A stretch of DNA of 64,000 nucleotides from Tribonema minus. Its lineage: Eukaryota > Sar > Xanthophyceae > Tribonematales > Tribonemataceae. Below are positions 1 through 64,000 of this stretch, piece after piece. Position numbers and translations under genes: made by a program. The notes under the pieces are model-generated. The model was not told the origin of the DNA. It saw only the letters and a program-made list of their open reading frames with translations, and did not search any database. Positions within the stretch are counted from its first letter, which is position 1; the number at the start of each line of letters is the position of its first letter. The stretch spans positions 62,001 to 126,000 of the forward strand of contig JAFCMP010000100.1 in the NCBI GenBank assembly GCA_017506865.1, in the 5' to 3' direction.

Positions 1-3000
1 TCAAAGCCCTCAAAGACGATGCCCGTATAGTACGCGAGGCCCCGCACCACACTGCAAGGCAACAGAAAAGCACAGGATAATGTGGTGTGGGTGCTGCTTC
101 TGTCATGCTGCTCTAAGACGGACAGCGGATAGTGCGCAGCAGCATCAGCGCACCGGATCTGTCAAAGCCCTCAAATACGATGCCCGCATAGTATGCGAGC
201 CCCCGCACCACGCTGCAACGCAAAAAACAACCTAAGGATACTGGTTGGGTTCTGTGATGCTTTCAATATGGGTGGGCTTGAAGTTTGTGTTTGAAGCTGA
301 GCATTAATGCAACTGCTGCCCTGCAAACCAAACCCCAACCCTTGCTGCCTTGCCTGTGCTTTGCTTTTATCACTCTCAGATCTGTGAGCTCGCGTGGGTG
401 CTGCTGGTTAGCGGGCTGTAAAAGTGAAGTTTTGTGTTGATGTATGTACAGTAGTTGAGCTTTGATCACAAAGCTTCAACAGCTGTACTTCAACAACTGC
501 TTGCTGTGCTATAACAGTGTCAGCACTGGTGTCTGCTGATCACAGTTATGCTGTGGGTATTTTTTTCAACGCCCAACAACTGTCAGGAGCTGTCGCAATT
601 GCAGAGAGGCGTGTAGATGGTGGGATGTACCCATACCCCACATGTGCAGATGCAGGTTAAGGTCAGGTGCATCGTACCAGAGAAATGCATGAAATATGCT
701 AGGAATCGCGCCTGCTCTCAAGAGGTAGAAGGAATGCATGCATACATCAGGTAGGTATGCATCGTAGTATGGGGTAGGTGTGTTTCAGATGCCAGCCAGT
801 CAGTTCGCATACCCATACGCCTCTGCGAGATGACAATTGCAACATCGTGTAGCAGTGAGTAGGTTGTACGGATACGGTTTGCAATAGGTGCGTATCGCAC
901 CTTCATCAAATGCCGAGCAGGTAGGTAGGTATGCAATTTGCGTTGAATACATACCCATACGCCCCCGCGAGGTCACAATCGCTGCCACTCCTTCACGGCC
1001 GCCAATTACGCCTGTACCACTGCGTGTATGCATGTTTTGTATTGTACACAGTGTGTAGTACAGTAGTCGCATGTAAAATTTGTACATATCGTACCTTGCA
1101 TCGAACACCAGCCAGTCAGCATACCCATACGCCTCCGCCAGCTCAAACAGCCGCCGCAGCTCCCTCACGGCTGCAGAATCCGCCCCCACCGCCGCCTCCA
1201 GCGCGTCTATGCTCTTGCTCTCCATAACCGCCAGCAGTTTCGTGACGGTTTCGTCCGTCAGGCCGAGCGCTGCCATGTCGCTTCGTAGCGCATCCAGTGG
1301 CACCTGCGCACACCAAGAGCACTCAGGCCATAACCACATCACATGACCCAAGACGTGTACGCTCGATGATGTAGCTGTCTGTTTCTTGGCCTTGGTGGAA
1401 TGGCGCCACGCAACGCATTCCCAGAAGCACCTCTACAGCAGTTCCATGACAGTTTCATCGGTGAGGCCGAGCGCTGCCATGTCGTTGCGCAGCGGCACCT
1501 GCAGTCAACGGTTTCGCGAGAGTTTCACTAATCAGCCACAACAGTTTCGTGACAGTTTTGTCTGTCAGGCCGAGCACTGCCATGTAGTTCGAAGAGCATC
1601 CAGCGGTACCTGCTCGCACACAAGTAGGTTCACGTCGCAATCACTTGACATGACCGGGGACGTGCATGTTGGGTCTTTTTTCACTGCCCTTGGCGAACTG
1701 GGACTACGCAACACACCCCCAGAAGCACTTCTACAGCAGTTTCGTGGCAGTTTCGTCCGCGCTGCCGTTTCGCAGAGCACTCAGGCCATAAGCACATGAC
1801 ATGACTGGGGCAGCAAGTCCAGCGGCACCTGCAGCACGGCTCATACAACAAGCGCCCCAGATTAGGTGAAGCCACTTTTTGAAGAGCTGTGCCGCGCAAT
1901 TGGGAGCAAACACGGTCAGCAGTTTCGTGACAGTTTCACCGCTTAGGGGCGGGGGGGGCGGGAGCGATGCTGAGCACTGCTGTGATGTTTTTGTTGCAGC
2001 GTGTTCATCTCGGGTAGATTGAAGTTGAAGTGTGTTTTCCTGAAGCTCAAGTGTGACTCACCTTTTCTAGCTTGTCCACCAGCACGCACGTTGCGGCGTG
2101 CTTCGCCTCAGGGACCCCCAGAGACGTCATGATCTCCCCCAGCGCTGCGCGCGAGTTGACCTTCATTCCCACGTCTGCACTTGTGATGCCGATGTTAGTG
2201 AAGAAGCTCACAACCGCTGCTAGCAGCTCTGCCTCCGCTTCGACACCCTGTTTGCGCGAGATACCATGGCAGTGGCAGAACATCAGGTAGGGGTACAGTG
2301 GCGACTGCGCTCAAGTGGGTCTTAGTGGTGCAGCTTGCACTTCAACTGATGACAACACACAACTTCAACATAGGCCCTACAATCAGCACTTGTAATGCCG
2401 ACGTTAGATAAGAAGCTCGCGACTACCGCCAGCAGTTCGGCCTCCGCTTCAACGCCCTGTATGCACGCAATACCATAGCGGTGGCAGATACAGTATCAGG
2501 TGAAGGTCAGGGTTAATATTTGTGTCAATTGCGCTCAGGTAGGGCCTTTGAGGTGCAGCTCGACCTGCTGGGGAAGTCAATTTGAAGTTCATCCCAACGT
2601 CAACGCTTGTGATGCCAGTATTGAGGATGAAATTTGCGCGCTGAAAACTAGGGTTAGGGTTGGGGTTCAGGGCTAGGGTTAGCATGTGCCAACGCGCCTA
2701 CATGCACAGGTTCCCACCACTGTGGAGAGACAGTTCTGACTCAGGGATAGAAACAGAGCTGCAGTGGTGTTGTACCGTTCAGTGGTGGACAAACAGGAGT
2801 GTAGTGCGATTTGGTTTAGGGTTAGGGTTAGGGTGAGGTTTAGGGTTAGGGTTTGGCAGCCACGCAACATCTTGGTAACCGCTGCCACGCCTACAACAGT
2901 TGGAGCACAGCCCTGGTGCCTAATCTTCACCCTAGTCAGAACCCTGACTCTAACCCTAACCCCACCCTCAAGTGTGGTGGTTTCCGTGTCTATGACAACA

Positions 3001-6000
3001 GGCCTTGGTGACAGCAGTAACCCTGACCCTAATTGCAACCCTCATGTAAGCTAACCCTATTTTGAGCCCTCGACGCTGACCCTGACACCGCAATCCACGC
3101 CTGTACAGGTGTGTGTGTGCCACCGGTTGGCAGAATCTTGCGCAGCCTTGGGCCCACTCTAACCCTTACAAACCCTAACTCTAACCCTACGCCCTGAACC
3201 CTGTTGCCGCAGTTCATACGGTGGGTATCATACCTGTACCCCCCAGATGTCCATGTTCCACTGGTAGTGCTCGCGTCTGCAGCGTACTGTAGGGCCTCCC
3301 TCAACCCTGACTAATCATAACCGTTACTCGAACCCTACTTGTAACCCTAACCCTGCACTGTGTGACCCCTGCCACCACAGTTCGCACCTGTACCCCCCAG
3401 ATGTCCATGTTCCACTGGTAGTGCTCGCGTCTGCGGCCGCGCGTCATGCGCTCGTAGCGCCAGCACTGCGGCAGCGAGAACCACTTCACAGGCAGCGTAA
3501 CGCCGTTGCGCCGCGCCATTATCATTCGCGCCAGCGATGGCGTCATCTCTGCATGAACAAAGGTGCGCAGGAGTAGTGCGTTTGTGAGGGGGGAAAAGTG
3601 CGCTTTGAAGTGTACTCTAATGCTAGATACATTGCGCTACGCTAGATGAATGCCAGCACTGCGGCAGCGAGAACCACTTCACAGGCAGCGTGGCAGTGTT
3701 GCGGACACCCGCGCCAGCGATGGCATCATCTCTGAACGAGAGCAGCGATGAGCGCGAGTGCGTATGAATGCATATGATGCGTGTTCCCCAGTGTAGACAG
3801 GTGTATGTATGTATGCACTCGTATGCTTCATTGATATGTATACTTATCACCCAATCAGGTCTTGTGTTGGCTTGCGTGGCAGGTGTGTGCACCTGCACAC
3901 CTACATACCTACATGCCCCCCCCCCCCCCCCCCCCATGTCCCCAAAGTCACCCAGCTGCACACACGACTTGCCAGTGCACGCGAACTTGAGCACAGATCT
4001 GGCAGTATGCCCTACCAGTGCGAAGCGCATATTACTATGGTGTGAAGTTGTATGTACAGCATGCTATGCGAGTTGTGCTATGAGGCATACCCAATCACAG
4101 CGCCACGTGCATCTCCCCCCTGCCGTGAAAGTTGTACATTGCAGTAGGTCACACAAGCCATATGTGTAGACTAGAAGGTACAAGTGTGCAAAAAAAATAT
4201 TTGACATGACAAGTGTGTGCATACATACATACCCGGTCGCAGCGCCACGCGCCTCTCTCCCTTGTCCTCAAAGTTGTACAGCTGCTGCGTCACCTCCTCA
4301 CCGCTCTTGCGCACATACAGTGCCTCACTCTCCAGCACCGGCGCATCATATTCCTCAAATCCGTACTGTTCCGCAACCTGCAGAACCGACCACAGCAGGC
4401 GCAAGTGGGAGGAGGGCTGTGGGTACTGCATGTGCGTATGAAGGAGAATTTGTACAAGTGCACCGGCGTATGAGCACTGGCGCATCGTATTCCTTAAATC
4501 CGTACTGATCCGCAACCTGCAGAACCGACAGTAGCAGGCAGGAGAACGTGTGGGTATGTAGGTATGATGGATAATATCACGTACAGCCTCGCGCTCTCCA
4601 GCAGAGGTGTAGGCATGCAGGTATAATAGATAACAACGCGTACAGCGCCTCTAACCCTAACCCTAACCCAGCACCGGCGCATCAAATTCCTCGAATGCGT
4701 ACTGATCTGCAACCTGCACAAGCGAGTAGATGTATCATACTTTCAAGTTGAAGTTGAGGATGGAAGGCACGCGGCTATGAGCACTGGCGCATCATCTTCT
4801 TCCTCCAGGCACACACATGTATTTACCACTTCAAGTTGCAAATTGAAGTACAATACCATTACCGCCAACATACGTACGCTGCGCCAGTGCTGGAAGAACC
4901 ACGTCCTGAGCCGCATGTCTTCCGGGTGGTACATGTTCATCTACCACTTGAAGTAACAACATGAAGTACAACCTGATGGATATGGATGCTGCTAACCTAC
5001 AACATAAACTACATGCGTACCTTGCGCCAGTGGCAAAAGAGCCACGTCCTGAGCGGCGTGTCCTTCCAGGTACATGCATTCTAAGTTGCAACTTGAAGTA
5101 ACCACCGCATTTATGAATGCATACATACATACCTTGCGCCAGTGCCCAAAGAGCCACGTCCTGAGTCGCATGTCCTCTGGGTACATGTCGCGCGTGCCTT
5201 TCACGGGGTTCTGTACAGCCGAAGCAGCCAACAGGGTCTAGGGTTAGGGCCAACGGGTACCATGCACATGGGGTGCGTATTCATCCATCGGTGCTGGTTG
5301 CCGGCCCGGAGTCGCAGCAGCGCAACAAGAATTAGGGTTAGGGTCAAACAGTACAACGCAATGGGTGTGTGTCATTCAGCGGTTCTATTCAGCGGTTCTA
5401 ATCGACGGCACGGAGTCGCAGCAAGAAAGATTGCGGTTAGGGTTAACGGGTGTCATGGTTAGAGGGCATTTATGTATTGTGTGTTGTGCCACGCACACAC
5501 GCAAGCAGACGCCTGCAGTGCACTGTGTCTCTGACGAACCCTAATCCTAGCCCTAGCCCTACTCCTACTCCAAAACCTTGCCCTAACCCTAGTCCTAACC
5601 CCAGCCCTAAAACCAGCCCTACTGGTGCGCCCTTCAACGTTTATTCGGGTAGGGTTAGGGTTAGGGCAAGCGTCATGCAGATGCACCACGGACTTCGCGC
5701 AGAGCAAGGTTGAAGTTGGATTTGTACCCACAAACAGCGTTGGTTTCATGTCCACGGTTGAAAGGAGCAGGTGCGGGAGTGTATGACTATCACGCCGGTG
5801 AAGTCATACTTCAAATTTGCAGTACGTCTGCGATCCCAGCAACTTCTGGTTGATCGCAACGATATCAATGCGGCCCATGCACAAGGGCTCCGTGTCGTGA
5901 TGCAGTGGACAAAACTCTCAAAGCGCCTATTGCTGTTTGGAACTATGTGAGGACCACAAAATGAAATTGCCGCCTGTACCTTAGAGGGCTTCAGTGGATG

Positions 6001-7974
6001 ATGTGTTTGTGAGGGAACTTCATCTGCGGGATCTGGACTCAGAGTTGAACTCGGTTCTAAAACTTTCAAGTACGTGTGGAAACACCTGTGAGTATATGCA
6101 AACCTACAGCTGCTCGCACCGAACCACAGTGTTGACATGTGCGGCGGCACAGCTGTGTGCTGCTCTGAGTTGCATGAAGATTACACCATAATGGCTGTAT
6201 GTGTGAGTACGCAAGTCAGAGCTAGAGAGCCCACCATCATCACATGTATGTCAATAAAAGGGGAGCACTGCTGCACAGAATGCGCATACCATGGCGCTGC
6301 TGCCACTGCGGAAGCTGCTGCTACAGCAACAGAGCTGCAAGCATCGAGAATGACAGAGGCCATAACAGAAGTTCAACTCAGCAGAAGCTGCTGCAGCTGC
6401 TGCTGCTGCGCACCTGTAAGCATTAATACATGGAAACGGATCAGAAGAGCGTAGAGTTCTAGGTGACAAGGATCAATACATGAAAAAAAGGCAATTGAAA
6501 ACTTCAAATTGGTACATCAACTCGCCAGGTCCAGCGCTTCCGTGACAGCGTCCGCCTTCGCACGCTCTTCCGCATCCTGCAAACCATGATACGGGCACAG
6601 CTACACAGCCGCTAGGGGCACAGCTGTAAGCCTCAAACCATGACAGGACTTCAACTTGGTACTTCAACTCACCAGGTCCAGCGCTTCCGCGACAGCATCC
6701 GTCTTCGCACGCTTTTCCGCGTCCTGCAGCACAGCTGCGCTAGCCCGCTTCCCCCCGCCCCCACCGGGTGACAAGGATCAATGCATGATGAATTGCAATT
6801 GAAAACTTCAACTCACCAGGTCCAGTGCTTCTGCGACAGCGTCCATCTTCGCCCGCTTCTCCGCATCCTGCAGCACAGCTGCGCTAGCCCGCTTCCCCCC
6901 TCCCCCGCTGGTGGCGTTCGGCTCCGACTGCGTCGAAGAGAGCAACCGCGTGGCGCGTGTCGGTGCGCAGCAGCGGCTGCTGTGTTGCGCCGCCAGCCAT
7001 GATGCGCGCGGTAAGGCAAATGCTGCCACTCTGTAAGAGCCCCTACTGCCTGAGAGCACAGAAGGCAAGGTGATGGGAGCATGCCTGGATCAGCAGACGA
7101 TGGTTTGATGTATTGGCGTTGCGGAATTGTCACAGGAAAATAAAGAAATACAGGAGCATCAGCCAGTGAAAAATATATGGCAGTGGCGGACAGCACGCGC
7201 ATTGCACAAAGAAAATAAGTTGCACCCGGATATCGAACAGCTGCAGCATGAGAATAAGAGCAGGAAGTCAGCAGAGCAGCGCACTAGCAGCGGCAGCAGC
7301 AGCTCAGCTGTAAGATGTGTAGTAAAGAAGGCATCAATCACACGCGCAGTGCCAAGCGCAATGACGTAGTCGCAACAGCTACTGAAAGCAGTCATTTGAC
7401 ACACCGTCGACACCAGCACTACAGATCTGCCCCAGGAAAACAGCCAAGAAACAGGCATGCACTACTCAGTTGAACGGCAGAGGCATCAAAACTCAAATTT
7501 ATGGCATTTCTGATATGATGTGAACACCAACGACCACCTGATCAGCTCAAGAAGCAGTAGGGCAAAAGGCCTTGGTGCGAAGCAGAGGAAGGTGGCATGC
7601 AAGCGACGCGGTGCTGCAAATGCCGTGCTGCAGCAACAGCGACTCTCAACAAACATCACGTACTCTTCAATGCAAAAGCTTGATGCAGCATGTCGTATAA
7701 GGCTTGAAGAAGGGCCATTGTGCAAGCGCTGCACGCTCGCGAACTGTGCCATGGAGTTGAGTTGCACCAGACAGCCAGTACATCGGCTTCAGGCTGCAGC
7801 AGCACCAGTGAGTAAATTTAACACGCACGTGACCGGCACGCCTGAAAACACGACACCTTGTACATGCCTCTGGCAGGCAGCAAATATGCAATCAGCGGTG
7901 ACAACAACCTCAGGTCTGACGTAAGAACATGCAGCTCACCCACCCAGGCACGAGGCTGCCAGAGCGAGCAGCAT
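1..7974 (-). CDS. HARS: Plastid-type histidyl-tRNA synthetase, 8 exons seen, 3' part beyond the left edge
   Basis: Class II synthetase that charges tRNA-His. Exons in coding order: 7974-7940, 7030-6817, 5210-5133, 4377-4233, 3548-3388, 2247-2062, 1303-1095 and 51-1 (cut by the window edge). All have GT-AG borders and matching codon phase. Seen in the translation: [12 protein letters not shown] at the start of the core, [12 protein letters not shown] (motif 1 region), [24 protein letters not shown] (motif 2 with its arginines), [16 protein letters not shown], and [13 protein letters not shown] (HisA motif). The first exon gives [12 protein letters not shown]; spliced to VAAFALPR it makes a signal peptide with F after the alanines, followed by a basic, Ser/Thr/Arg-rich stretch, so plastid import is inferred. 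The family extends roughly 200 residues further (anticodon-binding domain), which should lie to the left. Nearly every junction has decayed copies of itself in the adjoining intron. Confidence 0.9.
163..226 (-). repeat. Copy of HisRS exon 8 acceptor and exon start
   Basis: About 162 bp upstream of the true acceptor lies a near copy of the first roughly 50 coding bases ([13 protein letters not shown] region) and its 3' splice site. It differs at several positions and is not needed for the reading frame. Confidence 0.8.
615..1035 (-). repeat. Copies of HisRS exon 7 donor end
   Basis: Two clear fragments (about 784-835 and 940-1020) and one faint one (about 620-650) repeat the end of exon 7, the part coding [14 protein letters not shown], plus intron sequence after the donor. 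They lie downstream of the true donor at 1095 in coding direction. Confidence 0.7.
1440..1985 (-). repeat. Array of HisRS exon 7 acceptor copies
   Basis: At least four decayed copies of the acceptor and exon start (coding [23 protein letters not shown]) lie at about 1440-1510, 1530-1615, 1730-1830 and 1910-1945. Each keeps the phrase coding [10 protein letters not shown] in recognisable form, with other parts scrambled. A related array lies at 38665-38900 in another gene. Confidence 0.8.
2385..2645 (-). repeat. Copies of HisRS exon 6 acceptor and exon start
   Basis: Two fragments (about 2385-2480 and 2575-2640) resemble the start of exon 6 (coding [24 protein letters not shown]). They are separated from the exon and from each other by intron sequence; the following intron sequence holds TTAGGG-type repeats. 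Confidence 0.75.
2640..3360. repeat. Interstitial telomere-type repeats in HisRS intron, with a copy of exon 5 donor end
   Basis: Short runs of TTAGGG on the plus strand (2645-2690, 2815-2860) and of CCCTAA (2940-2965, 3020-3060, 3170-3200, 3310-3355) fill this intron. A donor-side copy of exon 5 (coding [12 protein letters not shown], with donor) lies at 3205-3300, about 170 bp downstream of the true donor. Confidence 0.75.
3648..4145 (-). repeat. Copies of HisRS exon 5 acceptor end and exon 4 donor end; poly-C tract
   Basis: 3648-3740 repeats the start of exon 5 (coding [14 protein letters not shown]) next to its acceptor. 4082-4145 repeats the end of exon 4 (coding [17 protein letters not shown]). 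Between them is a homopolymer run of about 20 C at 3917-3936 and GTAT-type microsatellite sequence. Confidence 0.7.
4470..5085 (-). repeat. Copies of HisRS exon 4 acceptor end and exon 3 donor end
   Basis: 4470-4530, 4660-4725 and 4775-4805 resemble the start of exon 4 ([16 protein letters not shown]) with its acceptor. 4880-4940 and 5018-5075 resemble the end of exon 3 ([16 protein letters not shown]) with its donor. The intron between exons 3 and 4 therefore holds decayed copies of both of its ends. Confidence 0.8.
5240..5700. repeat. Interstitial telomere-type repeats
   Basis: Runs of TTAGGG at 5235-5245, 5332-5345, 5430-5442 and 5647-5668, and of CCCTAA and variants at 5535-5615, within the HisRS intron between exons 2 and 3. 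Orientation changes within the intron. No coding exon was recognised in 5211-6816. Confidence 0.8.
6515..6745 (-). repeat. Copies of HisRS exon 2 donor end
   Basis: Two copies (about 6520-6585 and 6660-6745) of the end of exon 2 (coding [16 protein letters not shown]) with the donor and the following GTGAGTTGAAG. Both are close to the true donor at 6817. The nearer copy also reaches into the poly-glycine part of the exon. Confidence 0.85.
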
Positions 7975-8143
7975 GGTTGGACCAGTTGGCCGTTGGCGGT
8001 GGCGCCCCATGGGTTGCAGAGTCCAAGCAGCTCTCACACTCTCCTCAAACAGCAACAGCTCGGCCTCTAGCTCAAGTGGAAGCAGATGACGCGCCTAACC
8101 TTTTTATTACGACACTTGTGTAATTGGTGGTGCTGAGACTCAC

Positions 8144-8208
8144 CCAACTCCGCACGCGGGAGACGGTGCAGCACGACTGCCCTCGTCTCCCAGAACTCCT
8201 TGCTGGTA
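8144..8208 (-). other. Exon-like segment, gene unknown
   Basis: A 65-bp segment bounded by a good acceptor (CCCGCAG) and a good donor (GTGAGT) on the minus strand, 170 bp upstream of the HisRS start codon. One frame reads TSKEFWETRAVVLHRLPRAELG. It could be a HisRS leader exon or part of a separate gene; I do not recognise it. The flanks 7975-8143 and 8209-8900 show no other supported gene. Confidence 0.3.
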
Positions 8209-8924
8209 CTGCGGGCTTCTCCAGGGTTTCAGGAGTGCTTGCTTGGAGCATCATGCAGCTGCGAAGTGGCGTGGTGTGAGTGTCAATCCGCAGCTGTGAG
8301 CGAGTACTCAGGCTCATCAGCAGCACAGCAATTTTGCTGCAGCTGCATCGCTGCCTGCTGGAAGTGCTGGGTCTGTCGCTGCGCTGGTGCAGGCAAGCCG
8401 CTTCACCCTGGCGCGACCCAGGCAACACACATCACGCACATACATCAGGTGGGCGCTTGTGCTGCAACTGCTGCTTATACAGCGACAGCGCTTGCTGTGC
8501 CGTTGTACGAGCAAAGGGCATGGATAGTATTGTAAATAATAACTACATATATGTATTTTACTTCGTCGAGCAACATTTTGAACTGGTGCACTTGATGGAC
8601 ACTTGGATCCAAGTGCCTGGGTTACACGCGTCGACGTGATCTGCAAATCACAGCACTCTACGGAATCAATTGATCAGTCGTGCATTCCTTTTTCGTCGGC
8701 TACTCGAGCACGCAACCTCGTTTGAAATTTCCCCCCCGATTGATGCTGTACAGCTTTATGCAGTTGTTTCAAATTAGGCACGTGCCTGGTGTTGTCTGTT
8801 GGCGCTTCAAATCTGCAGTGGCGTCGATGGTGCTGGCATCATGACCCCTTCTTTGGGCTGCCGTCATGCCATGCTAATATTCCCGCCGTACTTTGCCCCT
8901 GCCCCTCCCCCCCAGCCACAGCAG

Positions 8925-9815
8925 CTTTCTTTGGAGTCCTTTTGTGGAGGAGCTCTTGAGGGAGTCCCAGGAGTCTGTGCTACCGCCCAGCGGCAACATC
9001 CCCTCGATAAGTCACGGTATTTCAAAGGCTGTGCTCAGGACCTACGAGAACGAGGCAGGGCAGCTGCCCCCATCCTGAGGCCACTGGCAGGACGAGCGGC
9101 TGAGATGCAAGCCCGTCGCCTGCTCTCTAGAGAAAGTGCTCCGCCGCCATACATGGCACGCGGAACATTCAGAACGCCATGCAGACCATCAGCGCACGTT
9201 GTGATTGCAAGGTGCGCCTCCTGGCGTCCCTGCTCTCCAACTACATCTGCGACTGGGCGCACAGCCAGGTCGCGCTGCGGCCCTTCCCTCAGAGGCCACT
9301 GAGAACTTCAAGTTGAACTTCTTTCTTGTTCTTTTAAAAGCGTGTCAAGAAGAAATCATTGTCGGCATGCCTGACATGCCCAAAGCACTCCAGGGGCACG
9401 CAAGACAAAAGTTCAACTTGAAGTTCTCACTGGTCTCGGCCGCGGGAAGGACCTGCGCCAGGGCCATGTGCCAGTCGCTGATGTAATTGGCCAGCAGGGA
9501 CGACTGGTGGTGCAGCTTGCCCCCACGCATGCGCTGATCCTCTGCATGGTGTTCTGTACGTTCCGCGTGCTATGGCGGTGAAGCGCTTTCTCCAGAGAGC
9601 GGGGGATGGTCATGTGCCTCAGCCGCACAATGTGTTCTTGGCCTGGGGGCAGCCGCCCTGCCTCATTCTCGTACGTCCTGAGCGCGGTCTGTGAAGTGCC
9701 GCTGTTTGCTGTTGGGCGGAAGTTCTCGCTGGGTGGCAACACAAATGCCTGGAGCTCCCACCAGAGTACCAGAAAAGAGTTCATCGGTATGTCTTGCCGC
9801 ACTGCTGGCTGCATT
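8925..9815. repeat. Imperfect inverted repeat, arms of about 390 bp
   Basis: The plus strand from about 8925 to 9320 matches the minus strand from about 9815 to 9415, at roughly 70-75% by eye, around a spacer of about 90 bp whose edges carry AACTTCAAGTTGAAC in opposite directions. Both arms can code LRTYENEAG followed by LPP, and the minus arm is open for about 130 codons without an intron. The similarity of the peptides suggests the repeat unit was once coding. I do not recognise the protein. A palindromic duplication of a gene fragment is the simplest reading. Confidence 0.7.
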
Positions 9816-10100
9816 CACACAGCTTGCCAAACTGCCTGCGCGGGACCAGCTCCCAAGGTGCTGCTTCAGCAGCACCCTGTGCAGTGCGGTGCATACTGTT
9901 GAAGTTTACTGTTGAAGTTGGAGGCCCGTAACTCCCACCACTGGGCCACCAGAGTTCGTCATGAGAGTTTCTCGGCATGTCTTGCCGCACTGCTGGCTGC
10001 ATGCACGCAGCTTGCCGGGCTGCCTGCCCGGAAAGCGCTCCCAAGGTGTTGCTTCAGCAGCCCTGTGGCGCACACTGTTGAAGTTTGCTGTTGAAGTTTA
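9745..10100. repeat. Tandem duplication of about 175 bp
   Basis: 9760-9915 and 9950-10100 are two copies of the same stretch (core TGTCTTGCCGCACTGCTGGC). It begins inside the minus arm of the neighbouring inverted repeat. Both end in GTTGAAGTTT. From 10101 to 11340 I see no supported gene; an open minus frame at 10821-10531 of 96 codons has no ATG start and no family I know. Confidence 0.65.
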
Positions 10101-11339
10101 GTGGCCTCGCCTGGGCCGCAGCGTCGCCATCGCAGGCCGTGTATGCGCCGCTGCTTTCACTAGTTCAAAAGGTTGTCCAGCTTGACACTGACCTGCGAGG
10201 CTTGCCAGGCGGATGCTACATTATAGACAGACAGGGTGCATACGACTACAACGGCTCGGCAAGCAAGTCAGTAATAGTCAACTAGTTGTGGATGCTGGGA
10301 TTGAGAGCAGGCGCAGTGCCATAGCCTATATGGGAAATGATTTACCTGGACCAAGTTTGCAATGTGGAGCACTGTGGACAGTTGAAGTTTGAATGAACAT
10401 TTGAACTTCAAATGAACAGAACGCATACTCTTCAAGCCACTGACAGCCTACTGCATTTAGAAAGAAGATCTTGGTACCGTTGGTGATTTACTGCGTATAT
10501 GCTGCACTTTCAGCTTGATCTAGCCAAGCGTTAGAAGGAGATTTGGCTCAGGACTACCATTACGATAGGTGCACCTACAAGAGTGTAATCCTCGATACTT
10601 TTGGCACACACCAGAAGGTGCATGTCAGACATGTCAGCAGTGCATGAAATTAAGTACTCCACAATGCCAGGCGTCTCAGAGTTGTGCCAACATTTGAAGA
10701 GAAGTCCACCTGGATAGGCACATAAACACCAGGTGTCCAAGGCGATGCTGCATCCAGTGATCAATGTGGTCACAATACAAACGCAAGAGCACACAAGAAG
10801 GCATAGGACCAGCAGGCTCAAGACAAAACACCTTCAGGATGTTGGATGGTGTTTATCTACATGACTGGTTGTATACTTGACGTACAACACGTACGCGTTC
10901 AAGTTCAAGTTGACAACGCCTCACACCCTCCCTCAAGCTAACAAATGGGCCTCTCCTCTCTCTCTCTCTCCACAACAGGTGGGTCTTCCTTCCTTTCCGG
11001 CCGCCGGTGTGCAGCACCGCCACAAACGCGCTAATAAGGTGCACATGCGCCACAAGCGCGCCAACATTGAATGTGCACACGCGCGCATATGCCGCAACGG
11101 CATATATACGTGGCCTCATTCGGCCCCGCTCCCCCTTTGTTCACCCCTCTCTGCTGCTATGCACATTCGGAAGTTCGCTCTTGAAGTCCGCACCGCGGTG
11201 TCAACAGATTCAGATGCAATGAAACACACAGAGGATTTGCGTGTACCTACATACCCCCCCACCGTCACGCACAGCCAGCGAACTCTCGCTGTACACAAAC
11301 TTTATACACAACGGCCCAACCGACGCCCCCTTGCCTCAG

Positions 11340-11480
11340 TGACTCTGAGTCAGACTCGACGCGCTAGAGTCAACAGCGCCATCACTGTACCCCAATACTC
11401 TGAGCCAGACTCGACAGTAGAGTCAAACAGCGCCGTGCCGCAGTTACTCAGAGTCGGACTCGATGCTAGAGTCGACGGCC
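11340..11480 (-). repeat. Triplicated stop-codon end of the unrecognised plastid gene
   Basis: The last coding bases (acidic tail SSIESDSE plus stop) recur at about 11344-11375 and 11395-11432, directly downstream of the true stop at 11444-11446. The phrase ACTCTGAGTCAGACTCGA is the common core. Edge copying is thus not limited to splice sites. Confidence 0.75.
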
Positions 11481-14400
11481 GAGTCGCACTTGGTGTCGGC
11501 GGCGACGGCCTTGTTGAAGAGTCTGTTGAGCCATGTCGCCAGCATCTGATTCCGCTTCTCGTTGAGCTTCCAGTAGGCGCGCACCGCCGCTACCATCTCA
11601 GCATCAAGTCCCCTGCGGGCGAGGACAAAACAACAACTTTGTGTCAACACATACCGGTATCAATGAGCCAGGATGGAAGAGGACACGAGACGAGAAGGCC
11701 TGCAAATATCACAACTAGCTCATTTTTGAGCCGCTGCATTGGCGACCGAGGCGCGCACTGCCGCCACCATCTCAGTGTCAAGTCCCATGCACATGAGGAG
11801 TAAAACCAACACTGTGTGAATGGGCCAGAATGGCACAGGGCAAGCCTGCTGATCCACCAGCAGGTCACAATTGCCTTTTAAGACGCTGTTTCATTCGTAG
11901 ATTTTGTGACGGCAGTAATGAACCATGTACACATGTGAAGCATGTGTATGTCAGGCATGACGGCCGTCTCAGCCACTACCTTACCGTAGCCTCTCACGGC
12001 ACCTGACCCCCTGCCCCCCCCCCAAAAAAATAGACATAGAGTAGGGTTCCTTAGTGCCAGGTTTATACTCCGTTTGCTCACCTCTTCTCAAGGAAGGCTT
12101 GACTTTCCCGCAGCACTGCTCCGCTCTCCCCTAACCCTAACCCAACTCCAAGCCTATAGGCTGTCGAAAACATTGAGTGTCCAGCGTAGGTGGCGTTTTT
12201 GTAAGGGACGAGGCCAAGTTTTTTTAAATCTTTTCGCTCACCTCTTCTCCAGGAAGGCTTCACTTTCCTGCTGGGGTAAGGCCAGCTCTTCCTAACCCTA
12301 ATCCTAAATCTTACCGCAAGCGTATGGATGCCTATTGTCAGCATCGAGTGTCCAGGTCAGCTGGCGTTTGGGTGAGGGGGGGCAGTCTTTTCCCCCTTTG
12401 CTCACCTCTTCTCGAGGAAGGCTTTACTTCTCGCAGCACCGCTCCACTTAGGGTAAGGAGGGGGCAGTGTTTCCCCCCCTTTGTGAATGAACCAATATGG
12501 CGCAGGGCGTGAGGCTTAGGGTTAGGGTAAGAGTTAACCCTAGTTAGGGTTAGGGTTAGGGTTAACCCTAACCCTAACTCTAACTCTATTCCTAACCCTA
12601 GCCCAGCAAGCTTATGGACGTCACAGCCATCAGCCCCACACATGCACAACACCTGACTCCCCCACCCCCCTCCCCCCCCAAAGTAGATAGGTTAAGCCTT
12701 GGGGCCAGTGTTTCATTCCTTTCGCTCACCTCTTTTCGAGGAAGGCTTGACTTTCCCGCAGCACCGCTCCGCTCTTGCCCGCTTGCCCCTCCATGCCTGA
12801 CGCGAATGTGCTGACCACCTTCACCTGCACATACATACGCCAGTGAGACACGGAGAATATACAGAACAAAGGTGAATCATCATATGTGTGCACACAAAAT
12901 GAGGAAACACGAGCTGCGAGCGAAGGGCATGTAGATAGGATATGTATGGGCTCACGTCAATGAAGGCTATATGGACAGTGAGATCGCGGCAACAGGTCTG
13001 CTACACCAGATACTTGTATACTTGCGAGTATAGGGTGAGCGTGCTAAGTAGCTTGGGGATCATGCACGCCGAATGTGAGGGGGCTGTGAGTATGGAGCTA
13101 TGGTGCAGGGGGGGCAGGTGCTTAGGGTTAGGGTTAGGTAACCCTAACCCTAACCCTAACCCTAACCTAACCCTAAGCACTGACAAAGGCAAGACCACGC
13201 TTTTAAATCTCACCTACACTGGATCGTCAAACCGTATATGCGTGCATGCTCACGTTGTCAACAACCTTTGGAGGTAGTACATGTGCTTATCTTTATGATA
13301 TCGGGGTTCACGTAGATAGCCACAATCTCCAGTTCAGGGCCCATTATGGTGACCTTGGCCTGCATGAAAACTTTAAGATGGAGTCTGCGTGGAGCTGGGT
13401 GGCCCTAAGACGGGTCTGTCTGTGGCGGGAGAGTCTTGTAGCTTTGTTTGGTATCCCTGCTAGTATGTGGGGGACAGTCGCTTGCGGGTGCTTTGTTGGG
13501 GGTGATGTGGGGGGCGGGGTGTGGCGTGCAAGCTTTGCATGCTACATCCAAGAGTAAGAACAAGGCGACACACCTACAACATGGCATTTCCACAGCCACA
13601 AGTGGAATATAATAAAAGTACATGTGCATTTGCGCACGTATACATATACTTGCGTATATCCGGTTTGAAGTATGTGTTCTAAAATTGCAAGGTATTTGCA
13701 CGTCATGTATGCTCACATTGTCGTTGGCGGCGCTGCAGTAGTGATACGCCCACGTCTCACGTGCATACAGCCACTTGACTTATGTCCAGTTTGAAGTTTG
13801 TACTGGCAAAAATAGTAATATACCTCCAAGTACATAGAAGTACATTGATGCCAATCATCTGGGCTTTTTCGCGCCCTGAGCGAGAATTAATAAAAAGTAC
13901 ATTTCATGTATGCTCACATTGTCGTTAGCGGCGCTGCAGTAGTGATACGCCCACGTCTCCTCACTGCTCCCTCGGTTCTTGGCAACCATGACCATCACGT
14001 CCAGATCTGCGCAAATCAACAACGAATTGATAGTGCGCAGCGCGTTCGGACAGCATGTAAGTGGGGATGTCAGGCAGCATGCACGCACATTGAGGCAGGC
14101 GACTGTCACCGCTTATACGCCTTGAATGTAACCCTTGCCCAAGATCCAAACTTCAATGACCATCACGTCCAGATCTGCACGAGTCAACAAGATGCATCCG
14201 ATCAGCATGTATGTTTAGATGTCCAGCAGCATGGACGCTAATGAGTGTTGATGCTTGTAGGAAGATGACCATTGCTAAGATCCAAACTTCAACTCACACA
14301 GTACGTCCAGATCTGCACAAATCAAACATCAAGCGCGCGGCGCATTTGGTCGGCATGTATGTATGAATGCCAAACAGCATGCACGCACATAGAAGTAGGC

Positions 14401-17400
14401 GCTTGCTGCTGCTTGTACGCCTTGAACGTAACCTTCGCCCTAGATCCAAACTCTAATTCATGAAGCACAAAGGCATGCATCGGCATGCGTGATGGATGAT
14501 TGACATGACGAGACACTGAGGCACATGAGGGCAATTATTGGGGTAAGGCACCCTAACTTTGAGCCTAAGCCTAACCCTCATCATTGTCCCTATACCCCAA
14601 CCCTGATGCATGCAGCACGGAGGCATATGCACAATGTCCTGCCAGGTTGCAGAGCTGGGTATGGTGGTTGGAATAGCTTGCCTCAAGCCTGATATCACAG
14701 TGCCCTTAACTTTGAAAATGGCAACAATATGTATGGGAATGCCGTTGATCACCTAACATTAACCTACTCTTCAATCCTAACTTCAACCCTAGTCCTGATC
14801 CTGCAGACTGTTGAACTCGTGCAATTCACCACAGCGGAAATCATCATTGGCGTGCCGCTGGCATGTACGCATCCGGGAAAACTAATAATGACTTCAGCTT
14901 GTGTGCGCTGAATGACATACTTCAAGTAAGTAGTTGAAGTATGACAAGATCCTGAGCCTGACCCCTCACCCTAACTCTAATATGTGCACTACCATGACAA
15001 CCATGGCTCACCTTCTGGTCCTGGTTTGGTAGGAAGCTGCGAAGGATCAACGCGGGCACACACAGATTGATGGGGCACATTTCAGAAATGCTATTATGAG
15101 ACAATCAAACTCAACTTCAACTGCAAGTGGCTTTAATGCAGGAAGGTTTGAAGTTGGCCCCAACCTCACCCATCAGTGCATGCCTTAACGTTGTGCCATG
15201 AGTGGATCGATGTTACATCAGAGTACAGCCACAGCCACAGCCACAGCCACAGCCACAGCCTCAGAGACAGTTGCACACTTTACATTCAGAAGCTGTTACA
15301 CAAGCAGTTACAGAACTGGGTCTCACATCTACGAGGCTGCGTTACATCTTTGAGGGCCGCACCATTGCACCTTTGTCGACTCTGCCCTATTTGAAACCAG
15401 TCGCAAACTCGCGAAACCGCTGCGCAGTCAATCAAATCGCAGTTACTGTTCCAGAAACAGTTGCAAAACTGTTGCATCGATCACCCCCAGCAGACAACGC
15501 CACATCATCGCCGCCGGCTGCACCATCATCGACTCTCTCCTGCTCGAAACCAGTTGTAAGCTCATGAAACCGCTGCGCAATCAAATCGCATTTACTGTCA
15601 GAGAAACAGTTACAAAACTGTTACGTCGCTCAACCCCAGGAGGCGACGCCACATCATCGCCGCCGGCTGCGCCATTGGCGGCTCCGTTTTCTGCTTCCAA
15701 GCATTAACATATGACTCTCTCATACAACTGAAATATAGTCAAATCACATTTACTCAGTTTTCTTTGCTGTCTCAAAAACAGTTACAGAACAGTTTCGCAA
15801 CTGTACAACTGTTACATCGCTGACTCACCCCCAGCATGCGGCGCCACGGCATCGCCGCCGGCTGCACCATTGGCGGCTCCGTTTTCAAGAAGTACGCCCC
15901 GAATAGCTCATTGTCCGGGCCTCCCTCCGCCATTACGCCGATGCCTTCGCTGCTTCCAAAGGGCACTTGCCACGCCTTTGGGAGCTCCGCTGGAAATATG
16001 AGGTCGAATCCCTTGATGTTGGCCTTTGCCACCATCTCTTCCAGCTCTTTTTCTGTTGAGCGACAGCAGTTGATGATAAATTTCAGCAGTTGATGATTGA
16101 GTTCAACAGTAACACTGGGAATATGAGCTCAACACCCTGGATGTTGGCCTTCGCCACCACCATCTCTTCCAGCTCCCTTTCTGTTGACAAAAGCAGTTGA
16201 TGATAGAGTTCAGCAGTTGATGATTGAGTTCAAATTGTAACACTGGGAAAACGAGGTTGAAGGCCCTTTTCTGTTGATCGACGCAGTTGATGATTGAGTT
16301 CAGCACTGTTCGTGCCTAGATTTAATTGTAACACTGGGCATGTGAGATTGAAGACCATGGTGTTGGCCTTTGCCACCATCTCTTCCAGCTCCTTTTCTGT
16401 TGGTCGACAGCAGTCGATGCTCAAGTTCGGCACTGGCTTTTCATGCCTAAGTTCAACACTGTTGATCGACAGTAGTTGATGCTTGAGTTCAGCACTGGCT
16501 GTTCATGCCTAAGATTACTTGTGACACTGGAAATATGAGGTCAAATCCCTTGATGTTGGCCTTTGCCACCATCTCTTCCAGCTCTTTTTCTGTTGATCGA
16601 CTGCAGTTGATGTTCAATACCAGCTGTTGGCTGTTCATGCCTAACTTCAATTGCAACAGGGGGAATGTGAGCTTGAAGGCCTTGATGTTGGCCTTCGCCG
16701 CCGTTGCTGCCAGCCACTTTCTTCGTGATGGACACAATTACGGATGCGTGTGAAAGCGTGATGTCAATTTTGAAGTGGCACCAGACAGTTGAGGTTGAAT
16801 GGCAATTTGCCTAAAATTTGGCATGATTTGTTGCAGCTCCTTGCCTATTAAGGAAGCAGTGATGAAGGTATGATTTGGCCAAGTTCAACAGCAGCAGTAG
16901 CACGAGCAATGAAGCAACAGAGAAAACGGTCAAAGCCCTTGGTAAACTTCAACTGTAGTGGCACGGGAACAAGACGTCACCAGTCTGAACTTCAACTGCA
17001 GGCTTGGCACCATTCTCTGTTAGCTCATGTCCTGTCCAGAAACAGTAACAGAGAGCTAGCTGACAAGGTTAAGTTCAAGCTGCATTGTTCGTTTGCTGGA
17101 AAACACATATACTTCAAATGTCTCAAACTTGAAGAACAAATAGCTGGCACATGCGACCAACACAGCCACATCCTTGTACAATAGCATTTGGGGCTGAAGG
17201 AAGTACATCTTTGGAAAGTGGTAATGCCGTTGCAGCCCTGTATGTTGGTATTTTTCAACGTTTCCTCAAGCTTTTATGTACCGTGTTCGGCGAATTGGTG
17301 AATCTCAAGTCCGTTGAAAGTGAGCAGCGATGTTGTGGTTTTGTTGCATGTTTGCACTCACTGCATACAGACATCCTCTTCTTGCGTGACTGATGATGTG

Positions 17401-18323
17401 CTTCATCGCAAACTATGCTACAGCACACAGCCTAAGCCGTCACCGACTGGGTAACAAAAGCAGCTCCCTCGATGTGGCATTCAGACGATGAGTTTGCTGG
17501 ACCAGACAAGGCAATTCTGCACCAAATGATAGCCAGTGTGGCACATTCTACTGAATGATTTCCTTATAAGAAGGCAGCTCTTGCATTATTGTCTGACTTC
17601 ATGAGTTTGCTGCACAATGTAAGACAAAGCTGCAGCCAGTGCGACACAATTTTACCAAGTGTAAAATATTGTTATGCAGCATGCGCAGTGGTTTACTACA
17701 CAATCGTGCACCATGAAGTGTGTACAACAAGCAGATGCTCCATCATCATCATGCTTCTGTGTGTGTGTTGGCTTTCATCTCACAATTCTACTAGGCTAAG
17801 CGCAGCTGTGAGACAACAAATGATGGACGTGCTTGCGTGTATATGAAAGAGTTCTCAGTGACATACCGTTTTGATCTCGATGCCTATGCGTGCTGATGAC
17901 ATACATCAGACTGTACCGCCAAACCACACCAGACGCAAAGCACAGAGCTCACGATGTCGATTGATCGATAAGCATCACAGCACTCTTAGCTAGTCAATGG
18001 CGGATATTTTGTGACATGCAGTGCCAGGCCTCGTGGTGCCTTGCCTTGTGTTCGCTCACTTCAGAAACGAAGTGGAATATCTGACTCTCACCTTCAGCTG
18101 CTGCAGCTTTAGCCATGGAGGCCCGTAGCAGTTCTGACAGAGGCGTGCCATCCTCAGCAGACTGAGATCCCATGGAACATCGCACTGCCGATGGCGTTGC
18201 GCCAGCAGCAGCTCCTCTTCGGCAACGGGCAAGTGTCCTCGTATTTGGCACAAAAAACGATTGCCCAAGGCTGACGATCACGGCCAGCAGCAGCAGCCTC
18301 CATTGCTGTGATCCTTGAACCAT
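11444..18323 (-). CDS. Unrecognised plastid-targeted protein, 7 exons, about 293 residues
   Basis: Exons in coding order: 18323-18092, 16052-15829, 15036-15012 (a 25-bp micro-exon), 14006-13918, 13359-13312, 12824-12730 and 11612-11444. All phases match and the total is 882 bp including TAA. The N-terminus (MVQGSQQWRLLLLAVIVSLG, then QSFFVPN) is a signal peptide with FF at the likely cleavage point, followed by an Arg/Ala/Ser-rich stretch, so plastid import is inferred. An ATG at 18434 is in frame upstream but would put 37 residues before the hydrophobic core. The mature part includes KELEEMVAKANIKGFDLIFP, LPKAWQVPFGSSEGIG, an extended strand-like segment DLDVMVMVAKN, and a helical end (FLEKRGLDAEMVAAVRAYWK) with an acidic Ser/Asp tail. 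The last part faintly resembles the C-terminus of the MAM33/p32 family (strand, CSA, then a helix starting LEKRG); this is a weak guess. Confidence 0.7.
11735..12470 (-). repeat. Copies of exon 7 acceptor end and exon 6 donor end, unrecognised plastid gene
   Basis: 11740-11800 repeats the exon 7 acceptor and start (GLDAEMVAAVRA). 12072-12130, 12238-12290 and 12400-12455 repeat the end of exon 6 (VLRESQAFLEKR) with the donor GTGAGC; the true one is at 12730. Copies stand about 165 bp apart, each followed by sequence related to TTAGGG or CCCTAA. Confidence 0.8.
12515..12605. repeat. Inverted telomere-type repeat
   Basis: Plus-strand TTAGGG units (12519-12563) face CCCTAA units (12564-12603), head to head, in intron 6 of the unrecognised plastid gene. 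The junction reads GGGTTAACCC. Confidence 0.85.
13111..13177. repeat. Telomere-type palindrome in an intron
   Basis: GTGCTTAGGGTTAGGG is followed by CCCTAA units and closed by CCCTAAGCAC. The outer GTGCTTAGGG and CCCTAAGCAC are perfect inverted copies, so the stretch can fold into a hairpin with telomere-type arms. Confidence 0.9.
13705..14330 (-). repeat. Copies of exon 4 edges and a LINE-tail fragment, unrecognised plastid gene
   Basis: 13705-13770 repeats the end of exon 4 (coding TWAYHYCSAAND) with donor. 14150-14182 and 14293-14328 repeat its start and acceptor. 13845-13905 is an inverted fragment of the tail found at 41610-41700 (core GCGCCCTGAGCGAGAATTAA), so the exon 4 donor lies just beside a mobile-element tail. 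Confidence 0.75.
15235..15700 (-). repeat. Hexamer tract and copies of exon 2 donor end
   Basis: 15227-15262 is a (CAGCCA)n microsatellite. 15482-15540 and 15640-15695 repeat the end of exon 2 (coding EPPMVQPAAMPW) of the unrecognised plastid gene; the true end is at 15829. Between copies the phrase CAGTTACAGAACTGTT recurs. Confidence 0.7.
16100..16725 (-). repeat. Array of exon 2 acceptor copies
   Basis: Four to five decayed copies of the acceptor and exon start (coding EKELEEMVAKANIKGFDL) at about 16125-16190, 16255-16290, 16350-16410, 16530-16605 and 16665-16725, with a repeated filler built on CAGTTGATGATTGAGTTCA. The unit is roughly 130-190 bp. Confidence 0.85.
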
Positions 18324-19584
18324 CTCGCACGCCCGAGGCCCTGTACAGCTGATAGTGCAAGCTCCAAAGCAGCTCAAATGCAACGTGCAGTTCTGACTTC
18401 CGGCATTCACGGTTGGCAAAAAGTCGTGGTTCATGGTCGTGAATTTTCGCGTTCACGGTCGTGAAGTTTTCGCCCACACCAGCCCTCGTACCAGATCTCC
18501 TGCGCAAGCCTTGTGAGCATATATGTATATGTGAAGCGTGGTGCAGCAAAGATCTCACGCTGCAGCGAGCGCCAGGGAAGCACATTAGTGTGAATGCGTG
18601 GAGTGTGAATTCCTGACCATTACCCCACTACATAACACATTTGATGTACGCAGTTGCTGCCTGCACACTGCATGCAGCTTGGAACATGTGTGTTTCTTAT
18701 CAGCAATGAGCTCATGCTCTCAGGCTCATAGACATTCTGAACAGAGCATACGCAGTGATGAGCCATCAGCCTGACACATGATCATAATAATGTAAAGGAT
18801 TGTGTGTGGTATTTAAATACAAAAGCGCGGGTGAAACAAGCGTTGGCAGCAACGCTGCTACACCAGCGTTCTGCACGGGTGAAACAGCCACTGCTGGCAC
18901 AAGACCGAACATGAAAACCCACGGATGCTATAGCAAAGGAAGCCCCTATCTGGTCATAAGACATGCCAAAAAGTGCCCACCCGATGTTGCGCATGTGCTG
19001 TGGTGACGTCGTCTAGCACTACTGCTGCACAGCACGCACAATGCAGCAGCCTTTGCTCAACAACCACTTGGCGCACAGGAGCGGCCCAGCAATTGTGTGT
19101 CGGACTGCGCCCGTATGTCCAACTCACTGGCTTGCACCACCAGCGGGAGGGTGAGCTTTGCCTCCGTCGGCATCTGCGGGGCGCATGCACCCTGAGCCCT
19201 GTTGTCGCCAACTAGGTCAGCCCTACCAACGCGCACGAACTTCAGTCGTCGTTGCGATGCGAATTCATGAGCCACCCTGGAGCCCGGGCCTTCACGCGGT
19301 CGCAAACCCTAGCCTTAGGACCACCGCGTGCACGTGGGAATGCGCATCAGTGCTGACACAGCGCAACAGGTCGTTCGACCCCCCTCACCCCACCCCCCCT
19401 TTAACCCCAATCCCAGCCCTCATCCTAGGCCTGAGGCAGCAGCCCATGCCCTAGGGTCAGCTGCTCTTGGAGTCGCATGCAGCGTAACCCTAACCCTAAC
19501 CCTCACCGCAGCCCTAACCCCAAGACCTCAGCTCTTGCATGTGCCCTAACCCTAAACCCTGAGGCAGCAGCCCAAGCCCTAGGG
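18324..19584. other. Intergenic region
   Basis: Lies between the start of the unrecognised plastid gene and the stop of PRXQ, both on the minus strand, so it should hold the promoter of the former and the 3' end of the latter. I see CCCTAA-type runs at 19480-19510 and 19540-19560, and two copies of the PRXQ stop-codon end (19432-19475 and 19500-19535). No further gene is supported. Confidence 0.5.
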
Positions 19585-21454
19585 TCAGCTCTTTCGTGTG
19601 CGCAGCGCGTCAACCTTGGCCAGCACTTCGTCTGCGTGCCGCGCCGCAGCGGTGACGCGCGGCCACACGTGTCGCACCACCCCCTCGGGATCGATGAGGA
19701 AGGTGGTGCGCAGCGCGTAGGCGCCGTATTGGGGATCCGTCACCAGCGCGCCGTACTTGTAAGAGGTTTCGCCTGCCGTAACCGTCAAAATCGTGCGGGG
19801 TGGGAAAGCTCAGGGTTAAATATGATAGTCACCTCTTGCATGTAAACACGGCCATTGATTGGGCAACCTGCGCCTTCATGTGCAGTGTTGTCGTTTAGAA
19901 ACTTGTGCATATCGCGTTTTACAGTGTATTGACTTGTGAGATGGGGGTCTGTCACCAGCACCCTGTACCTGTACGAGGTTTCGCCTGCCGTAACCGCCAG
20001 AAACACTGGGCGGGCGGGGAAGCCAAAGGTTGGGGCATATTACACCTGCGCTCTCTGCCTGCACATAAGGTGGTATAGCACTATATCTGGAGCTCTCTAG
20101 CCAATACTACACACTTCTCTATATACACAACTATACTATGTCTAGAAGTACACACGCGTTCAATGTTCCTCGCCTCTCACCATTTGCGTCAGCCAGCAGG
20201 GGGAAGTCCAGCTTGAGGTCCGAGCAGAAGCTTCTGTGCGATGCCACATCATCCAGTGACACTCCCAGTATTTGAACTGCAGCAAGTTTGGAGAAAAATG
20301 GGCATGGCAACATGAGATTACAGCTCCAGCATCAACTGGTGATAAGTGTACTTACTGCAGAGTGCAGAGTGACGAGCGAATGGATTTGAAGTTTATATGT
20401 ATTAGCTACCTGTGTGCGACGCCACATCATGCAGTGACACTCCCAGTACTTGAACTGCCGCAAGTGTGGAGGAAAATGGGCACGGCAACGTGAGATTCCA
20501 GCCTTCAGCATGCACTGGTGATAGGTGTACTGCAGCGTGCAGAGCGACGAGCAAATTATGTTTGAAGTATGTATGTATTAAGCTACTTCTGTGCGACGCC
20601 ACATCATCCAGTGACACTCCCAGTATTTGAACTGCTGCGCAAGTGTGGAGAAAGATGGGCATAGCAATATGAGATTCCAGCTCCAACATGGACTGGTGAT
20701 AGGTGCACTGCAGCCTGCAGAGTGATGAGCAAATTATATTTGAGGTATGTATTAAGCTACCTCTGTGCGATGCCACATCATCCAGTGACACTCCCAGGAT
20801 TCAAACTGAAGTGTGGAGAGGAATGGGCATGTCTTCTCGGCGTTAATCTGCGGTGAATTGTGGAAGCTGGCTGTCGCGGAAATTCAACAACTAAGCGTAG
20901 ACCTCTCATGTGCTTAAACTTGTGATTGAAAAGCAGAGCGCTCACCTTCCCTCTCCCTGAACGCCTCCAGGTTCTTCTGGAACCGCGCCGCCTCTATGGA
21001 GCACACCGAAGTGCCATCTGCGGGGTAAAAATACAGCACCACCCACTTGCCCGCCAGCTGCTCCAGGCTCACGGTGCCGTCGCTGGCGCGGCTGCTGAAC
21101 GGCAAGTTGAAGTTTGGCGCCGCGGCGCCCACCTGGGGCATCGCGGGCGGCTGCTCAACTGGCGTAACTGTCGCTGTAACTGCCGGCGTGGCGCGCGTGG
21201 CGGCCGCTAGGGCCTCCTCTGGCGTGACCGTTGGGTCTAGGGCGGCGGCGCTCTGAGCGATCCACACGCTGCGCGGCATGCGCAGCATACATAGATTCAT
21301 ACATACATACATGAGTGCCAGTATACATACCCAGGAAAGTGCATACATACCCAGGCAAGTGTGTGTGAGGGGCTGGCACAGCTGCAGCAGTGAACGCGCA
21401 CAGTGCTGTATATCGCGCAGAGCAACACACCGCAAAGTGTAAGCATATGAGCAT
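19585..21454 (-). CDS. PRXQ: Peroxiredoxin Q (BCP type), 4 exons, 236 residues
   Basis: Thiol peroxidase that reduces hydrogen peroxide and alkyl hydroperoxides. Exons in coding order: 21454-21351, 21268-20946, 20276-20181 and 19772-19585, all phases matching, TGA at the end. The core reads PNFNLPF, WVVLYFYPADGTSVCSIEA (peroxidatic Cys in the PxxxTxxC motif), VQILGVSLDDVASHRSFCSDL, FPLLADANGE, LRTTFLIDPEGVVRHVW. The Cys in SHRSFC sits where some PrxQ enzymes carry the resolving Cys on helix 3; there is no second Cys five residues after the peroxidatic one. The N-terminus MLICLHFAVCC to TAAAVPAP is hydrophobic, so export or plastid import is inferred; the long Ala/Thr/Pro linker to the core is typical of a processed leader. 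The donor GTATGT at the end of exon 1 occurs twice, 20 bp apart. Confidence 0.88.
19930..20820 (-). repeat. Copies of PRXQ exon 4 and exon 3 acceptor ends
   Basis: 19930-20010 repeats the start of exon 4 (GETSYKYGALVTDP) with acceptor. 20405-20465, 20588-20645 and 20763-20815 repeat the start of exon 3 (VQILGVSLDDVASHR) with acceptor, spaced about 180 bp like the true exon at 20276. Each unit also carries the upstream phrase GTGTGGAGAAAAATGGGCA and the phrase ACTGGTGATAGGTGTACTGC, so whole units were copied. Confidence 0.9.
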
Positions 21455-24365
21455 GCAGGTAGTGCCGTCATTCGCGTTGTGACTTGCACGCTATGTAGCA
21501 CAGATGTTCTTGCTCAACGAGTGCATTGCGCTGCTGTCAGTGGTAAATGGGACTGCCAGCACGCGTGCTGTTGCTGCTGTGGCCTCTGAAGAAAGCCGCT
21601 GTTAAGGCCAAAATGGCAGCTTGTAGCACCACACGCGCACAGCGCAAGAGTGCCAAATTGGTCGTGATGCGCGCGAGAAATGCTGCACAGACCCTTAGCC
21701 ATAGTCTACCATACTCAATGAAACTGAAGAAAGTGGTGGTATCGATGCTGGCGGTGCGGCAGGTCACAGCTGAAATCAAGCGATGGAGTGATTGAAATGC
21801 CGTTGTTGCATTATCATCAGCAGACGCTCTCGCAAGTTTTGCATTCTACATTTTGTATATATATAATATATTTTTTTACATCAAGAGCATGCCCATACAG
21901 GGTCAATGTTCAGAGGCGCCTACGCCTTGCCATATGCTGCTGAGGGGCTGAGTCATGCGTGCTCCCGTATGCCACTAAGCCAGCTGTCAATGATTAAGAC
22001 GGCCATACAAGCTGGTGATTCATCGATAATGATCAGCAACATCAAATCTGATGCAGCGCACCCAGTGCCATGTTCAACTTGAAACACAAGATCGCTTGCA
22101 TGAGGTGAATCAACCACGGCTTTGGCCAAGCAACTCGCTGACGCTAGCTAGATGACATCTTCTCTATGTTGTGCGAGGTGCTGTAGGCGTGGCACCTGTG
22201 CACAACATGATATGGGACAAGCTCATAGCACGATGAGTCAGTGACATCAAGGTACGTGGCGAGCTGTTGTGGTCTCTGTGCAAGACTTGCCTTGAAATCA
22301 GTGCTCCTGCAGATGCTCTGAGCAGATGTTGCCTGCTTATCCACGCCTCGTTGCCTCCCTTAGCGCCGTTTAGCCCTCGGTTGGCACACATTGATGCTCT
22401 TGCAGCGAATCCCAGCGCGCATGTCAGGCAGTGGCTGACCACCAGGCACACCAGCGGTAAGCGAATCATTTTGAGACTGGCCGACCTGCCCTACCGCCAA
22501 GCACACTGCACTGCTCTCCTGTTGTTGCTTTCAGACAAATCTCACCTTGAAGTTCGACTATGTCATGTTGAAGTTGAAGTGTAAACCAGGAGTGCACACT
22601 TTTTTTCTCCTTGATTCAGAAATGTAAACACATCTACAGCGAACAAAAATGTTTATCCAACATGGCGGCAAGATTGTGGAAGCCATCTTTGTCACTTTGT
22701 TGAACAGTCCCGATAAACGACGAGCAACAATGTCATCGCACTTTGACAAACGAGCAAAAAGTCTGTAGCTCAATGCTCAAGTAGCACTGCCAAACTGCTG
22801 GAATGCCATTCCATCTCTGGCAAATGGTGCAGAAAAGGCGATAACACGAGCCATCAGAGGAGACAATGTGGACAAATTTGATTTGACTGTCACATTGTCA
22901 ACGCAAAGCAGCAGTCACGAGTATAGAAAACAAGATAGACAACGGGCAATTCCACTGCATAAAGTGCGGCACGTATTTGCGACCCTTATGTCAGGCATGC
23001 TGCAGCTCTGACCGAAAGCGGCTGCAAGTGCAACTAGCGGGCCAGCCACAGAGGTGGCCTTACGTAAATGAATCCCCTGCCCTCAAGCAGTTGGGTTCAT
23101 ACAGGGGGGGGGAAGGCGACGTCGTCCTATGTAAACCGAAGTTGCGCATCGCCGGCGCATCCTGCACACACCTCCCATGTGCAGCATCAAAATCATCTAC
23201 ACTTGTGGAGCTAGTGTCAAAAAGGGCGCATGCAACCGGTTGCTAACTCATATCACAATGGGTGCCATGCTGATGCGCCAGCACTGCGTGCCGTGCGCAT
23301 GGTCTCTTTGTGCCTCACACCCGCATCTGCTGCTGCTGCTGCTGCTGCTGCTGATGCCGCTGCTGCTGCCGCCGCCGCCGCTGCCACTGCTGCTGCTGCC
23401 ATTGCTGCTGCTGTTGCCGCCGCTGCTGCCGCCGCCGCCGCTGCCACTGCTGCTGCTGCCATTGCTTCTGCCGATGCTGTGGCTGCCGCAGCTGCAGCTG
23501 CTGCAGGTTGTGGCACGGAAGGGACAAGGGTGGCTCCCTGTCCTTGCTGCAGCGGTAGCCTCTGGCAGAACTTGCCGATCTGCCCGAAGAATGAGTGAGC
23601 GTGGCTGTGCAGCCAGTCACTTGAGGCACGTGTGCAGTGTCTGTGGAGTACCACGGGTGACCGAGTGCCGCTGCAGCAGCGCAATGCCAGGGAAGGCTGC
23701 CACCGCGTCCTTGCCACACCATACTGTGCCAGCAGCAGCTGCACATGCTTCCGTAGCGTCGGACACTGCTGCAGCCAGGACCTGTGCTGATGCCGCGTGC
23801 AGCTACAGCCTCGTAAATCCCCCACCGCTGAGTACGCCCAAAGCAGCGCCCCGAGCCAACGCAACTGCCGCACAAAGGGGGCAGCAAGAGCGATGTGCTG
23901 ATCGCTGCTGCTGCAGCAACGCTCAGCTTTCAGTGCTCCGCACGCACACACCGGCATTCATCGGTGCCGTGCCAACACAGTTGCTGAGCACTGCCACAGC
24001 TACTGTGACTTGCTGACCTCCGCCGTGGAACGGTGTCGCGGCACAACGCCTGAGCTGAGCGCTGCAGCACGCGCAGATGGCCGCGCGAGGGCGCGTCGCA
24101 GCACACGCTCTCGTCGCAGCAGCGGCACGCGTTGAGATGGGCCCACTGCAGCAGCAGCTCGAGGCGACCATGCCGCGCCGTGCTGATGCACACGCGTCCT
24201 CGTGCCAGGGACGCCCGTTGGCACAAGCCCCTGCAGCGCTGCTGCTGTGAGCTAGCTACTGCAGCAGCTTCGCGAGGCACCGCTGCTGCTGCGAACGGCA
24301 GCGTTGGCGCAACGCCCCCGGCAACCTGCCATAACCATTGCTGAGCGCTGCTGCTGAGCGCGCCG
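21455..24365. other. Intergenic region between PRXQ and the helicase
   Basis: Should hold the PRXQ promoter and the helicase 3' end. Contains an AT-rich patch (21848-21882), a CTG/CCG triplet tract (23325-23470) with a 69-bp unit repeated about twice, and a copy of the helicase stop-codon end (24250-24290, core TACTGCAGCAGCTTC). Open frames here follow the triplet repeats and show no family; I support no gene. Confidence 0.5.
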
Positions 24366-24477
24366 CTACTGCAGCAGCTTCAGCGACCCGCGCTCCGCGG
24401 GCACCGCCAGCGTGAATGCCATGCCGTCTGCCGACGCGAACCGCACCCGCGCCATCACACCGCCCCCCTGGGAGGCA

Positions 24478-24514
<37 letters not shown>

Positions 24515-25443
24515 GCACGCTGCGCAGCGCTGCTCCCCTCACAGGCGTCTTTGTCGTAGCTCCTTCCGAAGCGGGCGGCTGCTGCGGCGGCGCGCTCTGC
24601 CAACCGACCAGGGTCCCCTCGCCGTGAATGCGGTGGGACACTTTGCTGCCGATGGGAATGCCCCCGACGTCAGGTGGGGCCGGCTTTGAGGCAGGTTTTG
24701 CGGCTGCCTTGCGCACCAGCGGCGGCGGCGGCGGGAATGCTTTTGGTGCGGATGTGGAGCCTCTAGTGCCGATGCTGCTGCTGGTGCTGGCGCTGCTGCC
24801 GATGCCGTTGCTTCTGCTGCTGCCGCCACTGCTGCCGCTGCTGCTGCCATTGATCATGCTGTCACTCAACGCGCGCCTGGTGGTGAATGAGTCTCCGCCG
24901 CCGCGGCTTGGCAACGTGGCTGATGCTGCGTCTCCGCTGCTGCTGCTGCCTCTGACAGAACCAGCACTGGTTGCGCTTCTGGCGCGCACTCCGGCCGCAC
25001 CACTGCCGCCGCCAGTGCCGCTGCCGCTGCTGCCGTCAGTCAACGGGCCCCCGTTCGGTGCAGTCCGTGCTGGCATTGTTACTGCTGCTGGTACTGCTGA
25101 TTGTTGGCTAACAGTCACGCCTGAACCTGCACCTCGGCGAGGACTGGGTAGGGTGCTGATCCGATCGCCAATTCCACCGCCGCCGCTGCTGCCGCTGCCA
25201 ACGGGACCGCCACTGCTGCTGCTGGCGCTGCCGCTGCTGCTGCCAACAGAGTGCGCAGCGCTCCCGCCGGCGCTCGTGCGCAGCATCGCCATCGACACCT
25301 CCGCGCGCACAGGCGGCCGCGGCGGCACCCTCTGCGCCGCCGCTCCCGCTGCTTCAGCGGCGGCGCTCTGGCGGCGTGGCGTTGTCGTCGCAGCAGCAGC
25401 GACAGCGGCGCTGCGCGAAGCTCCTCCGGCAGCGCTCAACACA

Positions 25444-25482
<39 letters not shown>

Positions 25483-28400
25483 CTGCGCGCCTTGGCCGCA
25501 GCGTACGCCGACAGCGCCGGGTCGCCAAAATCCCCGCCCCCGCCGCCCCCCTTCCCTTTGTACGCCGCACGGCCATACATCCCCCTGCTCTCCGCCGCCC
25601 CCGACCCCTTGCTTGCAGAGCCATTGGCCCCCCATGCTTTGCCGCCGCCGCCGCTGCGCGCTCCCTGCTGCCATGCGCCGCGGCCGCCGCCGCCCCCGTT
25701 TGCGGCGGCTTTTGCGCTGGCTTTTTTGGCCTTGAGCGCGTCTTGAAAGTCGCCTCCGCCCATGTCCAGGTGCTTCACGACACCGCTCTTGGGGAGGTCC
25801 TCAAGGTACCTGCTCAGAATGCGTCATTCGATACGTCATTTGACGCGTCATTCAGTTGAGGAGTTGGTTTCAGTTTCAAGCACATTGACTCGCATCTCAA
25901 CGTCCTCCAGGTACCTGCTCGTAAAGAATGTGTCATTTGATGTGTCATTCGGTGTGTCATTCAGTTGAGGAGTCCTTCTCAGGCACGTCGCATCGCATCA
26001 CACAGATGCACTGCCAGCAGCCAAATTCCTCCAGATACCTGCTCAATACTTCGAAGTGCATCGTTTGTTGAGTCATTCGTTTGTCAGCAGCCCGAAGAAT
26101 GTTGTGCATTTCAGCATGTGGGGTGCCAGATGGGAATGCTGCGCATCATGATGCATCAAAAGGTGTGTCAACTGATGTGTCAAATGAAATGTCATCAATC
26201 GGTCGAGAAGTCCTTCTCTAGCATGTCACATTTACATCACATGGATGCAACGCCCTCAAGCAATTGGGGTAGTGGATGAATCAACAATGACTCATGAACA
26301 ATCGCAGCAGAGGCCGTCCATGACACGTGCACATGGCATCACTTTGTGTCATGTCCAAGCATGTGAGGATCAGTCAAAAAGCGAAAGCGCGTAACAACTT
26401 AGGTGCTGAGATGCAGCTGACGCACAAACGCATTGTTCTACAAGTTTACAACACATCGCGTCCCTAGGGTTAGTGGCCGTATTACAGAAGGCCCCACTAC
26501 GTACGGCAAGGTTGTAATGTTATCAAACTGCATCTGCAGGTGCTGCCGAAAGAATAAAAAGAATACAGCACGGAGGCTTCCCACGTGGTCCCCCACCGTA
26601 GTACTAGCTCCGCTCAAGGGTGCTTAACTTCAGCGATCGGACGAGAGCTGGTGCTGTCACCATGATATGGCCATACCCTCTCTTCACATGTCAGTGCCAA
26701 ATCTGGTAACAACAGTGCTAGGTTAGTTGGCGTACACCAACAGGGATGTAGCACACAAAGTAGTGTTCGCCAATAGGAGTGAGTACCAATATGTAGCCAG
26801 TACCCAGGACTGGTGCGTCAGTATCACACTTGTTCACCAAGCCAGCTTATAGTTCGCCACCAAGTGAGACGCACAAGCATTCACATTGATGCCGCGGTCA
26901 TGCTGCATACTCAGCAGTGAATAAATGCAGAAACCAACACCATTTGGCGATGTCATGCATTAAGGCACTCGATAAGGTATACTGTGGACTCTGGAAGCTA
27001 GCTCCATGTTGGTCATCTCCGCTTCTTCGCGCTGAAAGCGGGAAATTAATGTAAAGTGTTCTGATGTGCATTGCAATTGGCAACATGGTTTAGAAGCGAC
27101 CGCTGTTGCGCATACAGACACTTGTGAAAAACATGGAGCCTTTCAGTAGCTAGCGAGCTTGACATCCAACACGTACGTAAACGATTTGCGCGCTGAATGA
27201 GCATGAAAACACATACTTCACAGTACTTTGAAGTATACATACATACCTGCTGGGATACGCGTCGATGCAGCGCATGCCGCTGCAACACTCCATTGGGCGA
27301 TTTCGTTACAAAATTGCGAGGACACGTTGTCACAAGGCCAATGATGACTTGCGCTAGCAAGCTTGACATCAACCACATAAGCTTTTCGTGCCCTGAGTGA
27401 GCACTTATTTTATATCTACATGTACGTACATACATACATACCTGGGATACGCGTCAATGCAGCGCATACCCCCGCAACACTCCATATTCGTATAGAAGTG
27501 ATCATCAATGCGATGACACTTTGTCGCAAGGTTCATGTACATTCTGGCAGCGCGCATGACATCCATCATGTAGGCTTCGCGCCCTGATCGAGCTTCAACA
27601 AATTATCCACATATACATACATACCTGCTGGGATAAGCGTCGATGCAGCGCATCCCCCCGCCGCCCGCGTCCCCGTCCGCCCCAGCGCCGCTCAGTATCG
27701 TAAGCGTCCGCCGCCACGACATGAACAGCCGGCTCTTCGCGCGCGTTATCGCCACATACATGAGCCTCCTCTCCTCAGCCTCCTCCACAGAGCTTGCAGC
27801 GCCGGCGCCGCCGCCGCGATTTTTGTAGCCCCCCCCCCGCTCCAGCGGCAGCGTGCCCTCTTCGCAGCCGACGATGAAGACGGTATCGAATTCCAGGCCC
27901 TTGCTCGCGTGGATCGTCATGAGGCGCACGACTTCGCTGACTGCGGCCGGCGAGTCGGAGTCTGAGTCGGGGCCGCCCGAGCCGCCGCTGCGGTGGTGCG
28001 GGGGGGAGGCAGGGTGCCGTTGGCGACGCTTAGGGTTGGGATTCGGGTTGAAAATTGGTGTTAGAGTCAGAGTTGGTTTCGTTGGCGCACGACTTCGCTG
28101 ACCGCGGCCGGCGAGTCGGAGTCTGAGTTGGAGCCTTCGCCGCCGCTAGCATCGCTGCCGGTGCGGTGGTGCGGGGGGGAGGCAGGGTGCCGTTAGCGAC
28201 ACTTAGGGTTGGAGTTAGGGTTAAATTGGTGTTAGGGTTGGTTTTGTTGGCGCACGCCGCCGTCATGAGGTGCACGACTTGCTGACCGCGGCAGGCGAGT
28301 CAGAGTCAGAGTCTCCGCCGCTGCCGCCAGCGCCGCTGCCGCTGCGGTGGTGCGGAGGGAGTCAGGGTGCCGTTTGCAACGCTTAGGGTTGAAGATAGGG

Positions 28401-31400
28401 TTAGATTGGGAGTAGGTTTAGCGTTGGTTTCGTTGGCGTGCGCTTCCGGTGCGCAGCAAAATGTGCACTGACGCTTGGGGGTACGTGCTCAAGTGCCGAA
28501 AAACTACAGAGCATACGTAATCAACTGCATTTCAGCTGCAAAACGGGGTCAGGCAAACCAGGATTATCGGTATGAGTGAATGCCGCTGTTGCTCACAACC
28601 CACATAGCGGTGATACGTGCTTGTTGCCAACTGGGATTTAGGGCTGCCATTCTCAACATGATTTCATCACGCATCGCCCTCCCGCATCAGCGCCACCTCT
28701 GCCAGAAATGCCGCGATCCCTTGGAACAATACTCATCACCCACACTTCAACTAAAACTGCAACTGTGACGCACCTGCGTGGCGCCTCATCCCCCCCCATC
28801 AGCGCCACCTCTGCCAGAAACGCCACGAGCCCTTTGAACCATCCTTTGTACCATCCTTCACACCCATACTTCAAGCAAAAACTGCAACTGCCACGCACCT
28901 GCGCGGCGCCTCGTCCCCCCCCCATAAGCGCCACCTCCGCCAGAAACGCCGCGTGCCCTGTTGAACAATACTCGGCATCCATACTTGAACGAAAACTGCA
29001 AGTAAAAACTGCAACTGCGCACCTGCGCGGCGCTTCGCCCCCCCCATTAAGCGCCACCTCCGCCAGAAACGCCGCGAGCCCCCGGTAAGTCATAACATCA
29101 ACACTTCAAGTATGAGCTCAACTGTGACGCACCTGCGGGGCGCCTCGTCCCCCCCATCAGCGCCACCTCCGCCAGAGACGCCACGAGCCTCTCCGTGTGA
29201 ATCATGCTCGACACCCATACTTCAATTAAATGTTCAAGTGTGACGCACCTGCGCGGCGCCTCGCCCCCCCCCCCATCAGCGCCCCCTCTGCCAGAAACGC
29301 CGCGAGCCCTATAGAAGTATTACTTGACATCCATACTTCATGTGAAACTTCAACTGTGACGCACCTGCGCGGCGCCTCGTCCCCCCCCATCAGCGCCACC
29401 TCCGCCAGAAACGCCGCGAGGCCCGCAGCCCCCGCCGCACTGGTCCGCTCCGCGCTCCTCACCAGCTCCACCACATTCCCCCACCGCTCCTCCCCCTTAT
29501 CCAAGCCCCCCGCCTTGGGGTCGGGGTCCCCCGATCGCGCCCGCTTCACGTACTCCTCCATGTCGGTGATGGCGACGAGGTGTTCGAGCACTGCCGCGAC
29601 GGTGCCCTGTGCTGAGCGCTGCTTCAGCGACACGAGCAGCGACGCGAAGTCCGCGAGCTTGCGCGTGAGGGGCTTCAGGCGCGGCGTCGTGAGCGCTGAC
29701 GCGCGCAGCGCCGCCACACGCCGCAGCGACACGCCGGACCAGCCGTCGCGCGCCGCTGCCGCCGCCGCCGCCGCCGCATCGCTGAGGGGGTTCTCTGCGC
29801 AACAGGTGTTCAAGGCAACAGGGGAATCACATTCGGCACTGGTGGTGTCATAAGAATGGTTGCAACATGCGGTAATGCGGAGCGCTGTCACGCGCCGCAG
29901 CCGCACCCCGGACCAGCCGTTCCCGCGCTGCTGCTGCCGCTGCCGCCGCCGCGTCGCTGAGGGGGTTTTCTGCACCAGGCGTGTTCATGCGATGACAACA
30001 GGGGAGTCACACTCAGCCTTGGTCAGGCAAAGGTATCAACATGAGCGAACGCGTTGATAGTGGCAGGAACATAGATCGCGACGTGCGGCGGCGCGGAGCA
30101 CACTCTGACCCTAGCCCTGACCCTAGTCCTGATCTGAGAGGTCCTCACCCTACCCAAACCCTAACCCTAGCCCCCAACTCAACCCCAACCGAGCATGCGT
30201 GCCGCCACAGAGCACGAGTTACTTACAACCATCGCTGCCAAATACTGGATTCTCCTTCTGCTTAAAATCACCTTCCGAACCATTATCAGCATCTGCCTTG
30301 GACTCCTCTGACCGCTCCCCTGCGCCTTTCTCCAGGATTGTTCTCAGCGGTTCCAGCTCAAAAGGGTCCAGGGCCGCCAGGACACACTCCACTGGCGTCA
30401 CCTGTCAGCAGCAGTGAGCAGCACCAGCAGTGCTCAGCAATGGTAAAAAAAGACAGCAAATGGAGCGCACACATATGCCTGCTTGATGCCTCCTTACTGC
30501 GTGTGGCACAGGCACGCTGGCAGTTACGGCAGTTACAGTCGCCAGCGGGGTCACCTGTGTGCGCAGCAGCAAGCAGCATCGGCAGTGCTCAGCAGTAATA
30601 ACAGACTATTGTTGCTGGACTCTCTTCACACAAGAGGGCGCACTTATGCCTGCTTCCTGTGCCCTGCTTCCTGCATAGGCGCGAGGCATGCTGGCAGTTG
30701 CGGCAGATCAGAATCCACCGGGGGGGGTCACTGGTCGGCAGCAGCAGCAGCAGCAGCGCTCAGCAGCAGTAACATATGGCAGCTGGACTGTGAATGAGGG
30801 CACACTCCACTGGCGTCACCTGTGACGCAAGCAGTGAGCAGCGAGCAGCAGCAGCAGTGATCAGCAGCAGTAACAACATATGGTAGCTGGACTGTGAATG
30901 GGGGCACACTCCGCAGGCGTCACCTGTGACGCAAGCAGTGAGCAGCGCGCAGCAGCAGCAGCAGCAGCGCGCAGCAGCAGCAGCAGCAGCGCTCAGCAGC
31001 AGTTACGGCAGTTACGGCAGTTACAGTCGCCAGTGGCATCACGCAAGGTGCAGATGCAGCATGATGTGCCACAGTTTGGACATGTGATTGCCGCAATACC
31101 ATACAGTCACAAGTCACTGGGGGTTGTCCAGAACAAAACCTCCAACGGGAAATTGACCTTCAACTGCCAACTTCAAATTGCGTTTAACTCCCCCCTACTC
31201 TGCCCACTCAGAGCCCCTGCGCCCAATGCAGCAGCGAGTCTGTACGACGATGCGAGCACTAGACGACAGACAACGCAGATCATTGCAGAAATGCATCTCA
31301 CCTCACGCACGAGACTCAGTCTTGGCTGCACACTGTAGCCTCATGCAGCGCCTACATACCTAAATACCTGCGAACAGCGCCATCGCTGCAGGCGCCGCCG

Positions 31401-34400
31401 GCATGCGCAACCACGCCAGACTCCAGTACCGTATCTATGGAAAGCTTGAAAAAATGGCATCCCTGCTATGAGCACTGCCGGTGGGCTGAGCACTGTCGCT
31501 GAGAATGAGGGTTAGGGCTAGGGTTACACCCGCCAGTAGGGTTAGAATTACTCGCAGCCGGTTATGATGTCGGCAGCACTAACCCTTGACCAGCACCACC
31601 ACACTCACCCCCTCTGCTGCTGTGCACTGCAGTAGCAACTCCATGTAACTATCGCCACTACCCCATGCCGACGTGAATGCCGCTCTGCTGAGCGCTGTGC
31701 TGAGCTGTAATCCTTGACCGCAACTCTAATCCTAACACTGACTCCAACTGTGACACTAGCAACACTCGTCCCCAGCGCCGCTGCCGACTGCAGCAGCGAC
31801 GCCACTGTTCCTGGCACCCGCTGCCCAGCGCCGGTATCAAAGACACTCTGCTGAGCGCTAGCGAAACCGAGGCCTCAGGCCAGGTATGTGTAGGGAAGCA
31901 TGACAAGGGATGCTTTCTCAAATCTTACAGCAGTACAACACTCACCCTCTCCGCAGCAGCCCACTGCAGCAGCGACTCCATGGTCTTGGCGCCAATCCCG
32001 CGCGCAGGCGTGAATGCCGCCCTGCTGAGCGCTGTCGCATCTGCGGGCGCCGCCAGCACGCGCAGGTACGCCAGGCAGTCGCGCACCTCGCGCCGCGCAA
32101 AGAACTTCTGGCCGTCTACGACGCGGTAGGGGACGCCCTGGCGTAAAAAAGCCTCTTCCAGGGCGCGCGACTGAGCGTTGGTGCGGTACATGACAGCCAT
32201 CTCGGAGAGCGGGACGGTGCCGCGGGTCCAATAGCGGCTCACCTGAGGGGGGCGCGCGTGAATTTTATGAATTTCATGGATGAAATTCACGTGAGTGAGG
32301 GGATGCCCTGGCGCAAAAAGGCCTCTTCGAGGGCTTGCAACTGCGCGTTGGTGCGGTACATGACCGCCATCTCGGAGAGCGGGACGGTGCCAGGGGTCCA
32401 ATACCGGCTCACCTGCGTGTATATTCAAGGACATAGAAGTGATTTACTGAATGAGTCAGAAGCTGCAGATCGCCACTTAGGGGGTGAGGTCAGGGCATGT
32501 GTTCCCAAGCGCGTTGGTGCGGTACATGACGGACATCTCGGAGAGGGGGGCGGTGCCGAGGGTCCAGTAGCGGCTCAACTGAGGGGGGGCATGCGCGTGA
32601 ATTTCACGGATAATTGAAGAATTTCATGAGTTTCACGGATAATTCATGAACGTGATTGAGTGAGCGCAAAGCATTTCTGGCCGTCGACGACGCGATAGGG
32701 TACGCGCTGGCGCAAAAAAACATCTTCGAGAGCTCGCGACTGCGCGTTGGTGCGGTACATGACCGCCGTCTCGGAGAGAAGCTCACCTGCGCAAGGGCGT
32801 GAGGATTCCACAGATAATCCATCTGTACGGTTAGGCACCGCCAAGCAGCGTGGCATCACCTGCCTGGCGATCTCTGCCGCCTCTTGCGCGGCGTTGTACC
32901 TTGAAATGGAAGTAGCGCGTCATCACTCCCAGCGGCAGCCCCTTGTTCTTCACAGCGACAAGCGCTCTGCTCTTTGTTTGAGGTTAGGGCTAGGGTTAGA
33001 GCTAGAGTTCAGAATACTAGGGTCACTACGAACCGCATTGTGGCAACACCTGCTTGGCAATCTCGGCTGCCTCTTGCGCAGCATTGTAGCTCATCACGAT
33101 GCCCCCGTTGTAGCACGTCTGGCGATAGTAACTTGTCCTTCACGGCGACAATCACCTTGTGCGAGGCCTGGGCTAGGGATAGGTTAAGTTATGTAGGTTT
33201 GGGGCCCTAACCCTAATTATAGGGCATGCAACTGAGCATCACCTGCTGCAATCTCCGCTTCAATACCTCATGCGTGGCGTTGTAGCACGTCATCTTTCCC
33301 AGTGGCAGCCCCTTGTCCTTCACGGCAACGAGCGCTCTGCTCTCTTTCACAATTAGGGCTAGGGTTAGGGCTAGGGTAAAAGTTCAAATTTTACGGCCAA
33401 CAAATCATTGTGGCATCACCTGCTTGGCAATCTCCGCCGCCTCTTGCGCGGCGTGCATAGCACGTCATCACTCCCAGCGGCAGGCCCTTGTCATCCACAG
33501 TGAGGATCACATCATTCCAAATAAGGCTAGGGATACAGGTTGGGTGAGGGAATTAGGATCCCGCACCGCCGCACCGCCAAGCGTATCGTGGCATCACCTG
33601 CTTTGCAATCTCCGCTGCCTCTTGTGCGGCATTATAGCTCGTCATCACACCCAGCGGCAGGCCCTGGTCCTTCACGGCGACGGGCGCCCTGGGCTTTGCT
33701 CAGGGTCAGATCTAGGGGTAGGGCTAGGGTATACTAGTTAGTTCATAATTTTAGGGTCAGGCACCGCCAATCGCACCTGCTTGGCGATCTCTGCCGCCTC
33801 TTGCGCGGCGTTGTAGCACGTCATCACTCCCAGCGGCAGGCCCTTGTCCTTCACAGCGACGAGCGCCTTGGGCTGGCGGTTCGGCACCTTGGCAATGACG
33901 GCACTCGCAGCGGCGGCGATGCGCCCGCTGCAGCGGTAGTTCTGCGCGAGAACGACAGTCTCGCACTTGAAGTCTTCTTCAAACCTGTCGACCTGAACAG
34001 AGGGGGTTACATGAAGGAAGTTGGGAGGCAGATGGAGCAGTGAGCAGCGTTTGCAGCAGTGCTGAAAGTGCGAGACCACTCCTGAAACATCGGTGGCAAG
34101 TGTACGCCCGCTACAGCGGTAGTTCTGTGCGAGAACGACGGTCTCACACTTGAAGTCCTCTTCGAACCTGTCCACCTGATGCCAGGCACAGCGATTGCAG
34201 CGGGTGTTCAGGACTGCGACCATAGAAAATGTGAAGGTCAGCTTGAGCCTGACTTTGAAAATCAACTTGAACAACAAGAACGGCGCTCGCAGCGGCGGCG
34301 ATGCGCCCGCTGCAGCGGTAGTTGTTTGCGAGAACGACAGTCGCACACTTGAAGTCTTCTTCACCTGAAGACAGAGCGGTACCAGGCGGTGAGAGCGGTT

Positions 34401-37400
34401 GTCGGCGCTCGCACCCGGCTAAAGCCGCAACCGCCAGTAACTACCAGTAATGCAGCAATGGTTTGTTGTTGTGACAACGACAGTCTCACACTGAACAACC
34501 CTCCTCAAGATGTTGTCCACAGTGTTTTTGAGGTACGATGCCTGATGAAGAGTGCAGACGCGTCCTGTTGGTGTACACTTGTTTTTATGTTCACTTCCAC
34601 CAGCACAAACGTGCGCCATTTATAAGGAGGGTCAGCGAGCACTGCAGGGGCTGGTTCATAGTGCACTCTGATCGCGAATCCCGCCTGCTACATTGCATGG
34701 CCCTGACGCTAACCCTGTCCTCACCGCTCACTCAGGGGGCCGACAAAAACATGCTATTGACACATTTACATATTACTTCATCTCTAAGTTCAAGTCTCAC
34801 ATTCGCCGCCACCGCGCCGCGAAATGCGTAGGTGGTCTGATCAGCGTCGCCAACGACAAAAATGCCATCAACAAATGTATACATTGACAGAGTGGATTCA
34901 ACTTCAACGCCAGCTTCAAGTCTCACATTGCCCGCCGCTGCGCCGCGAAACGCATAGACTAGATGCTCTGATCCGCATTGCCGACTGCAATTTCCTAATG
35001 ACAGACACTTATGACATTACTTCAAGTACATATGACTTCGTTGCCGAGTTCAAGTCTCACATTGCCCGCCACCGCGCCGCGAAACGCGTAGATGCTCTGA
35101 TCCGCATCGCCGACCACAAATATGCTGGGCACGCGCGTGGTCATGACCCCGGCGCTGTTGCTGTTACTGTAACTGTTGGCGCAGCTGGCTTCTGCCAGAA
35201 GCTTCACAAGATCGTACTGGGGCCCGTTGGTGTCCTGCAACGGCAGTCATTGACAAAGTCAAGTGGTCAGTGAGTGACTAAGTAAGTAAGTAACAGAGTG
35301 AGGGAGTGGGTGAGGGAGGAGTGAATAGGTGAGTGTCCCATTGGTGTCCCTGCCACGGCACGGCAGTCATCGACAGAGTCAATTGGTTACGAAGAGTGAG
35401 GGAGTGAGTAGTTAGGGAAGTGTGGGTGTCCTGCAACAGCCATTGGCGACAAACTCCATCATCGCTAAGAGTTAGTGAGTGAGTGAGTGAGTGAATGAGT
35501 GAGCGAGTGTAATGCTCACTCCAACATCAACCAAGCACTTCCGTAAACCGAGGTAGCAAAGTGCACTTTCATGGCCCAAGTTGATGAAAACAATCGTGAA
35601 TGTGCGTGAAAGGGTTTCGTTAGCTCACAACAAAAGTACTTGCCGCGCTTTGAAAGTGTTGAGAACATGACAGTTTCCCACACTGACCATGCTTCCGAAG
35701 CACATAGCAGTAGTTGCCACTCGCCGACCAGGATGTGGCGGAAAGGGAGCGTCTTCGAAGTCGCGGTCCAAACAATCGAAGCGTCGAACTCTGAACTAAA
35801 CCGGCCTTAACCTCACCTAATTGCTAACCCTTTTTCGCACGAACACTGATTCTGCCCCTCATGCTGCCCTATGTCAACCTGAAGCGTGCGACCATCAAGC
35901 GCACGGACTTAGGGTTACATTTAGCTTCGTGATAGCTTAGGTTTAGCCTCTTAGGGGGGGGGGGGTAGGGTTACAGGCAGGCCCTAAGCAGGCCCAGATC
36001 GTACACTTGCCACTCGTATCTGCCACTCGGCAACCAGGATGTGATTAAAGCGGCACGCGACCATCTGACTAATCTGTTCTTCACCTAACCCTACCCCTAG
36101 CCCTAACCCTAATGCCGTGGCCCTGGGTCACCGTTGCGCGTACCTGCCACTCGTCGACCAAGATGTGTCTGAGGCAGCGTGCCCATCGAGCGCGCGAACT
36201 TAGGGTTAACTCAAGCTTCGAGATGAACATCTCTGGGGGGGGGGTTGGGGTTAGGGGTAGGCCCCCAGGTAGGCCCAGATCGTAAAACTGCCCCTCGTAC
36301 CTGCCCCTCGTCAACCAGTATGCGTCTCAAGCGGTGCGCCACCTTCAAACTAATCCACTCTTCACCTGACGCTAACCCTAGCCCGAACCCCAATGCCGCG
36401 GCCCTGGACCACAGCTGTCACTCCTCACACCTCAACCCTAACCCTTACCCTAACGGCGTGGCACTGTATCACAACTGTCACACATACCTGCCACTCGTCG
36501 ACCAGGATGGCGCCTGAAGCGCCGCGTGACCATGGAGCTACACCGACCCTAACCTAACCCATACCCGAACCCGAATCCTGGACCCAACGCCGTAGCTCTG
36601 CATCACAACTGCACAGTTGACTGTCACTTGTACCTGCCACTCATCGACCAGTATGTGTCTGAAGCGGCGCGCGACCATAGAGCGCGCGTCGCTGTCCTCC
36701 GCTATCACGCGCAGCGCGAGCAACCCTAGTACTAAATCCACCTCAAACTATCCCGACGTCAGCCCTAAATTTCATTCAAAGACTAATTCTAAACTGCCTC
36801 TCATAGGCACACACCTGCCACTCGTCGACCAGTATGTGTCTAAAGCGGCGCGCCACCATAGAGCGTGCGTCCCTGTCCTCCGCTATCACGCGCAGCGTCA
36901 GCAGTATGAGATCGTCAAAGTCCGCGGCGTTGCGGCGCACGAGCGCCTCCTGGTAGCGCGGGTACACGTAGAACAGGCGCTCGGAGCGCTCCTCGAACGC
37001 GCTCTTGTTCTTCTTGTTTTCTGCCGGGGAGAGTTGGGGGCGTGGGCGAGGGGGACGATAACGGCCGCACAAATGTTAAGTTGAGGTTGGAGTTGAAGTT
37101 GAGGTCCACGAGCGCCTCTGGTAGCGCGGGTACACGTAGAACAGGCGCTCGGAACGCTCCTCGAATGCGCTCGTGTTCTTTTTGTCTATCGGGGACAGGT
37201 GCGGGGGGGGGGGGGCGGTGAAGAACGGCCACAGAAATGAAAAGTTGAAGTTGAAGTTAAGGTGTTGCGCACAAGCGCCTCCTGATATCGCGAGTACGCG
37301 TAGAACAGGCGCTCGGAACGCTCCTTGAACGCGAACGCACAACGTTCTTTTTGTTTTCTGCCGAAGAGAGTTGGAGGGGGGAAGGGGAAAGGGGGAAATT

Positions 37401-40400
37401 CAAAGTTGTTACCACTGAAGTTGAAGGTGAGGCGTTGCGGCGCAGCCTGGTAGCGCGAGTACACATAGACCAGATGAGGGCCCCAGGATTCACGATGCAC
37501 ACATGCCTTCCTGTGGTGGCTCACAATGAGCCCACAATATGCTACCCTTCATCGTCACATACATACCTTCTTGTCGCTGCTCCACCTCCACTTTAATGAC
37601 TACTGCCTCACAACTTCATTCCATAATGAGACAAATGACATCTCGGCCCTAGGCCTACGTTACCCTTGTTGTCTGCTCCATCGGACGGGACACGCCATGC
37701 ATACCCATCATACATACCCTCCACAAACATTCCCGCATGTCCTTTTTGTTGATTCTGACATTGGGTGCAAAACAGTCTAGATGCTGAAGTCATGATTGCT
37801 GCCGAAATCTGCAAGTACCGCGTGACAACATGTCTCAGTTCGCATTGACGAACACTGCTGAACAACATGACCAGCAGGCAACCCCCCTCCCCCCCCCCCT
37901 ACAACACATGTTTGCACCTTGTATGGTCTCCGAAGTATGGTGCTGCTCTCATCATACATACATACCTTCCTGTGGCTCCTCTGCCTCCATCGCCGCCACA
38001 TCCTGCGGTGTCAGCCCCTGGCTCTTGTACCTGGATATCCCCCCTAGCACCTCGCGCATTACGCTTGGAGACTTCTCAAATTGGCCTTCCAGCAGGATAT
38101 CGGCGACCAGTTTCCTGCGCAGTATACAGTATGTTCAAGGCGAGGTGTACTTGAAGTATTAGACGGAACATTTGTACTTGAAGTATTAGACGGAGTACTT
38201 TATTCAAGTGCAACTTGGAACTGTATATGCAAAGTTAAACTCATACAATATGTCCGCAATTAGTTTCTTGCGCAGCAGATGATCAATTCAAGACGAGTTG
38301 TCCATGAAGCATTAGACAGAGTACTTTCTTCAAGTGCCACATGGAGTTTGATATGCAATTTGCCCTCCAACAAGATATCGGCAACCAGTTTCCTGCGCGC
38401 CATATTATTCAAGCACGGCACGCGGTACAAAACTCTCTTCAAGAATAACCTCAGGTGCGATGTGTTGACCAGCAGGATCCCTTCCGAAAAGCACAATGAC
38501 ACACAATCAACACCCGCCTTCGACCTGAGATATTTTGCACCGTAATGTGTGTGGTATGCTGCTTGACACACAGTGCTTCTGCTCAATCCCAGTTTTCGAA
38601 GCTGCAATGTGTTGGAGTACATGTTGCAGTAGCAGAAGCCGACAAGCGTTGTATTGAAGTTGTGGTGAAGGGTTTCGTCAGTTTCACTAATCAGCCACAA
38701 CAGTTTCGTGACAGTTTCGTCTGTGTCAGGCCGAGCACGGCCATGTCGTTTTGAAGCGCGTCCAGCGGCACCTGCAGTCAACAGTTTCGTGACAGTTTCA
38801 CCGATCAGTCACAACAGTTTCGTGAGAGTTTCATCGGTTGGGCCCAGCATTTGCTGAGCGCTGCTGCCTTGTCTTGCGCAGAGCGTCCAGCGGCACCTCA
38901 CCAGCTGTTAAACTCATTCATGCAAAGGGCAATAATATAATTCAAGAATGTAAGAGCACTGACAATGCCATGTCTCACCAATAACATGGTTGACAACTGT
39001 CCTGGGCGCTTTGTGTTTGGGGCTAGGTTTGGGAGAAGGGTTGGAGCAGCGATGGGCACCGTGTGATGGCACCACAGGAAGGCCTTTCAGATCTTTCTTG
39101 GACGTGTACCATCGCTCCACTATCAGTCTATATCTTGACTGAGAATCACTTGAAGAGGACCACCAAATGCGCAGTTTCAGTCTTGGCCGGTTACAACAAT
39201 AGCGTGCAGATGTACCAGAGTACGTGTGGACTTGTATTTATAAAGGCCCAAGGGAGGCCGGGTTGCCTATGCAATCGAAAAGCTTGCGTCAACGCAGCAG
39301 CCTAGTCTGTGCTGTGCCCTAGGAGTTTGGATACCGGCGCCGCAACACAGCCCAGCATTCGCGCTCCACGTGTGTATGCCATGACGCGCTCCGCCAACTC
39401 CCGCGCCAGCGATATGCTCAGCTCAATGTGGATCTGACGCTTAGCTAACCCGGCCTTGCGTAACACATCTGCCTTCCCCCCCCCTGAGCACAGTGCTGAG
39501 TGCATTGCCAACTCCTTAACAAAAAGGCTTGTCTGCTTGCCCAGCCGTCCGTACGACTCCTGCACGAATGGCACAAAAGCCCAAGATGACGTCAAGGTGC
39601 CGGTGTGGTGCTTGACCTTCGCGTCCTCCCCCACCCCAGCAGCATAGCCGTCCGTGTTCGAGGCAATTGTTTTGCCTGTCAGGTACGAGCTAGCTGTGGG
39701 CGCGCGCACACTTGTGTCTAGCACTATTCCCTTGTTACGGCATGCACTGCTAAAGTGCAGACACCCTGGGTCAATGACTGTGTCCGCCCGATACCCCGGT
39801 ACCTTGAAGACGCTAGCGTCCTCATTGCGGACAATAGAGACATGGTGCTGTCTCAAGATGCGCTGTAGGCACCGCTTTTGGGCAGTGTGTGTCGCGTTGT
39901 GCCCCCGTATGTGCTGGCTGGGGCAGCTGATCGCATGCGTGGAGGTGGGGCTCACGTCACTGCACCGCCATGGGCACACCTCGCCCTGTATGCCCCACCC
40001 GTCTATAAAGAGTACTTCAAATCCATGCCTTGGCGCTGGGCACACTAGAACTAAGTTAGGTTGAGGTGTCAGGGTCAAAGACATGAGTAGGGGGGCACAC
40101 TGACGGCAGACAGCACCGCAGCCCCAAAGGTAATGCGCAAGCTTGTGGAGTACGCAACAAAAATGGTCTTTCATGAACTTGTTTGATTAATATTCTTTAA
40201 TCGTGATGCATTTCCTGCGCCTTGCCGATCCTCTGCATCTGCTGAACAGACTGCAGCAAAGCACCACATCTTGGTCACAATTTCTAATTGAACAGCACGT
40301 GATGCACTTGCCATCGGGCGCAGACTTCAATTGTTGTGTGTTTTGAGCCACACGTTTTTTTGCGAGAACGCAACCACTGCTAAGTGTCAATGAATAAAGT

Positions 40401-41041
40401 CCTCTCAACTTCAATACCTGGTGTCAAGCCTGCAGACTACCCCCCGTCTTACCTAATTCGTGCATCAGAGTTTCAGCAGTCACTTGCCTGCAGTCATCTG
40501 TATCGTACACGCTGAACTGCGCGTCCAAGCCTGGCTCCACTCGGCTCAGAGCATCCCCCATTCGCCGCAGCAGCTTGAGGCACACGGAGTGGAACGTGCC
40601 CAGCATGACCTCACTCGCTGCCTGCCTCCCGACAATAGCCTCCACCCGCTCCCGCATCTCATTCGCTGCCTTGTTGGTGAAGGTGACAGCCAGAATGCTC
40701 CAAGGCGGAGCTCCTACTGCAGGTGAAATCAAGTGGCTGATCCTTCTCGTCAGCACTCGCGTTTTGCCCGAGCCTGGCCCCGCCACCACACGTATCGGCG
40801 CTATGGGTGCTGTGACTGCTTGCCTCTGGGCATCATTGAGGCCGTCTTCATCTGCTGCAGAGGCGTGGTGCTCCGGCGCTGCCCGCAGTCGGTGGACAGC
40901 TCTACATGTACTGCTGACAGCAGAGAGCGCATTGGTGGTAGTGCAGTGCGCCTGATGCCGCTGTGATGGTGGCACGGGTGGATGCAGGAACGCTGCTGCT
41001 GAGCAAAGCAGCGCACACTGCACGCACCGCTTCAGCGCCAT
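24366..41041 (-). CDS. uvrD: UvrD/PcrA-type superfamily 1 DNA helicase, plastid-targeted, about 1346 residues
   Basis: ATP-driven 3'-5' helicase for DNA repair and replication. Exons in coding order: 41041-40453, 38114-37966, 37020-36815, 35234-35061, 33992-33777, 32242-31946, 30401-30230, 29794-29365, 27987-27625, 25809-24366. Motifs in order: I GPGSGKT (about residue 88), Ia TFTNKAANEM, II VDEWQDTN (usually DEFQDTN), III VVGDADQSIYAFRG, IV VLAQNYR, V MTIHASKGLEFDTVF, VI RRLMYVAITRAKSRLF. The last exon ends in the Tudor-like PcrA domain (IGSKVSHRIHGEGTLVGW) after roughly 380 residues of Ser/Gly/Ala-rich linker, much longer than in bacteria. The leader ALLCSAAAFLHPP fits the ASAFAP plastid signal. 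Two loose ends: exon 1 ends and exon 2 begins in phases that do not match, so a micro-exon or another border is missing in intron 1; and at the exon 7 end the strongest donor (GTAAGT) would give an in-frame stop, while GTTGTA three bases earlier keeps the frame. Confidence 0.9.
25895..26115 (-). repeat. Copies of helicase exon 10 acceptor end
   Basis: 25900-25985 and 26012-26110 repeat the acceptor and the start of exon 10 (SRYLEDLPKS) together with a filler rich in TGTGTCATTC. From 26116 to 27235 the intron shows no exon. Confidence 0.75.
27235..28400 (-). repeat. Copies of helicase exon 9 donor and acceptor ends
   Basis: Donor side: 27243-27300 and 27440-27485 repeat the end of exon 9 (MRCIDAYPS) and the GTATGTATGT donor. 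Acceptor side: 28088-28200 and 28262-28395 repeat the start of exon 9 (coding SDSDSPAAVSEVV) with the upstream intron, including a TTAGGGTTG element. Exon 9 itself is 27987-27625. Confidence 0.85.
28665..29325 (-). repeat. Six-fold array of helicase exon 8 donor ends
   Basis: Six copies (about 28670-28730, 28770-28835, 28895-28965, 29015-29085, 29128-29190, 29238-29315) of the end of exon 8 (coding LAAFLAEVALMGGDEAPR) with donor GTGCGTCAC, at a period of roughly 110-130 bp. With the true end at 29365 there are seven. Identity to the exon is high, so this array looks recent. Confidence 0.92.
29865..30960 (-). repeat. Copies of helicase exon 8 and exon 7 acceptor ends
   Basis: 29868-29985 repeats the start of exon 8 (ENPLSDAAAAA through WSGVSLRRV) with acceptor. 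30525-30565, 30705-30745, 30785-30835 and 30900-30950 repeat the start of exon 7 (coding VTPVECVL) with acceptor, embedded in CAGCAG-rich filler. Confidence 0.8.
31595..32795 (-). repeat. Copies of helicase exon 6 edges
   Basis: Donor side: 31597-31700 and 31785-31860 repeat the end of exon 6 (coding LSRAAFTPARGIGAKTMESL). Acceptor side: 32290-32412, 32510-32585 and 32655-32795 repeat its start (SRYWTRGTVPLSEMAVMYRT). The acceptor copy nearest the exon is almost intact over about 100 bp. Confidence 0.88.
32845..33695 (-). repeat. Five-fold array of helicase exon 5 donor ends
   Basis: Copies at about 32850-32960, 33040-33150, 33236-33335, 33415-33500 and 33590-33690 carry the end of exon 5 (coding LVAVKDKGLPLGVMTCYNAA, then QEAAEIAKQ) and the donor, each followed by TAGGGT-type sequence. 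Period about 180 bp. Confidence 0.92.
34095..35465 (-). repeat. Copies of helicase exon 5 acceptor and exon 4 edges
   Basis: 34098-34180, 34285-34370 and 34465-34515 repeat the start of exon 5 (DRFEEDFKCETVVLAQNYRC). 34790-34870 and 34916-34990 repeat the end of exon 4 (coding VVGDADQSIYAFRGAVAGN) with donor. 35330-35370 and 35420-35460 repeat its acceptor and are surrounded by GTGA microsatellite. Confidence 0.85.
35700..37485 (-). repeat. Arrays of helicase exon 3 donor and acceptor ends
   Basis: Donor side: six copies (about 35705-35760, 36005-36065, 36140-36205, 36290-36365, 36485-36535, 36632-36735) of the end of exon 3 (coding RSMVARRFRHILVDEWQ), with CCCTAA runs between them. Acceptor side: 37098-37230, 37255-37380 and 37425-37480 repeat its start (ERSERLFYVYPRYQEALV). 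This junction is the most copied in the window. Confidence 0.92.
37498..38415 (-). repeat. Copies of helicase exon 2 edges
   Basis: 37500-37525 and 37555-37592 resemble the end of exon 2 with its GTATGT donor. 38225-38285 and 38345-38410 repeat the start (RKLVADILLEG). The sequence just before the exon start is shared by the copies, which leaves the exact acceptor of exon 2 open. Confidence 0.7.
38660..38905 (-). repeat. HisRS-derived exon-edge array inside helicase intron 1
   Basis: About 240 bp that match the HisRS exon 7 acceptor array at 1440-1620: CACTAATCAGCCACAACAG, GTTTCGTGACAGTTT, GTCAGGCCGAGCAC and TCCAGCGGCACCTGC occur in the same order and orientation. It holds two to three partial copies of the exon start coding [22 protein letters not shown]. 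Its host gene has no such sequence of its own. Confidence 0.88.
39221..40011 (-). mobile_element. LINE copy A, 5'-truncated, in helicase intron 1
   Basis: Non-LTR retrotransposon 3' part. The minus strand codes a C-terminal domain with a zinc-knuckle-like CPWRC then H and C (C-x3-C-x8-H-x3-C), followed by YRADTVIDPG, IVLDTSVRAPTASSYL, a KHH, FVPFVQESYGRLGKQ and a helical end. This order fits the restriction-like endonuclease domain of R2/CRE-type LINEs. The similarity to copy B stops at about 40011, where 5' truncation is inferred. Differences from copy B are few (I count about seven over 790 bp), so both are young. Confidence 0.75.
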
Positions 41042-41177
41042 CCTCTCTCGTGCAGCTGCTTCTCGTTTAAACCACACCACGCCAACTTCACTTCTACTTC
41101 AACCTGAGTTGTGGTCGACTCGTTCGAAAGCCTTTGCAGTACTACCAAGCTAGCTGGGAAAGCAGTGTAGAAGCATC
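41042..41177. promoter_or_regulatory. Shared promoter region of helicase and DIM1
   Basis: Only 136 bp separate the start codons of the helicase (minus, 41041) and DIM1 (plus, 41178). Both genes must be driven from here or from within each other's leader. No TATA box is evident; the stretch has CTTCAACTTC-type motifs common in this genome. Confidence 0.55.
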
Positions 41178-49685
<8,508 letters not shown>

Positions 49686-49755
49686 ATTTCAACGACAGTT
49701 GCATCCTCTCTTCATGAATTTCAACGCAAGCGGGCATCCACTTTTCATGAACATT

Positions 49756-50393
49756 TTGCAAAGGAAGTTGTGGCGGCTGTAAATACACATGCATACACTG
49801 ATGTCAAGTACCATAAAAGTTTACTGGGCTCATCCTTGAGTGTGTACCTACTCTGACTGCCCGCTTGCTCACGTGCGTGCACATGCGCTCTAGACCAGCC
49901 AGCATGCAGCAACAAGTTTACTCAAGAAACACGGCAATGCCAGATCAGCAGCTTTGGCAGAATTGCAAGCATGCCTGTGACAGCGACACACCCACCGAAG
50001 AAAATCTGATGCTGGAGCGCAGCGCCAAGCGAACTATCACAGGCGCTGCTGTGTTGCTGCATCAGCACGCCTAGGCATGTGCTTGTTGTACACTATAGCA
50101 CGCGGAAGGTAGCATATGTAGGATCAGCTTTGCAAGCGGATTGCAAGCAAGCTGCAGCGACAGCGACACACCCACAGAAATCTCAGCGCAGCGCATTGCC
50201 AAAGCGATCGTCACACACAGGCGCTGCTGTATTGCTGCATCAGCACGCATAGGCATGTGCTTAAATCTCAGCGCAGCGCATTGCCAAGCCATCGTCATAC
50301 ACAGGCGCTGCTGAATGATTGCTGCATCATAGGCATGTGCTTAGCGTATTCTATATATAGCATGGAGAAGGTAGCATAGGATCAGCCTTGCTG
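49756..50393. repeat. Intergenic tandem duplication downstream of DIM1
   Basis: A unit with AGCGACACACCCAC, CAGGCGCTGCTGT, TTGCTGCATCA and TAGGCATGTGCTT appears at 49978-50085, 50155-50265 and in part at 50265-50345; GAAGGTAGCATA and GGATCAGC occur at both ends. No gene is supported. LINE copy B follows directly. Confidence 0.7.
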
Positions 50394-53265
50394 TACGTAT
50401 GGACTTGTATTTATAAAGGCCCAAGGGAGGCCGGGTTGCCTATGCAATCGAAAAGCTTGCGTCAACGCAGCAGCCTAGTCTGCGCTGTGCCCTAGGAGTT
50501 TGGATACCGGCGCCGCAACACAGCCCAGCATTCGCGCTCCACGTGTGTATGCCATGACGCGCTCCGCCAACTCCCGCGCCAGCGATATGCTCAGCTCAAT
50601 GTGGATCTGACGCTTAGCTAACCCGGCCTTGCGTAACACATCTGCCTTCCCCCCCCTGAGCACAGTGCTGAGTGCATTGCCAACTCCTTAACAAAAAGGC
50701 TTGTCTGCTTGCCCAGCCGTCCGTACGACTCCTGCACGAATGGCACAAAAGCCCAAGATGACGTCAAGGTGCCGGTGTGGTGCTTGACCTTCGCGTCCTC
50801 CCCTACCCCAGCAGCATCGCCGTCCGTGTTCGAGGCAATTGTTTTGCCTGTCAGGTACGAGCTCGCTGTGGGCGCGCGCACACTTGTGTCTAGCACTATT
50901 CCCTTGTTACGGCATGCACTGCTAAAGTGCAGACACCCTGGGTCAATGACTGTGTCCGCCCGATACCCCGGTACCTTGAAGACGCTAGCGTCCTCAGTGC
51001 GGACAATAGAGACATGGTGCTGTCTCAAGATGCGCTGTAGGCACCGCTTTTGGGCAGTGTGTGTCGCGTTGTGCCCCCGTATGTGCTGGCTGGGCTGATC
51101 GCATGCGTGGAGGTGGGGCTCACGTCACTGCACCGCCATGGGCACACCTCGCCCTGTATGCCCCACCCGTCTATAAAGATCGGATGGAAAATCACGCGTG
51201 CAGGCTAGCACGCCACACCGCACCAATGCATAGCGCAGAGGCAGACGGAGGCAGCCACAAGGTGACACACACACACGGTGGTGTTGCCGGAAAGGAAGCC
51301 GGCGAAGGAAGTGATATTACTATCAACAGCAAACCTGCGCGTGCCAGCTCAGGCTTGCTGAGTCACCTACATCAATGATCTGGAGCTGATCTCGAACAGC
51401 TCGCGAACAAAACTGCACTTCAACTACAACCTGGAGTGCAAACCTCAACTAGGGCATCCAACCCTTATTGTGCAACAGCGCCATATTGTAACACCCTCCC
51501 CCAGTCAAAGCTCCATCCCATGAGCTTGACTGACAAAACGCGCTGGATGCCTACTTCCAACTAAGCCTAATGCTTATGTGTGAATGCTCTCACTACATGC
51601 AGCCAGAAAAGCTGCACCCCCGTTTTCAACACCCTTTCCCCAGTGTGACCGCTGTGGGGAAACAACAGTATCCTGAGGGAAACAATGCCCGCTGCCCTCG
51701 AAATCAATAACCACATGCCAGCTGACCTGCACTTCTGCAACCTTGCTTCTTGTGCTCAGCTACGGCATCGAAACTGTACGCACTGCTGGGTATGCCGCCC
51801 TTCTTGTGCGAAGCTCGCCCACTGCTAATGCTGCACTTCTGAGGCCCCCTCTTCTGTGCGAAGCAAAAGCGATACTGCACTGCTGAAGACCCCCTCTTCT
51901 TGTGCAAACCTTCTAATAACTCATCGGCACTGCTACTGCCGGCTGCCTATTGCACCCTGCAATGGCACACTGAAATTGGAAGAGCCTGGTACGCTATCCT
52001 CTGCGCACACTTGCCCTTAAAAATCGCCATGGCCTCAAACAGGCCCTCCAGCCAGGGGAATCCGCTCCACCTGGACCTCCTGCGGTAACTCCCGCCACTC
52101 CAATTTGCAAGCTGCTGTCCAGCTCCTGCTCATGTCAAGGATGACATGCGTCGATGATGCCTCACCGCAACCTCCCGTGAAGAAGCGCCTGTTGGCTCGC
52201 ATCTCCAGACGAGTTTGTCGTCTCCCTGGATCGCCATGCGGACCTTTGCTGCTGTTGAGCATGAACGGTACCCGCCGGGACACGCTCGAGTCGCCCAGGC
52301 TGAACAACAGAGCTCCAAGTCGCATGCTCCAGCTGCTCATGCACTCCGTGCATGTCGGCGCAGGCGCATGCCGGCCTCGCCTTCCGCTCATTGATGACCC
52401 AGTGGCGTCAAAGCTGGGGACTTCCTTCCATATGCTAGCTACCTCCGTGAGCGCAGGCTCATAACCGATGGAAAATCACGCGTGCAGGCTAGCACGCCAC
52501 ACCGCACCAATGCATAGCGCAGAGGCAGACGGAGGCAGCCACAAGGTGACACACACACACGGTGGTGTTGCCGGAAAGGAAGCCGGCGAAGGAAGTGATA
52601 TTACTATCAACAGCAAACCTGCGCGTGCCAGCTCAGGCTTGCTGAGTCACCTACATCAATGATCTGGAGCTGATCTCGAACAGCTCGCGAACAAAACTGC
52701 ACTTCAACTACAACCTGGAGTGCAAACCTCAACTAGGGCATCCAACCCTTATTGTGCAACAGTGCCATATTGTAACAGATCGCAACCAAAATCATCGTGG
52801 CTGCTGCCATACTGGACATGGGCGCCGCACCCGGGCGGTCATTGGCAGCGGGTGGCACGCTCATCCACGCCATTGCCCCGGACGCACGCTGGCTGCGCAG
52901 CTGCGCCAGGACCCGCGCGCTAGCCTGTTGGCGGCGGCGGCTGGTGTCACGCGAGTCACCAATAAGTGTAGCCTGCGTCGGCTTGCCCACGGCACCAGCC
53001 GAGGCAGCCTCTAGGTCCTCCACCAGGCAGTCCTCGTATTGACGTCGAAGAACATTTGAAAGGCCGGCTTGTAGTCCGTGCGTGAAGTGACCGCGCGGGC
53101 GGCGGGGCACTACCTTCCTGCAGATCTCGTCAGCATAGGCCTCCCAGTCGTCGTCGTCCTCCTCCTGCCCGCCGCTGCAGCTGCTTTCTTCCGCGCTAGT
53201 TTGTGTTGGCGGGCGTGGAAGAGGCAGCCGCGGCAGCTGTACTCTTAACCCCCCCTCCATACCTC
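50394..53265 (-). mobile_element. LINE copy B, longer, interrupted by an LTR-like element
   Basis: 50394-51182 matches copy A at its 3' end. On the far side of an inserted element (51183-52777) the minus strand continues with the upstream part of the same C-terminal region: RRQYEDCLVEDLEAA, LRSQRASGAMAWMSVPP, typical of the segment between the reverse transcriptase and the zinc knuckle in R2/CRE-like LINEs. Similarity to the family fades at about 53265, where the tail of a second LINE family begins. The reverse transcriptase proper is not in the window. Confidence 0.7.
51183..52777. mobile_element. LTR-like (TRIM-type) element, looks whole in structure, young
   Basis: Terminal direct repeats of 311 bp (51183-51493 and 52467-52777) that differ at one base as far as I can see, flanked by the 5-bp target duplication GATCG (51178-51182 and 52778-52782). 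The repeats end in TAACA but begin with GATGG, not TG. The internal part of about 970 bp shows no recognisable gag or pol, so it is probably a non-autonomous terminal-repeat element. The near identity of the repeats points to a recent insertion into LINE copy B. Confidence 0.75.
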
Positions 53266-53273
53266 TGAGTATA

Positions 53274-53630
53274 AAGTACTTCTCATTGTTTCTCGCTCAG
53301 AGCGCGAAAAAGCCCAGATGATTGGCATCTAGCTGTACGGAATCTACATGTCGTATGACAGTCTGAAAGTGTCGTAACGACAACCACTAGTATAAAGCAC
53401 TAGTAACTGATGAAGATCTGAGGAACTGTGCGCAACTTTCTGGGCTTACATAGATGCATGCTTTGTGGGGATGACTTCGCCAATGTGCACGCACTTGTAC
53501 GTATGGACTTGTATTTATAAAGGCCCAAGGGAGGCCGGGTTGCTTATGCAATCGAAAAGCTTGCGTCAACGCAGCAGCCTAGTCTGCGCTGTGCCCTAGG
53601 AGCCTGGATACCGGCGCTGCAACACAGCCC
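53274..53630 (-). mobile_element. Tail of the second LINE-like family and LINE copy C
   Basis: 53274-53386 repeats the tail seen at 41605-41722 (core CGAAAAAGCCCAGATGATTG). 53498-53630 is a third, 133-bp copy of the 3' end of the LINE A/B family (TACGTATGGACTTGTATTTA onward). Both are severe 5' truncations. Confidence 0.75.
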
Positions 53631-56600
53631 TTGTACTGCAATTCAGGGAGGTTACAGCAGTAAGCTGAGCGTGTACGTTCCAGCTGGCAATGCGACCCCA
53701 CTTCACAATCGATTTCATGCCCCCCCCCCCCCCCCCCTCCAATACAACCTCCACAATCTTCAAGGGTTGCAAGCTGAGAATTCACGACAGGAAGAGCTGG
53801 GTGCAACGCAGGTGCGGTGGACGTGAAGGGTCAGTGGCCGCCTCGCATGACATCTTTGCAAATGATGGCCCGCCTTCAGTGTCACTGGCAGGGTGTCAGT
53901 GAGCACGCAGCTGCCGCACACTCATGTGCACGGTAATCGCAGTTTCACTGCATATGCGTGCCCCGAGCATCAGAGGTGAATGTTGCTGGCGCACAGCGGA
54001 GGGGTGATGGTACAGTGACTGCCTTCAAACTTCGAACGGCAATGGCTACGGACTCACAACAAGTGCCCTCAACATGAGACCAGCAAGATCAGTACCAGCC
54101 GCACTTCTGGCCATTGTGCAAGCGGTTCAGGTTGGTGCCTTCTTGTTCAAACAAACATTCATTCCGGAAGTGAATTTAGGATCAGCTCGGCATACAATGG
54201 CATCCCTTCCTCAACGCGGCTGTGTCGAAGATGATGCAACTCACAGTGCGCCATGTACCAGGAGTTGACATGCGGCGACAGGATGCATCATGATATCATA
54301 TGGCCGCCAAATGCATCACAACTTCTTCGCCTTCAGCTCTTTGACTTGGTTAGTAATACTATACAGTGGGGCGCCGGGTATGGCATGCTACAGCCACACG
54401 CAGACTCCAACTTCTCAACAGCGCAGGGTATTGGGAGCGCAGCAGAATGCGGGGGGCATGGGGGGCGCTTGCGCCCCAACTTCAACTCTCTTCATTACCA
54501 CCTTCAACTTCCTGCACATCTTCCTCAGCTTCAAGTTATCTTCCTGGTTCTTCTTGCTGGTGAAACTGGACTTGGCAATGCTCATTTTGGTCATACTGGT
54601 CTTGCTCATCATTCATCTTGCTCATCTCATTCATCTTCCTGCATCATCATCTATGCATGTAGGTGTAGGTGTTCAAGCCCGCTCGTTGCTCGTTTTCCGG
54701 GACATCGATGAGTCTCCAACCGATGGAGCCGGGGGCTTGAAGTTTTGCTCAAAAGGTATAAGGAGCACCATGGCGGAAGCTGGGAGCCAGGAAGGAGGGC
54801 GGCCTCGCAGCAAGAGGACAGCGGCGGCGTTTGCCAACATTTTCATCACTGATACGTCCACCATCCTTCGAACTGGTGACTACACGTACAACTATGTTCA
54901 AGTGAGTCTCTGCAAGGGTCAACGTCGCCCTCTGTCTCGCACAATGTGTATCACGAAACTTCGTGGATGCTGCGGGCATGATGGCGCAAGCTCCTGATCA
55001 ACACTGAAGTGCGCCAACGATCGCACATCATCATTGACAATTTCGTCTCACGTTGATGAACCGAAACATCATGAGTACGACACGCTACACGGCCTCATGT
55101 GTGCATGATGGAAGCTGATGCCATTGCTGCAGTCGTTGTGGCAGCATGGACGGCGAGCATTCCTCTAGCAGCGTGACCCGCCAGTCATGCTCACATCACT
55201 GCCTGGCCTATGTTTGTACACACACACTGTCAGGTGCAACCTAGGACGCTGATGCTGGCATGGTAATCATGATGCCGTTCGGGCAAAGAGGCATAGGAAC
55301 ATCTGATAACTGATTGATCTTACTACAAATATATGTAATGCTCGCGATGTGCTGTAACTGAAATTCACGCCAGCAGTTCACAAAACTGTGCAAGGCAAGC
55401 CGGTCTCAAAAGATCAGTTATGTTCCGGCAGATGGCTTGCCAATGGGCTGCATACAGGCTCCAGCCGGACATCAGTCTTTGCAAGTTCTCTAGCTTCAAT
55501 TTACAAACTTTTTTTTTGTGGCGCGTCACAGCACGTGTGATTTGAATGCAGTGGAACAGCACGACGACTGCCGCATTCAACAAGTCAATGCCAACCATTG
55601 CAGTTTCGCAGCTTCAGGAATCAGTTGATGCTGTGTATGCAGCAACCATGGGATGTCAGCTGGTGTCTGATGGAGTTGCACCTGTGCTAAGCGCATAACG
55701 CGGCTGCAAGCATCATGATGAGCGTTTGCGAAAGCCAATGTTGATTTGTGCCTTCCAAATTACGCGCGGAACTCGTCGAAGCAGTTCACAATGCTGATGG
55801 GGTTAAGGTAGATTTTATTCACTTGTAGTCTTCCAGCATGGTACTTGGTGTTCGTCTGCTGATGCACCAAGGCTGGAACTCTCAGCTGTGCCGTATTGGG
55901 GTACCTGAGGTCGATGAATGTGCAAGACAATGAGCACTGGATCCTAAAGTTGAAGTTGAAGCTGCCCATGCTCTGAAAATCGTCATCAGGGTGGGCCCTC
56001 CATTCTGTCAGTGCCACAAGGAAACAGCATCAGATTCAAATCGCTGCCATATCATGAGGGGTAAACTGTTTTGAGAGGGCCTCGACTCGGAGAGGGCCTC
56101 GAAGAGCGAAACCAAATGTAGCGCAGCATAGCTGACACTCCCTAAAGAGCAGTTGGAGAAAATTTGGGGTTGAATTTGCCTTTACGTAGTCAAACTGTGG
56201 CAAACTGGCACAAAAACATCTCCAAACTGCCTCATTTCATTTGCCGTTTGCTCAATTGGATGTGTTGTGATACCAGCGGAGGTGAAGCGCAGCAGTTGCC
56301 TGTGCAGCCGCGCCTTCAAGTTGTGGTTGAAGTGGGCTTGTGACTGCCGCGAAATTGCGCCCATTCCTAAGCATGCACAAAACAAAGGGGTATAATATTT
56401 CACGTCTCCGTTTCAACTGGGGCTTCTCTGAACACTCTCCTGCATCCTCAACTTCAAATTCTGCTTCAAATCAAATGCCCCTCGCCATACACACGGCTCG
56501 CGTCATTCGCTGATCAAACGCGCCGCCGCCGCGCCTCCCTTCTTTGCATTCCCTCATGCCCCCTTCAGAACCCAATACCGCACCCTGCCAGGCGAAGGCC

Positions 56601-56670
56601 CCTCCCTCACCACGCGGTCCCCAACAGGGGCTGGCACTCGTGGCACGACGAAACGCGCTCTCAGCGCTCC
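53631..56670. other. Intergenic region
   Basis: Contains a poly-C run (53718-53737) and a low-complexity CTTCAACTTC/CTTGCTCAT stretch (54480-54660). Plus frame 54290-54997 (235 codons) and minus frame 56017-55760 are open but have no family I know, and the former runs through the low-complexity stretch. I support no gene. The promoter of the Polycomb gene should lie at the right end. Confidence 0.4.
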
Positions 56671-56676
56671 TACCTC

Positions 56677-59600
56677 GTGACCGGAGAACCCCATGGTGAT
56701 GCTCAAACCACGGCGCCAGAGCAGGGGTTCCTGCTGCCTATCGGTACTGGCACCATCGGAAGTCTTGGCCCTGGTGCTCATAGCGATGGTCCCCTGGGAC
56801 TCCCCCTCCTACATACATACCTACTCCCCTCACAAGGGGAGGAGGAGGGGGGGGGGTCAGGGGACAACGGCGGCATCGTCGGGGGCAGCAGCGTCGGCGG
56901 CAGCGGCGGCGGAGGCGGCGGCGGCGGCAGCAGCAGCAGCGGCGGCACCAAGGAAGCGACTGTCGCACGAGACCGCGCGCCGCCGCCGTCGCTGCACCAG
57001 CTGGCCGCCGCCGAAATGTTCGCGGAGCGCGGCGGCGCGGCGCTCGCTGACACGCGTGGTGCCAGCGGCAGATGGGGCGGCAGCGGCGGCGGCGGTGGGG
57101 GGGGCGGCGCTGCTGCGGCGCTGGAGCGCGTGAGCGACGCTGCGCTGAAGGAGGAGTCCCGGCGGCTGTGGGAGCAGCTGAGCGCGCTAGAAGCTCAGCG
57201 CCGGAAGGTGCGCAAAATCTTATGTTTGAAAGTACCTGGGGGCCAGAAGTGCTTCAGTATTGAGGTTGTTGCAGGTGCAATGATGATATAGATATGATTG
57301 CTTTTGCAGCAACACTGTTGTGGTCCGCCCAAGGCTCGAAGCTGGAAGATATGACGTGTTTATTATTGTAGACTTCAAACCCTTCATAGATATGGATGGT
57401 ACGCACGACACTACACCGTGTGAAGTTGTCATTGAAGCACACTGGCGTCCGCACACACGTCAGTGCCTGCTCCCCCCCCCCCCTCCCGCTTCCCCCCCCC
57501 ATACACACATATACACGCACCCACCCTCTGTCTCTCGCTCCGATCGATGCATGCAGACCGTCCTAGTGCAGGCGAGGCACGGCGTGCACGACCTGCACCC
57601 CACCCCACATACTCGCACATACACCCACATACCCTCTCTCTCTTGCGTGCCGCTCTATACAGACCGCCCTATCGCAGGCGAGGCACGGCCCGCTTGTTAC
57701 GACTGTGCAATCTGAAGTTCCTCTTGAAGTATGCTGCCGTCCGCAAACGTCAGTGCCTGCTCCCCCCCCCCACACACACACATACACCCGCACATGCACA
57801 CCCACATAACCACATTCTCTCTCTTTCCGCTACCTACATACCGTCTTATCGCAGGCGAGGCACGAGGTGCGCGCAGCGCGCCGCGCGCAGCACGCGCTCC
57901 GCGCCGCCAGGCTGCGCACAAACACACACACAAACACACAACCGGCACCCCACACCATACACCCGCATATATACACACACCCCTCTCTCGCGCCCCGCTA
58001 CATACAGACCGTCCTGTCGCAGGCGAGGCACGAGGTGCGCGCAGCGCGCCGCGCGCAGCACGCGCTCCGCGCCGCCAGGCTGCGCACCGCGGGCGCGTGC
58101 CTGCTGCCAGCGGCGGCGGCATTCGCGGGCCGCCGCGGCCGTGCCGCGCGCGACGGCAGCAGCAGAAGCAGCAGCGCTCAGCAATCAAATCACGGCGGCG
58201 GCGGCGGCGGCGACGCTCACCGGCGTCACAGCAGCGCTCAGGAAGGAGGCAGCAGGGCTCAGGCGGCAGGCGGCGGCGGCGGCGGCGGCGAGGACGGCGG
58301 CGCTCGTGGTCAAAAGAGCGGTTCTCGGCGGCGGGAGGCGTGCAGCGGCAGCGGCGCTGCGCAGAGCGAAGATGATGGAGATGGCGACGACGGCAGTGCT
58401 CAGCAGGATCGGGGGGCCGAAGAGGGGGGTGAAGAAGGGGGCGGTGCTGGGTGGCACAGCTCAGCAGCAGCGCACAGGCGGGCGGTGCCCTGCACGTACC
58501 GCGTCACGCTGGCGCCGGGGCTCTGCAAAGGTGGGTTTGTGCATGCGTGCGAGACTCTTTTTGTACGAGCCTCTGTTTTGTTTCATGGACGATGGCTTGC
58601 GTGTGCTCTCATGTGGGGCTCAGGAATGAGGAAAGGCCGCCTGCGCCAGCTCAGGGGTAGGTAGGTAAGAGTAGTATTGTGGTCAGGATCAGTGAGGTGG
58701 CAGTGACTGGCGGGCTGGGTGGGTGCACTTGATGCGGTATGCGTGATGTGTTGTATTGTTTGTTGCCTTTTGCACACCCACATCTACAGCAGCAGCAAAT
58801 ACCTTTAACGCACTGCCTGGAAATGTGTGGGTATGCATGCTCCAAGCGGCAGCGTAGCTTCTGCTGCACAGTGCCGACCAGTTCAGGTGCACCACCACTG
58901 TATGTAGTACGCGCCTTGGAGCCTGCCCTTGAAAGCGCATTAACGCAATACGCACTGCGTGAGGCCCGCATCTACTTCAAGTTGCCGTTTCTGACGGGCA
59001 CACCATGTCCTTTTCTGGCGCAAACACCATCTCCTGCGGCCCGCCCGTTGTTCAACCCCCCCCCCCCTCCCACGTGCCGCGTGCGCAGGGCCGGCCGGCG
59101 GCGCCGCCGCGCGCTCAGAACTTCAACTGAGGGCGACGCCCCTGCCCCAACTTCAACCCCCCTTCCTCCCCCCCGCCACCCCCTACGCCATCCTCGCGCG
59201 CAACGCCGCTGGCGCCGACTCCCCGCACATGACCTACATACCCTACTTCGGCGACCGCGCGGAGGAGGATTCCGAGGAACGTTCCCTGGACGTTTCCGCG
59301 TACGACTCCTTTCCCGGCGAGAACGCGAGTTCCCGGGAAGCGGCCGCCGGGCGCTGCGCCGCGGCGGGCGCCGTGTGCGAGGAACTCGCGCTGTGCCTGG
59401 TGGGCAGGTATATATGTAGGGTAGCACAACTACGTATTTGGCCACACAGATACGGCGTATTTGGGGTGCACTTCAAGTATCTGGCAACCGGGAATGCGTC
59501 TTGAGAGCAAACTTCAACATGATAACATGCTACGCGAAGGGCGTACTTGTGGGGCATGTGGCGAGTCTGCTCGATACCGAGCAAACAGCCCGCCGCAAGA

Positions 59601-61987
59601 GAGGCACTTGAACTCAGATATAAACTTCAACACGTGCTTTTTTGCAACCCCCCTACAGGTATGGGAGGGCGGACAGGGTGCTGCGGGGCGTCGCCGCGCA
59701 GCTGGGCTGCACCGTGCCGCAGGTACGCATGTACGCTTGCCTGCCTTGGGTATGTAGGTATCTTTGCTGCAAAGGTAAGACAGACACAGGGTGCTGCGGG
59801 GCGTCGCCGCGCAGCTGGGCTGCACCGTGCCGCAGGTACGCATGTACGTTTGCCTGCCTTGGGTATGCAGGTATGGTTGCTGCAAGGATAGGACAGACAC
59901 GGTGCGAAGCCGTTGTTTGCTGCTGCTGCAGGTGAGGGTTAGGGCTGAGCAGAGGCAAACCCTAACCCTAACCCTAACAACATTTGTGACCTGAGCGCTG
60001 TGCACCTGCGTGGTGTGTGCTGAGCGCTGTCATCAGGTGAAGGCAGCGCTCGGCGATGCGCAGCAGAGGCAGACTCTTACCCTAACCCTAACCCTAACAA
60101 CGTTCTTGACCTGAGCGCTGTGCATCTGCGTGTGTGCTGATCGTTGTCATCAGGCCGAGGCAGCAAACCCTAACCCTAACAACGTTTCTTGACCTGAGCG
60201 CTGTGCACGTGTGTGTATGCTGAGCACTGTCATCAGGCTGATTCAGCAATCCCTCACCTTAACCCTAACAATGTACTCGGCCTGAGCGTTGTGCACTTGT
60301 ATGTGTGCTGAGCGCTGTCATCAGGTGGAGGCAGCGCTCGATGATGCGCAGCAGAGGCAAAAAATCAGGGACGCCAGCATCGATGCTTCTGCCGGCGCCG
60401 CCGCTGCTGCCGCCGCTGCTGCTGCTGCAGATGACAACGACGGCGCTGTCGTCTCAGCTCCTGATGGGGCAGTCAATAATGTGAGCATATGGATTGTAAT
60501 GAACGGTTGATGGAGAGATGGTCTCGATATAACTTCACAAGTCGGCTAACCACACCTTGTCACCTAGAGCTCTACGATCTTTTGATTCGTTTTCATACAA
60601 GTCGAAGTATGTGATGTGCATGTTGAAGTGTGTGATCATACGAATAAGTCGAAGTGTACAATGTTCACGATCAAGTTTGCGCTGAGGCAATTGCTCTGAC
60701 TACGGCAAGGATCACTAACCCTAGGCTTAGAGTTGAGAGGACAAGGTCGGCGCACAGACAGCACGTCTGCAATCGAAAATGCTGCTGTCAGCGTGTGGCC
60801 TAATGTCAAAGCAATGGTACATGCTCTGTACACATGATACCTACCATGTGGTCATCACTACCGAGCACTGCTGTGTGCCAAAGCCTAGCGCTAACCCTAA
60901 CCCTAGCACCTCTTCCCTGCTCGTGTGCGTCAGTACGACACTATGTAGAAGCCACCCTGCGATCTACGACGCACTGCTGCTGAGCACTGCTGCATTTTGA
61001 GTGCCTGCCCCTCACACCGGCAGCGAGCACTGGAACGGGCGCCATCGTCGTTGCTGTGCCAGTATGCGCTCGACAACGCAGTAAAACCGTACCCAGTGCG
61101 TACGCTACCCGCTTACCCTTTGATTTATCTGGATGGCCACCACTGGAAACGGCCGTGTCATGACGTGTGATGTGCTATGATGCAACACCTCATGTCGCAC
61201 CGACCGCCGCCGGCGCTGCTACGCTACCGACCTACTCAAGTTTTTCCCACTGCTTTCCCCCATTGTGTCACTGAACGCCGCTGCTCTATCACGGGTTACA
61301 TGACAGTTTTAAAACTGAGATTCTCTATTGTCAGAAATCTTATTCTTCTTTAAAACGACGATGCTGTTACGTGACGTGCTGCTGACATGCTGCTGCAGCG
61401 GGCCGCGCCGCCGCACCGGCCGCCGCCGGCGCTGCTACGCTACCTACCTACCCTGACTGATCGCCGCTGCTTCATGACGTGTGACGCGCTATGATGCAGC
61501 ACGCCGCGCCGCCGAATCAACCGCCGCCGTCGCTGCTGCGCCGCTACGCGCGCGACAACGCCGCGCTGAGCATCGCCACCGACGCGCGCCTGGCGCTGCG
61601 CGCCACCGCCCCCGACTACCCCGAGCTCGCCCACACGTACCGCCACCTGTTCTGCCGCCGCTGCTACACGTACGCGTGCGCTGAGCACTGGTGGTGCCTG
61701 CCCCCCCGCCACGTGGACCCCCCCGCGCCGCCCCCCTACCCCTTCGCATCTGTCCCCGTTGCGAGTCGCCTCTGTGAGGGTGGCGGCGGCAGCGCGTTCA
61801 TTACGCTGCAGCAGTGGCAGCGCGCAGCAGCAGCTGCCGCAGCGGCAGCGGCGGCGGCTGGCGGCGGCGCTTGTAAGGGGGAGCCTGTGGAAGTGACTGA
61901 TGGGGGCGGCGCTGCTGCTGCGGTGGCGGCGGCGGCAGCGACGGCGGTGGCGGCGGCGTCACCTGCTGAAACGGGTGGCCCTGATGA

Positions 61988-62019
<32 letters not shown>

Positions 62020-63270
62020 CGGTAAGGGCTGATGCCTTGGGCAGTCCTGACAGAGCAGCAGCAGCAGCAGCGGCGGCAGCAGCAGCGGCAGCGGCAGCGC
62101 TCAGCAAACAACAACATCCCGCAGCACTGCTCAACGGCAGTCCTGCGGCAGCAACAGCCAGTGCTGAATCAAAGGCAGCAGCGCCAATCACGGTATCCAC
62201 GTCACCTCACGCAGCAGGCACTGCCGAGATGGCAGCGACAACTCACAGCGGCAGCAACGGCAGCGGCAGCAGCAGCAGCGGCGAAGGCAGCAGCGGCCGC
62301 GCGGCAGTAGCTGCTCAGTCTCCGAGGGCGAGAGCGAAGAGAAAGCAGCAGAGAGCGCACACGCGAGGCGACAGCGCGGCAGCACAAGGTGCTGATGGTG
62401 ATGCTCAGCCGGTTCAGGGTGTAACCGCCGACCAGTCTGGGCAGGACCCCCTGCATGTGCTCCTGATCGCCAAAGGGTGAGTGGCGCGCAGTGCGGTGGC
62501 TGCGCTGCGGTGCATCGTTGCAGCGCCGCGCATTTAAGCCTCGCATCGCGCTGAATTGAGCAACTAAAAAGAGTTTGGTGCCATCATCAAGTGGGCGTTC
62601 ACCAGCACTTGTCACGACTCCACGCCCGGAGTCGTCGCTGACTCCACTCCGACTCCGCTGCGGCCGAAGCGGAGTCAGAGTCATCAGGGCCGTCTCTTGC
62701 TCCTCAGAGTCGCAATCGTGGTCGCACAATTATTGTTGTTGGCTGCGCGGAGCGGAGTCGGAGTTGTCTAAATATTGCGGAGTTGTGACAGCCCCTGACT
62801 GCTATGCCTTCCGCTGTGCTCCCTGCACCACCAGGGTGGCCATATTTGGCCAGGACGCGACGTCGCTCAACGACGTGCTGCGCCCCCTGCTGGGATACGC
62901 CGTGGAGCGCTGCCACCTCCCCCCGTCAGCGCCGGCCGACACGCCCTACCTCAGCAACGCCTTAGCCGCCGCTGCTGCTGAGATCTTCAGCAGCAGCAGC
63001 AGTGGCGGCGGCGGCAGCAGCGGCGGCAGCAGCGGCAGCAGCTACAGCAACTGCAGCGATGCCGCAGATACGGCGGCAGTGCCGGCGGCAGCGCAGGAGG
63101 CAGCGGAATCCGCGGCAGCACTCATCAAACGCGGCAGCAGCATCGGCAGCAGCACTGGCGGCGGGCAGACCAATGGCTCTCTGCTGAGCACTGCTGCGCC
63201 AGTGTCGCCCGAGCCGCGTGGCGGTCTGGTCTCTCCGGGCTCCAGGCCAGCGACGCCGGCAGTTGATGAT
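56677..63270 (+). CDS. EZH: Enhancer-of-zeste type Polycomb methyltransferase, N-terminal half, continues beyond the right edge
   Basis: Catalytic subunit of PRC2, which methylates histone H3 Lys27. Exons: to 57207, 58023-58530, 59089-59407, 59659-59722, 60325-60480, 61500-62476, 62835-63270; phases match throughout. Family marks: a charged helix SRRLWEQLSALEAQRRK continuing ARHEVRAARRAQ; PYAILARN then MTYIPYFGD; VLRGVAAQLGCTVPQVEAALDDAQ; HTYRHLFCRRCYTYACAEHW (LFCRRC is the E(z) signature); GVAIFGQDATSLNDVLRPLLG (SANT-like region, compare VEIFG in plant proteins). CXC and SET domains should lie to the right. Long Ala/Gly/Ser tracts interrupt the conserved blocks. The start is unresolved: the first frame is open from 56368 but has no ATG, so an upstream exon is likely. 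In exon 2 two frames stay open for about 170 codons; the frame ending TYRVTLAPGLCKG is chosen because it joins exon 3 in phase. Confidence 0.75.
57548..57915 (+). repeat. Copies of Polycomb gene exon 2 acceptor end
   Basis: 57551-57590, 57660-57695 and 57840-57910 repeat the acceptor (CTATCGCAG) and exon start coding ARHEVRAARRAQHALRAARLR. Each is preceded by a CTCTCTC and CACACA tract, as is the true acceptor at 58022. The copy at 57840 matches the exon for about 70 bp. Confidence 0.9.
59760..60270 (+). repeat. Copies of Polycomb gene exon 4 donor and exon 5 acceptor ends with telomere-type runs
   Basis: 59775-59875 repeats exon 4 end (VLRGVAAQLGCTVPQ) and donor, followed by a shorter fragment to 59920. 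59930-59960, 60030-60080, 60145-60175 and 60225-60250 repeat the exon 5 acceptor (CTGTCATCAGG) and start (VEAALDDAQQRQ); each unit of about 80-100 bp includes a CCCTAA run and GACCTGAGCGCTGTGCA. Confidence 0.9.
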
Positions 63271-63505
63271 GTGAGTGCTGCCGTTGCTAGGGTTTGCTAG
63301 GGTGTGCTGCTGCTGCTAGGGTTTGCTAGGGTTTGGTGCCAAAAGCAGAGTGGCGGGTGAGTGCTGCCGGAGCTAGGGCTTGCTAGGGTTCGGTTCCAGA
63401 GCAGAGCGGTGTGTGAGTGCTGCTGTTGCTTGTAAGGGTTCGGTCCCAAAGCAGAGTGGCAGGTGAGTGCTGCCATTGCTAGGGTTTGGTCACAACAGAG
63501 TGGCG
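63271..63505 (+). repeat. Tandem donor-site array after Polycomb gene exon 7
   Basis: The donor GTGAGTGCTGCC recurs at about 63356, 63412 and 63462 in a unit of roughly 50-70 bp that also holds GCTAGGGTTTGG and AAAGCAGAGTGGC. Four potential donors thus follow exon 7. From 63506 to 64000 no exon is recognised; the last 80 bp hold a short tandem repeat (core GAACGCATC and GCATGCACAGC). Confidence 0.85.
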
Positions 63506-64000
63506 GGTACCAAGTGCTCATCAGCTCATTCCGGCACTGCACACCCATGCGCATTTTCGTGTAACGCACCCAAACGCACCCAATCGCACCCTCTAGAGCA
63601 TGGGATTTATGATTGTTGATGTAACTGGGATGTATACGTTGTCTATTGATTCAGTGTACACGTACTCTGAAGTATGACACAGTAATCCCCCAAGAATCGT
63701 ACTCAGCGGCACATCGTTTTCCATGCTAGCCTCTCGGCTAGCACTCAGCCGCAGGCTGCGTGCCTGCACCTGATGGACGGCACCGACGTCTGTCGCAGCA
63801 CTGAGGAGCGGCAACGTCGACATGGTGGAGTAGTTGTGCAGTCCGCGAGTTGGCCCAGCGGACTCCCACGATCACTGCTGCAGCTGCTGCCGAGCGCGGC
63901 GATATGCGGATGGTGCGAAAGCTCCATGAAAGGGGCTGCGACCAGAACGCATCCACATGCACAGCTGTGACCGGAACGCATCGGCATGCACAGCATCCAC

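Follow-up and report, generated by a model that had tools for sequence, protein, structure and literature searches.

The introns of the 64,000-nt stretch of DNA analysed here (the window) raise the question of why so much of their sequence resembles the exon ends that they adjoin, and by what process such copies could have accumulated. The analysis covered this single window, with exon models made from sequence alone. Six intron-containing genes were rebuilt, namely HisRS, a PcrA/UvrD-like helicase (UvrD), Dim1, peroxiredoxin (Prx), an EZH2-like gene and an unnamed gene K, and the pattern of exon-edge copies that a sequence-only reading had described in six genes was borne out in all of them. 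HisRS, UvrD and Dim1 are the three genes anchored on solved proteins, with HisRS exons 2–7 aligned end to end and most of UvrD aligned; alignment was loose or absent for UvrD exon 2, exon 3 acceptor, exon 6 donor, exon 8 acceptor and exon 9 donor, and for the Dim1 exon 5 acceptor. Reading alone gave the positions of HisRS exon 1, UvrD exons 7 and 10, gene K exons 1 and 2 and all exons of the EZH2-like gene, and gene K exons 3–5 were located by tracking repeat clusters. Pfam returned nothing for gene K or for five of six other ORFs submitted, and a Luteo_PO match in the sixth was disregarded as sub-threshold (E 0.022). Rfam at gathering thresholds identified one 5S rRNA and nothing else, and related sequences were not found among viral contigs searched with the Dim1 protein and a degenerate Dim1 pattern.

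Local direct copies reaching the junction were found at 45 of the 64 exon edges of the six genes (25 of 30 acceptors, 18 of 30 donors and 2 of 4 stops; Table 1). These amount to 105 copies, counted where the exon part, the intron part or both reach the junction, or 95 once the U7 and U10-stop families are dropped, in agreement with the earlier estimate of about a hundred fragments. Among HisRS, UvrD and Dim1 exons, copies were identified at 26 of 32 junctions, a homology-anchored set picked before all exons were aligned; junctions lying well within the solved-protein alignments gave 20 of 26 (HisRS 8/11, UvrD 8/8, Dim1 4/7). With a stricter probe, copies spanning the probe centre were detected at 42 of 63 edges. 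What had been described as nearly every junction is therefore a majority, of about two thirds to four fifths by the counts for all edges, for the anchored set and for the stricter probe. Start codons showed copies at none of four tested. Stop ends had been reported as copied in four genes, for which two good cases stand: Prx, and Dim1, where the 32-bp units were identified by TRF and missed in the edge-copy search. The gene K stop has a non-coding match only, and that of UvrD, counted among the 2 of 4, sits in low-complexity sequence of CAG type. The claim that serial duplication adds to intron length was supported; 17,095 of 38,175 intronic bp in the six genes fall within 44 hand-listed cluster spans, spacers included.

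Table 1. Exon edges with copies in the window, by gene (positions are those of the window; the site of the edge is given in brackets)
Feature	Span	Strand	Exon placement or source
HisRS exon 7 acceptor (exon start 51); upstream acceptor copy 162–254, 82%	1..254	-	exon aligned
HisRS exon 6 donor side (1095); weak exon-end copies short of junction	950..1174	-	
HisRS exon 6 acceptor (1303); array	1232..1805	-	
HisRS exon 5 acceptor (2247); copy	2174..2560	-	
HisRS exon 4 donor (3388); 52-bp copy, 98%, 102 bp off across telomere-like spacer	3232..3437	-	
HisRS exon 4 acceptor (3548); copy	3459..3734	-	
HisRS exon 3 donor (4233); copy	4086..4280	-	
HisRS exon 3 acceptor (4377); array	4332..4725	-	
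HisRS exon 2 donor (5133); two copies	4833..5188	-	
HisRS exon 1 donor (6817); two copies	6462..6906	-	exon by reading, not homology
Gene K exon 5 acceptor (11612); copy	11575..11820	-	exon via repeat
Gene K exon 4 donor (12730); three copies	12000..12775	-	exon via repeat
Gene K exon 3 donor (13918); 56-bp copy, 98%, across 145-bp insert	13703..13959	-	exon via repeat
Gene K exon 3 acceptor (14006); array	13988..14452	-	exon via repeat
Gene K exon 2 donor (15829); two copies	15366..15886	-	exon by reading
Gene K exon 2 acceptor (16052); array	15990..16720	-	exon by reading
Prx stop end (19585); downstream copy	19416..19590	-	
Prx last-exon acceptor (19772); copy	19730..20021	-	
Prx exon 3 acceptor (20276); three copies, spacing about 178 bp	20231..20831	-	
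UvrD exon 10 acceptor (25809); two copies	25797..26249	-	exon by reading
UvrD exon 9 donor (27625); two copies	27234..27661	-	
UvrD exon 9 acceptor (27987); two copies	27915..28438	-	
UvrD exon 8 donor (29365); six copies, spacing 109–126 bp	28670..29424	-	
UvrD exon 8 acceptor (29794); copy	29703..30023	-	edge outside UvrD alignment
UvrD exon 7 acceptor (30401); array, partly low complexity	30379..31042	-	exon by reading
UvrD exon 6 donor (31946); copies	31591..32035	-	
UvrD exon 6 acceptor (32242); three copies	32095..32778	-	
UvrD exon 5 donor (33777); copy series at about 175 bp	32826..33874	-	
UvrD exon 5 acceptor (33992); copies	33898..34367	-	
UvrD exon 4 donor (35061); two copies	34767..35125	-	
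UvrD exon 3 donor (36815); six copies, up to 1.1 kb into intron	35883..36903	-	
UvrD exon 3 acceptor (37020); array	36929..37473	-	
UvrD exon 2 acceptor (38114); copies	38079..38398	-	exon loosely aligned
Distant copy of HisRS exon 6 acceptor array, within UvrD intron 1	38665..38898	-	
Dim1 exon 2 acceptor (44172); two copies	43795..44231	+	
Dim1 exon 2 donor (44337); two copies	44283..44702	+	
Dim1 exon 3 acceptor (45426); two copies	45142..45477	+	
Dim1 exon 4 donor (46589); copies incl. nested 53-bp tandem duplication	46498..46918	+	
Dim1 exon 5 acceptor (49454); copies	48993..49478	+	
Dim1 stop end (49685); three 32-bp units	49655..49751	+	TRF
EZH2-like region, exon acceptor (58008); copies	57421..58087	+	exon by reading
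EZH2-like exon donor (59722); 113-bp pure tandem duplication, 93%	59673..59905	+	exon by reading
EZH2-like exon acceptor (60325); array with telomere-like units	59955..60359	+	exon by reading
EZH2-like exon acceptor (61500); copies	61158..61541	+	exon by reading
EZH2-like exon donor (63270); repeat of the intron-start part only	63262..63488	+	

In the edge-copy search, which masked annotated exons so that copies within exons were invisible to it, exonic matches lay on the intron side in 110 of 125 cases. Inspection of the other 15 found that 10 also match the far edge of the exon, which is no longer than 102 bp, 3 belong to the low-complexity UvrD stop and 2 are neither. The rule that copies always lie on the intron side needs no new biology and follows from selection on the protein, because duplications that place the copy on the intron side leave the protein intact. 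Successive copies are spaced at a median of 154 bp (5–95% range 75–255); the earlier reading had given units of roughly 80–190 bp. Local repeats were direct in 129 cases and inverted in 1 (palindromic self-matches left out), and the reach into the exon was short, being 22–115 bp in 23 first copies and not uniform (KS P 6e-5). A pure tandem structure, with an offset equal to the homologous length, was identified in three young cases (59673–59898, a 53-bp unit at 46574–46679 at the Dim1 exon 4 donor, and the Prx stop), the U7 and U10-stop families being left out of this count; in the remaining duplications a spacer intervenes or decay has gone too far to judge. The HisRS exon 6 acceptor array has its distant copy about 37 kb away, with matches of 86% over 113 bp and 74% over 202 bp.

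Of 200 probes placed outside genes, 26 had a copy, as did 33 of 200 placed deep in introns, compared with the 42 of 63 edges, so that the claim drawn from the sequence alone stood up to a control of non-junction sequence. Within genes, 42 of 45 local repeat clusters overlapped an exon, against 11.4 expected at random placement and 18.1 or 25.6 under a 2x or 4x detection bias; the P of about 0.001 is the floor of 1000 permutations, and the count is partly circular as some exons were located via repeat clusters. For the HisRS, Prx, UvrD and Dim1 clusters alone, counted by eye, the overlap was 32 of 35. All 14 in-gene clusters with a best pair at least 88% identical contain an edge (two are in gene K), with the best pair not edge-spanning in at least 3 of them (1232–1805, 12000–13175, 30379–31042).

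An even, high rate of tandem duplication everywhere, in which edges look special through the conserved exon template and the purging of exon-internal events, would explain the intron-side rule with no new process. It accords with the copies at outside-gene probes and with local repeats outside genes (9758–10098, 49949–50391), and in simulation the bias from template conservation and purging is enough for strong edge enrichment (48–91% of clusters). High uniform rates in simulation also reproduce the cluster count, and cluster merging alone lifts the simulated exon-overlap fraction to 0.76 and 0.91 at such rates; the cluster statistic alone is therefore weaker than its face value. The pair count was not reproduced: forward simulation of uniform duplication with matched edge coverage, in a schematic gene, predicted one exonic member in 32–34% of pairs and far more pairs per cluster, whereas 84 of 122 in-gene pairs, which are not independent, were observed to have one. 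Together with the edge in every young cluster and a placement test that fails even at 4x detection bias, this makes an even rate a doubtful explanation. In the placement, probe and pair-count tests, copies were not spread in proportion to the sequence that tolerates them. Edge-focused simulations gave 0.51–0.58 one-exonic pairs against 0.69 observed, and none of the simulated models fits exactly. The placement test, the probe controls and the pair simulation support the view that edges are hotter than introns or intergenic DNA, and point to a duplication hotspot at exon borders that lengthens introns.

Arrays that began with a chance first duplication could have been built up and rehomogenised by unequal recombination or by gene conversion, whether between array units or between alleles that have diverged. 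Consistent with this are the even spacing of some arrays (109–126 bp at the UvrD exon 8 donor and about 175 bp at the exon 5 donor) and the much closer match that exon halves at times show than intron halves do. Among 95 copies, clear similarity is limited to the exon half in 24 and to the intron half in 13, and in some young pairs a near-identical exon part is joined to an unrelated intron flank (the HisRS exon 4 donor, the first copy of the UvrD exon 3 donor and the first copy of the UvrD exon 6 acceptor); such unequal halves count against plain tandem duplication, which would need filler, later rearrangement or gene conversion. Exchange of this kind accounts for the growth of arrays but not for the edge position of first duplications. 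Random exchange would furthermore blur the order of copies, and the nearest copy was more similar than the farthest in 16 families, with the reverse in 4 (P 0.012; known-frame exons only, pairs of at least 70% identity). As the origin of the pattern it is considered unlikely.

An introner-like mobile element inserting near edges would leave the copies as long target duplications and the spacers as remains of the element. The gene K exon 3 donor has this form, with a 145-bp insert between 56-bp direct repeats (98%), of which about 63 bp recurs in Dim1 intron 1 and at 53269–53388; this short element thus has three clear copies, including one that lies in no annotated gene. Weaker matches to the insert follow the UvrD exon 9 donor, and the HisRS exon 4 donor is similarly laid out with a telomere-like spacer. 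Across 28 introns (UvrD intron 1 and the first EZH2-like introns being omitted), the 64 between-intron matches, judged by position and not one by one, look telomere-type except for the gene K piece (a 64-bp match) and one match of 42 bp. An introner family was accordingly rejected, and with none common to the 28 introns the earlier distinction held that every junction served as the source of its own copies. A spacer is lacking altogether in several young cases, which are purely tandem, and introner target duplications are given as 3–9 bp in excerpts of PMC9860276, not 50–90. Flanking repeats, where measurable, are tens of bp in length, and short terminal inverted repeats would escape BLAST. 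A mobile source is improbable. Intron birth of the Rogers type, by tandem duplication of an AGGT exon segment, was also rejected: in the likeness of the intron start to the start of the downstream exon, and of the intron end to the end of the upstream exon, 0 of 28 introns exceeded the 95th percentile of mismatched pairs, a comparison that misses very old births.

The window, assumed to lie away from chromosome ends, contains 107 TTAGGG/CCCTAA hexamers against 14 expected; 101 of the 107 are intronic and none exonic. Grouped into islands, 58 of 60 are in introns (58 in 38.2 kb of intron and 2 in 15.6 kb outside genes, P 5e-7). Telomere repeats were not significantly nearer to copy breakpoints than random nearby intron positions were (10 bp or less in 7 of 73, against 4.0 expected; P 0.08; U7, U10-stop, Z7 and copies with less than 20 bp of exonic reach excluded), and the association was weaker still at wider limits, so that any telomere link to break repair is indirect. 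At the gene K exon 4 donor, telomere-like repeats come to within 1 bp of where the exonic part breaks off in two of the three copies. A role as UUAGGG splicing silencers was rejected since islands occur in both orientations (38 TTAGGG and 63 CCCTAA in transcript sense; bias P 0.017, the hexamers not being independent). CCCTAAC presumably resembles a branch-point sequence.

Pooled mismatch between copy and source was 17% in exonic and 23% in intronic parts (95 copies). Mismatches at codon positions 1, 2 and 3 were 105/1390, 119/1407 and 264/1394 (70 copies; known-frame exons only, pairs of at least 70% identity), so that divergence roughly resembles that of neutral copies of a constrained exon. 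The ratio of third to first and second positions is 2.36 (CI 1.97–2.79), at or above the neutral limit of about 2, which counts against plain neutral decay. In the youngest copies (n=11), 5 changes were at positions 1 and 2 and 13 at position 3; this excess was set aside, as binning and regression of small counts were simulated to give a false intercept even under a neutral ratio, although the fitted value of 0.14 exceeded what the simulations produced at any ratio up to 2.4. Copies kept by selection as backup or regulatory splice sites, or as alternative exon ends, would account for a ratio slightly over the limit, for the scarcity of stops (1 in 153 single-copy differences, about 5 expected) and for the splice dinucleotides, which 32 of 37 donor copies and 34 of 41 acceptor copies retain (alignments spanning the junction by 12 bp per side, stops and U7 excluded). 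Per-base dinucleotide retention (0.91, 0.91) is near that of the exonic flank (0.86, 0.85), as decay measured against an invariant functional site would give; indels show no preference for lengths divisible by three (11 of 41), and matches fall as low as 71–75% identity, all of which make a function for the copies very improbable. An assembly artefact of collapsed or falsely repeated reads is scarcely credible, given that an assembler would be an unlikely source of copy–exon differences that depend on codon position, and that the open exon frames join into proteins matching solved structures.

The reading preferred here, to which we give about an even chance, is that introns lengthen by serial short tandem duplication straddling exon edges, through error-prone break repair; the pattern itself is observed, and the enzymatic steps are inferred. 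Short tandem duplication of edge-straddling DNA would recur, with copies mostly 75–255 bp apart, and so lengthen the intron. Selection would set the side, since donors, acceptors and stops would tolerate a duplication across them only where the outermost functional site stays in use, and the extra copy would pass into the intron or 3’ flank and decay there. The source may be staggered or 3’-overhang breaks near exon edges that are filled in and end-joined, a repair class probably corresponding to that made by CST/Pol alpha-primase in mammalian cells. Filler may sometimes be captured or made by telomerase, which would also fit the confinement of telomere-like islands to introns. Weighing against this reading are the four start codons that lack copies, the copies with unequal halves, the high codon-position ratio, the few stops and the non-significant nearness of telomere repeats to breakpoints. 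More tentatively, and as a possibility that we would not favour, exon edges may be recognised, by way of splicing, chromatin or shifts in base composition, by a process that repeatedly duplicates about a nucleosome length across donors, acceptors and stop ends, with the introns of this lineage growing outward from exons like a conveyor and telomerase taking part in the repair.

Components of the preferred break-repair reading have precedents, as described in excerpts of the papers cited. Short tandem duplication at DNA breaks is known, with CST-guided fill-in by Pol alpha-primase (PMC8355091); those duplications are likewise short and direct and involve telomere-end machinery, but the excerpts give insertions of less than 100 bp and describe no targeting of exon edges. 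The direct, head-to-tail adjacent structure of break-repair duplications was found here in the three young cases. Telomeric repeats inserted at double-strand breaks are also known (PMC2246262) and similarly form short TTAGGG islands at internal sites, there sometimes with target site duplications; confinement to introns or a link to exon edges is not described in the excerpts of that paper. One published junction-spanning duplication, in potato RdRp (PMC4974935), is a short tandem duplication that includes an intron–exon junction with its splice signals; by the excerpted account it makes a new intron, whereas here existing introns lengthen and the copies are seemingly unused. Introners (PMC9860276, PMC7789003) also add intron sequence in many genes, but in the excerpts the new introns arise from a family of elements and carry short target duplications, in contrast to the self-copied junctions described here. 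No precedent for concentration at most exon edges was found in the open-access literature searched. The view that no named process has this signature is thus only partly right: within that literature it stands for the edge concentration, and it gives way for break duplication, telomeric insertion and junction duplication, each of which is published (PMC8355091, PMC2246262, PMC4974935).

How introns lengthen is an old open question, and here the source of intron sequence is still legible: the spans of repeat clusters take in about 45% of the intronic bases of the six genes, and nearly all clusters are anchored on the adjoining exon edge. If the pattern is general in the genome, its introns would hold dated fossils of each duplication, would provide a gauge of how far the spliceosome tolerates the copying of splice sites (66 of 78 aligned decoy sites are intact) and would make it possible to examine exon borders as candidate fragile sites.

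The DNA of the window was found to be eukaryotic (approximately 54% G+C), with six intron-containing genes reconstructed on it, three of which were anchored on solved proteins. A Pfam search returned no match for the sixth gene, which is left unnamed (gene K). The N-termini of gene K (18.1-18.4 kb, minus strand) and of the peroxiredoxin (22.2-22.5 kb, minus strand) resemble what we take to be signal and transit peptides of a complex plastid.

Gene models and other features located in the window
Feature	Coordinates	Strand	Basis or remark
Histidyl-tRNA synthetase (HisRS)		minus	Joined exons 2-7 align end to end with solved HisRS
PcrA/UvrD-like helicase (UvrD)	24366 to ~40961	minus	Alignment covers first exon to exon 6, then exons 8-9
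rRNA dimethyladenosine transferase Dim1	41178-49685	plus	Alignment with solved dimethyladenosine transferases covers residues 46-277 and 316-354 (total 354)
Peroxiredoxin			Pfam AhpC-TSA match
EZH2-like gene			Weak Ezh2_MCSS match, below cut-off
Short dispersed element	13840-13908	minus	Clear copy
Short dispersed element	41602-41723	plus	Clear copy
Short dispersed element	53269-53388	plus	Clear copy
Short dispersed element	27000-27602	minus	Weaker copy
5S rRNA gene or copy	26560-26678	minus	102.8 bits; lies within intron 9 of UvrD and shares its strand
Dispersed 0.8-kb repeat	39220-40011, 50393-51179, 53496-53630		First two 98.6% identical; one copy in UvrD intron 1
311-bp direct repeats	51183-51493, 52467-52777		Resemble LTRs of a recent element; separated by 1.3 kb, identity 99.7%
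Imperfect long palindrome	8953-9766		70% over 851 alignment columns
Perfect 20-bp tandem duplication	48870-48909		In the interior of intron 4 of Dim1, not near exon edges

Self-BLAST of the window, with palindromic self-matches excluded, gave 129 local direct pairs against a single local inverted pair. Among the 49 clusters of local pairs, 38 had exactly one curated exon edge inside a copy, and further exons of gene K were located by means of four additional repeat clusters. When each edge was used as the query, 45 of 64 were found to possess intron-side copies reaching the junction (105 copies, in agreement with the roughly one hundred fragments counted in the sequence-only reading), namely 25/30 acceptors, 18/30 donors and 2/4 stops, with none at the four start codons searched. 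Copying of nearly every junction, as originally claimed, applies to most edges and not to nearly all, and copied stop ends, claimed for four genes, were identified in two. Copies were present at 26 of the 32 exon junctions of HisRS, UvrD and Dim1, and at 20 of the 26 junctions lying well inside protein alignments. The pattern of edge copies is real and unusual.

Comparison with chance placement, in which the clusters' own lengths and offsets were dropped randomly into genes with exons required to remain intact, showed that 42 of 45 clusters overlapped an exon against 11.4 expected (18.1 or 25.6 if exon-overlapping pairs are detected two- or fourfold more easily). The control of junctions against other positions, proposed with the original claim, also came out in its favour, as a copy spanning the centre of the probe was found for 42/63 edges compared to 26/200 probes outside genes. 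Intron probes lying over 600 bp from any edge gave 33/200; those over 300 bp away (57/200) and probes inside exons (53/200) gave counts that are inflated by the arrays themselves and probably also by low-complexity exons.

A third comparison with chance was made by forward simulation. The model gene was schematic, with 24 exons of 180 bp separated by 1-kb introns; exons were constrained, events that broke an exon were purged, and point mutations, small indels and deletions were allowed to accumulate. Under uniform duplication, 48-76% of clusters fell at exons as the rate was raised until edge coverage reached the level observed (0.68); at twice that rate clusters merged, with 91% at exons and an edge coverage of 0.72. 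At those high rates, however, only 32-34% of pairs had one member in an exon, against 84/122 observed; edge-focused simulations, in which interiors were duplicated at 3-10% of the rate set for edges, gave 51-58%, which is closer yet still below the observed fraction. The simulations therefore show that survivorship can account for much of the edge signal when clusters are counted, but that the excess at the level of pairs does not come from it.

The median distance between the functional edge and the copy nearest to it is 172 bp (32/38 between 100 and 215 bp), and the median interval between successive copies is 154 bp. The unit includes a short stretch of exon (22-115 bp for 23 first copies at exons of at least 150 bp), the length of which is unevenly distributed over the allowed range. 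Pure tandem duplications occur among the young cases (59673-59898, and a nested 53-bp unit in Dim1), while others carry a spacer: the HisRS exon 4 donor has a 52-bp copy (98%) 102 bp apart, and the gene K exon 3 donor a 56-bp copy (98%) 145 bp apart, part of whose spacer also occurs at two other places. Two of the three clear copies of the short dispersed element directly follow a splice donor, and part of the acceptor array of HisRS exon 6 recurs 37 kb away, at 38665-38898 in UvrD intron 1.

When pooled, copies mismatched the functional sequence at 17% of exon-side and 23% of intron-side positions (22% and 26% between copies), with 24 of 95 copies clearly alike in the exon half only and 13 in the intron half only. 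Differences at codon positions 1, 2 and 3 were 7.6%, 8.5% and 18.9% (70 copies), a third-to-first/second position ratio of 2.36 (family bootstrap 1.97-2.79), which equals or slightly exceeds the value given by comparing a constrained exon with a copy free of constraint. Of the 21 differences at which every copy agrees against the exon, 16 fall at third positions, as silent change in the exon itself would produce. As GT is preserved in 32/37 donor copies and AG in 34/41 acceptor copies, the decoy splice sites are neither eliminated nor clearly protected. The nearest copy was closer to the exon sequence than the farthest in 16 families, with the opposite in four, which agrees with the prediction of serial addition at the edge.

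TTAGGG/CCCTAA hexamers number 107 in the window (14 expected by composition), 101 being intronic and none exonic; a single island that follows the peroxiredoxin stop holds five of the other six. Telomere-like islands were intronic in 58/60 cases (P 5e-7; 6e-5 without intronic clusters), in both orientations; they occur in the introns of every gene except the peroxiredoxin and are almost absent intergenically. The islands share their intron restriction with the duplications, but they were not significantly nearer to copy breakpoints than to neighbouring positions, and a single event of origin for both remains conjectural.

Among known systems, tandem duplication as a route to new introns has one published example of a duplicated intron-exon junction (PMC4974935), and introners are described as families that introns have in common, with target duplications that are short (PMC9860276, PMC7789003). 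The edge copies were found to belong to neither class, which upholds the distinction from introner insertion drawn in the sequence-only reading. A search of openly available literature, which covers few subscription journals, returned no account of junction-by-junction accretion. The pattern is regarded here as a variant of known short tandem duplication, with its focus on edges as the novel element; a bolder reading would make exon edges a dedicated duplication hotspot.

The favoured mechanism is that breaks close to exon edges undergo error-prone repair, in which fill-in and end joining would create duplications, with arrays perhaps lengthening later by unequal exchange between units. CST-guided fill-in by Pol alpha-primase at breaks makes small tandem duplications (PMC8355091), and telomeric repeats are inserted at breaks, sometimes with target site duplications (PMC2246262). 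Nucleosome borders, base-composition borders or splicing-linked structures could possibly render exon edges prone to such events. With a duplication across a donor, the protein would stay unchanged only if splicing uses the first donor, and with one across an acceptor only if it uses the last; across a stop the first stop would prevail. The anatomy of the units therefore suggests that copies would come to lie in introns or 3' flanks even if the mechanism itself had no direction. Should this be true, the spliceosome here would favour the outermost pair of sites.
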